Shown piece after piece: positions 1 through 64,000 of a stretch of 64,000 nucleotides of DNA. Position numbers and translations under genes: made by a program. How positions within the stretch are numbered: position 1 is the first letter of the stretch; each line of letters begins with the position of its first letter. Below the pieces are notes generated by a model, which saw only the letters and a list, made by a program, of their open reading frames with translations, was not told the origin of the DNA and did no database searches. Source of the DNA: Proteus penneri (lineage in GTDB: Bacteria; Pseudomonadota; Gammaproteobacteria; Enterobacterales; Enterobacteriaceae); the NCBI RefSeq assembly GCF_003144535.1, contig NZ_PHFJ01000012.1, positions 1 to 64,000 of the forward strand. Reading direction: 5' to 3'.

Positions 1-327
1 TTGGATGGTGGGAAAAACTTTAGACCCACAAATGGGGGGTTTGGTATTCATACTGATCATCCCGGTTACTACTCTTCTTTTTTCGATATTATTGTAACCG
101 ATGAGGGGTTTTATTTAGGTAATTCATCATCTTCGCGCTTAAAAAATGATAGCCTTGATGATCCATGGTGGCAAAAATTTTATTTTGATCCTACCGATTC
201 TAATTATGTCCATGATGATATAGGTGACGAAGAAATACCTTCAAATAATTTAAAAACCCCCTCGGGGCAAACTCGTTTTGATTGCAGTGCCCCTTCTATT
301 TACCCTATTTCACAGGCAGAAAAATGA
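1..327 (+). CDS. T6SS immunity-type lipoprotein paralogue, 3' part only
   Basis: This is the C-terminal 108 residues of a protein whose start lies outside the window. It is nearly identical to residues 143-250 of the gene at 414-1166, including the shared ending TPSGQTRFDCSAPSIYPISQ. The stop TGA overlaps an ATG (324-327), as happens in the next copy where the effector gene starts. Presumed role, inferred from context only: a periplasmic lipoprotein that neutralises the neighbouring lipase effector. No domain was recognised. The differences are concentrated in a few positions (for example DDIGDEEIP against SSLGDKESP), as expected for diverging immunity duplicates. Confidence 0.7.
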   Translation: MDGGKNFRPTNGGFGIHTDHPGYYSSFFDIIVTDEGFYLGNSSSSRLKNDSLDDPWWQKFYFDPTDSNYVHDDIGDEEIPSNNLKTPSGQTRFDCSAPSIYPISQAEK

Positions 328-350
328 TGAATACTAACCCCATTGGTTAG
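324..350 (+). pseudogene. Possible remnant of a Tle3-like effector 5' end
   Basis: Directly after the first immunity copy, ATG ATG AAT ACT AAC CCC ATT GGT TAG aligns codon by codon with the start of the intact effector at 1163 (ATG AGC AAT AGT AAG CCA ACC CGT TGG). It keeps the same overlap with the immunity stop but terminates after eight codons. It is therefore read as a decayed effector start left by a tandem duplication. The alignment is short, so this is tentative. Confidence 0.4.
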
Positions 351-413
351 CTCCTGATAAAAGATCATCATTAACTTAAAAATAAAACAGCATCATCTTA
401 ATAAGGACAACCC

Positions 414-1166
414 ATGTTATTACATCGATTTAAATTTCCCTTACTGTTTATTTTGAGTGCCACCCTATTAACCGGCTGTTTATCATTAAAAGAAAAAGCA
501 GCAATTAAAACGGAGCAAGATAGAGCCGAACAACAACGTTTAATTGACGAGGAAATTAAAAGTTATGGTCCTCCCACCGTCATTTACCGTATTGATGACC
601 ACCGCTTTTTTACCTTAGAAAAATATAATGAAAGGCGCAGTGGCTCGACTTATTACAACAATACTCAAAAAGGAATACATCAAGAATTAATTCGATCCTC
701 GGCTTGTCGTTATCAAGGTCGCTTAATCTGGGCAACCAAACGCGACGATGCTTTTGCTTTTCCGGGGGTATTGAGTCGTGTAACCAGTCGTTGCGCAGGA
801 ACAAAAACAGGTTGCGTTAACGTTATTCTTGTCACCTTGGATGATGGGAAAAACTTTAGGCCCACAAATGGGGGGTTTGGTGGTAATACTGATCATCCCG
901 GTTATTACTCTTCTTTTTTCGATATTATTGTAACCGATGAGGGTTTTTATTTAGGAAAATCAACAGCTTCTCGTTTAAAAAATGATAATCTTGATGATCC
1001 TTGGTGGCGAAAATTTTATTTTGATCCCACTGATTCAAATTATGTCCATAGCAGTCTCGGGGATAAAGAATCCCCCTCTTCTGCACTAAAAACTCCCTCG
1101 GGGCAAACTCGTTTTGATTGCAGTGCCCCTTCTATTTACCCTATTTCACAGGCAGAAAAGTTATGA
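414..1166 (+). CDS. T6SS immunity-type lipoprotein (Tli3-like), copy 2
   Basis: The 250-residue product has a lipoprotein signal: basic start, hydrophobic stretch at residues 10-21, lipobox L-T-G-C with the modified cysteine near residue 22, then SLKEKAAIK. The rest should be periplasmic. A good ribosome site (AAGGA) lies upstream of ATG 414. The TGA stop overlaps the ATG of the hydrolase effector (ATGA at 1163-1166), so the two are translationally coupled, the usual pattern of an immunity gene with its toxin. A paralogue lies on each side. Tle3-type lipases are commonly encoded next to lipoprotein immunity partners; the assignment rests on that context and not on a recognised domain. Confidence 0.65.
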   Translation: MLLHRFKFPLLFILSATLLTGCLSLKEKAAIKTEQDRAEQQRLIDEEIKSYGPPTVIYRIDDHRFFTLEKYNERRSGSTYYNNTQKGIHQELIRSSACRYQGRLIWATKRDDAFAFPGVLSRVTSRCAGTKTGCVNVILVTLDDGKNFRPTNGGFGGNTDHPGYYSSFFDIIVTDEGFYLGKSTASRLKNDNLDDPWWRKFYFDPTDSNYVHSSLGDKESPSSALKTPSGQTRFDCSAPSIYPISQAEKL

Positions 1167-3286
1167 GCAATAGTAAGCCAACCCGTTGGCTAAAACCCAA
1201 AGAATGCCTTGATGGTAGTCAAGAATGGCGTTCTATCACCCATGCTGCCAATATTGGAGCAGAAATCCATGCTAAACCCCACTTACCCGGAATTATCATT
1301 TTTGTTCACGGGGTGAACTCAGAAGGAGAGTGGTATGAAGATGCTGAACGCGAACTTTGTTCAGGGCTTAATGAACGGTTAAATTTAACTAATACAGATT
1401 ATCAATTAAAACAAAATGAATATTATGAACCCAAATTTATTTTAGATGAAAAAAATTATGATAATAGTCATTATATTTATGAAGAGCCCATTCGAACATT
1501 AAAAAAGTTAGGTAATTCCCCGGTGATCCGTTTTTATTGGGGATACCGTGCAACGGATGAAGATTTAGGTCAATATTGTATTCCATTAAAAAATAAAGCA
1601 GGAGAAAGCTACCACCGCTTAGTCAGTGAAATACTTAACCCCGAATACAGTCATGAAGATAAAAGATATTGGACCCCCGAAGATATAAAAAAATACAATA
1701 TCGTACAAGAATACAATTCTCTGCCTTATCGTAAAAGACGCCTCTTTATTAATGAAAAAATTAAACATAAAGGCCCTTTTTTCTGGGGTGGAGGGCCATT
1801 TCAAAATGGCTGCAATAATTTAGTCAGTTTATGGAGTAAGAGTGGCTTTAGCAATCTCGCGATGTTATGGACTGTGATCCCAACGCCAATCCCTTTTAAT
1901 GTACAAACCTTTAACCCTGAATCAGACCGGTTATTAACAAAGTCTCCTCCTCGTCACTATTATGCTCATGCTGTAAAACGGCTAGCCAATTTAGTCAAGA
2001 AAATACGTGAATACAATTCCCATGATACCGTTACCATTATTTCACACAGCCAAGGCACGATGATAGCGTTAGCCGCAGCAGCAATTGAAGCTCCTGATAG
2101 CCTCTTTGTTTTAAATTCTCCCTATGCTACCGAAGATAAATTTTTAAATAGCTACTCTTATATTTACAGTGAAAATATTGATCAAGCACAGCGTGAAGCC
2201 ACGCTAAAAGCAATCATTGATAAGATTGCAAAAAACAAAAATAGATTAAAGGGATCGCCTTGTGGATATTCAAGTCTAGTTGTCGGAGAAAGTGAAGATA
2301 AAAAAAGTTGGACTCCTGATGTAATTATATATAAAGGGAATAAGCTTGATATTAGAGATAACGAGAATAAAGAAAATAAAAAAAATATCGAAATAAATAA
2401 GGAAAAATTCACTAAAGGTGAATTTATTAAAGAAAGAGATAATCACGGGCGGTTCTATATTTATTGTAATCCACACGATCGCGTAATGGGTTCATCACCG
2501 TTAGAAAGTATTGGTTGGTGCCCGCTTCCTAATACTAAAGAAAGAGGACAAATACAGCATCATCCATTATTTGACCTTGAGCATCCACCCTATATCAGAA
2601 TGCTGGCACGTAATACGCCTTGTGGTGGAAAACCTAACCCCAAAACCATATTTACTGATGCAAATAGACGATTCAGTGATGGTAATATTTTCTGGGACAG
2701 TAATACCAAAACATTAGAAGGCTTAGCGTGGCCTGAACCTTCAGCGAATATTTCACTAAATATTAATGCCCCAGAAGTACCTCACCCTATTACACCAGCC
2801 GAATTGGCAACCTTTGATGAAGATTTTACCGTAATAGAAAAAAAAGAGGATAAACCAACCCCTGAAATTAATATCAATGCTGATAATCAGAAACAAGAGA
2901 TACCTTTAGGCCAAGGTTATGGGCAAATTCTTTATGATGATGGATTAGATATCTACACTCCCAAAGATGCCGAATATTACTTCTATAAAGATCTCTATAC
3001 CTATCAACATCGTATTTGGGTTGAACTCACCCCAGAAGAGAAGAAAATACTCCAGAATAATCCACTATTAGATCCTCAAGAAAAAAATGCAACTACAAAA
3101 TATGAAACCTTAGAAGAGATGAGAACACGTATTCGCGAATATAATCAACGCCCTACTGATCATGGTACATTACCAAGAAATTCACTGTTTCTTCGTCGTG
3201 TAGTCACTTATGATTTACCTATTGGTTATTGTGAAATAGGTAGAAGTCCAGAAAAAATGGATGAGTTAAGAAAATATGCGGATTGA
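1163..3286 (+). CDS. T6SS phospholipase-type effector, Tle3-like (alpha/beta hydrolase)
   Basis: A 707-residue alpha/beta hydrolase. Visible elements are an oxyanion-type strand IIIFVHGVNSEGEW at about residues 44-57, the nucleophile elbow S-H-S-Q-G with Ser296 inside TVTIISHSQGTMIALAAA, and a late catalytic-type PHDRV at about 437-441 in a stretch (NPHDRVMGSSPLESIGW) typical of Tle3/DUF3274 effectors. There is no signal peptide, as expected for a T6SS cargo that degrades membrane phospholipids in target cells. ATG 1163 is preferred because it overlaps the immunity stop. PAAR and immunity genes flank it. The reading frame ends at TGA 3284-3286 but stays open for 25 further codons to TAA at 3362-3364, so the C-terminus may be shortened. 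Confidence 0.75.
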   Translation: MSNSKPTRWLKPKECLDGSQEWRSITHAANIGAEIHAKPHLPGIIIFVHGVNSEGEWYEDAERELCSGLNERLNLTNTDYQLKQNEYYEPKFILDEKNYDNSHYIYEEPIRTLKKLGNSPVIRFYWGYRATDEDLGQYCIPLKNKAGESYHRLVSEILNPEYSHEDKRYWTPEDIKKYNIVQEYNSLPYRKRRLFINEKIKHKGPFFWGGGPFQNGCNNLVSLWSKSGFSNLAMLWTVIPTPIPFNVQTFNPESDRLLTKSPPRHYYAHAVKRLANLVKKIREYNSHDTVTIISHSQGTMIALAAAAIEAPDSLFVLNSPYATEDKFLNSYSYIYSENIDQAQREATLKAIIDKIAKNKNRLKGSPCGYSSLVVGESEDKKSWTPDVIIYKGNKLDIRDNENKENKKNIEINKEKFTKGEFIKERDNHGRFYIYCNPHDRVMGSSPLESIGWCPLPNTKERGQIQHHPLFDLEHPPYIRMLARNTPCGGKPNPKTIFTDANRRFSDGNIFWDSNTKTLEGLAWPEPSANISLNINAPEVPHPITPAELATFDEDFTVIEKKEDKPTPEININADNQKQEIPLGQGYGQILYDDGLDIYTPKDAEYYFYKDLYTYQHRIWVELTPEEKKILQNNPLLDPQEKNATTKYETLEEMRTRIREYNQRPTDHGTLPRNSLFLRRVVTYDLPIGYCEIGRSPEKMDELRKYAD

Positions 3287-3429
3287 CTAAGTGGCTTAGA
3301 TGGCTATATGGAGAAAGGTGTATTAGATATACCTGAAATGCCCGAAATAATAAAAAAGCCATAAAAGAAAAAATATTAATTATCTAAAAATCACTTTAAA
3401 TAAATCAGCACAATTAAAAGGAATAAGCC

Positions 3430-4200
3430 ATGTTATTGCATCGTATTAAGTTCTCATTACTGTTTATTTTTAGTGCCACACTATTAACCGGCTGTTTATC
3501 ATTAAAAGAAAAAGCCGCGATTAAAGCAGAACAAGATAAGATTGAGCAACAACGTCAATTAGCCGAATTACGGAAAACCTTTAAACCGCCCGTGGTCATT
3601 TACCGTATTGACGACCACCGTTTTTTTACCCTTGAAGAATTTAATGAAAAACGAGAAGGCTATACTTTTTATAACAACACACAAACGCAAGCCCACTTTA
3701 AAGTGTATAACGGTTCGGCATGTAACTTTCGTGGCCGTTTAATTTGGGCTGCCACACAGGATGATTATATCGCTTTTCCTGCTACATCCAGTAATTGGCA
3801 TGGTTGCGCAGGTCGGCGTGATGGTTGCCAAAGCTCGGTTTTACTCTATTCTAAAGGAAAATTAATGCCACTCATTACACCGCTTGGGAATAAGACGCTT
3901 AATCCTGTACATGAGACCACTTATTTTACTATTGTGGTAACGGATAGCTATTATTATATTGGGGGAAGTTTTAATTCTTCTACCCAAAATATTCCACTAG
4001 ATATTTCATATTGGAAAAAAGAGCCCTATCCAACCCTTGAAGAGATAAAAAATCGAACATGGAAACCTCATACTCTAGAAGCTCCCCTCTCTGGAATAAG
4101 AACACCTTCAGGACAAACCCGATTTGATTGCAGTGATCCTTCCATTTCCCCGATGTCAAAGCTAGGTGACTATGGGCGAGATTATATAATTAAAAAATAA
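3430..4200 (+). CDS. T6SS immunity-type lipoprotein, divergent copy 3
   Basis: The 256-residue product is a paralogue of the gene at 414-1166. The first 80 residues are very similar (same lipobox LTGC, SLKEKAAIK, and VIYRIDDHRFFTLE), and the end keeps RTPSGQTRFDCSDPSISP. The middle is strongly diverged, and there is an extra tail SKLGDYGRDYIIKK. The upstream leader also resembles that of copy 2. Its place immediately downstream of the effector and upstream of PAAR suggests immunity against a different allele of the lipase, or a current partner of this one. Function is inferred from homology within the window and from context. Confidence 0.6.
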   Translation: MLLHRIKFSLLFIFSATLLTGCLSLKEKAAIKAEQDKIEQQRQLAELRKTFKPPVVIYRIDDHRFFTLEEFNEKREGYTFYNNTQTQAHFKVYNGSACNFRGRLIWAATQDDYIAFPATSSNWHGCAGRRDGCQSSVLLYSKGKLMPLITPLGNKTLNPVHETTYFTIVVTDSYYYIGGSFNSSTQNIPLDISYWKKEPYPTLEEIKNRTWKPHTLEAPLSGIRTPSGQTRFDCSDPSISPMSKLGDYGRDYIIKK

Positions 4201-4398
4201 TATTTATCATCATACCGAAATAAAATAACACCATGTAAATAAGGATTATTTATGTTAAATCTCATTTGCCTAGTATTATTATTTTTTCATGGATAAATTA
4301 AGAGAGGGAATATTATTCCATTAAAGAAGGCAATATTTAATTGATTAAACAAAATATTATAATTAACAATATCAAAAAATCTATTTAGAGAAAATAAA

Positions 4399-4653
4399 AT
4401 GAAAAATATTATTCGACTCGGTGACCCCACATCACATGGAGGTAAAGTTATATCATCAAGTTCTACTCTTATTGTTGATGGGAAAAGTGCCACTCTTCTT
4501 TATGATACTGTTTCATGTCCTCTACACGGAGATAATCAAATTATTGAAAGTAGCTCACATTATAATGAGGATGGTAAAGGAATTGTATTTGATGGTTGTA
4601 AGACACAATGTGGTGCTATTATTTACTCAACTTCTAATGATATGGAAATATAA
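4399..4653 (+). CDS. PAAR-domain T6SS spike-tip protein
   Basis: A small 84-residue protein made of one PAAR-like domain: IRLGDPTSHGGKVI at the start, a central GKSATLLYDTVSCPLHGDN segment, and a C-terminal GCKTQCGAII. The histidines and cysteines (H13, C40, H43, C67, C71) fit the metal-binding tip of the PAAR cone. PAAR proteins cap the VgrG trimer and recruit effectors, so the Tle3-like lipase next door is the likely cargo. TAA is followed directly by the ATG of the next gene (4654), implying one operon. There is no toxin extension, so it acts as an adaptor and not as a specialised effector. Confidence 0.8.
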   Translation: MKNIIRLGDPTSHGGKVISSSSTLIVDGKSATLLYDTVSCPLHGDNQIIESSSHYNEDGKGIVFDGCKTQCGAIIYSTSNDMEI

Positions 4654-6051
4654 ATGAAATATTGGACACCTCCTTATAATCCACCACATTGGGTAAATAA
4701 ACCATTTCCATTATTAACTGTAAGTAGCACAATACTATTTATAAATTTAATTTATTTTTTTATATTGAAATTTATAATAAAAACAAATTTTAATAGTTAT
4801 ATCATAAGTCATGATGGTGTAATATTATCTTCAGTTATTTTTTTAATTTCTCTACTGTTATTATCTTCATACACTCTATTTTGGGAAATAAAGAAAACTC
4901 TTTATATTTACTGGTGTTTTTGGCAAGCCGATTTACTAACTAAATGGATAAAGTTAAAGCAAGATAAGTTATATTTAATCTATTCAAATATAATATCTAA
5001 CAACTCATCAATCATTTCCAACTTCAATAACGAAAACACATTTGAAAAAACAAAATCAAACAATAAATTAATAGATTTAGAAAGAGAAAATATTGTTGGT
5101 GAGGAAAGAGTTTTTTATATAGTAAAACTTTTAACAAATAGTATCAAGGATATAAAAATTAGTAAAAATGAAAACCATTTAATTATAATAAATAGTTTAT
5201 TTGAACAGAGTGACTTTATAAAAAACAAATTAGAATCATTTTTTGATAACTACCTAAATAATTATGAGATCATCTTTCAAAAAAAACCAGACTATAGCAA
5301 ACAATTAAATTTAATTAGAAGCAAGAAAGTAACTACATTTATTTTCTCAATCAACAACTATTCATTATCTACTAATGAAGAAAATGAATTTGCAAGTTTA
5401 ATTATACTATCTCATAACCAAGGAAAGGGATTTTTAAAATTATTTCAACCAATGCCATTTAATATGGATAATATAGATGAGAGCATCAAAACAATGACAT
5501 TAATTCAACAACAAAGTAATAAGGATATAAAACAGGTCAATTTTATTGATATTGAAGAAGTAAATTCAAGCAATATCTTAATAAAGTTAAGAAACGAAAA
5601 AAGCTATCAATTATCCTTAGAAAGCTATCCACAAGGTTATTTTTTTAATGAATATATAGACAATTACAAAGAATTATCCATATATCATTTAGTAGCACTA
5701 ATTTCCCTATCAAAATTCAGAAAAAATAGCCAGCTTTTATTTTATAAACTAGATGGCATCTACTACTGCCAAACAATAGGAACTAAAAAATCATATATTA
5801 AAAATCATTATGCAAACATACCAAAATCATCATTCCCAATAGGTACAGTTCTTGTGGGTTTTTTCACTTTTATTTCCATTGTTATTAAAAATAACATTGA
5901 AAATGTAGAGTTTGATAATGAAAGAATAATCATTATTTCAACTTCGTTTCTTTTTACTATTATAATAATTAGTGTGATTAAAAAAATTTACATTAATTTT
6001 TACTGGAAATTTTATTTTTTAAAAACGCTCAATAAAAAATGGAATTTATAA
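4654..6051 (+). CDS. Unrecognised T6SS-linked membrane protein
   Basis: The 465-residue protein was not recognised. Two membrane segments lie near the N-terminus (about 22-43 and 56-80) and two near the C-terminus (about 387-407 and 424-445), with an approximately 300-residue soluble middle rich in Asn, Lys, Ile and Ser. It starts at the base after the PAAR stop, and its own stop overlaps the ATG of tssM (TAATG), so it is tightly embedded in the T6SS operon. Base composition is strikingly AT-rich compared with tssM downstream of about 6330, suggesting acquisition with the effector island. It could be an accessory inner-membrane factor or part of the PAAR/effector module. Confidence 0.55.
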   Translation: MKYWTPPYNPPHWVNKPFPLLTVSSTILFINLIYFFILKFIIKTNFNSYIISHDGVILSSVIFLISLLLLSSYTLFWEIKKTLYIYWCFWQADLLTKWIKLKQDKLYLIYSNIISNNSSIISNFNNENTFEKTKSNNKLIDLERENIVGEERVFYIVKLLTNSIKDIKISKNENHLIIINSLFEQSDFIKNKLESFFDNYLNNYEIIFQKKPDYSKQLNLIRSKKVTTFIFSINNYSLSTNEENEFASLIILSHNQGKGFLKLFQPMPFNMDNIDESIKTMTLIQQQSNKDIKQVNFIDIEEVNSSNILIKLRNEKSYQLSLESYPQGYFFNEYIDNYKELSIYHLVALISLSKFRKNSQLLFYKLDGIYYCQTIGTKKSYIKNHYANIPKSSFPIGTVLVGFFTFISIVIKNNIENVEFDNERIIIISTSFLFTIIIISVIKKIYINFYWKFYFLKTLNKKWNL

Positions 6052-9000
6052 TGAAATCAAAAATAACTCGATATATTTCAATATTTATCATTCTTTCAAT
6101 AATTATATTAACTACAATTGTATTTTTATTTGTCATATTTAATAAAGTATCGATAACTGCAACACAATCTTACTTATTAGTTTTTTCAATTACACTCTCT
6201 TTAATTGTCCTTTTTTTTCTTTCTCGTTATTTAAAACCCAAGATTACTATAGATATTGACGATGAAAATAATGATAAAGAAAATATAACCAACAAAAAAA
6301 ACAACACCTTAAATATAAAAGAAAATGGTTCTTTTATTTACAAAACTAAATTATCAATCCAACTCCTTATTGGCACCTCCTCTTCTATTGAAAAACTCGC
6401 TCCTAATCTAACGACTGAACGCTGGCAAGAAAACAACGGTACGTTGCTTATCTATGGTGGCGATATCCATCAACCTATTGATGAAAATTTAATTCAAGAT
6501 TTAAAACAACTGCGTCGCCGCCGTCCGCTTGATGCGGTTATTTGGGTCTCTGAGAATAGTCTATCGCAACAACCATTGGGCCATTCTTTATTTAATCACT
6601 TAAACCCAGCCAATACAGACATCGCAAGCCGTTATTTCCACCAGCTCTTTCGTCAATTACGCTGGCAGGCGCCTATTTGGCTATGGAACGTCAGTAATAA
6701 CGGTGAAATAACCGCAGATGAAACACCTACAGTACTTTATTCTGTGCCATTAAAAACCACTTCTGAAGAGCTGTCTACTGACTTAAAAAAATGCTTACCT
6801 GCACTTATTGAGCAAGGCACACAAGCCGTATTACATAATCAAACACACACTTATTTATTAGCTTTAGCCCGTTTTTTACAGCATGAAGGATGTGAAGAAC
6901 TCGCCAATAATTTAGCGCCACTTTTATCGGGTTATCGCTCATTACCCTTTGCGGGCATGCTCTTTAGTACACCTGTTCGTGAGAATCTATCTTCATCTTC
7001 CACGACATCGTTAAATAACCAATGGACAGAGAATACACACTGGAAAGCGCTACTCTCTGCAAATAAACAACTTCCACCACAATTAAAAGCTTCACCGTTA
7101 GGTTTAAATTCAAAACGTATTTTGCAATATACCGTCGCAACGGCCATGACGTTGTGGGGCATTGGTATGGTGGTCTCTTACTTTATGAATCGCCAATTAA
7201 TTACTCAAAGCCAGCAACAAGCGCAGTTGGCAACAGACAATCACCAGTCTGAACTTGCGCGTTTACAAGCCCAATATGGATTGCAACAAACATTAGGGTT
7301 ATTGAGTTATCGCGAACAGACTGCGGTGCCATTTTGGTTACGCTTTGGCTTAAGTAGTAACAATCAATTGCTCCATCATTTATGGCCGGTTTATAGCCAG
7401 TCCATGTTGCCATTATTACGTGACTCGACCCAACAGCGCCTCGAAGCTTATCTTCAAAGCTTTGTGCAGCTTCCACCCGAAAGTGCTGAACGCATAGAAG
7501 GCGCGCAATCTGCTTATCAAATATTGAAAGCTTATTTAATGATGAGTGAGCCGTCTCGTATCGAACCCACTTTTTTTACTGAAAATGTACTCAATATTTG
7601 GCATCAAAATGAAGATCTAAAAGACGGTGAATGGCAAACATTAGGCACTGAGCTATTAACCTTCTATGCCTCTCAATTGCCGTATCATAATGAATGGACT
7701 ATCAAACCTAATCGTACTTTAGTCGCCGGAAGTCGCACTATTCTTATACGACAAATTGGTCAACGTAATGGTGAATCTGCGCTTTACCAAAAAATCTTAC
7801 AGCAAGCCCAACATAACTTTGCGGATATGACGCTAGATGATATGACGGGGGATACCGATGTCAGTTTCTTACTCAGCACCACTGAAACGATACCCGGTAT
7901 TTTTACGCGTAAAGCCTGGGAAGAGTCGATTGAACCTGCGATTAAAAAAGCCGTTCATGAAAGACGAGAAGAAATAGATTGGGTATTGAGTGACACACAA
8001 AAAGAGGCCGATATTGATATCTCACCTGAAAAACTGCAACAAAATCTCACCGAGCGCTATTTTAATGATTTTTCGGGCAGTTGGTTAAGCTTTCTCAATG
8101 GGTTACAGTGGCGAGAAACACAGAGTTTATCTGATACAATTGATCAACTCACACTTATGAGCGATATCAGACAGTCCCCCATTATTGCACTGATGAATAC
8201 GCTTTCTTATCAAGGTAAAACCGGTCGCCAGCAAGAAAAGCTCGCTGACTCTTTTGTGAATTCCGCCAAAGATTTATTAAACAAAGAGCAACAACCAGTA
8301 ATTAGCCAAAAAGCAGCGTTCACAGGCCCTCTAGAGCCTGTTTTTGCACCGATACTGGCTTTTACTGATCCGCAATCTGCAGTACAAAATAGTGATGCAT
8401 TAAGCTTACAAGCTTATCTTACACGTGTAACGCGAGTACGTTTAAAACTCCAACAAGTAGTTAATGCACCTGATCCCCAAGCGATGTCTCAAGCCTTAGC
8501 CCGCAGTGTTTTCGAAGGAAAAACGGTCGATTTATCCGAAACACAAGATTACGGAAGCTTAATCGCCGCAAGCTTTGGTCAAGAGTGGAATGGCTTTGGG
8601 CAAACACTACTGGTACAACCGATATCTCAAGCATGGCAACAGCTATTAGCGCCGACTGCGCAAGGTATCAATACCCAATGGCGAAATGCGGTTGTGAATG
8701 ACTGGAATAGCGCCTTTGGTGGACGTTATCCACTCAAAAATACGCAAAGTGAAATCTCACTGCCTCTTATGGCGCAATATTTACGCCCTGATAATGGGCG
8801 TATTCAACGTTTTCTTGAGACTCACCTTAGCGGTGTTTTACATAAAGAAGGGACGCACTGGGTACCCGATACCACCAATGCCCAAGGCTTAACGTTTAAT
8901 CCCGAGTTCTTAAAAGCCTTAGATAAACTAAGCTACTTAGGGGATGTGGTTTTTGCGAATGGTGAAGCGCGTCTTTACTTTGAATTACGCCCTGGGACAT

Positions 9001-9371
9001 CTCCAAACATCATGCAAACCCATCTTATGATAGATAAACAGTCTCTTATCTATGATAACCAACAACCGCAATGGCAGCGCTTTGTTTGGCCAGCAGATAC
9101 CGTTGCCTCTGGTGCATCGCTCAGTTGGATCACAACGAATACAGGCACACGTATTTATGGCGATTATCGTGGCGTCTGGGGCATTATCCGTTTATTGGAA
9201 GATGCCAATATCACCCCTTATGCCGGTAACACCAGCAGTTATTCTGTCAGTTGGAAAACCTTAAATGGACAGTCACTTAACTACACCTTAAGAACAGAAA
9301 TGGGTGAGGGTCCAATTGCACTCTTACAACTCCGTAATTTTGTGTTACCAGAAAAAATTTTTTTGGATTAA
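6051..9371 (+). CDS. tssM: TssM (IcmF-family) T6SS membrane-complex subunit
   Basis: The 1106-residue protein is the large inner-membrane subunit that joins TssL and the lipoprotein TssJ in the T6SS trans-envelope complex. It has two N-terminal membrane segments (about 8-28 and 41-60), a cytoplasmic domain with GDIHQPIDENLIQDLKQLRRRRPLDAVIW, a third membrane segment at about 357-379, then a long periplasmic region ending in the conserved beta-rich GDYRGVWGIIRLL block. The usual P-loop of the cytoplasmic domain is not evident; the equivalent stretch reads GTSSSIEK. ATG 6051 overlaps the upstream stop. The first roughly 90 codons are much more AT-rich than the rest. Confidence 0.9.
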   Translation: MKSKITRYISIFIILSIIILTTIVFLFVIFNKVSITATQSYLLVFSITLSLIVLFFLSRYLKPKITIDIDDENNDKENITNKKNNTLNIKENGSFIYKTKLSIQLLIGTSSSIEKLAPNLTTERWQENNGTLLIYGGDIHQPIDENLIQDLKQLRRRRPLDAVIWVSENSLSQQPLGHSLFNHLNPANTDIASRYFHQLFRQLRWQAPIWLWNVSNNGEITADETPTVLYSVPLKTTSEELSTDLKKCLPALIEQGTQAVLHNQTHTYLLALARFLQHEGCEELANNLAPLLSGYRSLPFAGMLFSTPVRENLSSSSTTSLNNQWTENTHWKALLSANKQLPPQLKASPLGLNSKRILQYTVATAMTLWGIGMVVSYFMNRQLITQSQQQAQLATDNHQSELARLQAQYGLQQTLGLLSYREQTAVPFWLRFGLSSNNQLLHHLWPVYSQSMLPLLRDSTQQRLEAYLQSFVQLPPESAERIEGAQSAYQILKAYLMMSEPSRIEPTFFTENVLNIWHQNEDLKDGEWQTLGTELLTFYASQLPYHNEWTIKPNRTLVAGSRTILIRQIGQRNGESALYQKILQQAQHNFADMTLDDMTGDTDVSFLLSTTETIPGIFTRKAWEESIEPAIKKAVHERREEIDWVLSDTQKEADIDISPEKLQQNLTERYFNDFSGSWLSFLNGLQWRETQSLSDTIDQLTLMSDIRQSPIIALMNTLSYQGKTGRQQEKLADSFVNSAKDLLNKEQQPVISQKAAFTGPLEPVFAPILAFTDPQSAVQNSDALSLQAYLTRVTRVRLKLQQVVNAPDPQAMSQALARSVFEGKTVDLSETQDYGSLIAASFGQEWNGFGQTLLVQPISQAWQQLLAPTAQGINTQWRNAVVNDWNSAFGGRYPLKNTQSEISLPLMAQYLRPDNGRIQRFLETHLSGVLHKEGTHWVPDTTNAQGLTFNPEFLKALDKLSYLGDVVFANGEARLYFELRPGTSPNIMQTHLMIDKQSLIYDNQQPQWQRFVWPADTVASGASLSWITTNTGTRIYGDYRGVWGIIRLLEDANITPYAGNTSSYSVSWKTLNGQSLNYTLRTEMGEGPIALLQLRNFVLPEKIFLD

Positions 9372-9416
9372 ATAAAAATCACATTCCCTAATATCTCAAA
9401 AGGAAATACGCTCACT

Positions 9417-11036
9417 ATGTCCTTATTGGATACCTTAATCTCATCATGCTTTGCTGATGATACAAACAAAGCGCAACAACTTGCTCAACAACAAATCAGT
9501 TTATGGGATCGTTGGCTATTACCCATTACGCCTAATCAACCTGTTGGTGATGATCCCAGCTATGAAGATGACTTTGAGCGAATGAAAGAAGAAGTTAATA
9601 AACTCTCTGGTGCCGATACGGAGCTCATTTGTTTACTTGCTGAAAAGTTGCTACTTAATACCTGCAAAGATATGCGAGTTGTAACTTATTATATTTGGGC
9701 ACGCTTGCACAAAGAAGGTGAACACGGACTTGCCGATTCTTTGGGGCTTTTGGCTGGATTACTTATTCGCTATCACGACACATTATTACCGAGCCGAGCC
9801 ACTAGTCGGAAATCTGCTTTAGAGTGGTTATCTGGGCAACGTGTTTTAGATAGCTTATCGCTTTATCCCGAGGTCGATCATAATGAATTTTCTCGTATTA
9901 TCGCCTTATTAGCCAACATTGAAACAGAGCTTGGAACATGGAATGAAACTGAAAAGCCACAATTTTCAGGATTATATCAAGCACTCGAAAAACGCCTAGC
10001 TCAATCAGGCGGGACAAATTCATTAGTCCCACAAAACATTAGTCGGACTGATCCAACTTACAACAGTTCCACTTCTCCTTCAATTTCACAGAGCACACCA
10101 ATAGAGACCATACAGTCGGGTCGTGAATTATTAGAACAATCCAAAATGCTCGCTAATTATCTACGTAATCAATCTCATGGTTGGTTAGCAGGACATAGAT
10201 TAATGAAAGTGGTGAGATGGGATACGATCCATCAACTTCCACCACAAGATCAGCAAGGTCGTACTCGCCTTTCACCACCAAGAACCGATGCAAGAGCACA
10301 ACTTAAACGCCTCTATTTACAACAAAGCTGGGGGGAACTGGCGGAGCAAGCGGATAAGCTTTTTGCAGAAGGTGTTAACCATTTTTGGTTAGATGTGCAA
10401 TGGTATCTCTATCAAGCACTTAGTAAATCCCCTGCGCCTTGGAATGCATGGTCTGATATTATAAAAAACGATTTAAAACAATTCCTTACCCGTCTTCCTG
10501 ATTTAGAGAAACTCTCATGGGAAGATGGCACGCCATTTGCCGATGAAGTCACATTAAGTTGGATAAAACAACAGATTATGGAAGAAAACTTTGATGTCAT
10601 GCAAGGGTTATCAACCAATGTTCCTAATCAATCTGAAGATCAATCAATACTGGCATTAGAAACCGAAGCTATCTTACAAGCTGATAATGAAGGTATAGAC
10701 GTTGCATTAAAATGGCTACAACATCGCCCTGACATCAGCACTTCAAGACAAAAATGGTTATTAAATCTCATAATGGCACGAATAGCAGAACAATTCGCTC
10801 GCCACGATCTGGCATTAAATTTATTGCGCGAACTCGATAAAAAAGCACTTTCTATGTCGTTAACACAATGGGAACCCAACTATATTTTTGAAGTGAAGGC
10901 ACGACAACTTCATCTTTTCCGAGCCAAAATTCAACGTAACACCTCAGATAAATCCCGCATAGAACAACAGATGGAACTATTACTCAGTGAATTAACCGCT
11001 ATCGATCCCGTTCGCTCTGCAATTTTATATTCCTAA
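9417..11036 (+). CDS. tssA: TssA baseplate/sheath-cap protein (ImpA N-terminal, VasJ-type C-terminal)
   Basis: The 539-residue product is a TssA-family protein. The N-terminal ImpA-type domain (about 30-170) has PVGDDPSYEDDFERMKEEVNKLSG and the helical KDMRVVTYYIWARLHKEGE. The C-terminal half resembles the VasJ domain. TssA binds the membrane complex and baseplate and then primes and caps sheath/tube polymerisation. It follows tssM after 45 bases that include an AAGGAAA ribosome site, and precedes tssF, as expected for the tssM-A-F-G order. Confidence 0.88.
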   Translation: MSLLDTLISSCFADDTNKAQQLAQQQISLWDRWLLPITPNQPVGDDPSYEDDFERMKEEVNKLSGADTELICLLAEKLLLNTCKDMRVVTYYIWARLHKEGEHGLADSLGLLAGLLIRYHDTLLPSRATSRKSALEWLSGQRVLDSLSLYPEVDHNEFSRIIALLANIETELGTWNETEKPQFSGLYQALEKRLAQSGGTNSLVPQNISRTDPTYNSSTSPSISQSTPIETIQSGRELLEQSKMLANYLRNQSHGWLAGHRLMKVVRWDTIHQLPPQDQQGRTRLSPPRTDARAQLKRLYLQQSWGELAEQADKLFAEGVNHFWLDVQWYLYQALSKSPAPWNAWSDIIKNDLKQFLTRLPDLEKLSWEDGTPFADEVTLSWIKQQIMEENFDVMQGLSTNVPNQSEDQSILALETEAILQADNEGIDVALKWLQHRPDISTSRQKWLLNLIMARIAEQFARHDLALNLLRELDKKALSMSLTQWEPNYIFEVKARQLHLFRAKIQRNTSDKSRIEQQMELLLSELTAIDPVRSAILYS

Positions 11037-11068
11037 TCTTTTACTCGAAAAATCAAGGTATCAAATTA

Positions 11069-12832
11069 ATGGATGATTTAACCCTTCGCTATTTTGATGC
11101 AGAAATGCGCTATCTTAGAGAAGCCGCCAAAGAGTTCGCGCAAGCACATCCCGATAGAGCGGCAATGCTCGATTTGGATAAAGCCGGCACCCCCGATCCT
11201 TTTGTTGAGCGTTTATTTGAAGGTTTTGCTTTCTCAATGGGGCAATTAAGACAAAAAATTGATGATGATTTACCTGAGTTAACAGAAGGTCTTGTCAGTT
11301 TATTATGGCCTCATTATTTACAAATAATTCCATCATTATCCATTGTTGAATTAGCCCCTGACATTCAAAAAATGAAAATGACGGATAAAATACCTGCTCA
11401 ATTTGAGGTTCTTTCCCGCCCTATCGGTCCTAAAAAAACGATTTGTCACTATCGAACAACACAAGATTTAACGCTTAATCCAATAAAAATTGCTGCTGTA
11501 AATTTAACTACCGAGCCAGATGGGCGTTCAGCTATTCGGTTAAAATTTAAATGCAGTGAAATGATTAATTGGCCTGAAGTGAGCCTTCATGAACTCTCGT
11601 TTTATTTATCTGGCGATATTCCAACAACTAATGCACTGCATTTAGCATTAACTAAACAAGTTGCCAAAACTTATCTAAAGCTCCCTCAGTCAAAAGATAG
11701 AATAGCAATCCCTCTCTATTTTTCACCAGGAGGATTTAAGAATACAGACACTCTTTGGCCTAAAGGAGACACCACATTTAGTGGCTATCAATTATTACTC
11801 GAATATTTTTCTTTCCGTGAAAAGTTTATGTTTGTTTCACTTAATGGATTAGATGATATCCATTTTCCTGAAGAAACATCTGAATTTGAATTAGATATTG
11901 TTCTCAATACATTGTGGGATAACTCTCTTACATTAAATGAGGAAAATATACGTTTACATTGCATCCCCGTTATCAACCTTTTTAATATAGAAGCCGATCC
12001 ACTGACTGTTAATAGATTGGAAAGTGAATATTTATTACGACCTCGTCGTGTTCAAGATGGGCATACTGAAATCTATAGTGTTGATAGCGTATATGGTTCT
12101 CAGCGTACAAATGAAGCGGTTTATGTCCCCTTTACTAGCTTTCGTCATCGTGGTGGTATGTTACGGCATAATGCACCTGAACGTTATTATCACACCCGAG
12201 TGAAGCGTGGTGTTACAGGTCTTCATGATACTTGGCTTATACTAGGAGGGGAACAACAAGAGATTGATTTAACAACTCAAACAGAAACCCTGTCATTACA
12301 ACTTACTGGCACGAATGGGCAATTACCTCGCAAAGCACTACAAAGTACCTTACTTGATAGAACAGAACAAACCTTACAGATCCCATTAACGGTATGTAAT
12401 TTGTGCAAGCCAACACTTCCTCTTTATCCTCCTTCAGAAGATCGCTTCCACTGGCGAGTACTAAGCCATTTAGGCTCTAGCTTTCTTAACATGATGGATA
12501 ATGCTGAAGTATTACAAGGCACTCTCGCACTTTATGATTGGCGAGATGATGATATGAACCATAGAAAACTCGATGCCATTATTCATGTAGAACATCATTT
12601 AATTGAACGCTTTGAGAAAGGTTTTTTACAGCGAGGTATTGATATCGAAGTCACGATTGATAGCAATGGTTTTAATGGTGAAGGTGATATTCATTTATTT
12701 GGAGAAATGCTTAATCGCTTTTTTGCACTTTATGCTGATGTTCATCTTTTTAATCAATTAACGCTGATTATTTTGCCAACAGGAAAACGAATTCAATGGA
12801 AAGAAAGCCACAATCCACAGCTACCTCGCTAA
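11069..12832 (+). CDS. tssF: TssF baseplate subunit (VasA/ImpG)
   Basis: The 587-residue protein opens with the family hallmark of an early YFDAEMRYLREAAKEFAQAHPDRAAML followed by DPFVERLFEGFAFSMGQLRQKIDDDLPELTEGL, and shares the usual length of about 590 residues. TssF together with TssG forms the triangular wedge of the T6SS baseplate. The 3' end overlaps the start of tssG by 37 bases, a coupling commonly seen between these two genes. Nothing looks damaged. Confidence 0.92.
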   Translation: MDDLTLRYFDAEMRYLREAAKEFAQAHPDRAAMLDLDKAGTPDPFVERLFEGFAFSMGQLRQKIDDDLPELTEGLVSLLWPHYLQIIPSLSIVELAPDIQKMKMTDKIPAQFEVLSRPIGPKKTICHYRTTQDLTLNPIKIAAVNLTTEPDGRSAIRLKFKCSEMINWPEVSLHELSFYLSGDIPTTNALHLALTKQVAKTYLKLPQSKDRIAIPLYFSPGGFKNTDTLWPKGDTTFSGYQLLLEYFSFREKFMFVSLNGLDDIHFPEETSEFELDIVLNTLWDNSLTLNEENIRLHCIPVINLFNIEADPLTVNRLESEYLLRPRRVQDGHTEIYSVDSVYGSQRTNEAVYVPFTSFRHRGGMLRHNAPERYYHTRVKRGVTGLHDTWLILGGEQQEIDLTTQTETLSLQLTGTNGQLPRKALQSTLLDRTEQTLQIPLTVCNLCKPTLPLYPPSEDRFHWRVLSHLGSSFLNMMDNAEVLQGTLALYDWRDDDMNHRKLDAIIHVEHHLIERFEKGFLQRGIDIEVTIDSNGFNGEGDIHLFGEMLNRFFALYADVHLFNQLTLIILPTGKRIQWKESHNPQLPR

Positions 12833-13893
12833 TTCAGGCTTTAGGTGAAAAATTACCTTATGTGAATTTCTACCGCTTTTGCCAATTACTTGAAAAATCC
12901 AACCCCGAATTACCTGAATTAGGGAGTTCTCATGATCCGAAAACTGATCCTATTCGTTTTCGCCCACATCGTGGCATGGGTTTTCCTGCCACAGAGATCA
13001 AAGGAACTGACCCCCTAGACAAATATCGAAAAAGCACAATACCAAGCTTACATACTACTTTTTTGGGACTTTATGGTATTACATCACCACTGCCAACAGC
13101 TTACCTTGACGATATTGCACAATACCGCGATGGTACAGATTCACTCACTGACTTTTTAGATATTTTTAACCACCGTCTTACTACCCAATTTTATCGTATC
13201 TGGCGCAAATATTCTTATCCTGCGACTTTTGGAGAAGGTGGATCAGATAAAACATCGCAATATCTTTATGGCTTAATTGGTTTAGGCATTCCAGGTTGTG
13301 CTAATCATGTGCAATCACCTTTATCTCGCTTTTTGGCACTATTAGGGATCTTACGTTTACCAACACGTACAGCCGAAGGTATTAGTGCATTAGTAAAATT
13401 ATTAGCACCATCAACAAAAGTCAGTATTGTACCTCACGATCCCCGAAGAATTGCACTCGACACTCTCACAATCATGTCGTGCACACAACCTGCAACATTA
13501 GAAAATAAACCTGTTTTAGGTCGTTATGCTATTGATGTAAATAGCCAAGTATTAATAAAGCTACACACCGAAAACAAGGAAGAAGCAAAAGGTTGGTTAC
13601 CAGATGGCAACATTTATCAGGATTTTATGGCATTACTTCGTGTTTATTTGGGATCAAGAGTTAATGCGCGACTACGTTTAACATTACCCAGACATTTATT
13701 ACCTGATGCAACATTAAGTACCTCTAAAAATCAAGGGGTACAATTAGGTAGAACCGCTGTTATGCGGCCTTACAGCCAGATTGAAAAAACTCGCCCTGCA
13801 TCTTTTATCACCATTGGACTTGGTTTTTATCAATATCTAACCCACCGCACTCAACATTATAAAAGTGATGAATATGGCAATTATCAATTTTAA
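12796..13893 (+). CDS. tssG: TssG baseplate subunit (VasB/ImpH)
   Basis: The 365-residue protein has the expected TssG order: FYRFCQLLEKSNP near the start, the FRPHRGMGFPATEI motif around residue 55, LYGITSPLPTAYLDDIAQY around 100, and FLDIFNHRLTTQFYRIWRKY near 120. It pairs with TssF in the baseplate wedge. ATG 12796 lies inside the end of tssF in another frame, and its own 3' end overlaps the start of tssJ, so all three are translationally linked. Confidence 0.92.
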   Translation: MERKPQSTATSLIQALGEKLPYVNFYRFCQLLEKSNPELPELGSSHDPKTDPIRFRPHRGMGFPATEIKGTDPLDKYRKSTIPSLHTTFLGLYGITSPLPTAYLDDIAQYRDGTDSLTDFLDIFNHRLTTQFYRIWRKYSYPATFGEGGSDKTSQYLYGLIGLGIPGCANHVQSPLSRFLALLGILRLPTRTAEGISALVKLLAPSTKVSIVPHDPRRIALDTLTIMSCTQPATLENKPVLGRYAIDVNSQVLIKLHTENKEEAKGWLPDGNIYQDFMALLRVYLGSRVNARLRLTLPRHLLPDATLSTSKNQGVQLGRTAVMRPYSQIEKTRPASFITIGLGFYQYLTHRTQHYKSDEYGNYQF

Positions 13894-14431
13894 ATCGCAA
13901 ACATTTCTTTCTTCTACTCGCAGATTAGCACTGCTATTTATCGTAACGTTTGCAATCGCAGGCTGTGGTTTAACACAAACCATCAGTGATGGTACTGTCT
14001 CTTTAACAAAATCTATTTTTTATAAACAGATCAAAATATTGCATTTGGACTTTACCGCAAGAGAAGCACTTAATACTGATGATAATGGTTCATCACTTTC
14101 TGTCATTGTTCGAGTATTTCAACTAAAGTCAGCAGATACTTTTAATAATAGCGATTATCTTTCACTGTTTAATCAAAATGACGACGTTTTAAAATCCTCT
14201 TTATTAGCACAAAAAGATTTACGTATTCGCCCTGGTGAATCTATTTCTCTCGATATGCCAATGGAAAAAGAAACTGAATTTGTCGCTATTGCTACAATGT
14301 TTCATACACCTAATGAAGCTAAAAACAACTGGCGAATTGTTATTCCTAAAAACGAACTCGATCCTGATAAAGCACGTAAAATTGAACTTTCTGAAAATAC
14401 ACTAATATTACAACCTTTGGATAAAAAATAA
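13868..14431 (+). CDS. tssJ: TssJ outer-membrane lipoprotein (VasD-like)
   Basis: About 187 residues with a lipoprotein signal whose lipobox is I-A-G-C, cysteine at about residue 33. The mature domain contains VIVRVFQLKSADTF, followed by DLRIRPGESISLDMPMEKETEFVAIATMF, the beta-sandwich pattern of TssJ. It is inserted in the outer membrane and holds the periplasmic tip of TssM. The start is uncertain: ATG 13868 and ATG 13874 both precede the signal, and both overlap the tssG end; an even earlier GTG (13865) is possible. Confidence 0.88.
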   Translation: MNMAIINFKSQTFLSSTRRLALLFIVTFAIAGCGLTQTISDGTVSLTKSIFYKQIKILHLDFTAREALNTDDNGSSLSVIVRVFQLKSADTFNNSDYLSLFNQNDDVLKSSLLAQKDLRIRPGESISLDMPMEKETEFVAIATMFHTPNEAKNNWRIVIPKNELDPDKARKIELSENTLILQPLDKK

Positions 14432-14433
14432 CG

Positions 14434-14862
14434 ATGTCACAACCTTCTCTCTATGAAATGCTAACGGGTTATTTTTCAGGAGGATTACCTGTTGATTCTA
14501 TATCAGAAGAAGATCAGGTTATTCTTTCTATTATGGATAATATTCGTCGAATATTAAATTCACGAGCAGGAACATTAAAACATCTACCTGATTATGGGTT
14601 ACCTGATATGAGTAAAATAATTCAAGGACTACCTGGAAGTTCACATAAAGTAATGTCTATATTATCAACAACATTACTAAAATATGAACCGAGAATAAAG
14701 TCAGTTACACTAGGTATATTACCTGAAAATGAATTTGGAAAATTATGTTATTCTTTAGATATTGAATTACATGAAAGAGGACTTATTCGTTATGGTACTG
14801 AGTTCTCACCTGATGGAAGAATATTTCTTCATCATTTAAAAAAACAATCTTATTTGTCATAA
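14434..14862 (+). CDS. tssE: TssE baseplate protein (gp25-like)
   Basis: The 142-residue product has the gp25/TssE signature: DQVILSIMDNIRRILNSRAGTLKHLPDYGLPDM, including the conserved LN-R motif before the glycine and a late YEPRIKSV. It is a T4 gp25 homologue and forms part of the baseplate inner disc. It follows tssJ by two bases. The length is typical. Confidence 0.92.
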   Translation: MSQPSLYEMLTGYFSGGLPVDSISEEDQVILSIMDNIRRILNSRAGTLKHLPDYGLPDMSKIIQGLPGSSHKVMSILSTTLLKYEPRIKSVTLGILPENEFGKLCYSLDIELHERGLIRYGTEFSPDGRIFLHHLKKQSYLS

Positions 14863-14945
14863 TGTTATTTCTTACCCTTATTCTTAATTTTTTTTTTTAG
14901 ATTTGTTTTTATCTTATTAAGATCATCATTTACCTTGAGGAAAAT

Positions 14946-16322
14946 ATGAATTCTTACTTAGATTCACTTTCAATTGGAAGTGATCCTCGCGTATTTAATC
15001 AATTTATTGCTATTAAAGAAGAGCTTGATAAACGTTTTCATCCAGCTCGCCCAGATATTAATTGGCAATATGTCCATGAATTGTGTATCTCTTTATTTAA
15101 TCAAAATGGTGTCGATCTTCAAACTGCATCTTGGTTTGTTGTATGTCGCCAGAATCAAACTGGGCTTGATGGTTTAAATGAAGGACTTTACCTTATTCAT
15201 AAAATATTTATCCAACATTGGCAAACATTATGGCCTGTACAAACACATACGCGTATCAATATTCTTTCTTCCTTAAGTCAACAGCTAGTCTCTGGTATTC
15301 GTGGAACGGCTTTTGTTTATTCTGACTTGCCTATCCTTTATCAAATTGAAGAATTATTAAAAAGTATCAATAATCATCTTCAAATATTAGAAATTAAACA
15401 TCTTGTTCAATTTGATTATCTAGAGAACTTAATTATTGCTCAAGCAAGACAATTAGAAAATGCAGACACATTAGATAGTAATTTTAATTCTCCCGAATTA
15501 TCTTCTATTGTCAATAAAGAAGATGAGATTTCACCTCAAATTATCGATACTGATTTATCTGCATCCCTTAATGAAAAAGAAAGTATTACGTCACCAAAAA
15601 CCTATATATCCTCATCCATTTCATTACAGTCTCCCATAAAAAAGACATCTCGGCAGGAGCTATGGCGGGGTATTTTAATTGGCACGCTAGCCAGTAGTTT
15701 ATTATTTTTTATCTTATTTTATTTTTGGTTATCTGAATTAAAAAATAACAATCTAACAGATGCTTTTCCCTATATTCCAACCATTAACGCCGACGCTGGC
15801 TCTCTTATTAAACAACAAACAGTAAATGGTACAAATATAACAAAGACACTCAATTCAGAACAAATTGGTGTGATCAAAAAACGTTTAGATGAACTCACAT
15901 TACTTTCGCCTACATGGACACAGAGTTATGGGCTCGAAGTCATCAGCTATTTAAACGATCAGTATGAAGATAATCCAGAGCTTTTAGCATTTACACAGTT
16001 TTGGAAAAACAATCTAAAAATCAATGCCACCACGGATGAACAACTCAATCAATGGTCTAAAGGTATGAGTGAACTTAATAGATTAAGCCAAAGATTAGAT
16101 AGCTTTGATGGTAATCCTAAAAATTACATCACAGGCTCTGAATTAAAATCTATCATTTTCAAAGCCCGCCAACATTTCAATCAAGCTAAACCTTTAGAAG
16201 AAGAGTTACGCTTACTTGAGAAACAACCAACACAAAATTCAATTTCAGACTATGAATACCAACAAATAGATAATCATTTTAAACAACTATTGAATCGATA
16301 TTCATTATTACGTTATGAATAA
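14946..16322 (+). CDS. tagA: TagA-like/VasL-type TssA paralogue with a membrane segment
   Basis: The 458-residue protein has an ImpA-type N-terminal part (SIGSDPRVFNQFIAIKEELDKRFHPARPDINWQYVHELC at about 9-47), a long acidic and serine-rich linker, a single membrane segment at about 241-262, and a VasL-like C-terminus. This architecture matches TagA, a membrane-bound TssA relative that in E. coli clamps the distal end of the extended sheath. That is family knowledge, not shown here. It is the last T6SS gene before a terminator, with a GAGGAAAA ribosome site. The symbol is provisional. Confidence 0.75.
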   Translation: MNSYLDSLSIGSDPRVFNQFIAIKEELDKRFHPARPDINWQYVHELCISLFNQNGVDLQTASWFVVCRQNQTGLDGLNEGLYLIHKIFIQHWQTLWPVQTHTRINILSSLSQQLVSGIRGTAFVYSDLPILYQIEELLKSINNHLQILEIKHLVQFDYLENLIIAQARQLENADTLDSNFNSPELSSIVNKEDEISPQIIDTDLSASLNEKESITSPKTYISSSISLQSPIKKTSRQELWRGILIGTLASSLLFFILFYFWLSELKNNNLTDAFPYIPTINADAGSLIKQQTVNGTNITKTLNSEQIGVIKKRLDELTLLSPTWTQSYGLEVISYLNDQYEDNPELLAFTQFWKNNLKINATTDEQLNQWSKGMSELNRLSQRLDSFDGNPKNYITGSELKSIIFKARQHFNQAKPLEEELRLLEKQPTQNSISDYEYQQIDNHFKQLLNRYSLLRYE

Positions 16323-16752
16323 TTAAACAATATACTTGATAAGGAATTTAGTACTTATTAGTACTATTAATTTATTAAATAGCTGTATTATATGTTTACT
16401 TTATAGGAGAACTACCTTTGTTAGCCTCATGGATTTAATTAAAATAATCTTAGACTACAAAGAAAAAGTCATTCCAAAATAGTTAATTTTAAATTAAATA
16501 TACCTTACTTATATTCTGTTTCAATTAGCAATACTAATAAATATTAATTTTTAATAAACTAATTATAATAAAAATTATTAATTATTTATATTTCAAAGTG
16601 TTAAAATGAATATAAAAAAGTCATCCTATAATAAGATGGCTGTTTTGCTATTGGTTATTGAGTTTTGAGAAATATAATTTTAATTAACACAACTAAAAAT
16701 GATCAATATACTTATCAAAACTCAATATCAACAAGTAATATACCAATGTTTT
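16323..16752. other. AT-rich intergenic region after the T6SS operon
   Basis: These 430 bases hold no plausible gene. Apart from the hairpin at 16614-16647, the DNA is very AT-rich with many stop codons in all frames. Confidence 0.6.
16614..16647 (+). terminator. Probable intrinsic terminator of the T6SS operon
   Basis: A hairpin with arms AAAAGTCATC and GATGGCTGTTTT around a short AT loop, followed by T-rich DNA, sits about 290 bases after tagA. The stem contains wobble pairs and is of moderate strength. It fits the end of the rightward T6SS transcription unit and precedes the oppositely oriented regulator gene. Confidence 0.55.
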
Positions 16753-17046
16753 TTAAATAATTTTTTTCTTTCTAAATATAACTATTTCACTCGGTTGAGT
16801 TATCGAGTGCTTATCCTCAAATACCATGAAGTCTGTTTTCTTAGCTTCTAAGATAAGACTTTGAGGCGTAACACCAAGTATATAAGAAATGGTAATCAGC
16901 TGATCTACTGTTATTTTTATATGCCCATCCTCTAATTGGGAATAATGTAGCATGGTTATTCCCAACCTCTCAGACATTTCATTTTCTGTTATTTTCAATT
17001 GTCTTCTTAACATTTTTATTCTATTCCCAACTCTGGTGTTAATCAT
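16753..17046 (-). CDS. MrpJ-type XRE-family transcriptional regulator
   Basis: A 97-residue single helix-turn-helix protein: GNRIKMLRRQLKITENEMSERLGITMLHYSQLEDGHIKITVDQLITISYILGV, with about 40 further residues ending in basic RKKKII. This matches the MrpJ family, which in Proteus is usually the last gene of fimbrial operons and represses motility. Here no fimbrial gene is near; instead it lies between a T6SS operon and a tRNA. An internal 56-bp stretch is identical to one in the regulator at 17707-18015, in opposite orientation. Its targets cannot be told from sequence. Confidence 0.8.
   Translation of the reverse strand: MINTRVGNRIKMLRRQLKITENEMSERLGITMLHYSQLEDGHIKITVDQLITISYILGVTPQSLILEAKKTDFMVFEDKHSITQPSEIVIFRKKKII
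16873..16928. repeat. 56-bp perfect inverted repeat, arm 1
   Basis: These bases are the exact reverse complement of 17831-17886. Both arms lie in the helix-turn-helix coding region of the two MrpJ-type genes and encode DGHIKITVDQLITISYILG-like residues. Perfect identity extends through synonymous positions, while flanking coding DNA is diverged. Confidence 0.95.
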
Positions 17047-17706
17047 CCCTTCATTCCCCTTTTTTCATTACATCATTAGATGATTACATTGATAAAATGC
17101 CAAATTATAGTTAATAAACTATCAAACCATAAACTGAAAATACTTGACCATTAGCTAGTGAATAATCGTAACATTACTTATTTTTACTAATTTTGTTAAT
17201 AAGGTTATTCCGATATTTTAAATTTAAAATAATTTACATTTCTATATATTATTTTAATATTCATCATATTTAGAGTAACACCATGGTATTAAATATTGAC
17301 TTTATAATTAATAAACATTAATGAATTAGTTAATTTTTAGTTCTAATTTTATAGAAAAAGAGAAAGTTAATTTAAATAAAAATATAATTATTAAAAAGTG
17401 ATAACGATAAAAATAATCTTAATTGGTTTTATTTAAAACAAAAAAATGTAATAAAATATTTTATTGTATATAACGTTAAATAACCTTAAATCATTTTTAA
17501 TTAACAGTTTTATTACATTATCAAAAAGCTAAAAAACTATTAAATGTTAATATAATCTATCTAATTATTTGATTTAAGTAAAACTGCTTAAAACTGTTAA
17601 TAAATAACTTTTGATAGTCACTGCCTATCAATAATCACACTTTGATCGTTTATATCGATCTCCTGTTTTTTTTACGTTATTATTTAAAAAAATAGGAGAT
17701 ATTGAT
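17047..17706. promoter_or_regulatory. Divergent AT-rich spacer between the two MrpJ-type genes
   Basis: The 660-base region has no convincing open frame and is extremely AT-rich. It should hold the promoters of both outward-reading regulators. An inverted repeat GATCG-N7-CGATC at 17644-17660, about 47 bases before ATG 17707, is a possible operator. No promoter hexamers are assigned with confidence because AT-rich matches are everywhere. Confidence 0.5.
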
Positions 17707-18015
17707 ATGAGCGAACTTAATACTATTGTTGGCCAACGAATAAAGCAGAAAAGAAAGCAACTAAAACTAACAGGAATTGAAATGGGACGACGCCTCGGTA
17801 TTAGCCAGCAACATTACTCACGCTTAGAAAATGGGCATATAAAAATAACAGTAGATCAGCTGATTACCATTTCTTATATACTTGGTATATCACCACAAAG
17901 TTTATTACTTACCTCTGAAACAATGTCACCAATACTTAATGCATGGACAGAAAAAACATTATACTCGAGTGATGTCATTGTATTGAGAAATAAGAAAAGA
18001 CGTCATCTTAAATAA
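17707..18015 (+). CDS. MrpJ-type XRE-family transcriptional regulator
   Basis: The 102-residue protein has GQRIKQKRKQLKLTGIEMGRRLGISQQHYSRLENGHIKITVDQLITISYILGISPQSLL, very close to the MrpJ DNA-binding region including the SQQHYSRLENG turn, and a basic C-terminus. A strong ribosome site (AGGAGAT) precedes ATG 17707. It is the divergent partner of the gene at 16753-17046. It probably regulates transcription of surface or motility genes, or possibly the adjacent T6SS; the target is an inference. Confidence 0.85.
   Translation: MSELNTIVGQRIKQKRKQLKLTGIEMGRRLGISQQHYSRLENGHIKITVDQLITISYILGISPQSLLLTSETMSPILNAWTEKTLYSSDVIVLRNKKRRHLK
17831..17886. repeat. 56-bp perfect inverted repeat, arm 2
   Basis: The exact reverse complement of 16873-16928, inside the second MrpJ-type gene. 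Confidence 0.95.
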
Positions 18016-18653
18016 GAAAATATAAAAATTTATAGTTTTATATTTAACTTAACTTTATAGAAAGAGAATATACACAACACATTGAAATTATTAAATTTAT
18101 TCTTCTTTTAACAAGATAAATAAAATTATAACCTTAAGCGTAAGATTGTTTTTTATACTAATATTCCTATTAAAATAAGAATACGTTATTATAAAATCAA
18201 TCGTTTGATTACTTAATTTATTTACAACACAAAAAACACAAATCATTAACAATGGTTTTTATTAATCTACTAATTCTTATTTACACCTATAAACACCAAT
18301 ATAAAAATACCATAGTATTTTTTATTAATTAATATTTAATATATGTAACATTAAAAAATTTATATATTATTTAATTTAAATTTGTAATGAATAAACCACT
18401 ATTTTTTCTAGCTCTGATATAGTGGTAATTGGATAAAAATATTATTAATAATAATTTGGATTATTTATAGAAATATAAATGAAAGAATTTAATAGCGAAA
18501 TGCTTATTTGATAGAAACAAGATAATAGTTTATAGCTTGATAAAATGCGCTCACTTAACAGAACATGTACGTAAAATTAATGACATTCTTAGTGATAACG
18601 ACACAAATCCGTCCCACTTAAGAAAAGTAGAGAATTTCAGATGAATGTAACCT
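18016..18653. other. AT-rich intergenic region left of attL
   Basis: The 638 bases contain no supported gene. The last 170 bases are less AT-rich and hold a start-less open stretch ending at a TGA near 18643 (translation ending SDNDTNPSHLRKVENFR), which could be a gene relic. Before phage insertion this DNA lay directly downstream of argU. Confidence 0.5.
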
Positions 18654-18711
18654 ATTGATTTTAAATGGTACGCCCTACAGGATTCGAACCTGTGACCTAC
18701 GGCTTAGAAGG
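18654..18711. repeat. attL: attL core (partial tRNA-Arg copy)
   Basis: A 58-bp sequence identical to 56405-56462. It contains the 3' half of tRNA-Arg from the anticodon-loop boundary through CCA and 12 downstream bases. After one mismatch (18712 against 56463) four more bases match. The 5' half of the tRNA is absent here, so this is a scar and not a functional tRNA. Confidence 0.95.
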
Positions 18712-18827
18712 GCGTTATATACTGATTTCATTGCGTTTTATATAATTTCATGAGATTTCATCTTTTTGATTTACAAGGATTTATATACCTTGCATGATTT
18801 CAGCTAGTTTCATATCATTTCTTCGTT

Positions 18828-18851
18828 ACTTGACCCGTTACTTGACCCGCA
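18828..18851. repeat. Putative integrase arm-type site, left
   Basis: Two TTGACCCG units 13 bases apart form a 24-bp segment identical, in the same orientation, to 56346-56369 beside attR. Paired repeats on either side of attP are typical of tyrosine-integrase or excisionase arm sites. Binding is inferred. Confidence 0.6.
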
Positions 18852-18876
18852 AACAACCCGTAAATGGAAATTAGTT

Positions 18877-20103
18877 ATGGCTAGCGTATTACTGACTGAT
18901 AGTAAAATACGAGGACTGAAACCAAAGAAATCTGCGTATTATACTTGGCAAGCATCAGCGACTAGAGGCACTGGACGCCTTGGTGTAAAAACATATCCAT
19001 CTGGAAGAAAAGTTTTCGTCTACCGCTACTTCAAAGATGGAAAAGAGAAATTTATATCGCTTGGTGATTACCCTAATTTATCACTAGCAGATGCTGCAGT
19101 AAAATCCGTAGCAGCAGCTACCGAATCATCATCCCCAGAGAGAATTAAATATGAACACGCCACAGTAAAACAGCTTTTTGATGATTACATTGAAGATCAA
19201 AAACGACAAGGCAAGCGTTCATATGATAAAACTCAAAACAGACTAAATCAGGTTCTAGATAGTAAGCATATTGATGCCTCTATGCCTGCAAAAGATGTGA
19301 CTCCAGATCATATAAAAAGAATACTTTCTGAGTTTATCTCCCGAGGTGCTTTGGCAGGTTCGAACAAAGTAAGAGCAAATCTACATGCGGTATTCAACTT
19401 CGGTTTGTTTGCCGATAATGATCCAGCAAAAATAAACGAGCGCGTTATTTATGGATTGGAACGAAATCCTGTCACTGTGGTTCCTAGACAAAAAGGTGCA
19501 GATAAAGCGTTAGATAGATTTTTATCATGGGATGAGTTGAAGCTATTATTAGAGCTATTCAATAAGCCCACCATCGAATGCCCTATTAACTCAGATTATG
19601 CGCGTCTATTTCTATTTTGCGTTTATTCCGCAGGACAAAGGCCATGGGAAATTCTGGCCAATACTCGCGACAATTGGGATAAAAAGAACAATACATTAAC
19701 GGTTCCACCTCATATTTCAAAAACAGGCGATTATCATGTCATTCCACTGGTACAGCCTGCTATTGATATTCTTAATATCCAAGAACTATTGTATCCAACA
19801 TCAAATTATCTTTTCCCTGCTGATACTAAAGAAAGACACTTGCTAACGTCTGAATACGCTAAACAATTAAATAAATTTTGTAAGAAAAATGAGTTTGAGA
19901 AATTTACACCTAGAGATGTGAGAAGAACATTCAAAACATTGGCTGGAGAAATGGGAATAAGTTCTGAGTTAAGGGATATGGTGCAAAACCACAAAAGACC
20001 AGGAGTTTCTCAAAAGCATTATGATAGATATGATTATTTAAGAGAAAAACGAGAAACGCTTGATACATGGTGTGAAAAACTATCGTCTCTAAAAGAAGCA
20101 TAG
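18877..20103 (+). CDS. int: Tyrosine-recombinase integrase (P4-type)
   Basis: A 408-residue integrase. The N-terminal DUF4102-type arm-binding domain (LTDSKIRGLKPKKSAYYTW...LGDYPNLSLADA, about 1-85) is followed by a SAM-like core-binding domain and the catalytic domain. Catalytic residues are visible: Arg255 in AGQRPWE, Arg349 in PRDVRRTF, His372 in QNHKRPGVSQ and the nucleophile Tyr382 in KHYDRYDY. The first position of the usual H-x-x-R box is Arg346 rather than His. It recombines the phage att site with argU. It lies 165 bases inside attL, reads away from it, and is at the tail-gene end of the prophage. Confidence 0.95.
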   Translation: MASVLLTDSKIRGLKPKKSAYYTWQASATRGTGRLGVKTYPSGRKVFVYRYFKDGKEKFISLGDYPNLSLADAAVKSVAAATESSSPERIKYEHATVKQLFDDYIEDQKRQGKRSYDKTQNRLNQVLDSKHIDASMPAKDVTPDHIKRILSEFISRGALAGSNKVRANLHAVFNFGLFADNDPAKINERVIYGLERNPVTVVPRQKGADKALDRFLSWDELKLLLELFNKPTIECPINSDYARLFLFCVYSAGQRPWEILANTRDNWDKKNNTLTVPPHISKTGDYHVIPLVQPAIDILNIQELLYPTSNYLFPADTKERHLLTSEYAKQLNKFCKKNEFEKFTPRDVRRTFKTLAGEMGISSELRDMVQNHKRPGVSQKHYDRYDYLREKRETLDTWCEKLSSLKEA

Positions 20104-20310
20104 TATTTATATATCATTTAAATTCCTTATTGTCGGATAGATGTAACCCACAATAAGGAATGCTAAAAATGAGAATGGCTCTATATGCCTGTCATTGCCA
20201 TAGAAATCAGTTATCAACATTGAACTCTACAAATAAAAGAACAAAAATTGAGCATTTTAGTACAAAGTAACGTACACTGAATCACGATATCCCTATAATG
20301 GGTGAAAGAT

Positions 20311-20472
20311 ATGAAAGCTTTTAATGTGATAAGAATGTTTCAAGACGCACTAGTAGAAGTTACCTGCCCAAGTTGTTCTTATGTTGCCAAACAAAACAAA
20401 CATAAACTTAAGAAAAACCTAATCTTATTGTGTCCGAATTGCGGTTACATGTTTTATTTCAATAAAATATAA
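20311..20472 (+). CDS. Small zinc-ribbon protein (Com-like)
   Basis: A 53-residue product with two CPxC knuckles: TCPSCSY at about residue 18 and LLCPNCGYMF near residue 41, separated by a lysine-rich loop, the layout of a single zinc ribbon. A GGTGAAAG ribosome site lies upstream of ATG 20311. Small Com-like zinc-finger proteins of phages act as RNA- or DNA-binding regulators; homology to Mu Com itself is not claimed. It sits alone between int and the tail genes with no obvious target. Confidence 0.6.
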   Translation: MKAFNVIRMFQDALVEVTCPSCSYVAKQNKHKLKKNLILLCPNCGYMFYFNKI

Positions 20473-20485
20473 AACTAAACTCAAT

Positions 20486-20626
20486 ATGCCAGTTGTTGCC
20501 GTAGACGTTGAACGACAACAACCGGCACATTTGCGCGAGTATTTTGATGAACGATTAGCGTTTTATCGTGAGAGAAGCAAGAAACTGCCAGATGGTAATT
20601 CAGTGCAGTATTTGAAAACGGAGTAG
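20486..20626 (+). CDS. Small phage protein of unknown function
   Basis: A 46-residue frame beginning MPVVAVDVERQQPAHLREYFDERLAFYRERSKKL. It starts 13 bases after the zinc-ribbon gene. A second, aborted frame with a related beginning (MPVIAIEI) lies upstream at 20185, suggesting a local duplication. There is no strong ribosome site. It was not recognised; it is reported because its codons look natural and its neighbour is convincing. Confidence 0.4.
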   Translation: MPVVAVDVERQQPAHLREYFDERLAFYRERSKKLPDGNSVQYLKTE

Positions 20627-20709
20627 CGCCGATGCTAGATGGAACCGACCGAGTTATGTAATCAATCAGTTATCCATTTCTGGTGTCTTATTGGTGTCCT
20701 GCTCTTATA

Positions 20710-21124
20710 TCACTTAAAAATACCAGAGCTCAAATCAATAAAATGCTCTAATGACAACTTACCTTCAAACTTGTCTCCATATTCCCGATTCATTGTCTGC
20801 ATGTCTAATTTGAATGATATATTCTTAAATTTACCTGATTTATTTATTGGAATTAATTTATTATCTAAAAAAAAACTTAATAACTTTTTTATGCCCTTCA
20901 ATATCATCAATATTTAAGTAAAAACACGCAACTCCAGATTCAGCATTATTCGTATATTTACAATGCTCGACTACACTATTTAAAATTGCTTTTTGACATA
21001 TTTTATCTGTGAATTCCGCATCATTAAAAAAATACATCCACTTACCAATTTTGTCGTTATTTGTGTTATTACTTTCATTTTTAGATGAAAAATAAACCCA
21101 AAAATCATTTTCTCTAATCTTCAT
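20710..21124 (-). pseudogene. Frameshifted phage protein of unknown function
   Basis: Two overlapping frames on the minus strand read as one protein if a run of nine A/T (20867-20875) were eight: the first (21124 to 20861) ends DDIEGHKKVIKFFFR, the second continues FFLDNKLIPINKSGKFKNISFKLD and ends near 20710. The joined product would be about 137 residues. From memory it resembles small enterobacterial phage proteins annotated as carrying a putative phosphothreonine-lyase-like domain; this is weak. It is the last leftward gene, beyond the tail-fibre gene, a usual place for moron cargo. The break could be real, phase-variable or a sequencing error. Confidence 0.6.
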
Positions 21125-21178
21125 AAAACACCTAACTTATACATGATAATATTTTAGTGTAGCATTCTAATTATTATA

Positions 21179-22555
21179 TTAAACTTCCTCTTCTTTTTGT
21201 CTGCGTTCTTCTTCCGCTTTCTGCGCCTCTTCCATCTCACGCATTCTCACGTTATAGATGGATTGCTCTGGCATCTGTACACGGACAGAAATAAAACGTC
21301 CATCAGGGATATCAATCGGGTCGCCATCATTGAAGCCGTCAATATCATTACGGGCGAATTTAGGTGCGTTAGGATGAGTGCGGTGATACGTTTTAACGAG
21401 GATAGAGCCATCCTCCATAACTTTAGAGTCTACCCAAATAAGAGGCTGTTTATTGACATCAAGTGGAATTTCAATACCGCCATCGACACCGCCCCAACCT
21501 GCGTCTGAATTAAAACCTAGCACACCTTCGATAAGATATTCACCCTGTCCTACTCGAGCAACAGTTGCGCCATCTGATTCGTCGTTTGTAGTGAATGTGC
21601 CGTCGGGGTTGATGTTGATAATAGGGGAGGCTTTTTTTATGAATCCCTGTGGATCAACTGTTGTATTTTGTTCTCCATATGTTTTATACCACCGACTCCA
21701 CTTATCCTCATATGTGTAATAGGTGCGAGATAGTGCCTCAGCAGTGTAGTAATCCATCCAATATTGTATGCATGATGACTGACCAGCGCCAAGCCAAACG
21801 GTTAAATTACCCGCTCGTTTCGTTGGGTGATTTAGACTCTTACCAGCGTCCACTGACGAAACCTGATTATACCAACCAAACCCTTTTAAGTTATTGAAGT
21901 CTACTACTTCTATATTTCTTGAAGTATTCATACCATAATCGCTAGTAAGCATCATCATACCGGGTTTTTTGGGGTGTAAAACTTCACCTGTCCATTTTTT
22001 ACCATCCCAGTAATCTAAAAACGCCTGCCCTGCTCGCACCCCCATCATGTACGACTGGCCATCTTGCCTCGCATTAAATCTCGATGCATTGATGGCAGAT
22101 TCAAATGATTGCTCGGATGTCACCGTCAAATCAGCCTTATTCTTAATATCCCCCTGCATCTTCTTAATGCTATCTAGCGTAACAATCTCACCGTTCGGCA
22201 TTTCAATTTTTGTCTGCCCTGTTTCAGTCATCCACGTATTCATTGCATCAAGGAAATATTGCGTGTATGCATTTATTGCAACCATGGTTCTGGCTGCATC
22301 ACTATTATTATCGGGCTCAGTAATATGAATTGAGAACGTGGTGTTAGTTGCTGTGGCTAATGCAGGTTGTGCTAATACTAATTCAGTGTCGGAATTAACG
22401 GATTTAATCATATACGGAATATTAGTATTTCCCGATTTAATTAAAATCGTCATTCCGATATTAATGGCTGGATTATTATTTTTAAATTTAGTGCCAGTTC
22501 CGCGGACAATAGCAGACCCTGACACTGTGTTAACAGTGCCTGTTGTGTATATCAT
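21179..22555 (-). CDS. Phage tail fibre/side-fibre type protein
   Basis: The 458-residue product begins with a short beta-rich domain (TTGTVNTVSGSAIVRGTGTKFKNNNPAINIGMTILI), common at the N-terminus of tail-fibre and tailspike proteins, followed by a trimeric-fibre-like linker with GDIKNKADLTVTSEQSFESAINASRFNARQDGQSYM. The C-terminus is a charged tail (MREMEEAQKAEEERRQKEEE). It lies just downstream of the J-type tail-tip gene, as host-range fibre genes do. A dedicated fibre chaperone was not found. Confidence 0.75.
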   Translation of the reverse strand: MIYTTGTVNTVSGSAIVRGTGTKFKNNNPAINIGMTILIKSGNTNIPYMIKSVNSDTELVLAQPALATATNTTFSIHITEPDNNSDAARTMVAINAYTQYFLDAMNTWMTETGQTKIEMPNGEIVTLDSIKKMQGDIKNKADLTVTSEQSFESAINASRFNARQDGQSYMMGVRAGQAFLDYWDGKKWTGEVLHPKKPGMMMLTSDYGMNTSRNIEVVDFNNLKGFGWYNQVSSVDAGKSLNHPTKRAGNLTVWLGAGQSSCIQYWMDYYTAEALSRTYYTYEDKWSRWYKTYGEQNTTVDPQGFIKKASPIININPDGTFTTNDESDGATVARVGQGEYLIEGVLGFNSDAGWGGVDGGIEIPLDVNKQPLIWVDSKVMEDGSILVKTYHRTHPNAPKFARNDIDGFNDGDPIDIPDGRFISVRVQMPEQSIYNVRMREMEEAQKAEEERRQKEEEV

Positions 22556-22571
22556 AAGATTACTTTTCCGT

Positions 22572-25500
22572 TCAGTTAATTAAAATAACTTCATCACTAT
22601 GTGGTAGTAAAAACACTCGACCTCTAATTAATACTCCATTAGATTCACCAGGGATATGTGGGATTCTAATACCTATTTCCACAATACTGTTACCCGGTGG
22701 AATTGTGATTGTTATATCGTTTGCAGCATAAAAACCAGCGACATTGCCAGTAACAAGTGGGTATATATGAGAGTTAAATTCAACTTCCTTGCCGTCCATA
22801 AAAACAGAAAACATAGCTCTTTCAATAGGGAATCCTGGTGCTCGATAGGCAATGACTGCGCGGTTTTCCACCTTATGAATTGCATTAATAGGAATTGTTT
22901 CATCTGCCGTTATTGTTCCATCCACCCATATCGTACAATATTGACTTCGTTGCTTAACTTTAAATATAGTGTGAATATTCCCATCATTCCAAATCTCTCT
23001 TAGGTAAATATTATCTCTATGTATTGAGATTATATTCCCCTCTAAGTTTTCAACATTTAATTTTCCTAGAATGTCACAACTTTCTTCAATAACAACATTT
23101 TTTAAACGTCCAGAAGTTGCCTCTATTTCTCCTCTCGCTTTTATATTCTGGAATTCAGCAAACCCATTTTTATTAATTATCCAGCTCGGCCTCCCATTTA
23201 AATAATTATTAGATTGAATCACATTCCCTATTTTTGCATTTGTAATCGAACCATCTTCGATAAATAAATCTCGAACAAAAAATTGCCCATTCTTGGCATA
23301 CATGAATAATTCCATTTTGCCATTTGCAGGGTTATACCAAGCAAAGTTATTCGCGTTGTAACCAAAGAATGATTCGAGCTTGCCATTCTTAACTTGAGCA
23401 CTAATCACTTGCCCTGCTGCGTTATATTTAACTTTGTCATGAACAATCGTGATGTTAATTGAGTGCGTGACAACGCCGTCGCCAGATTGACTAAATTCAG
23501 CCTGCATTTTTTGGTTAATCATGCCCTGCTGTTTGCCGAATTGCGCTTGTACCTGCTCTTCGGATTTAGCCATGGCTTTATTCGTTTCAGATATCGCTTC
23601 TTTATTTGTTGCAACATCAGCACGAATACGACCAACTTCTTTATCTGTATTACCTAACTTCTGGTTAGTATCGGCTAAATTTTGGTTAGTTGTTTTTAAC
23701 TCTGTGCGGATCTCCGTAGTTGTTTGACCGAAAGCTTTATTTAGCTCAGTAATTGAAGTTTGAGTCTCTTTAATTGCAGATTTGTTATCACCAACCGCAG
23801 AGTAAATTTCTTTAACTTCCTGTGCCCATGCTTCTTCTTGAGTTGCGTTAGCTTGCCATAACTCACTAATGCCGGCTTGAGATTCAGCATGTTTTATTAG
23901 CAACTGCCTGAGGTTACGATAGCTCGTGTTACTAAGAATAATTGCTGTCTCAGCATTCCAATCAAGCTTTTTATCCAACTCTTTAAACGCGTCCGTTTCT
24001 CTAACTGTGTTATCTAAATCATCAAATATGTCGTCTGGCAATGAAACCGGAATACCTGAAGCTTCTACAAATACGGATTTGCCATAACTATTGATCGTTC
24101 GAATATAGAAATAATACGTGTGGCCAGCTTTTAAATTCTCCTGCGTCCAGAAGTTTCCTTGACCAACTTTGTTTGCTTTGTTGATCACTTCATTTTCAGA
24201 GAGATTAGTGAGTTTTTTTTCACTAAACCAAAACTCAAACGTATAACCAAAGACAGCACTATCGCCCTGTTTAGGTGATGCCGTTAAGCTGAACATGCCC
24301 GGCGTTATTTCAACACCAATCGGTGCGGGTGGTGCTTGAATAGCAAAATCACTAATGGCAGGAGCAGACATTGCACCAGCGACATTAATGGCTCTCACTT
24401 CGACACGATAAGTGCCTCGAGTTAAACCATTAATATCTACACGCTCTCCCGGTACCTGAATGGATTGAATGACTTTGCCGTTTTGGAGAATATTAACCGT
24501 GTTATAGCGAACATCAGATGCCACGTTCTGCCACGAGATATATCCTTGAACAATGTCAGTAACAGAAAGAGGAACAAAAGCCAGATTAATAGGTGCTGGT
24601 ACGCCACCAGTGGGTAGTTTAGTGAATGGGGGTCTAACAAAGGGTTTACTGGCTAAGTCCTCATAGATATAAGGACCATCTTCTTCGAGAGTAATTTCTA
24701 CCCCCTCTGATGGGTGAAATTTCCAGTCAGCAATGCGAAATTCTAAATCACTGATCCCCAATGAAGGTAACTCAAGCTTGATAACATCACCAGGGCGATA
24801 CGCATAGCCATCTAAATTCATGCGTAATTGAATACGGCGACCGGCACGTTTTTTACGCAAATAAAGGTTGGCTAGTCGATTGGCTTGGTATGGGCTGGTT
24901 ACAAAACGGTAGTCCATATTTTCTTTAATTTCTAAGCCGTCTTCTTCTATCCACTCCTCAATAACTACGGGTTCAAAATCAGTTTTGTTATATTGTTGCT
25001 CTGCATCAACGAAAGTACCATAAATCGCATTAGTTGCATCACGCAAAGAAAGTTCCGGTGTCACCGTTACCGTATCGATAATTTGTGATTCATCAATTGT
25101 GAGTAATGCAGGCCCATTATAAACCTGCATCAAAATACCGTGCTTACCTGCAATATAGGTCGGCTCACCAGCAATACATTTATGCATCATCTCTAATACG
25201 GAGGCAGGGCTTTCTTCAAGTTCATAAGCACCATTTAAGGTGTATCTAGGCTCACTTTTTCCATCGGGTGTTTGTACTGTTTCATCACAAACATCTGCTG
25301 CACTTTTAAATGCATCCCAATCAATATCGGAGTCTGGAACACCTAAATAGTGACGATAGTAATCTAGGATGACCAAAGCACCATTATTCGACCACGCTGT
25401 TTTTTCGGTACGGGGATCGTAAATTTCTTTTCCCCATAGTTCGCTTTTAACATTGGGTACACCATAAGGAAATTTTTCTTGATCGAAGCGTAATGTTAAA

Positions 25501-25991
25501 CGTAACCATGCAAGCCCTCGACCTATCATGTCCTCTTTCCATGAGGGTGCATTTTTTAATAAATAAGGATCCGCCTCAGTTCTACCGTTATGAAACTCGT
25601 ATTGTGCGTTGTTACCTAAATCTTCAATCTTGTCATCATTGAAATAAATTTGACCTAACTTATGGATAGGGTGTGATGCTATGGCTAACGCCATGTAGAG
25701 TTCTTCATTTTCGTCTTGTTCACCTTCCTCTTCTTCAGCAAAGAAAAGCAAACCTGACATCATTGTTTTACCTACAACTACCGTTTCCGGTGCAGAGGCT
25801 GAACGTAGCATCTGTTTACGTTCAGATTGGTCACGATAACCAGAACCAGGCACTTTATCTTTAAAGATAAACGCACTCGCCGCTTGAACAGCAATACCAG
25901 CAACAATCAATGCGGTACCCAAACCACCTGTAGCAATAACCCCTGCTATCATTAAGCCCGCAGAGACAACGCTTGTGACTGTCTTACCCAT
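22572..25991 (-). CDS. Tail-tip host-specificity protein J (TipJ-like)
   Basis: The 1139-residue protein matches the lambda gpJ type. A hydrophobic N-terminal segment is at about 8-45, followed by a conserved baseplate-like region containing SLRDATNAIYGTFVDAEQQY and MDYRFVTSPYQANRLANLYLRKKRAGRRIQLRMN. Two fibronectin-III-like domains lie at about 475-665, then a coiled-coil, and a C-terminal DUF1983-type region with FYGYNANNFAWYNPANGKMELF-like repeats ending in receptor-binding beta structure. It forms the tail tip that contacts the host receptor. Its ATG follows the stop of the preceding gene by one base. Confidence 0.9.
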   Translation of the reverse strand: MGKTVTSVVSAGLMIAGVIATGGLGTALIVAGIAVQAASAFIFKDKVPGSGYRDQSERKQMLRSASAPETVVVGKTMMSGLLFFAEEEEGEQDENEELYMALAIASHPIHKLGQIYFNDDKIEDLGNNAQYEFHNGRTEADPYLLKNAPSWKEDMIGRGLAWLRLTLRFDQEKFPYGVPNVKSELWGKEIYDPRTEKTAWSNNGALVILDYYRHYLGVPDSDIDWDAFKSAADVCDETVQTPDGKSEPRYTLNGAYELEESPASVLEMMHKCIAGEPTYIAGKHGILMQVYNGPALLTIDESQIIDTVTVTPELSLRDATNAIYGTFVDAEQQYNKTDFEPVVIEEWIEEDGLEIKENMDYRFVTSPYQANRLANLYLRKKRAGRRIQLRMNLDGYAYRPGDVIKLELPSLGISDLEFRIADWKFHPSEGVEITLEEDGPYIYEDLASKPFVRPPFTKLPTGGVPAPINLAFVPLSVTDIVQGYISWQNVASDVRYNTVNILQNGKVIQSIQVPGERVDINGLTRGTYRVEVRAINVAGAMSAPAISDFAIQAPPAPIGVEITPGMFSLTASPKQGDSAVFGYTFEFWFSEKKLTNLSENEVINKANKVGQGNFWTQENLKAGHTYYFYIRTINSYGKSVFVEASGIPVSLPDDIFDDLDNTVRETDAFKELDKKLDWNAETAIILSNTSYRNLRQLLIKHAESQAGISELWQANATQEEAWAQEVKEIYSAVGDNKSAIKETQTSITELNKAFGQTTTEIRTELKTTNQNLADTNQKLGNTDKEVGRIRADVATNKEAISETNKAMAKSEEQVQAQFGKQQGMINQKMQAEFSQSGDGVVTHSINITIVHDKVKYNAAGQVISAQVKNGKLESFFGYNANNFAWYNPANGKMELFMYAKNGQFFVRDLFIEDGSITNAKIGNVIQSNNYLNGRPSWIINKNGFAEFQNIKARGEIEATSGRLKNVVIEESCDILGKLNVENLEGNIISIHRDNIYLREIWNDGNIHTIFKVKQRSQYCTIWVDGTITADETIPINAIHKVENRAVIAYRAPGFPIERAMFSVFMDGKEVEFNSHIYPLVTGNVAGFYAANDITITIPPGNSIVEIGIRIPHIPGESNGVLIRGRVFLLPHSDEVILIN

Positions 25992-26390
25992 TTATTGTAC
26001 TCTCCATGCTTTAATCGGTTTATTGCTCACAGCACGAACACCATCTGTTGAAACTGCCCATAGCTTGCCACCCCATAACACACCCAGCGTTTTCCCTTCA
26101 TCTCCTTCAAACATCACAATGTCGCCACGGCTTGCGTTACTTGTTGGGATTTCATCAAAAAAACGACCAACCGCCTTCTCTAATGTCCCGAACTCTTTTT
26201 GTAATACTCTGAATGCACCTGTTTTTGTTTTGTAACGCCCACGAATGTTTTCACAAGGATCGAAATCGCAAACAGCGATGACGCAATTAGAAGCAAACAA
26301 ACAACAGTCATGCTCACCCCATGCAAAAGGGCGATTTATGGCATTCTTTAAGGTTTCAGGTAGGCGAGTAGTCCATTGTGGGTGTCTCAT
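25992..26390 (-). CDS. Tail-tip assembly protein, DUF6950-like
   Basis: About 132 residues from ATG 26390, chosen for its TGGAGAAAA ribosome site and because upstream residues are unlikely. It contains PFAWGEHDCCLFASN, DPCENIRGRYKTKTGAFRVL and RGDIVMFEGDEGKTLGV, an NlpC-like pattern (Cys, then His-containing turns) seen in small phage proteins placed where lambda has gene K. It probably helps assemble or penetrate with the tail tip. A strong terminator lies just upstream of its ribosome site. Confidence 0.7.
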   Translation of the reverse strand: MRHPQWTTRLPETLKNAINRPFAWGEHDCCLFASNCVIAVCDFDPCENIRGRYKTKTGAFRVLQKEFGTLEKAVGRFFDEIPTSNASRGDIVMFEGDEGKTLGVLWGGKLWAVSTDGVRAVSNKPIKAWRVQ

Positions 26391-26407
26391 GGTTTTCTCC
26401 AGACAAT

Positions 26408-26430
26408 AAAAAAACCCGCCGAAGCGGGTA
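26408..26430 (-). terminator. Intrinsic terminator inside the tail operon
   Basis: On the minus strand ACCCGC, loop TTCG, GCGGGT is followed by seven T. It begins 18 bases after the lipoprotein gene stop, and its T tract ends 18 bases before the next ATG. The UUCG tetraloop makes the stem very stable. Confidence 0.85.
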
Positions 26431-26447
26431 TTTATATTCATTTTCTT

Positions 26448-27056
26448 TTACAGAGGATTTCTTTCTTTTTTACACTCTAAATTTAACTTTTCTACAGCTT
26501 GATCTATGGTATTTTTATTTTCTTTCGGCAAGAATGCTTGCAACATCCAAATCGTATACCCGTACTCGGTTTTATGTCCAGCTAGAATAATGTTCTTATT
26601 TTCCAAATCAAAATAATAAACATATTCAAATAATTTATCGTCTTCTTTTTTTCTAGTTGGTTCCCCGTATTTTAATTCAAGATTACTTAGCATTTTTTTA
26701 AAGTCTATATCATATATTTCTTTATCTTTTATGAAGTAATAATAGTCCACACCCATAAGGCCGTTAAAATTAATTACTTTATTTTCTGGCAAAAATATAA
26801 GTGTGTAGGTTTCATTTTTATTATTCAAACCATTGGGTAGACTTTCAGATTTAACTTTAATAAATGGACAGCTTTCTTGATTACTTAAAATTTCAATATC
26901 GTTTCCTATTTCTTTCTTAAGTTTATTTATAGACATACCCCATTCTAGGCCAAAGGGAGCGTTATATTTATTTTTATCTGATTCGGATTTATAACATGAA
27001 ACTAAATTAGGTAAAATTAAAAGTATGGATAATAAAATAATAATATTTTTTTTCAT
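26448..27056 (-). CDS. Phage-encoded lipoprotein (moron)
   Basis: The 202-residue protein has a lipoprotein signal peptide: KK start, hydrophobic IIILLSILLILPNL, lipobox L-V-S-C with Cys21. The mature part contains FGLEWGMSINKLKKEIGNDIE and YGEPTRKK, a pattern of small bacterial lipoproteins that link a W-G-M-S turn with a later YGEP. It is much more AT-rich than the tail genes around it, is not part of the lambda tail order, and is closed by a terminator. Phage-encoded lipoproteins in such places often alter the lysogen surface, for example by superinfection exclusion; that role is an inference. Confidence 0.7.
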   Translation of the reverse strand: MKKNIIILLSILLILPNLVSCYKSESDKNKYNAPFGLEWGMSINKLKKEIGNDIEILSNQESCPFIKVKSESLPNGLNNKNETYTLIFLPENKVINFNGLMGVDYYYFIKDKEIYDIDFKKMLSNLELKYGEPTRKKEDDKLFEYVYYFDLENKNIILAGHKTEYGYTIWMLQAFLPKENKNTIDQAVEKLNLECKKERNPL

Positions 27057-27079
27057 TTAATCGACACCAAAAATCAGAG

Positions 27080-27661
27080 TTATTTATAAATAAACGCAGG
27101 TGCATTTTTCTTGCTACCCCAATAAATAGCCCGATCAGCCATCTGCGCCACATAACGAAATATCCTATCGCCATTTTTACGTTTAGACCATGATTCATCA
27201 GTAAATCTGTCGGGTAAACCATAAGACCATCGTTCAAATCGATTAGAAACGGTGACGGCTATTTCATTTTCTTCGCCTGTTGTCACGCCAATTGTGGATA
27301 TTTGGCCAGCAAATAAAACCTCAGCAAGTGCAGGTTTCCCCTCTTCATTTAATGCAACTAACATCAACTGCGCATTTCTCCCACGAACTCGCTCATTCAT
27401 CACCTCGCCAATTAATGAAGAATCGAAACCTGAGAGTTTCATGATAAGCTGTTGTGGGCTTGTGGTCATATTTTCTCCCACAGACTCAATTGCACCAAAC
27501 TGGCCAACACCTTGGTAAATTTCACCTGCAATAATGATATTACCCACACCGGTATGTGCACGCACCACGCCTGATTTAAGATCTAAACGAGAGGCAACAA
27601 CTAAATAATATCCCTCATTAATTGCCTTAACCATATCATTACTAAATGGATGATATTTCAT
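27080..27661 (-). CDS. Phage tail protein (DUF2163-like / minor tail)
   Basis: A 193-residue protein with KSGVVRAHTGVGNIIIAGEIYQGVGQFGAIESVGENM and a later NRFERWSYGLPDRFTDESWSKRKNGDRIFRYVAQMADRAIYWGSK. The end motif with F-x-D and a final Y/W block is typical of small conserved tail proteins preceding the NlpC-like gene. It likely contributes to the distal tail. It overlaps the upstream tail gene by four bases. Confidence 0.7.
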   Translation of the reverse strand: MKYHPFSNDMVKAINEGYYLVVASRLDLKSGVVRAHTGVGNIIIAGEIYQGVGQFGAIESVGENMTTSPQQLIMKLSGFDSSLIGEVMNERVRGRNAQLMLVALNEEGKPALAEVLFAGQISTIGVTTGEENEIAVTVSNRFERWSYGLPDRFTDESWSKRKNGDRIFRYVAQMADRAIYWGSKKNAPAFIYK

Positions 27662-28257
27662 GTTAATGCTTCCTCGAATGACAAAGAAGTGCTAGTAAGT
27701 ATGCCCGGTTTACGTTGGAAATTACCCTGATCGTTACTAGTTAGTTTAAAAATACCGTATGGCGCTTCATTTTCTATCAAATCATTTACCGCCGGTGCAT
27801 AACGTAATATAGGGGCAATAGGAATTGTTGCGTTTCCTTGTGCATCACTAATCACATTAGCCGTCACTCGCTTTAGTTCATCATTTACCGTGATATAATC
27901 ACCAATGCGTAAAACAATGCTATTGGGTAACCAGTCTTTACTTTCTAATAATTTTCCAGATTGATTGGGTTGGCTAACTTTAGGTTTACCGCGTTGAGTT
28001 AAACCAGAACGCGCCCAATCACTAATTTTCACTCGACCACTTTCACCATCTAACTCGGCAACAAACGCCTCTAAAACCCTTGCTTGCTCATCGGTCAAAT
28101 TATTAAATGACATACTGCAACGCCAACGCGAGCCGGGAAAGCGTACTGTCTGCACACTCCCCGTAAAAGTTGATGTAAAGGTTTTACTGTTACTCACGAG
28201 TTGCCAGCTTAATGAGGCTGGCACGATGGATTGTGGCCACAATAATATCGTTGCCAT
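27658..28257 (-). CDS. Phage distal tail protein
   Basis: The 199-residue product begins MATILLWPQSIVPASLSWQLVSNSKTFTSTFTGSVQTVRFPGSRWRCSMSF and continues LTDEQARVLEAFVAELDGESGRVKISDWARS, a recognisable pattern of small siphophage tail proteins located between tape measure and tip. It starts at the base preceding the tape-measure stop. The precise structural role is not known. Confidence 0.7.
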   Translation of the reverse strand: MATILLWPQSIVPASLSWQLVSNSKTFTSTFTGSVQTVRFPGSRWRCSMSFNNLTDEQARVLEAFVAELDGESGRVKISDWARSGLTQRGKPKVSQPNQSGKLLESKDWLPNSIVLRIGDYITVNDELKRVTANVISDAQGNATIPIAPILRYAPAVNDLIENEAPYGIFKLTSNDQGNFQRKPGILTSTSLSFEEALT

Positions 28258-31200
28258 TTATCGTAGGTTCCTTCTTAATGTTCCATTGGTTTGAAAATCT
28301 CGCATAATGTCAGACTTCGCTTTTGAAGCGCCTTGCTCAGCTCCTATTCTTGCTGCTTCCTGCATAGCTTGATAAAGCGCTTCATCGCCATTACCTGTCA
28401 CATGAAATGTTTGATGAATAATGGTATCGCCTGACGCAATAGAGTTGCTTCCGGTTGCTCTAACGCCTAAAGAGCCATCAGGTCCACGTTTTAAAGGCAT
28501 GATCGCCTCGCTTCCAGCTTCCCCCATCAAGCCAAGATTAGGCGTACCGCCTTTTGCAAAGGCAAATAATGTCGGTGAACTCACCACCTGATTGCTATAC
28601 TGGCTAAGGCTTGGTGAACTATAAACATCCCCTTTAGCGTTTGCTTTTACACCCACTTTACCCGCTTTAGCGCCACTTGCTGCACCGCTACTGCCACCAG
28701 CAAAACCACCCATTAATCCCGTCAATGCATTGGTAATTTGAGCCTGAATAGCAATACGAATAAGATCAGAAATGATTGAACTAGCTAATGATGAAGAAAA
28801 TTCCTTAATGCCTTCTGAAAAAGATTTCGTTCCCATTAACATTCCGGTCATCATATTCGCGGTTCGTTGCTCAACAGCATCAACTAAATTCATTTGCATG
28901 CGTTGCCACATACCTTGGGAGGCATATAACTCTTTGCTTGATTGATATTGTGCTTCTTTTGACTTATTTGTAGCCGCAATAACTAACTGTTCATAACGTT
29001 CTTTGCTAACTAAACCATCTTCATAGTAAGCCTGATAAAGCGCTTTTTGTTCTTCCAGTTGATTTCTTAGTTGAATAACCGGATCTATTTCACCAAGGAT
29101 ACTGATATTAGGGAGAGAAATGCCTTTTGCTTGCTCTGATAAACGATATTTTGTCGTATCTTGTGCCATTTGGCGCCGTGCATATTGGTATTCTTTTTCA
29201 GTCAACAATTGCTGTTCAAAGAGTGATTTAAGCTCTTTCGTCATCTCCTGTTCATTTCGGATGGAGGCGCGCATAGGGGAGTATTTTTCTGCCAATTCTG
29301 CACGCTGTTTCATGTGGTTTTCAGCATTGAGCGTTTTTAATCGCTCATACTCTGCTTTTTGCATACCACCAGCTTTCAAATTTTCTTGAAGTTTGCGCAT
29401 CGTCTCAGACTCACTCAACGATATACGCTCTAAGCTGGTTGCGTGCTCTTGCTCTATTTGCATACGTAATTGATGGTATTGATTCACTTTTTGTTTAGAG
29501 CCCGAAGTTAAATCATTACCACCGCCACCACTCCCCCCATCTCCTACTGGTTTGTCGTCTTTGGTGGGTTGACTAAAAACACCTTTTTCTATGGCTTCTT
29601 TTGTTCTTGTTTGTCGTTGATATTGAGTCTCTAAATCCTTATTTATATCTTCTAATTTTCCTAACGCACTTCGCCTATTTCGCAGTACCTCTTCAGGATC
29701 ATCCCCAAAAGCACTGACCATAGCGTTACCAAACCAACCGCTATCTTTTATTTCTGACATCGAGGTTTGTCTATCTTCGGAATATCTAGCTAACTCACCA
29801 TAGATTCGAGATTTCTCAGCTTCTAATAAAGAAATATTTTCTGCGATTTCATCAGCCTGTATTTCTAATTTGACTCGAGATAAACGCTGAAGCTCTTCTA
29901 TTGTTTCAGCAACTGAGCCCCGTAAACCATCAACCTTCAACTTAGCTTCATCAGCTTTAGTTGCAAAATAATAAATGGCTGAACCCGCTAAAGCCAACAC
30001 ACCAACTGGCCCACCTAAGGCGGAAACAACACTTCGGAGTCCTAAGCTAGATGCTCGTAATGCCCTTTGGCTATATGAAAGTCGATTATTAGCTGCTGTA
30101 AGCTGATCGGTATATTTGGATCTTAACGCTAATGCTTCCGCTTCCTGCCTCACAAGACGATTTCGTTCACTCGCTAATCCTTGCATCTGTAAACCATGCC
30201 GATTCATTATGGCGCTCTGTTGAGTCAATGCCTGACCTTGCTGAGCAAGTTTATTAATGGTGGCATCAGCTGAAGCAATCCCTCTTCTGGCGGTTTCAGC
30301 CTGTTGCTTAGCATTACTTCTGACTGCTGCTTCATTTTTCACCCATTCTTTGGTTTGCTCTTGAAGCCCTCTAGTCATTCTGGCACCGATGACAGGTAAA
30401 ACAGCGTAAGTTGCAATATTAGCTAAAGTTGAGAAGTTATTGTTTAGTGCATTTACAGCGGAAGTAACATTCTGAACACCTGTTCGTAAAGGACCATCGG
30501 CACTCGTTCCAACTTTGATAGCCAATCCCTCAAACGACCTTTCCATTACCTCCAAGTCAGCATTTAGATTTTGTGCCCTTTTCCCTGCTTGCTCATACGC
30601 TGTTTCGGTATCAGTAAGCGCCTTAGTTAAATCAACTAGCTGATCCCGATTTTTAACTAAAATGGTGCCTGCGCTGACATTGGCGCGACCAAATATCTTT
30701 GTCGATGCAGTAGTGGAATAGTTTTTCTTGTCGAGGTTTTCTAATGCCGTGGCCAAACCCACAACAGATGGACGCAAGTTTTTATCGGCTGAACGTTCTA
30801 ATGCTAAAAAGACATTACGCAACATTGTTCCTGCCGTTTCGGCCTTGATCCCTTTTCCAGCTAAAACTTGAATAGACGCATTAAGTTGTTCAAATGAGAT
30901 GCCGGCTTGAGAAGCAACGGTGCCACTTTTCACAATGGCTTGGGCTGTTTCGTTTATTTCAGATGCACCGTATTTCGCACCTGCTGCTAACACATTAATG
31001 TAACGCTCAGATGAGACAGCTGACTCACCAAACTGATTGAGACTTAAGGTAAGAGATTTCGCCGCATCGGCTAACTCAACACCTGAAGCTTGCGCCAAGG
31101 TAATCGATTTAGCCGTTACCTCTTCTAAGGCACCTGCTGTCTGCAGTAATGACGGTTTTGCTGACGCAATGAGTTTCATCGCATCCGCGACTTTTATTGC

Positions 31201-31563
31201 GCCAAATTCCGTTGTTCGCCCCATTTCTTGAGAGGCAATACTGTACTCTTTCATGCGCTCAATAGACGCACCAGTAATCGCACTCAGATCAGAAATTGCC
31301 TGACTATACTTGCGAGAAATATTTAAAATGCTACCAATGGATAAACTCACTCCACCTAACATTGCCAGCCTTCCTGCAACATTGGTCACCTGATGACTAA
31401 TTGAGTAAAAACCATCCGCAACCGCTTTTGTTTCACGTTTTGCTTTATTAGAAAAACGCTCTGTTTCTCGCCCTGCATGATTTAATGCGCCGGATATATT
31501 GCTTCTAAAACTGGCGTCATTCAGCAATAGTCCAACCCGTAAATCGGCTAAATTAGTGGCCAT
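28258..31563 (-). CDS. Tail tape-measure protein (TP901-type core)
   Basis: At 1101 residues this is the longest tail gene after J. It has the tape-measure core SQEMGRTTEFGAIKVADAMKLIASAKPSLLQTAGALEEVTAKSITLAQASGVELADAAKSL at about 110-170, long heptad-rich coiled coils, hydrophobic segments around 520-540, and a C-terminal FAKGGTPNLGLMGEAGSEAIMPLKRGPDGSLGV motif found at the end of many tape measures. It sets tail length and is ejected with the DNA. The ribosome site follows the G/GT chaperone pair. Confidence 0.9.
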   Translation of the reverse strand: MATNLADLRVGLLLNDASFRSNISGALNHAGRETERFSNKAKRETKAVADGFYSISHQVTNVAGRLAMLGGVSLSIGSILNISRKYSQAISDLSAITGASIERMKEYSIASQEMGRTTEFGAIKVADAMKLIASAKPSLLQTAGALEEVTAKSITLAQASGVELADAAKSLTLSLNQFGESAVSSERYINVLAAGAKYGASEINETAQAIVKSGTVASQAGISFEQLNASIQVLAGKGIKAETAGTMLRNVFLALERSADKNLRPSVVGLATALENLDKKNYSTTASTKIFGRANVSAGTILVKNRDQLVDLTKALTDTETAYEQAGKRAQNLNADLEVMERSFEGLAIKVGTSADGPLRTGVQNVTSAVNALNNNFSTLANIATYAVLPVIGARMTRGLQEQTKEWVKNEAAVRSNAKQQAETARRGIASADATINKLAQQGQALTQQSAIMNRHGLQMQGLASERNRLVRQEAEALALRSKYTDQLTAANNRLSYSQRALRASSLGLRSVVSALGGPVGVLALAGSAIYYFATKADEAKLKVDGLRGSVAETIEELQRLSRVKLEIQADEIAENISLLEAEKSRIYGELARYSEDRQTSMSEIKDSGWFGNAMVSAFGDDPEEVLRNRRSALGKLEDINKDLETQYQRQTRTKEAIEKGVFSQPTKDDKPVGDGGSGGGGNDLTSGSKQKVNQYHQLRMQIEQEHATSLERISLSESETMRKLQENLKAGGMQKAEYERLKTLNAENHMKQRAELAEKYSPMRASIRNEQEMTKELKSLFEQQLLTEKEYQYARRQMAQDTTKYRLSEQAKGISLPNISILGEIDPVIQLRNQLEEQKALYQAYYEDGLVSKERYEQLVIAATNKSKEAQYQSSKELYASQGMWQRMQMNLVDAVEQRTANMMTGMLMGTKSFSEGIKEFSSSLASSIISDLIRIAIQAQITNALTGLMGGFAGGSSGAASGAKAGKVGVKANAKGDVYSSPSLSQYSNQVVSSPTLFAFAKGGTPNLGLMGEAGSEAIMPLKRGPDGSLGVRATGSNSIASGDTIIHQTFHVTGNGDEALYQAMQEAARIGAEQGASKAKSDIMRDFQTNGTLRRNLR

Positions 31564-31565
31564 AA

Positions 31566-32170
31566 TTATCTTCCTATCATTTTCATTACGTCAGAACATT
31601 GCTGTTCAACAGATTTAGAGGTGGTTGTGGATTGATGTGGATTTTCAGGTGAGGGATTGTTTTTAGGTGGCACAACTACGCCTGCCTTTTCTGATTTAAG
31701 CGTAAAATAAGCCTGCCAGCCTAACAAGGTATTGGCAGGCAAATTAAGGACACGATAGGGATCAATTTCTCCCAATTCTTCAGAAAGTTGATAAGCAAAG
31801 TAGAGTAACGGGCTATCCGTTAGTTTTTTTTTGCCTCGTCTAACGTGCCAATGGAGTGTTGCTTCACGACGTTAATTGCCTCAATGAGGATCGCATTATC
31901 ATGAACATTCACCAGCTCTTCAGGTTTGGGTAATAACGACTTATTGATTGGCTTACCTTCATCATCAACCAAGCAATTCAGCAACATACCTACGTTTCGT
32001 AATGACGCCTCACGTAATTTGCCATGTTGATTTAATTCAGAAACCTCAAGTTCCAAATTCATCAACTCGTTAGCCGTCATACGACGAATGTTTACCTTTA
32101 CTCCACATAGAATATCGACTTCGATAATTTGAGGTTTCGCTGTAAGTAAAGAGGCTTTTAATCCTTTCAT
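31566..32170 (-). CDS. Tail assembly chaperone GT made by -1 frameshift
   Basis: The upstream frame (gpG-like, 32170 to 31820) ends GTLDEAKKN. At 31823-31829 the minus strand reads A AAA AAC in register, the strongest bacterial slippery heptamer. A -1 slip enters an uninterrupted frame reading LTDSPLLYFAYQLSEELGEIDPYRVLNLPANTLL and ending at 31566. The extension lacks its own ribosome site, so the fusion product is expected, as for lambda gpGT. The pair lies between the tail tube and tape-measure genes, the canonical position. Confidence 0.85.
31820..32170 (-). CDS. Tail assembly chaperone G (unshifted product)
   Basis: About 116 residues from ATG 32170 (AGGAGA ribosome site; ATG overlaps the tail-tube stop as TAATG). 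It reads MKGLKASLLTAKPQIIEVDILCGVKVNIRRMTANELMNLELEVSELN, a typical small tail chaperone. It binds the tape measure during tail assembly. A fraction of ribosomes should shift into the GT extension. Confidence 0.85.
   Translation of the reverse strand: MKGLKASLLTAKPQIIEVDILCGVKVNIRRMTANELMNLELEVSELNQHGKLREASLRNVGMLLNCLVDDEGKPINKSLLPKPEELVNVHDNAILIEAINVVKQHSIGTLDEAKKN
31823..31829 (-). promoter_or_regulatory. Programmed -1 ribosomal frameshift site
   Basis: The heptamer A AAA AAC lies in frame (GCA AAA AAA AAC TAA), with the zero-frame stop immediately after it and the -1 frame open for about 85 codons. Confidence 0.85.
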
Positions 32171-32643
32171 TAACCCTGATCTCCTGTTGATGTTGCAGAA
32201 GAAGTTCCCCATACAAGGTTATTTTGTTTACCTTTAACGGTGATCTGGATGGCTTCATTGGCTGGTGCTGAAATGTCATTCAATTCCCAGCCTGATAATG
32301 AAAGGATCATCGTTGCGGTACGTTTATTAGGAAGCTCACAGTAAAACTGCACCGTTTCACGCTTTTCTGCTGCATTCAAGAACGCAGCAAAGTTTTCATT
32401 TTCAGGGTCGTCAATAAAGCCTAACGACTTTTCAGGTCCTTCCGGTAAATCAGAAATAAATTGCTTGTTTTTATCAATGAGTGTCGTGACATCAACAAAG
32501 CTCCCTGATTGTCCTGTGGCACCTAATGCCTTACAGTTAACCAGTGGCTTCATTTGCTCAACGGTGTCACCCGCTTTACCAAATTTAACGACAGTACCAG
32601 CAGGTAGCATGGCGTATTCTGGCGATGTTTTTTGATCTGCCAT
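32170..32643 (-). CDS. Major tail (tube) protein
   Basis: About 157 residues from ATG 32643, selected because of its GGAGTGAAAAT ribosome site. It contains GTVVKFGKAGDTVEQMKPLVNCKALGATGQSGSFVDVTTLIDKNKQFISDLPEGPEKSLGFIDDPENENFAAFL, a pattern of lambda V-like tube subunits (GATG...DVTTL...D.P). Its subunits stack to form the tail tube around the tape measure. Confidence 0.82.
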   Translation of the reverse strand: MADQKTSPEYAMLPAGTVVKFGKAGDTVEQMKPLVNCKALGATGQSGSFVDVTTLIDKNKQFISDLPEGPEKSLGFIDDPENENFAAFLNAAEKRETVQFYCELPNKRTATMILSLSGWELNDISAPANEAIQITVKGKQNNLVWGTSSATSTGDQG

Positions 32644-32654
32644 TATTTTCACTC

Positions 32655-33059
32655 CTAAGTATATGAAGAAAGGGCATGGCGAATATGCTCAGTTAAGGTA
32701 TTGAGCACCGCACGTTGGTTATAATCGAGGGCCGGGCGAATAAAAGGACGGGCAACTTGTTTGATAGTGCCAAACTCTTGAGCGCGAGCTTTCATATAAT
32801 GAGGTTTTGTTGGTCCTACAGTAACCATAACAGCCCCACTCGTATTTTTTACTCGTGTCGTTTTGATGGTGATATTGTCTCGCATATGAGGCTCAGTGCT
32901 TTTCGCATCGAACCCCGCATGGGCTTCCATATCATTTTTCACGACTTGCATGGCTTCTCGTCCTGCTTCGCGTAATATCTTGGTTTTTAACTCAACTTCT
33001 AATTGCTGTAATTTTCGTCCTAATTCATCCAACCCTGTCACGCTAAGGTTAGTTATCAC
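32655..33059 (-). CDS. HK97 gp10-like tail completion protein
   Basis: The 134-residue product has the gp10 family outline: GLDELGRKLQQLEVELKTKILREAGREAMQVVKNDMEAHAG followed by NITIKTTR and a V-GP-KPHYMKARAQEFGTIKQVARPFIRPAL ending. It acts at the head-tail junction or tail terminator. Its start overlaps the end of the preceding gene by four bases. Confidence 0.85.
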   Translation of the reverse strand: MITNLSVTGLDELGRKLQQLEVELKTKILREAGREAMQVVKNDMEAHAGFDAKSTEPHMRDNITIKTTRVKNTSGAVMVTVGPTKPHYMKARAQEFGTIKQVARPFIRPALDYNQRAVLNTLTEHIRHALSSYT

Positions 33060-33445
33060 GTCGCATCCTCGGGATAAGTGATAATAAAATCACGATAAAT
33101 ACGGTAAATTTTACGGTTCTCCGTTTGCTCAATCATGTCCTGCAGAAAGTTGCCTCGCTGAACAGTTTGAACAGGGTAGTTGCCAATATAACCGTGTTGA
33201 ATAGCCTCCCACTCACGACAGAGTGTCGATTCCAGTTTTAAGGCTTTTGGGTAGTCATCAGGTATTTGAATAACGATTTGAAAACGGGCTTGAACGAGTG
33301 TGGTGTGAGCTAATCCTGTATCTAATTTGGGGTCACTTATGCGTTGATAAATAACCCCTTCTAATTTATCGGAAGGGAGTTTTAACGGATAAGCTAATAC
33401 CCCCGTAATGCGCTCCAAGTCAGCTTTAATATCAGCTTCTATCAT
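33056..33445 (-). CDS. Tail completion protein (DUF3168-like)
   Basis: About 129 residues from ATG 33445 (MIEADIKADLERITGVLAYPLKLPSDKLEGVIYQRISD). The open frame extends upstream to 33688, but that part is the antisense-like shifted reading of the head-closure gene. It matches the short DUF3168-type proteins with an LP.D..GV.Y..ISD pattern that join head and tail. It starts inside the end of the head-closure gene. Confidence 0.78.
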   Translation of the reverse strand: MIEADIKADLERITGVLAYPLKLPSDKLEGVIYQRISDPKLDTGLAHTTLVQARFQIVIQIPDDYPKALKLESTLCREWEAIQHGYIGNYPVQTVQRGNFLQDMIEQTENRKIYRIYRDFIITYPEDAT

Positions 33446-33758
33446 GTTGTATATTCGCCTCCGTGGTAATAATGGTTCTATCAGCCTGATTTCGGTCAAC
33501 AGCGCGAACGGTAAATAGTCGCCCCTGATAGCCCACCAGCCACCCCATATCAACATCAGAACGAGGGCGAATAGTGAAATGATAGGTTTCAATGACCTGA
33601 TCTTGGTCTGCGGTACGAATCTTACGGTTCGACATCGATTCTGCTTTGGCCCATACCTCAGCCACTTTTTTTGGAACGACTTTTTCACTCCCTAAATCAT
33701 CACGTTCAGTAACATAGTGAGAAAGAGAGATGCGTTTATTAAGTTCACCAGCTTTCAT
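33432..33758 (-). CDS. Head closure protein (SPP1 gp16-like adaptor)
   Basis: A 108-residue protein: GELNKRISLSHYVTERDDLGSEKVVPKKVAEVWAKAESMSNRKIRTADQDQVIETYHFTIRPRSDVDMGWLVGYQGRLFTVRAVD. The KRI...D..G......W...AE......F.IR....I..........I..V order is the family signature. It seals the filled capsid beneath the connector. Confidence 0.85.
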   Translation of the reverse strand: MKAGELNKRISLSHYVTERDDLGSEKVVPKKVAEVWAKAESMSNRKIRTADQDQVIETYHFTIRPRSDVDMGWLVGYQGRLFTVRAVDRNQADRTIITTEANIQHDRS

Positions 33759-33764
33759 GTTTCC

Positions 33765-34067
33765 TCACAGGTTTATATGGCGATAAGGATCGAGTAATAA
33801 CTTAAATCCTGCGGGTAACACGGCCGTTTCTCTATTTTCATAGAAATTTCCAACCGCTAGCATAAGAGCTAACTCAATATCATCAGTGATTAATAAACCG
33901 TCAGGATCTTCCTCTGGAATATCTTTTTCATAGAGATGTCGATTGATATACCCTTCAGCTCGTTGCTTTGCCGCCATCAGATAAGTTTTTAGCAACTCAT
34001 CTTCTAATGTATTGCCCTCATCCAATCGACATTGCTGCTTTAATTTTTCTAGTGTGGGTAGTGGCAT
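33765..34067 (-). CDS. Head-tail connector protein (HK97 gp6-like)
   Basis: About 100 residues from ATG 34067 (GGGGGA ribosome site), reading PLPTLEKLKQQCRLDEGNTLEDELLKTYLMAAKQRAEGYINRHLYE and a final LPAGFKLLLDPYRHI. The pattern L..LK..LR.D......D..L......A......I is typical of gp6 connectors. Upstream residues to 34142 look like leader DNA containing two hairpins. Confidence 0.82.
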   Translation of the reverse strand: MPLPTLEKLKQQCRLDEGNTLEDELLKTYLMAAKQRAEGYINRHLYEKDIPEEDPDGLLITDDIELALMLAVGNFYENRETAVLPAGFKLLLDPYRHINL

Positions 34068-34080
34068 AAATCCCCCAATA

Positions 34081-34129
34081 CCTGCGACCATCCTGATCGC
34101 AGGCACAAAAAAACCGCAATTAAGCGGTG
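34081..34129 (-). terminator. Terminator plus second hairpin after the capsid gene
   Basis: On the minus strand ACCGC-TTAAT-GCGGT is followed by seven T (34107-34113), an intrinsic terminator just after the capsid stop. A second hairpin, CCTGCGA with TCGCAGG, follows at 34081-34103 before the connector ribosome site. It would reduce transcription past the abundant capsid message. Confidence 0.75.
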
Positions 34130-34152
34130 ACTGGTTTATCACTTGTTAATGC

Positions 34153-35388
34153 TTATTTCGTGCTACTGGCACCTTTACCCACTAATGCCTTAATAGCAGA
34201 AGTATCTTCAAGCACACAATCAAAGCGATGGAAAGCTAAAAACGCAGTTTGGTCATATTCTGCGTAACGTTCAACTAAACGCTTCAGGGTCATGTAGGTC
34301 ACACGACGTAAAATGAATCGGTCAAAGTCACCGCAGAAGATGAATTTTTTACCGGCTTCCATTTTGTCGATAGCCTGATCAACAACATATTGCATACCTA
34401 AAATTTGAGCAGGTGCGACACCCGAAATAGACGGAAGCCATAAAGGGCGTTTTTGCGCATCTTCCATTAACTTTAGGTTTTTCAACGTATCATCATTAAA
34501 AGCAAGACGGAATTTAGGGCTATTACGGTACGCAGGGTCAATCGCATGTTCTAACTCGGTAATATCTTTCCAACTTAATGAGGCGCCGGCTACATCAACC
34601 GTATTTGTCACTGAGGTTTCTAAACCTGATGGCTGTACAGGTGATCCTTTTCCAGTGCCTTTAATCAAGTATTTAGCTTCACCACGACCAATGCGTTGAG
34701 CAATACGTGAAGCCAGATACGCTTGAATATCTACACCACTGTCTTGCAATAATTCATTGGAAACGCGGATAATTTTCGATGTTAACTTTTTAGCTCCTAA
34801 AATGGCCGTGCCAAACTCAACATCTTGTTCACCTGCTGCGGTGTTTTCGCCTAACAATTCCCCTTCTTCATCAGTACCATCGGATGTTGACCAGGTAATA
34901 TCTTGACCGGTGGCAGTTGATAAAATTTGAGCCACACTTGCGATACCACCATAGGCTTTCATTTGATCAACAATTTTATTTAACATCTGAGTAGGAACGG
35001 TATAGCCACCTTTCTCATCGGGCGAAGTACCCTGTGCACGAAGTTCTTTGACCGCTTGGCGTTCTTCTGCAGTGAGCTCACCAAAACCACAGCGCAGGAA
35101 GCGGTCAAACGCTTGATTGCGACGCTCTGCTTGCTCTGTTTCAGGGTTATTCGGTTGTTGACCACGCTGTTCTTTCTCTTTGTCATCAACCAAGTCTTGA
35201 TCTAATGAGCGTAGTTGCTCTTCACGCTGAATCTGAGCATCTAAATTTTCAAGTTCAGTTTGCGCTTTATTCCATTGAGTGCGTTGCTCTTCAGTCATCA
35301 CACCATCACCCACTTTTTCGTGAATGGCGCGCATATCAATCGCAATAGTGTTACGTTTTTGTTTTAATTCATGAAGCTTCATAGTCAT
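34153..35388 (-). CDS. Major capsid protein, HK97 fold
   Basis: The 411-residue protein begins with a charged coiled-coil scaffolding (delta) domain of about 100 residues (MKLHELKQKRNTIAIDMRAIHEKVGDG...NLDAQIQREEQLRSLDQDLVDDKEKE). The capsid domain follows, with GTSPDEKGGYTVPTQMLNKIVDQ, GAKKLTSKIIRVSNELLQDSGVDIQAYLASRIAQRIGRGEAKYLIKGTGKGSP and GDFDRFILRRVTYMTLKRLVERYAEYDQTAFLAFHRFD. The prohead protease upstream should remove the delta domain at about residue 100. Confidence 0.95.
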   Translation of the reverse strand: MTMKLHELKQKRNTIAIDMRAIHEKVGDGVMTEEQRTQWNKAQTELENLDAQIQREEQLRSLDQDLVDDKEKEQRGQQPNNPETEQAERRNQAFDRFLRCGFGELTAEERQAVKELRAQGTSPDEKGGYTVPTQMLNKIVDQMKAYGGIASVAQILSTATGQDITWSTSDGTDEEGELLGENTAAGEQDVEFGTAILGAKKLTSKIIRVSNELLQDSGVDIQAYLASRIAQRIGRGEAKYLIKGTGKGSPVQPSGLETSVTNTVDVAGASLSWKDITELEHAIDPAYRNSPKFRLAFNDDTLKNLKLMEDAQKRPLWLPSISGVAPAQILGMQYVVDQAIDKMEAGKKFIFCGDFDRFILRRVTYMTLKRLVERYAEYDQTAFLAFHRFDCVLEDTSAIKALVGKGASSTK

Positions 35389-35397
35389 AGTATTACC

Positions 35398-36003
35398 TTA
35401 TGCATTGAGTAAAGTCATAAGACGCTCACGCGCCAATTTTTGATTAATTGCTTTTTGGAGATCGCCACTGTCTCTGGCTTCTTTCCATGCATTCATTGAG
35501 CGAACCGCAGAGTCTGCATCTTGATACGCCGGATAAGTGACAGGGCTAACATCATAGAGTCGAGAAAATCGTGTTATTTCACGAATAACAACACCCTCAT
35601 CATCTTGGTACCAATCTTCACCATCCCGCGCGACACGAAATGCAAAAGAACTTTGATTGATATCGCCACGTTGCATCGGTGCTAACACTAAATCACGAAT
35701 GGTTTGTGTATCCGGTGCCGTTATATCGTAAACAAGCCCACGTTCATTGACACTAAGCGACAAAGTTCCTGCAGTTGTTCGCCCTAAAATATAATTCGGA
35801 TCGTGATTAAATAACCCGCGAACATCATCATTGAGTACATCATCAAACGCCCCTGGTTTAATAATTTCACGAAATCCATAAATCAGTTCGGACCGGGAGT
35901 CGAAGACAGAGCCTAAACCCACGATATGTGTCGGTTTATTTTCTTCTCCCGCTTCCGCCCGAACCTCACCGACATAACATCGTGTTTCTTTTTCACTGCT
36001 CAT
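35398..36003 (-). CDS. HK97-family prohead protease
   Basis: About 201 residues from ATG 36003. Key features are VFDSRSELIYGFREIIKPGAFDDVL, the catalytic His in GLFNHDPNYILGRTTAGTL and the Ser in GDINQSSFAFRV. It cleaves the capsid scaffold domain during head maturation. The start lies inside the portal gene (portal stop at 35993), giving a short overlap and translational coupling. Confidence 0.93.
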   Translation of the reverse strand: MSSEKETRCYVGEVRAEAGEENKPTHIVGLGSVFDSRSELIYGFREIIKPGAFDDVLNDDVRGLFNHDPNYILGRTTAGTLSLSVNERGLVYDITAPDTQTIRDLVLAPMQRGDINQSSFAFRVARDGEDWYQDDEGVVIREITRFSRLYDVSPVTYPAYQDADSAVRSMNAWKEARDSGDLQKAINQKLARERLMTLLNA

Positions 36004-37222
36004 CGTTATCCCCTTTCGATTCTTCTGTTTTTCCCCCTGCGAACTGAGTGGCATTGACGCTCACTAACATTTCATCAAGACCATCAACAGGATTCATATC
36101 CTCAAAGGCACGCGCCTCATTACGGCTCATCCAGCCATCTGTAATCGCAAAGTGGTAGAAATCAGCACGTTCTTTTGGTGTTCCACGTAGTAATCCCGCT
36201 AAATTAAATCGCACATAAAAGCCAGCCGTTCGCTCTTGTCGAGTAAACAAACGTCGGTTTAATTCCTGCTCCCAATTCACTACCCACGGCATGATGGTAT
36301 GTCGTACAAACTGGATGGATTGCTCTGAGATGTTTGAGAAAGTAGCTTTTTCGAGGTCGTTAATCATATGAGCCGGCACATTGAAGATCCCTGCAATCAT
36401 TGAGCGATTCAGTTTCAGCATATCAATCAATTGAGCATCAACAGGCGAAACCGTCAGCGCCTTGTAATCCAGATCCGCAGGTAAAAGCATGGTTTTATTT
36501 TCTTGGCTTCGTAGCATTCGGGAAGCTTTTTGCCACATATCTTTCAGTCGTTCCCATCCAGCTGTTTGTAACTCACCTTTTACTGAAACAATCCCCGCAG
36601 GACGAGCATTCCCCCCAAAGAAGGAACTGGTGTACTTCTGTCCGCTCATCCCCATACCGATAGTTTCAGCATGTTGAATGATGGGGCTGATCCCCATTCT
36701 TTGATTATTCCCCAACGCTCGAATATGGATCATGTCATCAGGACTAATGGCAAAATTACCTAATTCGTTATAAACGCCATACGTATATCGACCACCAGTA
36801 TTAAGCAGTGTCGTTTCCCACGGCATACAAGCTTCTAAATTTGTCACCTCGCCTTTTCGGTTACGAATAACTTGCGTATAACCATTCCCCCAACCCAGCA
36901 CATGACGCTCTTTTGTTTCACGCCATTTATAGCTGGTTTGCCACTCGTTAGGCTCATCATGAACTAAATAAAACAAAGGATGATCACGCGCAGTTTCTAC
37001 CCTATTACCCGACTTTCGCATTACATGCAGTGGCATCTGGGCAATAGACGATGAAAGCACATAAATACAGGCATAGACTGCTGCTAATTTCATGGATGTT
37101 TCAGGACTCACATACACATCAGCCGTAAATAATCCGTCATTATCAATAGAGTCAGCCGTAATAGGTGTGTTAGGGTTCTCTAAACTGGGTGAGTCGTTGC
37201 GAAATAGAGCATCAATTAACAC
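35993..37222 (-). CDS. Phage portal protein (HK97-type)
   Basis: The 409-residue product starts at GTG 37222. It has ETSMKLAAVYACIYVLSSSIAQMPLHVMR near residue 40, YKWRETKERHVLGWGNGYTQVIR, and GIFNVPAHMINDLEKATFSNISEQSIQFVRHTIMPWVVNWEQELNRRLF, all canonical of HK97 gp3-like portals. It forms the dodecameric ring through which DNA enters. The start overlaps a small upstream membrane-protein gene. Confidence 0.95.
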   Translation of the reverse strand: MLIDALFRNDSPSLENPNTPITADSIDNDGLFTADVYVSPETSMKLAAVYACIYVLSSSIAQMPLHVMRKSGNRVETARDHPLFYLVHDEPNEWQTSYKWRETKERHVLGWGNGYTQVIRNRKGEVTNLEACMPWETTLLNTGGRYTYGVYNELGNFAISPDDMIHIRALGNNQRMGISPIIQHAETIGMGMSGQKYTSSFFGGNARPAGIVSVKGELQTAGWERLKDMWQKASRMLRSQENKTMLLPADLDYKALTVSPVDAQLIDMLKLNRSMIAGIFNVPAHMINDLEKATFSNISEQSIQFVRHTIMPWVVNWEQELNRRLFTRQERTAGFYVRFNLAGLLRGTPKERADFYHFAITDGWMSRNEARAFEDMNPVDGLDEMLVSVNATQFAGGKTEESKGDNDEQ

Positions 37223-37373
37223 GTTTCCCCCTCATAGCTACCGCCAAGGCATAGGTTATTGCAATGCAACCACCGATAATCAGCGTGTTAGCAACACCAT
37301 ATTTTAGATAACACCCCGCCATAACCGCACCAACGCCAGCCAGTGCAGTGATATCAAGTAATAAGTTTTTCAT
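37212..37373 (-). CDS. Small two-segment membrane protein between terminase and portal
   Basis: A 53-residue product, MKNLLLDITALAGVGAVMAG then CYLKYGVANTLIIGGCIAITYALAVAMRGKRVN. Two hydrophobic segments (about 5-22 and 28-47) suggest a membrane hairpin. ATG 37373 overlaps the terminase stop (ATGA) and its TGA overlaps the GTG start of the portal gene, so it is coupled on both sides and is very likely expressed. Small membrane proteins at this site occur in other HK97-type phages; the function is unknown. Confidence 0.65.
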   Translation of the reverse strand: MKNLLLDITALAGVGAVMAGCYLKYGVANTLIIGGCIAITYALAVAMRGKRVN

Positions 37374-39103
37374 AGGAATAAAAGGTCTTCGTTAGGATCT
37401 AAAGAGGAAAGGAAGTCACCACCACTGCCACCATTCACCAATAATCGACTCATGCCTGTAAATAGTGCAACAGGACCGTCTATTTTTGCCTCGGGTGTGG
37501 ATTTATTAGGGAAAATATTGTCGTTTTTATCCGGTTTAACCGTGACGTTCGACATCATCCAGTTCATAACAGGGTGTTGACCATGATGAAACTTACCCGC
37601 ATAAACCAGTGCTTCAATCTCTTTCATGGACTCAGAAAAGTTACGCACCGTTTGAGCTACTTCTACAAGGGGTAGCCCTTCTTCAGCCAGTGATAAACTA
37701 AATTGTGTCGCACTCCATGGGTCAAAACCCAGTTCGTTTAAGTTCTCGCCAGTCACCCATTCAATGATTTCTTCTTTAATTTGAGCATGATCAACAACTT
37801 CACCATCGGTTAACGTGAGATACCCCATATCGGCCCATTTGCGATAGAGTTCCGCCATTTGTTTAGAGCAACGCTCAAGCCGGTCTTCGGGTAACCAAAA
37901 CTTAAAATCAGCATGAACATGACCGTTATCAGGTTGTTTCCATACTTTAGCTGCCGCACAAATATCAATTTTATTAGCAAGGTCAACACCGACCCATAAC
38001 GGATAAGTTTGTAATTCCTGTTGTGATGCAAGTTCAGGAGCACTATCCCACTTCATCATATCCATCCATGAAGATTCAGCCGTGACCCAAATATTCATGT
38101 GTTTAGTGAAGAAGTTAATCCGTGCAGAAACCTGCTCTTTGGCTTTCTTGGCTAAACGGCGTAAATCATCCCAGCGCTTACAAACACCGAGACCCGGATT
38201 CGCTTTTTGCCACACAGTTTCATCAAAGGGATCATCGTCTTTATCTAAGGTGTAAATAATGGCGAAAAACGAATCATCATCGACTTGGCCACGAAGCACT
38301 TTAATACCGTAATCCCGCAGTTCGTAACAAATCCCCTCTTTATTAAAACCCGCTGTGGTGATCCCAAAAAGAAGAGACTGCAGGCGCGCACCGGTGGCAG
38401 TTTCTAATACGTCCCACACATCACGAGTTTTGTGTGCATGCAGTTCATCAACAATGCCACAGTGAATATTTAAACCATCAAGGTTATTGGCATCACTGGA
38501 AAGCGGTTCAAACTTAGAGGCGGTTCTTTCTTGATAGATAGCGAGTTTATTAAACTCAAATAAACGACCTAGTGTCGCTTTGGACTTCTTCAGCATGTTC
38601 TTCGCATCTTCAAACACGATACGAGCCTGATCACGCGTTGTAGCTGCTGAATAAACTTCGGCACCACCTTCACCATCAGCACCGGTCATATAAAGCCCAA
38701 TACCTGATGACAATGTGGATTTTGCATTTTTACGTGCAACTTCGTTGTAAGCCGTGCGAAAACGACGAACAAAAACAACCTCACCGTCTTCATCTACAAC
38801 TTTTTTACCCGTTTGTTCATCAATTAACGGAATAACAAAGCCAAAAATATTAATTAAAATAAAAACATGCCAAGGCATTAAATCAATGGGCTTACCGGCT
38901 AATGCCCCTTTGACATGAGGAATAAAACTGTAAAAATCGAGTATGTGCTGTGCGCGATCTTCAATGAAATAGATGCCACGCTCAAGCCCATGCTCTAAAT
39001 CATTCAAAAACCGTTGGCACGCTAAACGTACCAGTTCGCACGCAACAATTTCTCCAGCAACCACCTGTTCGGCGTACTGAATTCCATCTGCTACGTTTGC
39101 CAT
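37370..39103 (-). CDS. Terminase large subunit
   Basis: The 577-residue packaging motor has an ATPase domain with a Walker-A-like ARKNAKS at about 123-129 and Walker B GIVDE near 216-220, followed by the coupling motif SLLFGITTAGF. The C-terminal nuclease domain contains WVGVDLANKIDICAAAKVW and the conserved FDPWSATQFSLSLAEEG. It cuts concatemers and pumps DNA into the prohead. It follows the small subunit by three bases. Confidence 0.95.
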   Translation of the reverse strand: MANVADGIQYAEQVVAGEIVACELVRLACQRFLNDLEHGLERGIYFIEDRAQHILDFYSFIPHVKGALAGKPIDLMPWHVFILINIFGFVIPLIDEQTGKKVVDEDGEVVFVRRFRTAYNEVARKNAKSTLSSGIGLYMTGADGEGGAEVYSAATTRDQARIVFEDAKNMLKKSKATLGRLFEFNKLAIYQERTASKFEPLSSDANNLDGLNIHCGIVDELHAHKTRDVWDVLETATGARLQSLLFGITTAGFNKEGICYELRDYGIKVLRGQVDDDSFFAIIYTLDKDDDPFDETVWQKANPGLGVCKRWDDLRRLAKKAKEQVSARINFFTKHMNIWVTAESSWMDMMKWDSAPELASQQELQTYPLWVGVDLANKIDICAAAKVWKQPDNGHVHADFKFWLPEDRLERCSKQMAELYRKWADMGYLTLTDGEVVDHAQIKEEIIEWVTGENLNELGFDPWSATQFSLSLAEEGLPLVEVAQTVRNFSESMKEIEALVYAGKFHHGQHPVMNWMMSNVTVKPDKNDNIFPNKSTPEAKIDGPVALFTGMSRLLVNGGSGGDFLSSLDPNEDLLFL

Positions 39104-39106
39104 TCA

Positions 39107-39577
39107 TCATTTGCGCTTTTTCAAAAATGCCTCAAAAGGATCTTCTTCGGCGGGAGTGTTCATCGTGACTTTTGCTCGAGAAGCGGGAGTCATACCAAAT
39201 TCACTTAACATGGCACGAATACGTTTCCATGCGTCTGCCTTCATTGCAGCGGATGGATGCGCCTTTATCATCAATCCACTTTCTGTATTGTTTTTGTAGG
39301 TATAGCCTTCTTCATCGAGAACATCACAATGGTGTCGATATTCAGTATAAGCTTCGACGAGTAACTCCAATGCCTTGGCATCCATCTGACTCATGACACC
39401 CATTGCATCAAGTTCTTCAGCAATACGCTTAAACCAATACTTACCTTGCTTAGTGAAATGTTTCGGAGTTGGGGGTACCCCTTTTGGCGGTTTTGGCTCT
39501 TTTTTATTAATCGGTCGTTTTGATGGGTTCCCCCTCACCAATTGCAGATGTGACGGGGTTTTAGGCGGTCCAGCCAT
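39107..39577 (-). CDS. Terminase small subunit (P27 family)
   Basis: A 156-residue protein: PPKTPSHLQLVRGNPSKRPINKKEPKPPKGVPPTPKHFTKQGKYWFKRIAEELDAMGVMSQMDAKALELLVEAYTEY. The early GNPSKRP and the PP.L...A...W....EL...G......D.. pattern define the P27 family. It binds the packaging start, probably the GC-rich region immediately upstream. Confidence 0.93.
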   Translation of the reverse strand: MAGPPKTPSHLQLVRGNPSKRPINKKEPKPPKGVPPTPKHFTKQGKYWFKRIAEELDAMGVMSQMDAKALELLVEAYTEYRHHCDVLDEEGYTYKNNTESGLMIKAHPSAAMKADAWKRIRAMLSEFGMTPASRAKVTMNTPAEEDPFEAFLKKRK

Positions 39578-39603
39578 AATAGAAATCTCCTATCAATAAT
39601 CGC

Positions 39604-39703
39604 TTGGGGTTCCCCAAAAAAAGTTTTCTAACCTGCGGTGATGTGAAAAGAGGTAAGGGGGCGGTCCTAGGTGGCGAGAATGGTAGGGATTTGACCCGCC
39701 CCT
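39604..39703. other. Putative cos / packaging region
   Basis: Between the HNH and small terminase genes lies a GC-rich block out of character with its surroundings. It has a perfect TTGGGG-TT-type palindrome (39604-39617), and opposed GGGGGCGGTC (39657-39666) and GACCCGCCCC (39693-39702) arms around a 26-base centre. HK97-type phages with an HNH protein beside terminase keep cos here. The cut site itself cannot be seen. Confidence 0.5.
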
Positions 39704-39790
39704 CCTCCCTATACGTTATAATTTCAAGATGAAGATAAATATTTTTACAGGTTTATTTAATTAATATATATCAATAGGTTATATTTAATA

Positions 39791-40138
39791 TTAGATTCTT
39801 TCTTTTGCGGTCTTAGTTCTATGGCATGGAATACATAACGACTGAAGGTTCTCTTCCGCATCGGTACCCCCATGCGCCTTAGCAATTATATGGTCAACTG
39901 TTTTGGCTTCGGTGGCTCGCCCTGATCTTAAGCATTCTTGACAGAGATACTTATCACGCTTGAGTATACGTGCTCGTAGCTTATCCCATTGGGTACCATA
40001 ACCACGTTGATGACGAGACTTACCGCGCTGGTGGGTTTCCCATCCTAAGTTCTGATGGTCTTCACAGTAACCGTTACGTTCTGTTGTTGTCTTGGCGCAT
40101 CCCTGTTTACGACATGCGCGAGGTATACGAGGTGGCAT
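39791..40138 (-). CDS. HNH endonuclease next to terminase
   Basis: The 115-residue protein has zinc-binding pairs (C9/C14 region, C24, CQEC at about 76-79, and CIPCH near the end) and an HNH core DHIIAKAHGGTDAEENLQSLCIPCHRTKT. HNH proteins in this position work with terminase in cos cleavage and head maturation in HK97-like phages (family knowledge). It is the first gene upstream of the putative cos block. Confidence 0.92.
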   Translation of the reverse strand: MPPRIPRACRKQGCAKTTTERNGYCEDHQNLGWETHQRGKSRHQRGYGTQWDKLRARILKRDKYLCQECLRSGRATEAKTVDHIIAKAHGGTDAEENLQSLCIPCHRTKTAKERI

Positions 40139-40203
40139 ATAATCTCCTGTAATCTAAAGAGGCGAATAATCCTCATTGATTTTAAAGGCGGGATTTCTCA
40201 CCT

Positions 40204-40581
40204 TTACTTCTGACTACACCACGTTCTGTTATTTATCTCGTTCGTAAGTTTAGCCCACGCATAACGTTCAATTTCTCTCGCCTGCATTAGCTGATTGATA
40301 CCTGCATCCTGTCGATCAGCTCGCATACGTAAATCTGCTAGCTGAGCATTGATGTCATGCTCTGACTTATTACTGACAAGCACACCTTTGAATTCAGCAG
40401 AATTAATAAAGGCATCTTTAATAAAAAATTCACCAGAAGACTGAAAGAAGAATGGTGGGATTGATTTAGGCTTCACACCTACATCTTGCATTAGTTGCTT
40501 AATACGATTGAGTTGTTCTTCTAACTTATCTAACTCACTTGTATCCACTGAGACTTTTAATTGAATAGTGTTATCTGACAT
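40204..40581 (-). CDS. Conserved-looking phage protein of unknown function
   Basis: About 125 residues from ATG 40581, which has a GGAGATAG ribosome site. It starts SDNTIQLKVSVDTSELDKLEEQLNRIKQLMQDVG, a short beta strand then a coiled coil, and ends in another helical stretch. It was not recognised. A terminator hairpin lies 14 bases upstream of the start codon, so its transcription probably requires antitermination or a local promoter. Confidence 0.6.
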   Translation of the reverse strand: MSDNTIQLKVSVDTSELDKLEEQLNRIKQLMQDVGVKPKSIPPFFFQSSGEFFIKDAFINSAEFKGVLVSNKSEHDINAQLADLRMRADRQDAGINQLMQAREIERYAWAKLTNEINNRTWCSQK

Positions 40582-40594
40582 ATCTATCTCCAAT

Positions 40595-40622
40595 AAAAAA
40601 ACCACCAGTTATTAACTGATGG
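40595..40622 (-). terminator. Intrinsic terminator just upstream of an ATG
   Basis: Minus strand CCATCAGTT-AAT-AACTGGTGG (one mismatch) followed by seven T. The T tract ends 14 bases before ATG 40581, with the GGAGA ribosome site immediately after it. Confidence 0.75.
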
Positions 40623-40672
40623 CTATCTAAATAAACTCTATCAACGCCACTCAATAAATGACGTTTGTAGAA

Positions 40673-40753
40673 TTAATTATGTCTCTCCATAGTCACGCCG
40701 TTTCTTCTCTCATAGCTGACGTTGCTACCCGTACTAGAACTGAGTGGATTCAT
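40673..40753 (-). CDS. Candidate 26-residue small protein
   Basis: A short frame MNPLSSSTGSNVSYERRNGVTMERHN lies in the 293-base gap between two phage genes. It has no membrane segment and only a weak ribosome site. Reported as a candidate only; the gap otherwise holds hairpins. Confidence 0.25.
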   Translation of the reverse strand: MNPLSSSTGSNVSYERRNGVTMERHN

Positions 40754-40837
40754 TGTTTTTGATTCTCACTATGCGCTATCCGTCGAGAATAAAACAGGTC
40801 ACTGCTAACATAGGAGACGGCGACAATGCGACGCATT

Positions 40838-40862
40838 AAAAAGCCCCGCTATTGCGAGGCTC
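40838..40862 (-). terminator. Intrinsic terminator after the lysis region
   Basis: On the minus strand AGCCTCGCAATAGCGGGGCT is followed by TTTTT. It begins soon after the gene ending at 40899. Its sequence is nearly the same as the hairpin at 45077-45104. Confidence 0.8.
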
Positions 40863-40898
40863 GTTGTTGTTCAATTTCCCGTATTGCTTTCTTGTTGG

Positions 40899-41192
40899 CT
40901 AAATTTTGAGTTTATCAATCTCTTCATGATCTGGTCGACGATAATTCAGGATGTAACCTGGCATCTTCATAAACCTATTATTTTTGTCTTTTGCACTCAC
41001 TACTACTGAATGGCAAACAGATGACGTGTCGAATGTTTCATCATATTCATACAATAAAGCCGCCATTTTATCTTGCCATTCAGTAGGCATTTCATGCATG
41101 AGAACTCTTGGCATGACTAGAAATGATGCATAAGACAATCCAAACCAATTCCACAATTCACTGCTATTTTTTGACTGTGTTGCCTTACTCAT
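40899..41192 (-). CDS. Phage protein of unknown function downstream of spanins
   Basis: About 97 residues from ATG 41192. It contains SSELWNWFGLSYASFLVMPRVLMHEMPTEWQDKMAALLYEYDETFD and a later MPGYILNYRRPDHEEI. Proteins with this W-F-G-L-S-Y-A-S and MPR-MHEMP pattern recur in enterobacterial prophages near lysis or packaging genes, as far as I recall, without known function. It ends the lysis block before a terminator. Confidence 0.65.
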   Translation of the reverse strand: MSKATQSKNSSELWNWFGLSYASFLVMPRVLMHEMPTEWQDKMAALLYEYDETFDTSSVCHSVVVSAKDKNNRFMKMPGYILNYRRPDHEEIDKLKI

Positions 41193-41207
41193 TTTAAACA
41201 CTCCGTT

Positions 41208-41471
41208 CTAATGTAGATTTAAAGTACTTCTAGCTGACTCGATATCGCGGATAGCCTTCTTGTCTGAATTACATTGCTCAATAACCGATAACAGGGAGAT
41301 ATTTAACATTAACGATTCTCCCCATGTCATTTGTTTTGGTATATAGGGCAATAGACAATCAGTGGTTAGGTGTGCTGGTATCGCTATGTGCTCCACTGGC
41401 ACGTATTCTTTCTGAATGGTCGTGCATCCTGATAAGAGCGTCATTAGGAATAGCAGTATTGGCACAATCAT
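41208..41471 (-). CDS. Rz1-like outer-membrane spanin lipoprotein
   Basis: The frame has a lipoprotein signal (MIVPILLFLMTLLSGC) with lipobox L-S-G-C, followed by TTIQKEYVPVEHIAIPAHLTTDCLLPYIPKQMTWGE. The start is taken at ATG 41471 so that the signal sequence is N-terminal. It overlaps the Rz-like gene in another frame and extends past it, the usual spanin arrangement. It links to Rz across the periplasm to fuse the membranes at lysis. Confidence 0.75.
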   Translation of the reverse strand: MIVPILLFLMTLLSGCTTIQKEYVPVEHIAIPAHLTTDCLLPYIPKQMTWGESLMLNISLLSVIEQCNSDKKAIRDIESARSTLNLH

Positions 41472-41736
41472 TATTGATAAGAACAGTTTTGATAACCGTT
41501 TTAACTTTTTCAGAATCCACGATTGACCTATTCCGCTCTTCGCTATTAAGTGATGAGACATTGTTGATAATCCTGAATGTTCGGTTGGCGTTTTCTGTGA
41601 TTGAGTTTTGGCGTGAGAGTTGCTCGGTGAGCGATTGGTTTTCTTTGCTCAGTTCACCAACTTTTACAACTAAGTATTGGAGTAAAAAAACACAAATCAC
41701 AGAGCCAATTAAAAGAACCCATTTACCAATACTCAT
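41359..41736 (-). CDS. Rz-like inner-membrane spanin
   Basis: About 125 residues from ATG 41736 (overlaps the upstream stop as ATGA). It has an N-terminal membrane anchor WVLLIGSVICVFLLQYLVV followed by a coiled-coil-forming periplasmic region KVGELSKENQSLTEQLSRQNSITEN. This is the class II inner-membrane spanin subunit acting in the last step of lysis together with the embedded Rz1-like lipoprotein. Confidence 0.78.
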   Translation of the reverse strand: MSIGKWVLLIGSVICVFLLQYLVVKVGELSKENQSLTEQLSRQNSITENANRTFRIINNVSSLNSEERNRSIVDSEKVKTVIKTVLINNDCANTAIPNDALIRMHDHSERIRASGAHSDTSTPNH

Positions 41737-42137
41737 AACAACAACCAAGCATCTTCAAACACTTTCAGACTGTATGGCTGATATCCAAGCTCAACACCAA
41801 CAATCGCTGTGGCCAATGCAATAGCAACCGGTTTAGATGAAACATTAATAGGCTCATTTACGCTAACACCAATATCTTTAGCTGCTCGATTGATGTAGCC
41901 AACTGTGTTGTTTTCATTTGGTGGCGCATACCGATCGATAATCGACTCGACAGTGTTGAGTTCGTATTTCTTTTGGTATGTCTGCAGTAATTTATAAATT
42001 GCCCGAATACCATATTCAGGTGATACGAATTGGCAGAAGCTCGGATCTGTTTGCTGTGCGGATAACCCTTGCCATTTCGAACCGTGTCTAATGTTGCCTG
42101 GATTATTATTGCGCTCACCGCGTGCAGGTCTAGCCAT
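41733..42137 (-). CDS. Endolysin-slot protein with NPGNIR motif (P5-like structural/lytic)
   Basis: A 134-residue protein beginning ARPARGERNNNPGNIRHGSKWQGL, then PSFCQFVSPEYGIRAIYKLLQTYQKKYELNTVESIIDRYAPPNENNTVGYINRAAKDIGV. Such proteins are often named structural protein (P5-like). It lies exactly between holin-like and Rz-like genes, and no other lysozyme or amidase was found in the prophage, so it probably supplies the muralytic activity. No signal peptide is visible. The activity is inferred from position. Confidence 0.7.
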   Translation of the reverse strand: MARPARGERNNNPGNIRHGSKWQGLSAQQTDPSFCQFVSPEYGIRAIYKLLQTYQKKYELNTVESIIDRYAPPNENNTVGYINRAAKDIGVSVNEPINVSSKPVAIALATAIVGVELGYQPYSLKVFEDAWLLL

Positions 42138-42417
42138 TTTTACTAACCCCTCTAAATATTTGCATCACATTCCCACGACTAAGAATTATTAGTGCGCATA
42201 GCGTGATATTGATTCCGACTTCAAATGGATCTGCATGCGTGTAGTCATTCGTTAATATTCGTAACGGAATCGAACCTAGTAGAATAATGAGTACCCACGC
42301 TATAAATGACGGGATAAATTTATATTTAGCACCGTTACGGTCATAGTTAATGAGTCGAATAACAGCAAGCAGACATGAGAAAAAGTTGATGTAAATCCAA
42401 AACATTGAGATGGTCAT
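42130..42417 (-). CDS. Putative holin (three membrane segments)
   Basis: The 95-residue protein has three hydrophobic segments: about 5-21 (MFWIYINFFSCLLAVIRL), about 34-53 (FIPSFIAWVLIILLGSIPLRI) and about 66-82 (VGINITLCALIILS). This is a 3-TM holin layout. It overlaps the endolysin-slot gene by eight bases and the preceding membrane-protein gene by four. Confidence 0.75.
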   Translation of the reverse strand: MTISMFWIYINFFSCLLAVIRLINYDRNGAKYKFIPSFIAWVLIILLGSIPLRILTNDYTHADPFEVGINITLCALIILSRGNVMQIFRGVSKNG

Positions 42418-42803
42418 CTTCCACCTCCTCTGAATTTATCTATCAGGTTGTTAATAAACTTATTTATTCCGTCAGTCATTGCACCCGGCTTTGATATTGA
42501 AACTAAAACACCCACCAGCCCTGCTGACGAAAACATTGCCCCTACTGATTTATCAACATCACGACCACCTGTTATATCGCTAAGAATACCCGACATAAAA
42601 TCAGCGCCATAAATACCAATAAGGAAAGCAACCGCGAAATAAGTCCAACGCTTTAATAGACGAACATCATGAGCAGATAAAACAAAAATAACAGCTCCCG
42701 CAAACGCCCCAATAACAACGCCAGCATCCATACCAGCAAACAGGCCTACAATTGAAACGCCCGCTAGCGATGCTGTTGTAGTGCCCGTTAACGGCTCATT
42801 CAT
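42414..42803 (-). CDS. Putative second holin/antiholin membrane protein
   Basis: A 129-residue protein with hydrophobic segments at about 13-40 and 50-75 and a third amphipathic one, flanked by charged ends (NEPLTGTTTASLAGVSIVGLFAGMDAGVVIGAFAGAVIFVLSAHDVRLLKRW). It resembles Gly/Ala-rich phage holins. Two membrane proteins in tandem before the endolysin slot suggest a holin/antiholin pair; which plays which part is unknown. Confidence 0.65.
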   Translation of the reverse strand: MNEPLTGTTTASLAGVSIVGLFAGMDAGVVIGAFAGAVIFVLSAHDVRLLKRWTYFAVAFLIGIYGADFMSGILSDITGGRDVDKSVGAMFSSAGLVGVLVSISKPGAMTDGINKFINNLIDKFRGGGR

Positions 42804-42964
42804 ATGTGTAGTCCTGTTATTTGGTTAAAAAGGTGCAGACACACAGCTCTTGTGTGAAGTGTTTAATGTGTGATTGATACTGTGGTCGGCATGTATGAAT
42901 GAGTGGTGGGCACAACTCCACCTAGTGTGCAATTATCGACATCTCTGCACGAGGCTTTCTATAA

Positions 42965-43099
42965 TTAATGAAATACAGCTCGCCAATAAGCTTTATATTT
43001 AGATCGGGTAACGAAATAATGAAATGACCAAGCTAGATTTAATTGCTCTTTAGTCTTACCAGATAGCTTTATACATAAATTAATAAATAAATTTTTCAT
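42965..43099 (-). CDS. Small phage protein
   Basis: A 44-residue frame from ATG 43099 with a GGAGAAAA ribosome site: KNLFINLCIKLSGKTKEQLNLAWSFHYFVTRSKYKAYWRAVFH. It has an amphipathic basic helix and was not recognised. A terminator lies 13 bases upstream of the ATG. Confidence 0.5.
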   Translation of the reverse strand: MKNLFINLCIKLSGKTKEQLNLAWSFHYFVTRSKYKAYWRAVFH

Positions 43100-43111
43100 A
43101 TTTTCTCCAAT

Positions 43112-43135
43112 AAAAAAGGCCACCGAAATGACCTT
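43112..43135 (-). terminator. Intrinsic terminator just upstream of an ATG
   Basis: Minus strand AAGGTCA-TTTCGG-TGGCCTT followed by TTTTTATTGGAGA. The hairpin overlaps the end of the preceding gene, and the ribosome site of the next follows the T tract. Confidence 0.75.
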
Positions 43136-43382
43136 ACTGGCAAGCTTTTCTGCCTCTGGAAATAACCCGAACAGTATCACCTGTTACTGTCGTAATGTAA
43201 GCATGATCTGTACGCTTAATATCAAATGATGGGATGGCGTCTTTCTTTGTATGTTCAACCCGCGCCACAATATCTTTATTTTCTGATTCAGGATAAAACT
43301 CTAAGCGGTACATACCCCCTAAGCAGTGGACTTCTTCCACTTTACGTCCTTCACGTTCAGTAATTAATTTAAGTGCGTACAT
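43134..43382 (-). CDS. Phage protein of unknown function
   Basis: The 82-residue product MYALKLITEREGRKVEEVHCLGGMYRLEF continues as a predicted all-beta small domain ending VTGDTVRVISRGRKACQ. It has an AAGGAAC ribosome site and was not recognised. It lies among short accessory genes between the late regulator and the lysis cassette. Confidence 0.55.
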   Translation of the reverse strand: MYALKLITEREGRKVEEVHCLGGMYRLEFYPESENKDIVARVEHTKKDAIPSFDIKRTDHAYITTVTGDTVRVISRGRKACQ

Positions 43383-43410
43383 AATTTCGTTCCTTATTTT
43401 AGATAATAAA

Positions 43411-43432
43411 AAAGACCGCCTAGGCGATCTTT
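43411..43432 (-). terminator. Intrinsic terminator between small phage genes
   Basis: Minus strand AAAGATCGCC-TA-GGCGGTCTTT (one mismatch) runs into a six-T tract, 26 bases before ATG 43382. Confidence 0.72.
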
Positions 43433-43453
43433 AATTAATTCATACATTTTTAT

Positions 43454-43666
43454 TTATGATGTATGACATTCTCTACAACACCAATAACAACCATCAGCAG
43501 TTCTATACCCATTAGCCTTTGCTTGAGAAACAGCCTGAGCACAACTGGTAAAATAACCTAAATATTGCCGGTTTGACGCGTTAGGCATATGGTCGCAACC
43601 ATCTTGATGAACCTCATAATCACCATGATTATCAGTAGATGTATGAACATAGTAATGATGATACAT
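43454..43666 (-). CDS. Small cysteine-rich, putative metal-binding phage protein
   Basis: The 70-residue protein ends in DGCYWCCRECHTS, after QDGCDHMPN and an AVSQAKANGYRTA helix. The spacing of Cys and the fold order (HxDGCxHxP, then xGxFxSCAQA, then GCxWCxxxCHTS) recall the Ada-like metal-binding module. It is probably DNA- or protein-binding. A GAGGTATTT ribosome site precedes ATG 43666. The function is unknown. Confidence 0.6.
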   Translation of the reverse strand: MYHHYYVHTSTDNHGDYEVHQDGCDHMPNASNRQYLGYFTSCAQAVSQAKANGYRTADGCYWCCRECHTS

Positions 43667-43752
43667 AAATACCTCTTATTGTTGTGTACACAAAGAGATA
43701 ATATGTTAAATAGTTAAGTTGTTCTTACCATTAGATCACATATCAAGGAACT

Positions 43753-43769
43753 ATCCGGAATTTCCGGAT
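43753..43769. repeat. 17-bp palindrome ATCCGGAA-T-TTCCGGAT
   Basis: Eight-base arms around one central base, in the gap 43667-44160. A regulator-binding site is possible; nothing else in the window has the same sequence. Confidence 0.6.
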
Positions 43770-43800
43770 GGATGAGCTTATAATGATAACTTACAGGTTG

Positions 43801-43944
43801 CTATTCCCTCGAATTCGGGGGAATTAAATAAAGTGGATGTGGGTGCCAATCTCCACAGTCTCGGTATTCGATGCGCTCTACCGCATTCCCAAGTTTCCTA
43901 TTTCCGAGCGTCAGGCTATTACTGGTGCTAACTGGCTTTAGCAT
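43801..43944 (-). CDS. Weak candidate small phage ORF
   Basis: A 47-residue frame from ATG 43944: MLKPVSTSNSLTLGNRKLGN then AVERIEYRDCGDWHPHPLYLIPPNSRE. The ending DCGDWHPHPLYLI looks protein-like, but the start and ribosome site are poor. It may be a decayed gene end. Confidence 0.3.
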   Translation of the reverse strand: MLKPVSTSNSLTLGNRKLGNAVERIEYRDCGDWHPHPLYLIPPNSRE

Positions 43945-44160
43945 TATCCAAATTATCAACCACACTCTCGTAATGGTCACGCCATACACTTAAGTTTCCA
44001 CTATCAATTAAGTTAAGAACTAGTGCACTACAAATTGCCTCAACTTATTGTTTATCAAAATAAATACTTAATAGATATTGAAGTACAATTAACTGTTAAG
44101 GATCACTAACCTAAATTTCATTGTATAATAATTACTCTGTACAAAAATAAAGGTATTACA

Positions 44161-45075
44161 ATGGCAAATAAAATATATCTACAAATAGACGATGAAATTG
44201 TCCAAGTACCTGACTGGAGCATTATAAAAAATAGAGAACATTATACTGAAGCACTTGACATAAAAGGAAAATCACTAGAGAAAATAATAGGTTACTATGA
44301 GCTTGATGAAAAAATATCTTGTGGTCTAAAAAATTGTAATACCCCTCATCTACGAGGGTATATTGTAAAAACCGATGCAGAAATAGAAACAAATATTGGT
44401 AATGCCTGTGGTAATAAATACTTTGATGTTATTTTTGGTGAAATGTCATCAGAGTTTTTAAATAAAGTTGAATATGAAAAATTAAAACAAAGTGCCCGGC
44501 TGGCTAAACCAGAAATATTCACTTTGTGGAAGAAAATAAATGAATTAACTGTGGGTCCAAAAAACATTTTATGGGCAATACGCTTATTTAAAGATATATC
44601 CGACCCTAATATAATTGGGAGGTCTGCTTATAATAGACTTCAAATTATGTATGGCAATAATGACAATAAGGTCTACTTAACCACGCTCACAACAGCTAAA
44701 GAAAAAGAGTTAGCAGAAGTTGCAGGCCGACGTATTGATGAAACCGTCGATATCGTTGTTGGGCAAATCAAGTATATAGATTTTTTATCGAAGGATGATA
44801 GTTTGGATTCTATCTTTTATTCTGAATTAAAAGCACCGGTATCGGAATTGGAATCCTGCGACCCCGAAAGAACATCAAGAACTAAGCTAAAGAAAATAAT
44901 GGTAAAAATAAACGCCATAAATACAAATATAACTAGATTAAAAGATAAACTGGAAATAGCGAGACTATTTTTCACAAACGAAAATTTATCACAATTACTT
45001 AATTGGATGGAAAAAGATGAGAATGTAAGTAATGCTGATATAGAGCGGTATCAAACATTTTTGGAAAAACTATAA
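44161..45075 (+). CDS. Cargo gene facing the late operon; unknown function
   Basis: The 304-residue protein was not recognised. The first third holds a likely metal site: ISCGLKNCNTPHLRGYIVKT (C53, C58, H62) followed by ETNIGNACGNKYF (C82). The remainder is helical with predicted coiled coil at about 235-275. No signal peptide or membrane segment is present. It is AT-rich, stands on the strand opposite to all neighbours, has its own promoter-like TATAAT upstream and a bidirectional terminator downstream. This is moron architecture and suggests expression in the lysogen, perhaps for host defence or fitness; that is inference. Confidence 0.65.
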   Translation: MANKIYLQIDDEIVQVPDWSIIKNREHYTEALDIKGKSLEKIIGYYELDEKISCGLKNCNTPHLRGYIVKTDAEIETNIGNACGNKYFDVIFGEMSSEFLNKVEYEKLKQSARLAKPEIFTLWKKINELTVGPKNILWAIRLFKDISDPNIIGRSAYNRLQIMYGNNDNKVYLTTLTTAKEKELAEVAGRRIDETVDIVVGQIKYIDFLSKDDSLDSIFYSELKAPVSELESCDPERTSRTKLKKIMVKINAINTNITRLKDKLEIARLFFTNENLSQLLNWMEKDENVSNADIERYQTFLEKL

Positions 45076-45076
45076 T

Positions 45077-45104
45077 AAAAAAGCCCCGCAATAGCGAGGC
45101 TTTA
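45077..45104. terminator. Bidirectional terminator between convergent genes
   Basis: AAAGCCCCGC-AATA-GCGAGGCTTT with A/T tracts on both sides lies between the rightward cargo gene and the leftward DUF1133 gene. Confidence 0.85.
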
Positions 45105-45183
45105 AATCCGGTTACTGTGTTGCGTGTATAACTTCGCACAGCATATATGAAAACTATAACTTTATCGGCAAAATAGTCAAGCT

Positions 45184-45734
45184 TTATTCAGAATAATGAT
45201 ACTCTCTATCAAATCTATCGCACATTGGGCGATAGAGCATAAATTCAGCCACATTTAGCCATGCTTTAACTCTGTCCTGATATGTACGCAAGCAATAACG
45301 ACCATCTTTCTCACAAAGCTCTAATGCTATCTCATGTTTTGATTTTTTATAAACATAGTGCTGCTTAAGAATATTCAGCAACCCAGCATCTGCATTCATT
45401 ACTTCACAAATAACCTTATCCATTTCACCACCTTCAGTATCAGAGCAAAACCACATACTGCTAAGTGTTTTTTATCCTTAAACTCTTCTAGAAACATCAA
45501 TAAAGTTTCTTTAGATAATCCCGATGTATGCATTCTATTTATTGCATCCCTTAAGGCTTTTTTTGTAATTGTTGGTTCTTCCAATAATTGATTAAACATA
45601 CTTGTAGCGCTAGGAGCCTTACTAAAAGCAGCCCATCTTCCCCACATTTTCAAACGCCCACGGATCCACACACTTTCCAGTGTACGTAATTTTAAATGTT
45701 CTTCGCCTTTACCTACTGTCAATGGATAAATCAT
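45184..45734 (-). pseudogene. DUF1133-type late antiterminator-like gene, frameshifted
   Basis: The first frame (45734 to 45399) starts MIYPLTVGKGEEHLKLRTLESVWIRGRLKMWGRWAAFSK, the DUF1133 signature. It goes out of frame at a run of six A on the coding strand (45468-45473). The second frame (from about 45456 to 45184) carries the family's second half: MWFCSDTEGGEMDKVICEVMNADAGLLNILKQHYVYKKSKHEIALEL and the end RVKAWLNVAEFMLYRP. One added A, or a -1 slip on the A run, would restore one product of about 183 residues. DUF1133 proteins sit where Q-type late regulators do. Confidence 0.75.
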
Positions 45735-45760
45735 CTAATACCCCTCGTGCCGTACACACG

Positions 45761-46786
45761 TTAAATAAATGCACCGATACCTAGCGACCGGTTTAAGAAA
45801 TGAAATAACAATTCGAGTTGATTGCCGTGAGTGGCTTCCCATAATTTCGGATCACGATGTAACTCGTCATGGTGAATGCGACACAATGGAATAGTGAATA
45901 AGTCGTGAGCCTTAGTACCCATACCACCCATGCCATGACCTATGATGTGGTGCGGATCATCAGCCTGTTGCCCACACACACAACACGGTTGAGTTTTCAC
46001 CCATTGCAACCAGTTGGTATTTTCCCAACGTTGCATTTTAGGTTTAAGAAGAAATGACGCTGGTGGCTCCGGATCAACAGCAACTTTAATAATCGGCTTT
46101 ATCGCATCTAAACGTTCATTCATTACGGATAATGCTGTCACGTTGCTTGGGATAATGTCAGCTTCAGGAAAACCACCATGAACTCTGCGTTCTTCTTGTT
46201 TATCTGACCAATTTAAAATCTGGCGCAATATCGCTTCGGGTAATTCATCAACCAAACTATGCATTACTGCAAATGAGAAAAAATCAGGAATAGTTAGCTG
46301 GTGGGCATCATCTAATCTCAAACGAAAACGAATTGTGTCTAACATCCAATTGATACGGTTTTTATAGGCCAGCTCAGCAACCCACCCTGCTGATGAGTTT
46401 CGAATATGATTATCGTGATACCAACAAGTGCGGATCACACCCGCCTCATGAAATGTTGTCACTAATTCATGGTGATGATAATTATCTTCATCGTTATCAA
46501 TCTGACAGCATTGAATATGACGGATAACCCATGTATCCATTGGTGCCACTTTATCTATTGTGTGGATCACTTTTTTGTTATTGAGAAATTGAATGATGTG
46601 CTTATTGTTTAAAATCGGCTGTTCATCGCCCGTTAATGCGCCTGAGGGCAACACATCTAAGCTTTTTGGCACATCACTGATAATCACACGATGGTGCTTC
46701 TTAAATTGCTCGAGTAATTCAGCACCCGGTTTAAGTAATACAACGCCCAGTTCAGGTTGAATATAAGGCGTTAATAATAATTTCAT
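45761..46786 (-). CDS. DUF968/HNH-containing phage protein
   Basis: The 341-residue protein has an N-terminal helical region and a C-terminal HNH-like zinc module: WVKTQPCCVCGQQADDPHHIIGHGMGGMGTKAHDLFTIPLCRIHHDELH (about 266-314). This is the DUF968 type of lambdoid phages, found in the nin-like region near recombination genes. A nuclease acting on recombination intermediates is plausible. ATG 46786 overlaps the KilA-N gene stop (ATGA). Confidence 0.85.
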   Translation of the reverse strand: MKLLLTPYIQPELGVVLLKPGAELLEQFKKHHRVIISDVPKSLDVLPSGALTGDEQPILNNKHIIQFLNNKKVIHTIDKVAPMDTWVIRHIQCCQIDNDEDNYHHHELVTTFHEAGVIRTCWYHDNHIRNSSAGWVAELAYKNRINWMLDTIRFRLRLDDAHQLTIPDFFSFAVMHSLVDELPEAILRQILNWSDKQEERRVHGGFPEADIIPSNVTALSVMNERLDAIKPIIKVAVDPEPPASFLLKPKMQRWENTNWLQWVKTQPCCVCGQQADDPHHIIGHGMGGMGTKAHDLFTIPLCRIHHDELHRDPKLWEATHGNQLELLFHFLNRSLGIGAFI

Positions 46787-47586
46787 GCGCTCACCTGCTT
46801 ATTCAACATCACCATGCGGATCAACTCATCCGTTTTACTCTCAAAGAAATGCGGTTGGGTTTCGCGAGGATTATTAGGACTGGTCATGTTCTTCCCAAAC
46901 TGACAACCCCTTGCTGTAACAGACCAAAACTCTTTCGTTTTGCTAGCAGTTTTCGTGCTTGGGCGTGATAGACGTTCAACAATGCCTAGTTCGGCTAATC
47001 GCTTATAGGCTTGCTGTGCTGAAATAGGTAGATTGTGTTTGTTGATCAGTGTTGATAATGCAACTGTTGGACGACTTGAACCATCCATAGAACCACTTGG
47101 TGCATCAATCGCATACACAGGCGCTAACTCGGGTAAGCCCGCCATGGTCTGTAATTTTTGATAAGCCCCTAACTTTGATGAATTCGAGAAATTTAAACTT
47201 TTAGACATTGATTCCAGTAGTATCACGCCAGCTTGGACCTTATCACTGAGTTTCTCATGGTGCTGTTGTGTCACTAAGGCATCAAATGTGCGGATCACTT
47301 TTAAATGAAAAGAAGCACTGATCCACATTGCGTAGGCATACACTAATTCTTTGCAAACATAGGTGCCCTGATTATATCCACCAGCGACTGTCACAATGGG
47401 CGCTCCTGTGATCTCAGGAGCGGTCGAAATTTCATCAATTAACTCTTTCGTTTGAGCCAATGAACTCCAGTTCGATGGTTGATGGCGCTTTTCACCACCC
47501 GATACTCGATGTAAATCATTTAAACAATAGCGACCGGCTACATCTCTACGAACCTGAAAACCATCAATAACAATTAATCCATTCAT
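46783..47586 (-). CDS. KilA-N domain protein (phage regulator)
   Basis: About 267 residues from ATG 47586 (GGAGAGAAA ribosome site). The KilA-N domain covers about residues 1-105: VIDGFQVRRDVAGRYCLNDLHRVSGGEKRHQPSNW and VAGGYNQGTYVCKELVYAYAMWISASFHLKVIRTFD. The C-terminal half has a winged-helix-like ALSTLINKHNLPISAQQAYKRLAELGIVERLSR. Such proteins are DNA-binding antirepressor-like regulators. It lies between rusA and DUF968. Confidence 0.88.
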   Translation of the reverse strand: MNGLIVIDGFQVRRDVAGRYCLNDLHRVSGGEKRHQPSNWSSLAQTKELIDEISTAPEITGAPIVTVAGGYNQGTYVCKELVYAYAMWISASFHLKVIRTFDALVTQQHHEKLSDKVQAGVILLESMSKSLNFSNSSKLGAYQKLQTMAGLPELAPVYAIDAPSGSMDGSSRPTVALSTLINKHNLPISAQQAYKRLAELGIVERLSRPSTKTASKTKEFWSVTARGCQFGKNMTSPNNPRETQPHFFESKTDELIRMVMLNKQVSA

Positions 47587-47604
47587 GCTATTTCTCTCCA
47601 CGTT

Positions 47605-47988
47605 TTACTCGTGACCGTACATCACGTTATTAAATGAGCGGATAGTGATTTCTAACTTTCCACCCTTTACGACTTCCATTAACATCACATCCATATGTTT
47701 CACTTGCTGATCATCTTCCCAAACACCCGCATGTGTTAATGCATCAAACGGGGCTTTTAAAAAGTTATCAATATCTCTGCGCTGTTTTGTGGGCGGGTAT
47801 AAGCGAACCAGGACAGAAACATTTTCTTTAATAGCTTTAGGTTTTCGTTTTAGTTGCTCATAGACAGAGGCGATCGTGTTAATTCGAAACTTACGCCCTT
47901 TTTCACTGATCAGCGTTCGGCCCTTAATATTTCTCCAATACGAGTTAACGCTAGGTGGAAAAGGCAATGTGAGCATAAGTTCAGGCAT
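47605..47988 (-). CDS. rusA: RusA-type Holliday-junction resolvase
   Basis: About 127 residues from ATG 47988 (GGGGGAC ribosome site). It contains PFPPSVNSYWRNIKGRTLISEKGRKFR, LYPPTKQRRDIDNFLKAPFDALTHAGVWEDDQQVKHMDVM, with the catalytic aspartates in RRDIDN and DALT..GVWEDD. It resolves recombination junctions during phage replication. It is coupled to a tiny membrane-protein frame upstream. Confidence 0.93.
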   Translation of the reverse strand: MPELMLTLPFPPSVNSYWRNIKGRTLISEKGRKFRINTIASVYEQLKRKPKAIKENVSVLVRLYPPTKQRRDIDNFLKAPFDALTHAGVWEDDQQVKHMDVMLMEVVKGGKLEITIRSFNNVMYGHE

Positions 47989-48061
47989 AAGTCCCCCATA
48001 AGCCAATTAGCAATGTCACTACAAACCAAAAACCAACGAACAAAATGTATTTAGTTAGCAT
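47981..48061 (-). CDS. Tiny single-segment membrane protein candidate
   Basis: A 26-residue frame, MLTKYILFVGFWFVVTLLIG then LWGTYA, is one hydrophobic helix. Its ATG overlaps the stop of the upstream gene (TAATG) and its stop overlaps the rusA start region, so translational coupling is plausible. The ribosome site is poor. Confidence 0.4.
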   Translation of the reverse strand: MLTKYILFVGFWFVVTLLIGLWGTYA

Positions 48062-48453
48062 TAGTGATTACCTCTTACTGAACTTACTAATGAATCGTAG
48101 GGCTCGGTTGGTAATTTCCCCATGAGTGCAAAATTAGAAGTGGCGTGTTTTACCCATCTGATAGTTGGCAAAGCGCATTTTTTAGCCTTCTGAATATTCA
48201 ACTTTTCAATGTAGACTGACTCACCTGATTTACGTGATTCTGTTATTGCTGAATAAACTCTTTCTGCCTCTTTAGTTACTCTGTAGCGTAATGGACGCTC
48301 TTCACTAATTCTGACTAATACACCTAAAGTCCAAAGGTGTGCCAGTGCTCTTGATGCGCCAGCTAAATTAGTGTCCAAATCACGAGTGACAATGTCGCGA
48401 TCTACTACTTCACCGACTTTGTACAACGCTAAGATTTGCTCTGTGATTTTCAT
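48061..48453 (-). CDS. Winged-helix-like phage protein
   Basis: About 130 residues from ATG 48453, which overlaps the methylase stop (ATGA). The first 65 residues, KITEQILALYKVGEVVDRDIVTRDLDTNLAGASRALAHLWTLGVLVRISEERPLRYRVT, look like a winged-helix DNA-binding domain. The C-terminus is basic. Probably a regulator; its target is unknown. Confidence 0.65.
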   Translation of the reverse strand: MKITEQILALYKVGEVVDRDIVTRDLDTNLAGASRALAHLWTLGVLVRISEERPLRYRVTKEAERVYSAITESRKSGESVYIEKLNIQKAKKCALPTIRWVKHATSNFALMGKLPTEPYDSLVSSVRGNH

Positions 48454-49088
48454 GCGACACCTCTCGATACAAGCCATTTTGCTTGTTCAATAAATGTTTT
48501 GCCGATTTGCTCTAACTCACTGCGTTGAATGTAATCAATGGCTTTACCATTCCACGTTTTATCAAACACCACGATAGCGCCAGCAAAAAATGCCCCTGTT
48601 GGTACTTGATTTTCATCTGCAGGAACAAACCATTGAGGAACGTCAAAGCCAACACGACCGCGAATAAAACAAATATGGTCCGCTTCTTCACACCACCAGG
48701 TTTCGCTTGTGGCCACTTTCAACAAGAAAACATAACGCCCACCTTTTTCACGCATAGCCAACGCATGATTCATAATGTGGCGAACACCTGTGACAGCCTG
48801 TTTTTCATGATATGAACTACGTGAATAAGGAGGGTTGGCAAATGCTGAACCGCCAATTTCTTTGAGTTTTTCCGACCAATCTTGGGTAAGCGCATTATCC
48901 TCAACGGTGTAGAAATAAGGGCATTTGCTGTTTTGCGCATCAGTAAAGAGATCTAGCGTGAACGGCCCATAGAGTGAATTGATACCCCAATACAGATTTT
49001 CAGGTGTTCGCCATTGATCACCAATTTCTTTTAATTTGTGAGCAGATTGGCTTTTTAATGCCTGTAATTTCAGTGCGTAATCAATCAT
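48450..49088 (-). CDS. Phage DNA N6-adenine methyltransferase (Dam type)
   Basis: The 212-residue protein matches phage N6-adenine methylases: EIGDQWRTPENLYWGINSLYGPFTLDLFTDAQNSKCPYFYTVEDNALTQDW followed by the catalytic motif NPPYSR and later GVGFDVPQWFVPADENQVPTGAFFAGAIVVFDKTW-like block. It is probably DNA-modifying, protecting phage DNA. It overlaps the replication gene by four bases. Confidence 0.9.
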   Translation of the reverse strand: MIDYALKLQALKSQSAHKLKEIGDQWRTPENLYWGINSLYGPFTLDLFTDAQNSKCPYFYTVEDNALTQDWSEKLKEIGGSAFANPPYSRSSYHEKQAVTGVRHIMNHALAMREKGGRYVFLLKVATSETWWCEEADHICFIRGRVGFDVPQWFVPADENQVPTGAFFAGAIVVFDKTWNGKAIDYIQRSELEQIGKTFIEQAKWLVSRGVA

Positions 49089-50206
49089 TGCTGAACCTCC
49101 TGTGACATTTCAGTCGCTTGTTTCCAAATGCTGTTCCATGCTTGACGACCAGAAAACTCACTCATACGACGAATGCCTGTCTTACCTGCTAATTCAAGCG
49201 CAATTTCTTCAATACGGTTTTGAGGTTTAGAGCGAGAACCAATCAAGCGTGAGAATGCGCTGTCACGTTCAACGGTATCAACTTGAACCTTTGGCTCATC
49301 CTTTGGTTTTTGACTACGAACGATCAGCTCATCAAAGTGTTTACGTAATTTACGAGGGCTTAAAATGTTTTGGTGCCAGAATGAATCTTTGTTGGCCCAG
49401 TCGAACAATCCACAAATTTGCTCATGAGTACGTCCATCGATTTGACGCATCAAACGAATATCGTTCGCCCAGTCATACCAAGTAGGCTCTAGCGCGGATG
49501 GATTCAGTTTTTTAACACGACCAAACATCCATTTCGCCGTTTTTAAATCACCTTCATCGCCCCATTTTTGGAAGTTAGTGCTGTAAATCACTGCTTCTGG
49601 ATAACGAGTTAAAAAATCATTTTTTGGCTTGTCGCTGGATTCGCCAGAATTCTGCGACGAAAGGTCTTTAGTGATCTGTAAGTTTTTATCTGAGTTAAGA
49701 TCTGTATAAAGATAGGATTCCTCACTTTCGACGTTTCCATGATTCTGCATTTCTGCGGTTTCCATTCCGCAGTTTCGACGTTCCGATCCCTCACTTTCGA
49801 CGTTTCCATTCCTCATTTTCGACGTTTCAGAAATAGACGGGAAAATCATAGAGATAAGTTTATTACCATCTATCTTGTAGTGAGTAACTGGCGTGCCATT
49901 GACCTTTTTTGTTTTGGTTTCAATCACACCAGGGAAATACTTCTTACGTAATTTATCAACGAGGCGTCGAGCTTGCTCTTCACCAGAAAGCCCGTGAATT
50001 TCTTCTGCCAGCTCTTCATGGCTTTTATAGAACCAACCATCATCTGCACTAGATGAAACACCAGACCAGAAGACAAGTTGATTTAAAATTGCAGACAAGG
50101 CGTGAGCTTGCTGATCACCTTTGAAAAAATCCAAATAGGGAACAGGAATAACAATGACGTTTTTCTGCCCTGACATAGCTTGTACAACATCAAAAATAGT
50201 CGTCAT
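49085..50206 (-). CDS. Phage replication initiation protein (O-like)
   Basis: A 373-residue protein. The N-terminal 110 residues form a winged-helix-like region (VPYLDFFKGDQQAHALSAILNQLVFWSG...YKSHEELAEEIHGLSGEEQARRLVDKLRKKYFPGVIETKTKKVNG). A linker encoded by repeated DNA (about 128-165, NGNVESEGSERRNCGMETAEMQNHGNVESEE) carries the iterons, then a DnaT/DnaC-interaction-like C-terminus has YDWANDIRLMRQIDGRTHEQICGLFDWANKDSFWHQNILSPRKLRKHFD. This matches a lambda-O plan with the origin inside the gene. No separate P-like loader was found. Confidence 0.8.
   Translation of the reverse strand: MTTIFDVVQAMSGQKNVIVIPVPYLDFFKGDQQAHALSAILNQLVFWSGVSSSADDGWFYKSHEELAEEIHGLSGEEQARRLVDKLRKKYFPGVIETKTKKVNGTPVTHYKIDGNKLISMIFPSISETSKMRNGNVESEGSERRNCGMETAEMQNHGNVESEESYLYTDLNSDKNLQITKDLSSQNSGESSDKPKNDFLTRYPEAVIYSTNFQKWGDEGDLKTAKWMFGRVKKLNPSALEPTWYDWANDIRLMRQIDGRTHEQICGLFDWANKDSFWHQNILSPRKLRKHFDELIVRSQKPKDEPKVQVDTVERDSAFSRLIGSRSKPQNRIEEIALELAGKTGIRRMSEFSGRQAWNSIWKQATEMSQEVQQ
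49721..49831. repeat. Iteron array, putative phage replication origin
   Basis: Four 20-bp copies with a TTCGACGTT core, at 49721-49740, 49768-49787, 49790-49809 and 49812-49831, plus a degenerate copy at 49745-49765. Copy spacing is about 22-24 bases, about two DNA helical turns. They lie within the linker of the initiator gene, as the lambda ori lies within gene O. Confidence 0.85.
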
Positions 50207-50215
50207 AGCAACGCC

Positions 50216-50395
50216 TCACTTAACTCTGGTGTATTTCTCTTTAAATCGTTGCAAGGGTTCACATTGCGGATCGTCACAACCATCCAGCATAAAAATGACA
50301 CGCTGTTTTTCTCTGTCATAACGAACAACATGAACAACAATACCTCGGTGATTTTTGTAGTAGCGATCAAGTTGGTTTGGGTTCTCATTGTTCAT
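50216..50395 (-). CDS. DUF4222-like small phage protein
   Basis: A 59-residue protein: NNENPNQLDRYYKNHRGIVVHVVRYDREKQRVIFMLDGCDDPQCEPLQRFKEKYTRVK. The DRYY...RG..V.V..........VIF..DG......PL..F...Y..V order matches DUF4222 proteins of lambdoid phages. It ends just before the replication gene start and overlaps the preceding small gene. Confidence 0.75.
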   Translation of the reverse strand: MNNENPNQLDRYYKNHRGIVVHVVRYDREKQRVIFMLDGCDDPQCEPLQRFKEKYTRVK

Positions 50396-50564
50396 TGCCC
50401 GCCCTTAAACCATGTTTTGAATTGAAATCATCTACAAGCCAACGCATAAATTGGTAGTTTGTTTCTTCATAGCCTTCTGGTACTTTAATTTCATAGACAA
50501 AACGACCATCACGCATTGAAGCCCGTACTTGCGTACGGCATGCTAAGTTTGATAATCTACCCAT
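50385..50564 (-). CDS. Small phage protein upstream of DUF4222
   Basis: The 59-residue product GRLSNLACRTQVRASMRDGRFVYEIKVPEGYEETNYQFMRWLVDDFNSKHGLRAGNEQ has a strong ribosome site within a repeated GTGTGAAGAGAA motif at 50571-50582. It overlaps the DUF4222 gene start by 11 bases. Not recognised; a small alpha/beta protein. Confidence 0.6.
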   Translation of the reverse strand: MGRLSNLACRTQVRASMRDGRFVYEIKVPEGYEETNYQFMRWLVDDFNSKHGLRAGNEQ

Positions 50565-50652
50565 GCTAATTTCTCTTCACACAATTGAAATTTGCAAACC
50601 GAAGCCAGCGACCGTACATCGTTGGCTTCACCCTTTCTGGATATAGCCATCT

Positions 50653-51111
50653 TTAATTTCTCTTTTGATGTAACGAAACAAATGCATTCATAAATGTGCG
50701 AATCTGCGAAATTAATCCATCCAACATCATTTTTATTTTCTGCTCTTCTTCGCTATCAATAACGCCGTCAGCTAAGCTGTCCTTCATCAATAACGCTAAA
50801 CGCCCCTGCATTTCGTCAACACCACTACGCAGTACAAACAATTCCGTTTCATCCAGTTCCGCAGGACTAATTCTGTCAACGAGTAAACGATTTGATTCAC
50901 GAGCGACAAATTCAGCAAATAAAACGGTCTTAGAAATATCTTGCATCGCTAACAACTCGTTTAAATCAAATGAGCGACAACCGTTTTTCTCATAAAGCTT
51001 GTTGTTGAATGACGTTAAAGACAGACCAAGTGCTCCAGCCATTGCCTCGCGTCCACCAGCTGTTGCCTCACACATTTCTTTCACTACCTGTTTTATTGAT
51101 TGGTTACTCAT
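50653..51111 (-). CDS. YmfL/CII-type phage regulator
   Basis: A 152-residue protein: VKEMCEATAGGREAMAGALGLSLTSFNNKLYEKNGCRSFDLNELLAMQDISKTVLFAEFVARES, a helix-turn-helix region typical of the YmfL/CII-like regulators that follow cro in lambdoid phages, and an acidic helical C-terminus. It probably activates or represses early genes in the lysis-lysogeny decision. It follows cro by 38 bases. Confidence 0.85.
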   Translation of the reverse strand: MSNQSIKQVVKEMCEATAGGREAMAGALGLSLTSFNNKLYEKNGCRSFDLNELLAMQDISKTVLFAEFVARESNRLLVDRISPAELDETELFVLRSGVDEMQGRLALLMKDSLADGVIDSEEEQKIKMMLDGLISQIRTFMNAFVSLHQKRN

Positions 51112-51149
51112 TTCCTACCACCATTGATAAATTCTTGTAGTTAACTGCT

Positions 51150-51344
51150 TTAAACGGTTTTGTTATTGTTTAAATAAAGATCGGGGTTGTATTTAAGGAC
51201 TCCCTTAGTTAACCGTTCTATTTTTAAAGCTTGTTTTTCAGGAACAATAATCGACCACTGGCAAACAGCACTATGAGATACACCAAGCGCAATAGCCGTT
51301 TTTACTGTTCCCCCAAAATGTTCTAAAACTAAATTTTTAAGCAT
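51150..51344 (-). CDS. cro: Cro-type repressor
   Basis: About 64 residues from ATG 51344 (GGAGAG ribosome site): MLKNLVLEHFGGTVKTAIALGVSHSAVCQWSIIVPEKQALKIERLTKGVLKYNP. The helix-turn-helix GTVKTAIALGVSHSAVCQWS and the ending match Cro/YdaS proteins. It is the first gene of the leftward early operon, opposed to cI across the operator region. It should repress cI and its own promoter. Confidence 0.9.
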   Translation of the reverse strand: MLKNLVLEHFGGTVKTAIALGVSHSAVCQWSIIVPEKQALKIERLTKGVLKYNPDLYLNNNKTV

Positions 51345-51359
51345 TACACTCTCCATAAA

Positions 51360-51422
51360 GTAAGCATACTTACAATTTAATGTAGCAGGATACTAATGTC
51401 AATAAAATGTAAGATTACTTAC
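51360..51422. promoter_or_regulatory. Right-type operator region with PR promoter
   Basis: Dyads GTAAG-N4-CTTAC lie at 51360-51373 and 51409-51422, with a poor third copy (GTAGCAGGATACTA) at 51382-51395. The leftward PR promoter has -35 TTGACA (51402-51397) and -10 TAAATT (51379-51374) with a 17-base spacer, and the operators flank it. The same dyads recur at the left-type promoter. Confidence 0.85.
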
Positions 51423-51449
51423 GTGTAATGCGTGAATTTGAGGCTATTT

Positions 51450-52097
51450 ATGGAAACAGTAGGAGAGAGAATAAAGCAACGTAGACGACAGTTAAAAATG
51501 ACCCAAAAAGATATAGCTGAACGCGTTGGAATCTCAGCATCAGCGGTTACTCAATGGGAAAGTGACAACACTGGTTTATCTGCAGAAAGCTTATTAAAGC
51601 TATCATCTGTTTTGAGTTGCAATCCAAAATGGTTAATGTTTGGAGTAGGGCTTCCTGAGGATGATATTGAAATAAAAACGTCTATTTACAAGCCGATACC
51701 AATCATTAGCTGGGTGCAGGCTGGAGAATGGACTGAGACGTACTGCGAGTCAGATCCTGGTAATTACAAGTACATTGATACTAATTTAAAACTGTCAGAT
51801 AAAGCATTTGCTTTAATAGTTAAGGGGCAGTCTATGACTACCTACAATGGAGAGTTAAGCATCCCTGAAGGTGCTGTGGTTATAGTTGAGCCTGATTATG
51901 GATATCTCGATGATATAAATGGGAAAATAGTCATAGCACAACAAAAAGGTAGCGATGAAGCCACTATCAAAAAACTTATTATTGATGGACCAAACAAATA
52001 CTTAGCTCCTTTAAACCCCCAATTTAACCCTATTCAGATAAATGGTGACTGCATTATAGCAGGTAAAGTTAAGCAAGTTATTATAAATCTAGACTAA
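51450..52097 (+). CDS. cI: CI-type prophage repressor (XRE + S24 peptidase)
   Basis: About 215 residues from ATG 51450. The N-terminal HTH (ETVGERIKQRRRQLKMTQKDIAERVGISASAVTQWES) is followed by an S24 LexA-like domain with the cleavage pair Ala91-Gly92 in WVQAGEW, catalytic Ser128 in VKGQSM, and a lysine (174 or 175) in DEATIKK. It is therefore RecA-sensitive. It maintains lysogeny by binding the GTAAG dyads. It faces cro across the operators. Confidence 0.93.
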   Translation: METVGERIKQRRRQLKMTQKDIAERVGISASAVTQWESDNTGLSAESLLKLSSVLSCNPKWLMFGVGLPEDDIEIKTSIYKPIPIISWVQAGEWTETYCESDPGNYKYIDTNLKLSDKAFALIVKGQSMTTYNGELSIPEGAVVIVEPDYGYLDDINGKIVIAQQKGSDEATIKKLIIDGPNKYLAPLNPQFNPIQINGDCIIAGKVKQVIINLD

Positions 52098-52130
52098 TTC
52101 CCTCCCCTTTCATAAAAAAAAGAAAGAAAT

Positions 52131-52181
52131 GTAAGGTAACTTATATTTTTTTCTTGACTTAAAATGTAAGTTTACTAATAT
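52131..52181 (+). promoter_or_regulatory. Left-type early promoter with two operators
   Basis: -35 TTGACT at 52154-52159 and -10 TAATAT at 52176-52181 are 16 bases apart. Operators GTAAGGTAACTTAT (52131-52144) and GTAAGTTTACTAAT (52166-52179) resemble the right-type sites; the second covers the promoter spacer and -10. It drives the rightward early genes. Confidence 0.8.
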
Positions 52182-52209
52182 CTATACTAAATGGTTATTG
52201 AGAATACTT

Positions 52210-52413
52210 ATGACAACTGAACCTTCAATCTTACTCCCAAATAATTTAACGGGTGACGATGTAGTTAAATGGATGAGAGAAAAATTGCAGTCTATTGATC
52301 ACTTATCTGAATTGTATGTAAGACGTGATGAGCTGGTGGCTCAATTGGAAGGCATTAAAAATGAAATAACGGAATACACAAATAAAAGTGCTATTCAGAC
52401 CCAAAGAAAATGA
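52210..52413 (+). CDS. Small early phage protein
   Basis: A roughly 67-residue product, TTEPSILLPNNLTGDDVVKWMREKLQSIDHLSELYVRRDELVAQLEGIKNEITEYTNKSA. It is the first gene after the left-type promoter, the place of lambda N-like or accessory proteins, but it lacks an arginine-rich N-terminus. Helical, acidic; not recognised. Confidence 0.6.
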   Translation: MTTEPSILLPNNLTGDDVVKWMREKLQSIDHLSELYVRRDELVAQLEGIKNEITEYTNKSAIQTQRK

Positions 52414-52420
52414 TTTTTAT

Positions 52421-52447
52421 GTGTGAAGAGAACGTGTGAAGAGAAAC
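52421..52447. repeat. Tandem GTGTGAAGAGAA motif
   Basis: Two adjacent copies (52421-52433 and 52434-52447) of a motif that precedes start codons elsewhere in the prophage: minus strand 50571-50582; plus strand 52621-52634, 53602-53615 and 56139-56152 with GTGTGGAGAGA variants. Confidence 0.7.
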
Positions 52448-52595
52448 AATGGCTGGCTGAGTCTTAAACCATTAACGGGGGTGTGGTGATAATGTTCTGC
52501 TCAGTCAGCCATTTTATCAAATCTAACAATAAGCAAGGGTACTGGCATTCATCCATGACAGTCCATATCAGGTATCTACTGTAGCTAGTGCCCTT
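52448..52595 (+). ncRNA. Two long-range hairpins in an untranslated early segment
   Basis: AATGGCTGGCTGAGT (52448-52462) pairs with GCTCAGTCAGCCATT (52499-52513) and is followed by TTATC; AAGGGTACTGGC (52535-52546) pairs with GCTAGTGCCCTT (52584-52595). No open frame spans the region. It could be a leader, attenuator or small RNA in the left-type operon. Classification as RNA is inferred from structure only. Confidence 0.4.
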
Positions 52596-52638
52596 TCTTA
52601 TTGTGTGAAGTGAATAAACCGTGTGAGGAGAAATTAAC

Positions 52639-53535
52639 ATGTCACGCCCTTCGTTAAAAAATGTAATTGTGTATAAAGCACAACTACCAAGTGCAGAAGC
52701 GATGTCCGATCACCTAAGTAAAATCCCATTTACTGAAGTGTTAGAGTCACATTTTTGTAGTTATGGCTACATACCAAACCCAGTCACTAATGAATTAGTT
52801 ACCCCTATTACAGACGGGTATTTGCTGACATTTCGTTTTGATCAAAAAATATTACCTAATGCCGTTATTAAAAAAGAAGTTAATGAGCGTATTAGTAAGT
52901 TAAAAGAGGATGGGATTGAATTTATTGAGCCTGATATTAAAAACACAGTCACCGCTGAATTTTTGAGAAAGGCGTTTGTAAAAACAATTACTACACTCGT
53001 TTTATATCATCCCAGCAAAGAATATTTATTAGTAGCTAGCTCTAATAAAAACATTGCCAATTCGGCTATAAGCACATTAATTAAGGCGTGTGGTTCAGTT
53101 AAAACAGAAACAATTCATATCGATGATGTATCACAAGGTCTAACTACTAGATTATTAAATACATTAAATAATGAAGAGGAAGCGGATTGTTTTGGAAAAA
53201 ATTTCTACCTAGGTCAATTTTATTTACTTGAAAGAAAAATTGATAATAAAAAAGAAATTGTAAAATATGATGCTGATTTTAACTCCATAAGAGATGTTCT
53301 TTTTGACTCTTTAAACAATCAATTTAAAATTAATTTAATTCAGTTATATACAGATGATATACAGTTTAAACTTACTAGCGACTTCCACTTCAAAGGGATT
53401 AAACCAGTAAATAAAATTGAATTTGATGATAAAGATAGAGTTTATCGCTATCGGCATGAGTGTTCACTCATCATGTTCTATATGACAATTACCATCGACT
53501 TTTTAATTGACTTATTAAAATATAAAGAAAAATAA
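52639..53535 (+). CDS. RdgC-like recombination protein
   Basis: The 298-residue protein follows the RdgC outline: KNVIVYKAQ, the early ILPNAVIKKEVNERISKLKEDG that matches the RdgC ILP..VI...L..+I..L motif, the middle TVTAEFLRKAFVKTITTLVLY, and a C-terminal region of similar length (E. coli RdgC is about 303). RdgC binds DNA ends and limits RecA, so it may protect phage DNA. The base composition is AT-rich. Confidence 0.8.
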   Translation: MSRPSLKNVIVYKAQLPSAEAMSDHLSKIPFTEVLESHFCSYGYIPNPVTNELVTPITDGYLLTFRFDQKILPNAVIKKEVNERISKLKEDGIEFIEPDIKNTVTAEFLRKAFVKTITTLVLYHPSKEYLLVASSNKNIANSAISTLIKACGSVKTETIHIDDVSQGLTTRLLNTLNNEEEADCFGKNFYLGQFYLLERKIDNKKEIVKYDADFNSIRDVLFDSLNNQFKINLIQLYTDDIQFKLTSDFHFKGIKPVNKIEFDDKDRVYRYRHECSLIMFYMTITIDFLIDLLKYKEK

Positions 53536-53615
53536 TAATTAGCCAACATCAGGGAATTTTAATCTCGATTAATTCGAGAGGGATTTTTATTACCTAAAAT
53601 TGTGTGGAGAGAATA

Positions 53616-54149
53616 ATGTCTTATATTGCAACAGCAACAAATAAACATTTCTATTATCTCGATGTACGGATCGAAGATATAGACATTCAAGATATTGCGA
53701 CAGGTTTAGCTAATGAATGTCGCTTTAATGGACAGATTGATAATTTCTATTCTGTTGCTCAGCATTCTGTATACGCAAGTTATTTAGTTGCACCTGAATT
53801 TGCTTTAGAGGCCCTGCTTCATGATGCCAGTGAAGCTTATATCAAAGACCTACCGTCACCACTTAAAAAGTTATTGCCTGAATATAAATTAATTGAATTG
53901 CGTGTGGAAAAGATGATCCGCAAAAAGTTTGGGTTACCTGAAAATATGTCTGATGAAGTCCATTTTGCAGATCTAATGATGTTAGCCACAGAAAAGCGTG
54001 ATTTAGACATTGATACAGGTAGTAACTGGTTAATGCTTGAAGGTATTCCAGCTAGCGATTTTGCTGTCAACCCGCTAACCCCTCGACAAGCAAAATCCCT
54101 ATTCTTACGCCGTTTTAATGAACTTTATAAGGAGGTTGAGAATGGCTAA
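53616..54149 (+). CDS. HD-domain nucleotidase (YfbR-like)
   Basis: About 177 residues from ATG 53616, with a GTGTGGAGAGAATA leader. HD residues are visible: [34 protein letters not shown] and a later [14 protein letters not shown]. The family includes YfbR-like 5'-deoxynucleotidases; it may adjust nucleotide pools during infection. It overlaps ssb. Confidence 0.85.
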
Positions 54150-54585
54150 CGGATCAGTAAACAAAGTTATTCTCATCGGCCACTTGGGGCAAGACCCTGA
54201 AATCCGCTATATGCCATCAGGTGGCGCAGTTGCAAATCTCACACTAGCCACATCGGAATCGTGGCGTGATAAACAAACCGGTGAGATGAAGGAGAAAACC
54301 GAGTGGCATCGGGTGTGCATCTTCGGCAAATTAGCAGAAATTGCAGGTGAATATCTGAGAAAAGGAAGTCAGATATACATCGAAGGTTCTCTGCAAACCA
54401 GAAAATGGCAAGACCAAAGCGGGCAAGACCGATACACAACAGAAGTAGTGGTCAATATTGGTGGAACAATGCAGATGCTAGGCGGTAATCAGGCAGGAAG
54501 CCAGAAGCCACAGCAGTCAGCACAACAACCGCAAGCCCCGAAAAATGAGCCACCGATGGATTTCTCAGATGATATCCCGTTCTGA
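54142..54585 (+). CDS. ssb: Single-stranded DNA-binding protein
   Basis: 147 residues from ATG 54142, which follows a GAGG site. The OB fold ([99 protein letters not shown]) is very close to E. coli SSB. A Gln-rich linker and acidic tip MDFSDDIPF recruit partner proteins. Phage-encoded; it coats DNA in replication and recombination. Confidence 0.95.
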
Positions 54586-54674
54586 CCACCCCGCCGTTTA
54601 ACCAAAGGATATAACCATGAAAGCTACGGACAGCTTAATTTAACTCGCAGGGATGCAATGAAGAGGAATGAATA

Positions 54675-54956
54675 ATGGCAATAGTTCAATTTTATATAGC
54701 GGGTGGTAGAGGTGAAGACCCGTCAGGAATTAGTGAAGATAACCTCTATGAATTACCAGATGATCATAACTTCAGTGCTGATGATAACCTCAATTCATGC
54801 ATTGAAGCATGTGCAGAATATTATCACGATAACTGTGATGGATGGGAGGATCAGTGGCCGTTGTTATTCATGTTATGGATTGACGACCAATATCTTGGCA
54901 CGTTTGAAGTTGAGCGTGATTTTGACCCAGTGTTTTCAGCAAATAAGGTCGAGTAA
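54675..54956 (+). CDS. Phage protein of unknown function
   Basis: A 93-residue acidic protein: FYIAGGRGEDPSGISEDNLYELPDDHNFSADDNLNSCIEACAEYYHDNCDGWEDQWPLLFMLWIDDQYLGTFEVERDFDP. The W-E-D-Q-WP and acidic surface suggest a DNA mimic-like or adaptor protein; no family was recognised. Its stop overlaps the next gene's ATG (TAATG). Confidence 0.6.
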   Translation: MAIVQFYIAGGRGEDPSGISEDNLYELPDDHNFSADDNLNSCIEACAEYYHDNCDGWEDQWPLLFMLWIDDQYLGTFEVERDFDPVFSANKVE

Positions 54957-55408
54957 TGAAAGATAGAATCAAGTTTAACAATGCCATGTTAGCGGCCGTC
55001 ATGGATGATAGAAAGGTGCAGACACGTAGACCGATTGAGCCACAGCCAAAAGTGACCGAGGAAGAGTTACGCAAGCTTGGTGCATGGCAAGAAGGTTACA
55101 CACTATCAGAGCAAGTATGCGCAGCATGGCGTCATGGATTTGTTGATGTTGATTGCCCGTATGGTGAAACTGGTGACATCATCAACGTTGCAGACAAGGA
55201 CGGTAATATCAAAGGGAGAATTGAAATTACTGATGTTTGGGTTCAGCAAGTAAACGATATCAGCGAAAGTGATGCAGAAGCCGAGGGGTTTGACGGGAAA
55301 CTAAATGCACATATTTCTGACTTTGCTGCGGTATGGATTGCAATATATGGAATTGATAGCTGGGTAAATAACGAATGGGCGTGGGTTATTGAGTTTAAAA
55401 GGATTTAA
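54956..55408 (+). CDS. ASCH-like phage protein
   Basis: The 150-residue product begins KDRIKFNNAMLAAVMDDRKVQTRRPIEPQPK, a pattern in phage proteins related to the ASCH fold (I.F...M..AI..G+KTQTRR), and continues with CPYGETGDIINVAD, IEITDVWVQQVNDISESDAEAEGF and VNNEWAWVIEFKRI. RNA or modified-DNA binding is suspected for this fold (family knowledge), unproven here. Confidence 0.75.
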   Translation: MKDRIKFNNAMLAAVMDDRKVQTRRPIEPQPKVTEEELRKLGAWQEGYTLSEQVCAAWRHGFVDVDCPYGETGDIINVADKDGNIKGRIEITDVWVQQVNDISESDAEAEGFDGKLNAHISDFAAVWIAIYGIDSWVNNEWAWVIEFKRI

Positions 55409-55410
55409 TA

Positions 55411-55632
55411 ATGGATAAATCAATAAACCAATTAAATCCTAATGATGTTATTAAAATTGGTAATAACTGGTATCGAATTAGGTATTTAAGATATTGGGGA
55501 AATGAAGCATCAATAGATCTACAAAAAGAAGAGGATCTATTATCTTATTATCATGACAAGACGTGTTTAAGATTATCGATAAATAAAGATTCAAATATTA
55601 AATTTGAGGTGAAGAGTGAAACCGATACTTGA
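55411..55632 (+). CDS. Small phage protein of unknown function
   Basis: A 73-residue frame: DKSINQLNPNDVIKIGNNWYRIRYLRYWGNEASIDLQKEEDLLSYYHDKTCLRLSIN. It is short, probably all-beta at the start. It begins two bases after the preceding stop and overlaps the methyltransferase start. Not recognised. Confidence 0.5.
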   Translation: MDKSINQLNPNDVIKIGNNWYRIRYLRYWGNEASIDLQKEEDLLSYYHDKTCLRLSINKDSNIKFEVKSETDT

Positions 55633-56092
55633 TATGTGTTGTGGCTCTCGTATGTTTTATTTTGATAAACAAGATGACCGTATTTTATTTAATGATATTA
55701 GAGCTGAAGAACATATTTTATGTGACGGAAGAATTTTAAATATAACACCAGATATTATTTCTGATTTTAAAAACCTTCCATTTTCTAATAATACATTTTA
55801 CCAAGTGTTATTTGACCCACCTCATTTAATCAGGGTTGGTAAAAATAGCTGGATGTTTAAAAAATATGGTTCGTTAAATAAAGACTCATGGAGGGAAGAT
55901 TTAAGTAAAGGGTTTAGTGAAGCATTTAGAGTACTTAGACCAGGAGGAACATTGCTATTCAAATGGAATGAAACCCAAATACCAGTTAAACAAATTTTAG
56001 CGCTAACAGACCAAAAACCAACAGCAGTACAGCGTGTAGGGAAAAATGATAAGACGCACTGGATCTCTTTTCTTAAGGAGATCAGTAAATAA
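55616..56092 (+). CDS. SAM-dependent methyltransferase-like protein
   Basis: A 158-residue protein starting at GTG 55616 (GAGG site). It has the outline of a short class I methyltransferase: PILDMCCGSRMFYFDKQDDRILFNDIRAEE (motif I and acidic loop), FSNNTFYQVLFDPPHLIRVG (catalytic DPPH-type motif) and FSEAFRVLRPGGTLLFKWNE. The DPPH motif suggests adenine or cytosine N-methylation of DNA, but the substrate is not known. Confidence 0.8.
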   Translation: MKPILDMCCGSRMFYFDKQDDRILFNDIRAEEHILCDGRILNITPDIISDFKNLPFSNNTFYQVLFDPPHLIRVGKNSWMFKKYGSLNKDSWREDLSKGFSEAFRVLRPGGTLLFKWNETQIPVKQILALTDQKPTAVQRVGKNDKTHWISFLKEISK

Positions 56093-56151
56093 TTACCAAC
56101 AGCATTAACTAATATCTATTTAAACTGTGTACGGACAGTGTGGAGAGAGAT

Positions 56152-56340
56152 ATGTCAGCATTAATAAAATATATAAAAATGAAAGAAATGGTTCAATTAA
56201 CTGGCAAAAGTAAAACTACGTTATGGAGAATGTATGCAAAGAGAAAGGAGTTTCCAAAACCACAAAAAACAAAAGGCGGTACATTTTTAGGTTGGCCTGA
56301 ACATGTCTATGAAGAGTGGGTTAGAAGCGAAAAACGGTAA
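56152..56340 (+). CDS. AlpA-type regulator, putative excisionase
   Basis: About 62 residues from ATG 56152, following a GTGTGGAGAGAGA leader. It has the AlpA HTH: YIKMKEMVQLTGKSKTTLWRMYAKRKEFPKPQKTKGGTFLGWPEHVYEEWV. AlpA-type proteins act as transcription regulators or excisionases. It is the last gene before attR and only a few bases from an arm-site repeat, which supports a role in excision. The direct role is inferred. Confidence 0.8.
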   Translation: MSALIKYIKMKEMVQLTGKSKTTLWRMYAKRKEFPKPQKTKGGTFLGWPEHVYEEWVRSEKR

Positions 56341-56345
56341 TGCTA

Positions 56346-56369
56346 ACTTGACCCGTTACTTGACCCGCA
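56346..56369. repeat. Putative integrase arm-type site, right
   Basis: Identical to 18828-18851, in the same orientation; begins 6 bases after the AlpA-type stop and 35 bases before the attR core. Confidence 0.6.
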
Positions 56370-56404
56370 TCTCTCGCGGGTTTCTTTTTAAAATCGTATA
56401 ACTC

Positions 56405-56462
56405 ATTGATTTTAAATGGTACGCCCTACAGGATTCGAACCTGTGACCTACGGCTTAGAAGG
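56405..56462. repeat. attR: attR core, within argU
   Basis: A 58-bp sequence identical to attL (18654-18711). It spans the tRNA 3' half (nucleotides 32-77) and 12 downstream bases. The DNA to the right continues the tRNA 5' half. Confidence 0.95.
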
Positions 56463-56493
56463 CCGTTGCTCTATCCAACTGAGCTAAGGGCGC
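56417..56493 (-). tRNA. argU: tRNA-Arg (anticodon UCU)
   Basis: Reading the minus strand, GCGCCCTTAG ... AGGGCGTACCA folds into a 7-bp acceptor stem (with one terminal G-U), a D loop CTCAGTTGGATAGAGC, anticodon stem ACGGC/GCCGT around CTTCTAA (anticodon TCT), and a T arm CAGGTTCGAATCCTG. CCA is encoded. The sequence is like E. coli argU, also a phage integration site (DLP12) next to folD. The 3' half is supplied by the prophage. Confidence 0.97.
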
Positions 56494-56693
56494 CTAGAAG
56501 AACTTTAGACGTTAGCAAGACTACTCGACTACTCTGATAACGGATGTGAATTATACGTTCAACATTCTGAGAGTCAACGATTTTTCAACGATATCAAACT
56601 ATATGGTCAAAATATGGCAAGTATTCGACTGACAGATTGCTCTTGATCTGACAAAATAGACCAATACCGTAATTGAATAATTTGGATGTATAG

Positions 56694-57566
56694 ATGTCAG
56701 CAAGAATTATAGATGGGAAATCGATTGCGCAGACCATCAGAAGCGAAGTTGCAGAAAAAGTAAAACAACGTATTAATGCCGGAAAACGAGCGCCTGGTTT
56801 AGCGGTTATTTTAGTGGGAGATAACCCTGCATCACAGATTTATGTTGGAAGTAAACGTCGCGCTTGTGAAGAAGTCGGATTTATTTCTCGCTCTTATGAT
56901 TTACCAGATACTACCAGTGAAGCTGATTTATTAAATCTGATCGACCAACTTAATAAAGACAGTACCATTGATGGTATCCTCGTCCAACTCCCTTTACCTG
57001 CTGGAATTGATAATGTTAAGGTTTTAGAACGCATCCATCCTGATAAAGATGTCGATGGCTTTCACCCTTACAATATCGGCCGCTTATGCCAACGAGCACC
57101 TAAATTACGCCCTTGTACACCTCGTGGTATTGTCACACTGCTAGAGCGTTGTAATATTCCAATGAATGGCTTAAATGCCGTTATTATTGGCGCATCAAAT
57201 ATTGTTGGTCGCCCAATGAGTTTAGAACTATTACTTGCAGGTTGTACAACTACAGTTACCCACCGTTTTACTAAAGACCTACGTTTCCATGTTGAGCACG
57301 CGGATTTAGTCGTTGTGGCGGTAGGTAAACCTAACTTTATTCCTGGTGAGTGGATTAAACCAGGTGCAATCGTGATTGATGTCGGTATCAACCGTCTTGA
57401 AAGTGGTAAAGTTGTTGGGGATGTTGATTTTGAAGCCGCCTCTCAACGTGCGAGCTGGATCTCTCCCGTCCCTGGTGGTGTAGGTCCAATGACAGTCGCC
57501 ACACTTATTCAAAATACTTTGCAAGCATGCGAAGAATACCACGACCCTGAAACAGGAAATAATTAA
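56694..57566 (+). CDS. folD: FolD bifunctional methylene-THF dehydrogenase/cyclohydrolase
   Basis: The 290-residue enzyme converts methylenetetrahydrofolate to formyltetrahydrofolate. Motifs are [15 protein letters not shown] with the conserved lysine, [29 protein letters not shown] and the nucleotide-binding region [19 protein letters not shown], then [12 protein letters not shown]. The length is usual. It neighbours argU as in E. coli. Confidence 0.97.
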
Positions 57567-57569
57567 TCG

Positions 57570-57782
57570 ATGGAAACATTTCAATTAGATGGGCACGACT
57601 ATGTCGAGCTTTGTGATTTATTAAAACTTCAAGGTTGGACTGAAAGCGGAGCTTCTGCTAAAAGTGTTATTGCTGAAGGTTTAGTGAGTGTTGACGGTGA
57701 AGTTGAAACTCGTAAACGCTGTAAAATTATTGCGGGAAAAGTTGTCACCTTTGGTGAGTTTTCCGTTAGCGTCAGCAAATAA
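57570..57782 (+). CDS. ybcJ: YbcJ, small S4-like RNA-binding protein
   Basis: The 70-residue S4-like protein METFQLDGHDYVELCDLLKLQGWTESGASAKSVIAEGLVSVDGEVETRKRCKIIAGKVV has the alphaL RNA-binding pattern of S4 domains and closely resembles E. coli YbcJ. It starts three bases after folD, so they are co-transcribed. Confidence 0.93.
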   Translation: METFQLDGHDYVELCDLLKLQGWTESGASAKSVIAEGLVSVDGEVETRKRCKIIAGKVVTFGEFSVSVSK

Positions 57783-57803
57783 TCAGCAAATCAATTAATA
57801 TTG

Positions 57804-57836
57804 AAAAAGCGTCGCTATCTTAGCCTCGCTTTTTTT
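57804..57836 (+). terminator. Probable terminator after ybcJ
   Basis: AAAAAGCG and CGCTTTTT arms surround a 15-base loop, followed by further T. It lies 22 bases after ybcJ. Confidence 0.65.
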
Positions 57837-58227
57837 CTTTTTAATCCTTTTTTACCTTGAATAGACTTTTTCTTCCTCTTTTTTCTTATTTAATCATGTG
57901 AAAAAAAAGAAAATAACATAACCAATTGAATTAAAATAAAATAATAAAATTTAATTTAATATATTTAAATTTAGATCATCATTTTCAAGCTTGTCTATAG
58001 TTATAATCTTCTTTCGGTGTTCAGCAAATTGTACATTTTATAAAAAAATAGATAAAAAGAAATGCTATAAGTTATTATTTTATATATAGATAACACTTTT
58101 TAACCATTACTGTAAAACTTCAGCAACAAACCTTTTTGTTGATACTTTTATCCGTTTATTCATGTTTAAATGCATTAAAATGTGATTTAGATCTAATTTA
58201 TTTCTACTTTCATTAGGCAAAAGAACA

Positions 58228-58270
58228 TTGTTTGTACTAAATTATAGATTATAATTTGAAACGATTCAGC
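58228..58270 (+). promoter_or_regulatory. fruK promoter with Cra (FruR) operator
   Basis: -35 TTGTTT (58228-58233) and -10 TATAAT (58250-58255) are 16 bases apart. TGAAACGATTCAGC (58257-58270) closely matches the Cra consensus TGAAACGTTTCA and overlies the likely start of transcription, so Cra should repress until fructose 1-phosphate is present. Confidence 0.8.
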
Positions 58271-58340
58271 TTAATGATACTATTTTAGTTGTTATTTTAT
58301 AATATTTACATCTTTTTGCCCTTTATCTAACAGGAGATTT

Positions 58341-58430
58341 TATGCTCGGCTTACCCACTCAAGGTATCTCTGTTTTTGCTAAATTACAGCAAAAATTGAT
58401 GCCTGTTCTTTTATTTAAGGTAAGGAACTA
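58341..58430 (+). CDS. Short leader frame before fruK
   Basis: A 29-residue frame (MLGLPTQGISVFAKLQQKLM, then PVLLFKVRN) has a strong AACAGGAGA ribosome site and ends two bases before the fruK ATG. It may be a leader peptide coupling translation of fruK, or a fragment of a lost upstream fru gene. No family match was seen. Confidence 0.4.
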
Positions 58431-58432
58431 GC

Positions 58433-59374
58433 ATGAAACGCAGAGTAGCAACCATCACACTTAACCCTGCATATGATCTTGTAGGTTTAAGTGCTCCTAT
58501 TGAACTTGGTGAAGTTAATCGAGTTAAAACAGCAGGCTTCCATGCTGCGGGTAAAGGCATCAATGTGGCTAAGGTTTTAAAAAGCCTTGGCGTTGATGTT
58601 ACTGTTGGAGGCTTTTTAGGCAAAGAAAACCAAGATGGATTCCAAAAAGAGTTTAGTGACTCGGGTATCGCTAACCGTTTTCAAATGGTTGAAGGTCGTA
58701 CTCGTATTAACGTCAAACTCACAGAACCCAATGGTAAAGTGACTGACTTCAATTTTTCTGGTTTTGAAATCACTAAACAAGACTGGACTCGCTTTGTCAA
58801 CGATACGCTAAGTTGGGCGGGTCAATTTGATATGATTTGTGTCAGTGGTAGTGTTCCTCCTAGCATTGATCTCAATGATTTCACTACATGGATGACTCGC
58901 TTACGTAGTGAATGTATGTGTTTGATCTTTGACAGTAGTCGAGATGCCTTTGTCGCTGGGTTAAAAGCTGCCCCTTGGCTTGTTAAACCTAATCATCATG
59001 AATTAGAAATTTGGGCGGGTAGATCCTTACCTAAGCTTTCTGATATTGTGCAAGCGGCTGAAGCATTGCGTCAGCAAGGTATTGCCCATGTTGTCATTTC
59101 ATTAGGCGAGCAAGGTGCGATGTGGGTTAATGCGTCTGGAGCATGGATGGCGAAACCACCTAAATGTGATGTCGTAAGTACCGTCGGAGCTGGAGACTCT
59201 ATGGTTGGTGGTTTAATTTATGGTTTAATGATGCGACAAACTAGTGAACATACTTTACGTCTTGCGACTGCCGTTTCTGCGCTTGCTGTGAGCCAAACCA
59301 ATGTTGGTATTCATGATCGCGAACAATTAGCAAAAATGATGACAGAAGTAGAATTAACTCCGCTAAAATTATAA
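58433..59374 (+). CDS. fruK: 1-phosphofructokinase (FruK-like)
   Basis: The 313-residue PfkB-family kinase is close to E. coli FruK: ATITLNPAYDLVGLSAPIELGEVNRVKTAGFHAAGKGINVAKVLKSLGVDVTVGGFLG at the start, FDSSRDAFVAGLKAAPWLVKPNHHELEIWAGRSLP in the middle, and the catalytic GAGDSMVGGLIYG near residue 255. It makes fructose 1,6-bisphosphate from fructose 1-phosphate. The fruB and fruA partners are not adjacent here, unlike in E. coli. Confidence 0.93.
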   Translation: MKRRVATITLNPAYDLVGLSAPIELGEVNRVKTAGFHAAGKGINVAKVLKSLGVDVTVGGFLGKENQDGFQKEFSDSGIANRFQMVEGRTRINVKLTEPNGKVTDFNFSGFEITKQDWTRFVNDTLSWAGQFDMICVSGSVPPSIDLNDFTTWMTRLRSECMCLIFDSSRDAFVAGLKAAPWLVKPNHHELEIWAGRSLPKLSDIVQAAEALRQQGIAHVVISLGEQGAMWVNASGAWMAKPPKCDVVSTVGAGDSMVGGLIYGLMMRQTSEHTLRLATAVSALAVSQTNVGIHDREQLAKMMTEVELTPLKL

Positions 59375-59611
59375 GTAATCATACTCAGTGGTAATTTGAA
59401 TAATATTAAGTAGAATTACCAACTCTTCTATTAAATAGATTAACGCTCTACTATAAAACATCAAAAATAGAATATCTTTAATTGATTAATTATCTTTTAT
59501 TATTAAATCAAAGTTTATTTTTTCTATTTATTCGATAAACTTCACTTTAATAAAATTTAATAAAGATATTCTAAAATCAATAAAAACTTATTTCTGTTTT
59601 TAGGAGAAGTT

Positions 59612-60055
59612 ATGGAAAGGCCCATAATACTTTTATGGATCCAAGTTATTTCAGTATTATTTTTAGGTATTAGTTTATTTATATTAGTTGCAGGGGCACC
59701 GATTTATTTATTAGCAATGGCAATGGGTGGAGGCCAAACAATGCTAGCGGGACTGTTCATCATGCTGTGTCTAATTATAACGATGATCATGCAAGTAACG
59801 GCATGGATAAAACTCGCTAAAAATAGTAGAAATGCTTACTCTTTTTTAAAAATATCATGGATATGCTTATCTATTTCGCTCTTTTTTATACTTAGTATTT
59901 CGATGTCATTAACGAATATCTCAGAAATTAGCTTTGTTGTTTTTTCTATTATCGTGCTCTTAACACATCGACTCTTTTTCTCTGAAAATGTAATTGCTTA
60001 TTTTGAATATAAACAAAAAGATAGCAAAAGAAAAACCAGTATTATGAGTCAATGA
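59612..60055 (+). CDS. Small integral membrane protein of unknown function
   Basis: The 147-residue protein has four hydrophobic segments (about 7-34, 44-66, 78-97 and 103-121) with a basic C-terminal tail. TTTTTAGGAG supplies a ribosome site before ATG 59612. It stands alone between fruK and the convergent cysS and was not recognised. Confidence 0.65.
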   Translation: MERPIILLWIQVISVLFLGISLFILVAGAPIYLLAMAMGGGQTMLAGLFIMLCLIITMIMQVTAWIKLAKNSRNAYSFLKISWICLSISLFFILSISMSLTNISEISFVVFSIIVLLTHRLFFSENVIAYFEYKQKDSKRKTSIMSQ

Positions 60056-60072
60056 ATTAATCATCAGACAAA

Positions 60073-60104
60073 AAAATATCGGATATTTAATATCCGATAT
60101 TTTT
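60073..60104. terminator. Bidirectional terminator between converging genes
   Basis: The near-perfect inverted repeat AAAATATCGGATATT/AATATCCGATATTTT with A and T tracts on its ends sits between the membrane-protein gene (+) and cysS (-). Confidence 0.85.
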
Positions 60105-60132
60105 ATATTAAACGCGAAACTCAATTATCGTA

Positions 60133-61524
60133 TTAATTATTACGACGCCAAACAGTTCCTTGAGGACCATCTTCTAAAACAATCCCCATCGCTGTTAATG
60201 CGTCACGAGCAACATCAGCCGCTGCCCAATCTTTATTTTTACGAGCATCGTTACGCTGTTGAATTAATAATTCAATTTTTTCAACTTCACTGGCATCATC
60301 TGCTTTAGCACCACTTTGTAAGAAATGCTCAGGCTCTTGCTCTAATAAACCTAATACTTTAGCAAGTTTACGTAATACTGCGGCTAAACCATTCGCTGCA
60401 TTCATATCAACCGCTTTTAGACGATTGACCTCACGCGCTAAATCAAACAAAACGGAATAAGCTTCAGGTGTATTGAAATCATCGTTCATTGCGTCAATAA
60501 ATTGTGCTTCAAACGCTTCGCCCCCCACCGGTTGTGCATTTTCATCTGTGCCACGTAATGAAGTATATAGGCGTTCTAATGCAGTACGAGCCTGTTTTAA
60601 GTTTTCTTCAGTGTAATTAAGTTGACTACGATAATGGCCTGATAATAAGAAATAACGCACTGTTTCAGCATCGTAATAAGCCAATACATCACGAATAGTA
60701 AAAAAGTTATTCAGTGACTTAGACATTTTTTCTTTGTCTACCATCACCATACCAGAGTGCATCCAGTAATTAACGTAAGGGCCATCATGGGCACAAGTTG
60801 ATTGCGCTATTTCATTTTCATGATGAGGGAACATTAAGTCTGAACCACCGCCATGAATATCAAAATGATGTCCTAACTCTTTACTATTCATCGCAGAACA
60901 TTCGATATGCCAACCAGGGCGACCTTTTCCCCATGGCGACTCCCAGCTTGGCTCACCCGGTTTAGACATTTTCCATAAGACGAAATCCATTGGATTGCGT
61001 TTAACGTTAGCCACCTCAACTCGAGCCCCCGCTTGTAGTTGCTCTAAATCTTGACGAGAAAGTAAGCCATAATCAGGATCGGTATCAATCGCAAACATCA
61101 CATCACCATTATCGGCAACGTAAGCATGTCCACGTTTAATTAGCGCTTCTGTTAATTCAATAATTTCAGCAATATGGTGTGTTGCTCGTGGCTCTGAATC
61201 AGGACGAGCAATATTTAATGCATCAAAATCTTTGTGCATTTCAGCTAACATACGCGTAGTTAATTGCTCACATGTTTCATTATTTTCAATCGCACGTTTG
61301 ATGATTTTATCATCTACATCCGTTACGTTACGAACATAGTTAACATCATATCCTAAGTAACGTAGATAACGGGTTATGGCATCAAAAGCCACAAATGTAC
61401 GTCCATGGCCAATATGGCATAAGTCATAAATAGTGATGCCACACACGTACATACCTATTTTTCCTGCATGGATAGGTTTAAATTCTTCTTTTTGGCGAGT
61501 GAGAGTATTAAAAATCTTTAGCAT
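60133..61524 (-). CDS. cysS: Cysteinyl-tRNA synthetase
   Basis: The 463-residue class I synthetase attaches cysteine to tRNA-Cys. HIGH motif is in [15 protein letters not shown] (about 28-42), KMSKS in [13 protein letters not shown] (about 265-275), and the zinc ligands occur in [14 protein letters not shown] and FPHHENE. The N-terminal [17 protein letters not shown] is standard. It is convergent with the preceding gene and divergent from ppiB. Confidence 0.98.
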
Positions 61525-61899
61525 CAGTGGACGTTCCCGTTTTCAACTGTACGTGTTTATTACGTTTTTATATAAAAGAAAATAACAACTACTATAGCAT
61601 GATATTAATTAGGATATTGGATCTTGAAGGCAAAGCAAACTCAAGATTAGGGTTTTTATCTTACTCTGCTTAGCGCTTATTTTCACTGCTCAATCGCCGC
61701 TAGTGAATAATCAATCTTCTATTATTTGACTAAATTTTAGCGAAACGTGTTTTTTCCTTTTATTACTGATTTATTTAGCAAGAAAAAACAGCGTAAGAAA
61801 AAGATGCATACTGACTAAATTAGGCAACTGTGATATAAAAACGGGACTGTTGTTTATGCCCAAATCTGGGTAAAGCTAAAATTATATTAGGATCTGAAT
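61525..61899. promoter_or_regulatory. Divergent cysS-ppiB promoter region
   Basis: 375 bases without a gene. It should hold both promoters; a CCCAAATCTGGG hairpin lies at about 61860-61871 in the ppiB leader. No specific promoter was assigned. Confidence 0.5.
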
Positions 61900-62394
61900 A
61901 TGGTTACTTTTCATACCAATTACGGCGATATCGTGATTAATACATTTGCAGACAAAGCACCTGCAACCGTAGAAAATTTTTTAGACTACTGTAAAGAAGG
62001 ATTCTACGATAACACTATTTTCCACCGTGTCATCAATGGTTTTATGATCCAAGGTGGTGGTTTTGAACCAGGTATGAACCAAAAAGCAACCAAAGCACCT
62101 GTAAGAAACGAAGCAAATAATGGCCTAGCAAACAACCGCGGCACATTAGCAATGGCTCGTACGAACGATCCACACTCTGCTACTGCTCAATTTTTTATCA
62201 ACGTTGCAGACAACGATTTCTTAAACTTCCGTGCTGAAAACGCAAATGGTTGGGGATATTGTGTCTTTGCTGAAGTTGTTGAAGGCATGGACGTTGTTGA
62301 TAAAATTAAAGCAGTTTCCACAGGTCGTAGCGGTTTCCACCAAGATGTTCCTCGTGAAGATATCGTCATTAAAAGTGTAACGGTTAGCGAATAA
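61900..62394 (+). CDS. ppiB: Peptidyl-prolyl cis-trans isomerase B (cyclophilin)
   Basis: The 164-residue cytoplasmic cyclophilin has [87 protein letters not shown] and [19 protein letters not shown]. The catalytic arginine lies in FHRVI. No signal peptide, so it is PpiB and not PpiA. Confidence 0.97.
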
Positions 62395-62406
62395 GCCTCA
62401 CTCTTT

Positions 62407-63129
62407 ATGTGTACGCTTTTTATTGCAGACCTGCACTTAAGTGAACATGAACCGGCAATCACTGCCGGTTTTCTTCGCTTTTTAAAAGAACAAGCCATTC
62501 ATGCAAAAGCACTTTATATCTTAGGTGATTTTTTTGATTTTTGGATAGGTGACGATGATCCTAATCCTTTACATCAACAAATTGCTCAAGCTCTGATGAC
62601 GTTAAAAAATGCAGGAGTGCCTTGCTATTTTATTCATGGAAATCGTGATTTTTTAATTGGCTCTCGTTTTGCCAAAGAAAGCGGTATCACCTTACTTCCA
62701 CAAGAAAAAGTGCTCGAAATTGAGAAAAATCGCATCTTAATTTTGCATGGTGATACACTTTGTACAGATGATGAAGCGTATCAACGTTACCGTAAAAAAG
62801 TACATAATAAATTTATTCAGCGCTTATTCTTACTATTGCCTCTATTTATTCGACTACGTATCGCTGACAAAATGCGCTCGCGTAGCCAACACGAAAATCA
62901 GTACAAATCAGATGCCATTATGGATGTTAACCCTCAGGCAGTGATTGATACTTTTAAACATTTCAATACAGAATGGATGATCCACGGTCATACACATCGT
63001 CCAGCAATTCATACTGTCAACATTGATGATAAAATACATTATCGTGGTGTATTAGGTGCTTGGCATACTGAAGGCTCTATGTTTAAAGTGACTGCGGATA
63101 AAATAGAACTTATTCATTTTCCCTTCTAA
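62407..63129 (+). CDS. lpxH: UDP-2,3-diacylglucosamine hydrolase
   Basis: The 240-residue Mn-dependent phosphoesterase makes lipid X in lipid A synthesis. Metallophosphatase motifs are [44 protein letters not shown] and [10 protein letters not shown]. It is 12 bases downstream of ppiB, as in E. coli, suggesting cotranscription. Confidence 0.97.
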
Positions 63130-63172
63130 ATTGCTTTGCTTATTTTCTGCATAAAAAGGCTATTTTTTCTTT

Positions 63173-63188
63173 ACGCAAACGTTTTCCT
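63173..63188 (+). promoter_or_regulatory. PurR operator upstream of purEK
   Basis: ACGCAAACGTTTTCCT closely follows the PurR consensus ACGCAAACGTTTGCGT, 75 bases before purE. PurR with hypoxanthine or guanine should repress purEK. Confidence 0.85.
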
Positions 63189-63263
63189 TGATGTGTTAGC
63201 ATGATACTATCATCCTCAGTTTATTAGGCTATATCCGTTTATGCTTACAGGAGCAGTTAAGTA

Positions 63264-63785
63264 ATGTCTTCTCAAGTTGGTCTAAATACCTCTTCCGCTC
63301 GTATCGCCATTGTAATGGGCTCTAAAAGTGACTGGACAACCATGTCTCATGCCGCTGATGTACTAGACGCACTACAGCTTCCTTATCATGTTGAGATTGT
63401 TTCTGCGCATCGAACCCCTGATAAGCTATTTAGCTTTGCAGAACAGGCAAAAAATAATGGCTTTGACGTCATTATTGCAGGTGCTGGCGGCGCAGCCCAT
63501 TTACCCGGTATGCTCGCAGCAAAAACACTTGTTCCTGTATTAGGTGTTCCAGTTCAAAGTGCAGCATTAAGTGGTGTTGATAGCCTTTACTCTATTGTAC
63601 AAATGCCGAAAGGTATTCCCGTGGGAACATTAGCGATTGGTAAAGCAGGTGCTGCCAATGCGGCTTTATTAGCAGCTCAAATTTTAGCATTACACTCTCC
63701 TACTATTTTTGAAGCACTAACAGCATGGCGCACAGCACAAACTGACGATGTATTAAATAACCCTGATCCAAGGGAGACACTATGA
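63264..63785 (+). CDS. purE: N5-carboxyaminoimidazole ribonucleotide mutase
   Basis: The 173-residue class I PurE has [50 protein letters not shown] and [30 protein letters not shown]. It converts N5-CAIR to CAIR in purine synthesis and works with PurK. Its TGA overlaps the purK ATG (ATGA). Confidence 0.97.
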
Positions 63786-64000
63786 AGCCTGTTTGTGTTC
63801 TGGGAAATGGTCAATTAGGGCGAATGCTAAAACAAGCAGGAGAACCTTTAGGCATTGCGGTTTATCCAGTAGGATTAGATGCAGAGCCCGAAGCCGTTCC
63901 CTATCAAAAAAGCATAATCACAGCTGAAATTGAGCGCTGGCCTGAAACTTCACTCACTAAAGAGTTAGAACGTCATACTAACTTTGTAAACCGTGATATT
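63782..64000 (+). CDS. purK: PurK N5-CAIR synthetase, 5' part
   Basis: The first 73 codons read [56 protein letters not shown], the [12 protein letters not shown]-grasp N-terminus of PurK. The gene continues past the window end. It carries out the ATP-dependent carboxylation of AIR with PurE. Confidence 0.95.

Follow-up and report, generated by a model that had tools for sequence, protein, structure and literature searches.

Putative intrinsic terminators as probable fixed borders between the late genes of an HK97-like Proteus penneri prophage

Putative terminators placed just before late genes are marked in the GenBank records of several well-known phages, namely HK97, N15, ES18 and phage T1. 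The HK97 record (AF069529) lists seven of them between co-directional late genes, with 6-14 nt separating their ends from the start that follows. In N15 (AF064539) and ES18 (AY736146), most terminators lie within about 35 nt of a start, and some at 70 nt or more. Q-type families are found in all three of these phages. The late region of phage T1 (AY216660) carries several annotated terminators, with annotated ribosome sites directly after them. Passages of a paper on phage L (PMC8022706) describe a terminator that lies within a late operon assumed to be driven by a single promoter, and its authors call the role of such a terminator unknown. In P22, according to part of PMC8835761, the pid transcript became weaker when the stem of its terminator was mutated. 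Q21 and lambda Q are described in passages of PMC9378689 as narrowing the RNA exit channel and restricting hairpin folding.

Here, we describe a similar arrangement in a stretch of 64,000 nucleotides from Proteus penneri (contig NZ_PHFJ01000012.1), referred to below as the window. With a probability of about 0.65, we consider its hairpin and T-tract elements to be intrinsic terminators of the ordinary type, which serve as fixed borders in a late operon controlled by Q and belonging to an HK97-like prophage. In the lysogen, polymerases lacking Q, whether they started at pR', at cargo genes or spuriously, would stop at the terminators; after induction, polymerase loaded at pR' with the Q21-like DUF1133 protein would read through all of them. 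We infer that the elements end transcripts in vivo, that Q allows read-through and that selection has favoured them for silencing. Sequence analysis directly shows the terminator sequences, how enriched they are and that they are conserved at fixed junctions, as well as the Q21-like gene and the promoter and terminator sequences behind it. The features are collected in Table 1.

Table 1. Features of the late region of the window (SD, Shine-Dalgarno).
Feature	Position	Strand	Remarks
DUF1133 (Q-like) N-terminal ORF	45399..45734	-	frame broken here
DUF1133 (Q-like) C-terminal ORF	45184..45456	-	second ORF of the split gene
pR'-like promoter hexamers	45153..45180	-	TTGACT / TATAGT, 16-nt spacer, sigma-70-like, read from sequence
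tR'-like terminator	45080..45103	-	just behind Q-like gene
Terminator T1	43411..43432	-	hairpin, T tract into ATTATCT; SD and ATG 43382 of phrog_33497 gene
Terminator T2	43116..43135	-	hairpin, TTTTTTATTGGAGA, ATG 43099 of 44-aa ORF
Terminator Tx, extra	40841..40862	-	without SD-supported start within 65 nt
Terminator T3	40600..40624	-	hairpin, TTTTTTTATTGGAGA, ATG 40581 of phrog_34403 gene
Major capsid protein (PF05065)	34153..35388	-	upstream of T4
Terminator T4, post-capsid	34113..34128	-	upstream of ATG 34067 of connector gene
Second hairpin	34081..34103	-	between T4 and ribosome site of connector gene (ATG 34067)
Head-tail connector (PF05135)	33765..34067	-	downstream of T4
202-aa cargo ('moron'-like) gene	26448..27056	-	upstream of T5
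Terminator T5	26410..26433	-	between variable cargo gene and DUF6950 gene, ATG 26390
DUF6950 gene	25992..26390	-	downstream of T5

The initial annotation had reported a hairpin and T tract before a start codon at five sites, and all five were recovered on the minus strand (T1 to T5). Each has a G+C-bearing hairpin directly 5' of a T tract, beyond chance, as expected of a putative intrinsic terminator, and lies between co-directional late genes shortly 5' of the next start, as in the HK97, N15 and ES18 records. Two cases in which the T tract was said to enter ATTGGAGA are those at 43116 and 40600. The ribosome site follows the T tract directly at four sites, as had been claimed, but not at 34113, where the second hairpin, which is not a terminator, intervenes. 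Tight gene packing would account for ribosome sites that begin inside the T tract or immediately behind it. Two strong terminators were absent from the earlier list, namely Tx and the tR'-like one. A promoter scan, by consensus only, gave 31 promoter-like sites vs 51.3 expected. As candidates for known regulatory RNAs, Rfam gave four matches, all far below gathering scores.

Comparison with shuffled sequence, which the initial annotation had proposed, revealed a clear excess. On the minus strand of 22572-45800 there are 7 strong hairpin and T-tract terminators, vs a mean of 0.77 (sd 0.85, maximum 3) in 200 dinucleotide shuffles. Five have a Shine-Dalgarno sequence and a start within 65 nt, vs a shuffle mean of 0.18 (maximum 2); for the hairpin at 34113 the script picked up a TTG first, but the true ATG and its GGGGGA are likewise no more than 65 nt away. 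Chance or composition might be invoked, as the genome is AT-rich with many T runs and short intergenic gaps partly force terminators to lie near starts. However, none of the 200 shuffles reaches 7, and the terminators are conserved across relatives; the shuffle count thus refutes an explanation to which we give practically no credence. The enrichment counts for the reading as Q-controlled borders. Individually, some hairpins are close to the energy limit of -7 kcal/mol (-7.5 at 34113 and -7.9 at 43135). When whole elements are folded, z ranges from -1.9 to -4.0, and 13/200 shuffles fold equally well at 43135 and 6/200 at 43432.

The layout is not peculiar to this phage. A survey of related phages had been suggested, and a scan of whole genomes on both strands, in which some layouts thus fall in early regions or inside genes, covered nine reference phages and found 3-9 layouts in each of them except phage Mu, which has none. 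Uniqueness to the window's phage is thereby ruled out, and the 'cassette' is, judged by these scans, a common late-operon feature already known in well-known phages. In the window the scan gives 5 layouts, one of them at 52687, outside the late operon; it misses T4, since GGGGG is absent from its Shine-Dalgarno list. Phage T1 has 9 layouts, 7 of them on the late strand, and no match to four Q families, so the layout alone neither requires nor proves Q antitermination. Layouts in a phage with no recognised Q count against the preferred reading.

A processive antiterminator acting on the late operon, as the initial annotation proposed, is plausible. DUF1133 corresponds to the PHROG 'anti-termination protein Q-like', and a table in PMC8136144 labels a DUF1133 protein 'Q antiterminator HHPred'. 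When a profile built from 8 intact DUF1133 relatives was compared with PDB entries, it matched the Q protein of phage 21 (6p18, 6jnx; E 1.5e-7), which places DUF1133 by sequence relationship in the Q21 family. The promoter hexamers and the tR'-like terminator, right behind the gene, are both kept in relatives L047 and L048, where the terminator loop changes; this arrangement is a point for Q control. The exit-channel narrowing by Q21 and lambda Q and the mutated pid stem of P22, both cited above, also count for the preferred reading. What weakens the proposal is that the DUF1133 frame in the window is split into two ORFs, whereas the copies in L047 and L048 are intact, and that phage T1 has the layout with no Q match; the broken copy also counts against Q control of the borders.

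At the post-capsid junction, a terminator is present in all of the 26 window-family relatives scored (of 27 loci), and HK97 and N15 records mark one at the same place. In 16 aligned T4 junctions (14 of 26 window-family loci, L047 and L065), the stem, except its first base, and a run of seven T residues (T7) are invariant; in the second hairpin a single pair shows compensation, with A-U replaced by G-C in 2/16. A rival explanation is that the elements are partial terminators (attenuators), which set stoichiometry by reducing, whether Q is there or not, the transcription of what follows abundant structural genes. It would fit the 26/26 post-capsid terminators, those annotated behind the capsid gene in HK97, N15, phage T1 and Mu and on one side or the other of the major tail gene in HK97 and N15, the terminators before the major tail gene in 64/80 HK97-family loci, and the layouts in phage T1 without a recognised Q; passages of PMC8022706 name partial termination as one possibility. 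However, T1-T3 and T5 lie at small, unnamed or cargo genes that are not known to be abundant, and among the compared loci, which are related to each other, the post-capsid signal satisfies the T-tract rule in only 1/80 of the HK97 family and 13/80 of the N15 family. We regard control of stoichiometry as unlikely.

The initial annotation had offered RNA processing or insulation as an alternative, in which the hairpins protect the upstream 3' end or insulate the next ribosome site and termination is secondary. The N15 capsid family speaks for it in part: its post-capsid hairpin persists although the T tract is variable or missing, GGCCC..GGGCC is present in all 37 distinct junctions by reading of the sequences, and in the 24 of these used for covariation, 10 cells have two-sided changes, with 0/500 shuffles as high. 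(The start rule of junction extraction gave no HK97-family junctions.) The second hairpin at the window's post-capsid site and the effect of the P22 pid terminator on transcript stability, in the part of PMC8835761 that concerns it, point the same way. Elsewhere, however, the T tract is kept with the stem (T7 in 16/16), terminators stand at 31/32 T5-type junctions, and covariation is thin: one pair in A2 and two in A3 have changed on both sides, counts that 130 and 108, respectively, of 500 shuffles attain, and up to 2 such pairs also turn up in slid controls of A3. A primary role on RNA is, on balance, improbable. In the predicted fold of the 81-nt T4 read-through RNA, other pairing mostly replaces the T4 hairpin, which is a point against the reading as Q-controlled borders. 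The U tract at T4 may pair, mostly by G-U pairs, with the ribosome site. A capsid-specific RNA element was ruled out, as a 23-mer of the post-capsid hairpin occurs in 32 contexts told apart by dissimilar flanks. The 23-mer has a conserved flank, G[C/T]CT, which resembles the TCTG box said to come after the T runs of terminators.

Cargo genes give a further view of the borders. Upstream of T5 lies an extra gene between conserved late genes that is different or absent in relatives; its 202-aa product has no Pfam or PHROG match, and the promoter consensus is only weakly matched near it. In such slots between tail genes the cargo changes and the terminator stays. Among 39 of 41 DUF6950 junctions scored, a terminator stands in 31/32 where the gap is 100 nt or more (in one of them, L297, no cargo ORF was found), and in 0/7 where it is shorter; six of these seven share no more than 33-50% identity with the query, and the seventh matches it over 18 residues. 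The DUF6950 loci, too, are related to each other. In the HK97 K-I slot (79 of 80 scored), a terminator precedes the same gene in 73/79 junctions while the cargo changes. In the HK97 chaperone-tape measure slot (68 of 80 scored), terminators occur in 31/32 junctions with gaps of at least 100 nt and in 27/36 with smaller gaps and no cargo; terminators thus stay associated with cargo here (Fisher p 0.015, uncorrected for kinship). The rule 'terminator only with cargo', suggested by the DUF6950 junction, is ruled out by these 27/36, and since terminators persist without cargo, insulation of cargo is not the whole role. The constancy of the terminator before the same gene and behind the capsid gene (26/26) is a point for the preferred reading; the small-gap terminators are a point against it. 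Homology breakpoints cluster on terminators in an analysis that left out L058, L061 and L022 (window's own genome); its loci recur on the same contigs, and endpoints are not independent. Judged from these comparisons, the putative terminators are fixed borders in the late operon. More speculatively, the units of hairpin, T tract and ribosome site could be late-operon seams that persist at fixed junctions as genes on one side or both are swapped, at once insulators crossed only by Q-loaded polymerase and shared short homology for module recombination, with the post-capsid hairpin drawn from a small, reused stock of terminators; we hold this to be doubtful.

For terminators whose role has been called unknown in print (passages of PMC8022706), the comparison narrows what that role can be: their junctions are fixed, they survive the replacement of cargo and they lie where homology breakpoints cluster, and one junction retains the hairpin but frequently lacks the T tract. 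These patterns are open to direct test in the laboratory phages HK97, N15 and lambda.

The window shares with HK97 and N15 a terminator at the capsid junction, but its hairpin sequences differ from those of HK97, N15 and ES18, it has a second hairpin, and its post-capsid T tract is strong whereas that of most HK97-family and N15-family loci is weak. Phage T1 differs in its lack of a match to the four Q families. Phage L, as far as passages of PMC8022706 describe it, has intra-operon terminators like the window but is P22-like. In the P22 pid locus, according to part of PMC8835761, an accessory gene is followed by a rho-independent terminator, as in the window; a pid-type moron has its own promoter and terminator, whereas the window's 202-aa gene has weak promoter matches only, and in the window, unlike the pid locus, different cargo is found next to a constant terminator. 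Phage 21 Q (6p18, 6jnx) is a distant sequence relative of DUF1133, of which the window holds a broken copy.

The late genes of the window prophage occupy the minus strand between about 45.8 kb and 22.6 kb. The five sites that the initial annotation had picked out in them, here called T1 to T5, proved on sequence check to be genuine hairpins, each followed by a T tract, and two further sites were added (Table). With a fixed rule (a hairpin of -7 kcal/mol or lower plus at least six T in eight bases), the late strand holds 7 terminators, whereas 200 dinucleotide shuffles average 0.77 and reach 3 at most, so that the expected enrichment over shuffled sequence is present. Five of them are followed within 65 nt by a Shine-Dalgarno site and a start codon (0.18 in shuffles), and the folded elements have z-scores of -1.9 to -4.0. 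The best-supported reading is that these intrinsic terminators would be fixed borders within a late operon controlled by the processive antiterminator Q, and that Q-loaded polymerase would ignore them.

Table. Terminator and promoter-like features of the late operon
Feature	Position	Strand	Basis
Promoter-like hexamers TTGACT - 16 nt - TATAGT behind DUF1133 gene	45180-45153	-	sequence reading
Additional strong hairpin and T tract behind Q-like gene, tR'-like	45103-45080	-	sequence reading; terminator rule
T1	43432-43411	-	sequence check
T2	43135-43116	-	sequence check
Additional hairpin and T tract	40862-40841	-	same terminator rule
T3	40624-40600	-	sequence check
T4 (post-capsid)	34128-34113	-	sequence check
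T5 (before DUF6950 gene)	26433-26410	-	sequence check

The T tracts had also been said to run directly into a ribosome site. At 34113 (T4) the hairpin and T tract are there, but a second hairpin intervenes, in which one pair has two-sided changes, in 2 of 16 aligned sequences. Folding of the T4 read-through RNA (34065-34145, minus strand) joins the U tract, mostly by G-U pairs, to the run of G in the following ribosome site, enclosing the second hairpin. The hairpins may also act at the RNA level, and the terminators may control stoichiometry; for P22, PMC8835761 reports the terminator behind the pid gene to be important for transcript stability. Elsewhere in this region, the stretch from the tR'-like terminator to T1 contains a plus-strand 304-aa phrog_7003 gene (44161-45075). 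Two non-coding minus-strand blocks recur among 20 fetched prophage stretches, a short one (42817-42899, upstream of gene 42414-42803) in 17 and one running into T3 (40560-40730) fully or partially in 13. The end of the linear phage Pm34 record aligns at about 39663, immediately ahead of the gene for the small terminase subunit, which suggests a cos site there.

The candidate antiterminator is the DUF1133 protein (PF06576), matched by phrog_753 'anti-termination protein Q-like'; in PMC8136144 a tabulated DUF1133 protein is already identified as Q by HHPred. Against the PDB, a profile built from eight intact relatives hits phage 21 Q (E 1.5e-7). The window copy of the gene (45184-45734, minus strand) is broken into two ORFs that overlap; the related prophages L047 and L048 have it intact and keep both the promoter-like hexamers and the 45103-45080 terminator. 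Together, these two elements would have the appearance expected of a pR'-tR' pair, here putative. In a structural paper (PMC9378689), Q21 and lambda Q are said to narrow the RNA exit channel and to limit the folding of hairpins.

Among related prophages, families being named after their capsid, a terminator follows the capsid gene in all 26 scored loci of the window family. T7, most of the loop and all of the stem but its first base do not vary among the 16 junctions selected for alignment, whereas the 5' flank does. At this place the T-tract rule holds in 1/80 HK97-family and 13/80 N15-family loci, and a hairpin is visible in the printed junction strings of both. For the N15-family stem (24 of 37 distinct junctions), 10 cells have two-sided changes, a count reached in 0/500 shuffles; these are confined to two pairs, a number reached by 108/500. 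Full terminators stand before the N15 capsid gene in 79/80 loci, before the HK97 major tail gene in 64/80 and near the portal-protease junction in 76/80. In N15-family loci L179-L258, a terminator-like hairpin with a T-rich tail also occurs in 74/80, about 2.5-2.75 kb before the end of the capsid gene; N15 coordinates would place it within gene 5, directly after the portal gene. L034, L035, L050 and L051 carry a recurring strong hairpin and T run, behind which no ribosome site and start were found.

In the window family, 18 loci contain both flanking genes; in these T5 precedes the DUF6950 gene, and the cargo ORFs in between vary in size. Two further loci differ: L033, another prophage of the window's own genome, has different hairpins there, and HK97-family L111 has a 9-nt gap and no hairpin. 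In a wider scan (39 of 41 loci scored), a terminator was present in 31/32 DUF6950 junctions whose gap was 100 nt or more and in 0/7 with a smaller one. The exception among the 32, L287, has an imperfect hairpin and a T run, and L297, one of the 31, has a terminator yet no cargo ORF. A simple rule by which terminators occur only with cargo is contradicted by the HK97 chaperone-tape measure slot (scored in 68 of 80 loci), where 31/32 junctions whose gap is 100 nt or more have one, as do 27/36 with a smaller gap; the terminator is therefore a property of the junction rather than of the cargo. At the HK97 K-I slot it is present in 73/79.

Ends of homology also cluster at the terminators. Similarity endpoints between the window late operon and its relatives fall inside terminator zones (349 of 23,229 bases) in 86 of 461 cases, that is, 246 per kb versus 72 at other gene junctions and 14 elsewhere, a level reached in 2 of 2000 circular shifts. 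Because the loci overlap and are related, this clustering is descriptive. Prophages that are otherwise unlike share short blocks containing little beyond the hairpin, its T tract and the flank. The 23-mer of the post-capsid site turns up in 32 contexts whose flanks are dissimilar (among 180 occurrences with full flanks), in viral contigs, and in genome records, host and prophage positions taken together, of many gammaproteobacterial genera (e.g., Acinetobacter, Photorhabdus, Providencia and Colwellia).

Ten whole sequences were scanned on both strands for the layout of hairpin, T tract, Shine-Dalgarno site and start within 45 nt, early regions and some sites inside genes included. The counts were lambda 9, HK97 5, HK022 7, N15 3, P22 4, ES18 7, phage T1 9, Mu 0, IME1369_02 6 and the window 5, against means of 0.0-0.5 in ten shuffles each; the survey that had been proposed thus found the layout in every reference phage but Mu. 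In the window the scan picked up T1, T2, T3 and T5 together with a site at 52687, which is not in the late operon; T4 escaped it owing to its Shine-Dalgarno list. Profile searches of the nine phage records found PF03589 in lambda, HK97, HK022, P22 and ES18 and PF06323 in N15 and IME1369_02; PF06530 and PF06576 matched none, and phage T1 and Mu matched none of the four. Because phage T1 has nine layouts (seven on the late strand) without a Q-family match, the layout itself is no proof of antitermination. The proposal of a processive antiterminator thus gains from the phage 21 Q match and the elements behind the gene, but is tempered by the split window gene and by phage T1.

Our literature search, which did not reach the HK97 genome paper (Juhala et al. 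2000), found no description of the layout as a recurrent unit, and we do not claim its absence from print. As an arrangement the layout is already known, being marked in phage records. The Mu record has a terminator behind the capsid gene, and that of phage T1 has several with an annotated ribosome site immediately after. In those of N15 and ES18 the series are comparable: most members lie no more than about 35 nt from the following start, some much farther away. In the HK97 record seven putative terminators are marked, all between late genes that run rightward and all with 6-14 nt from their end to the following start; one of them is at the capsid junction (5192-5213, next start 5219).
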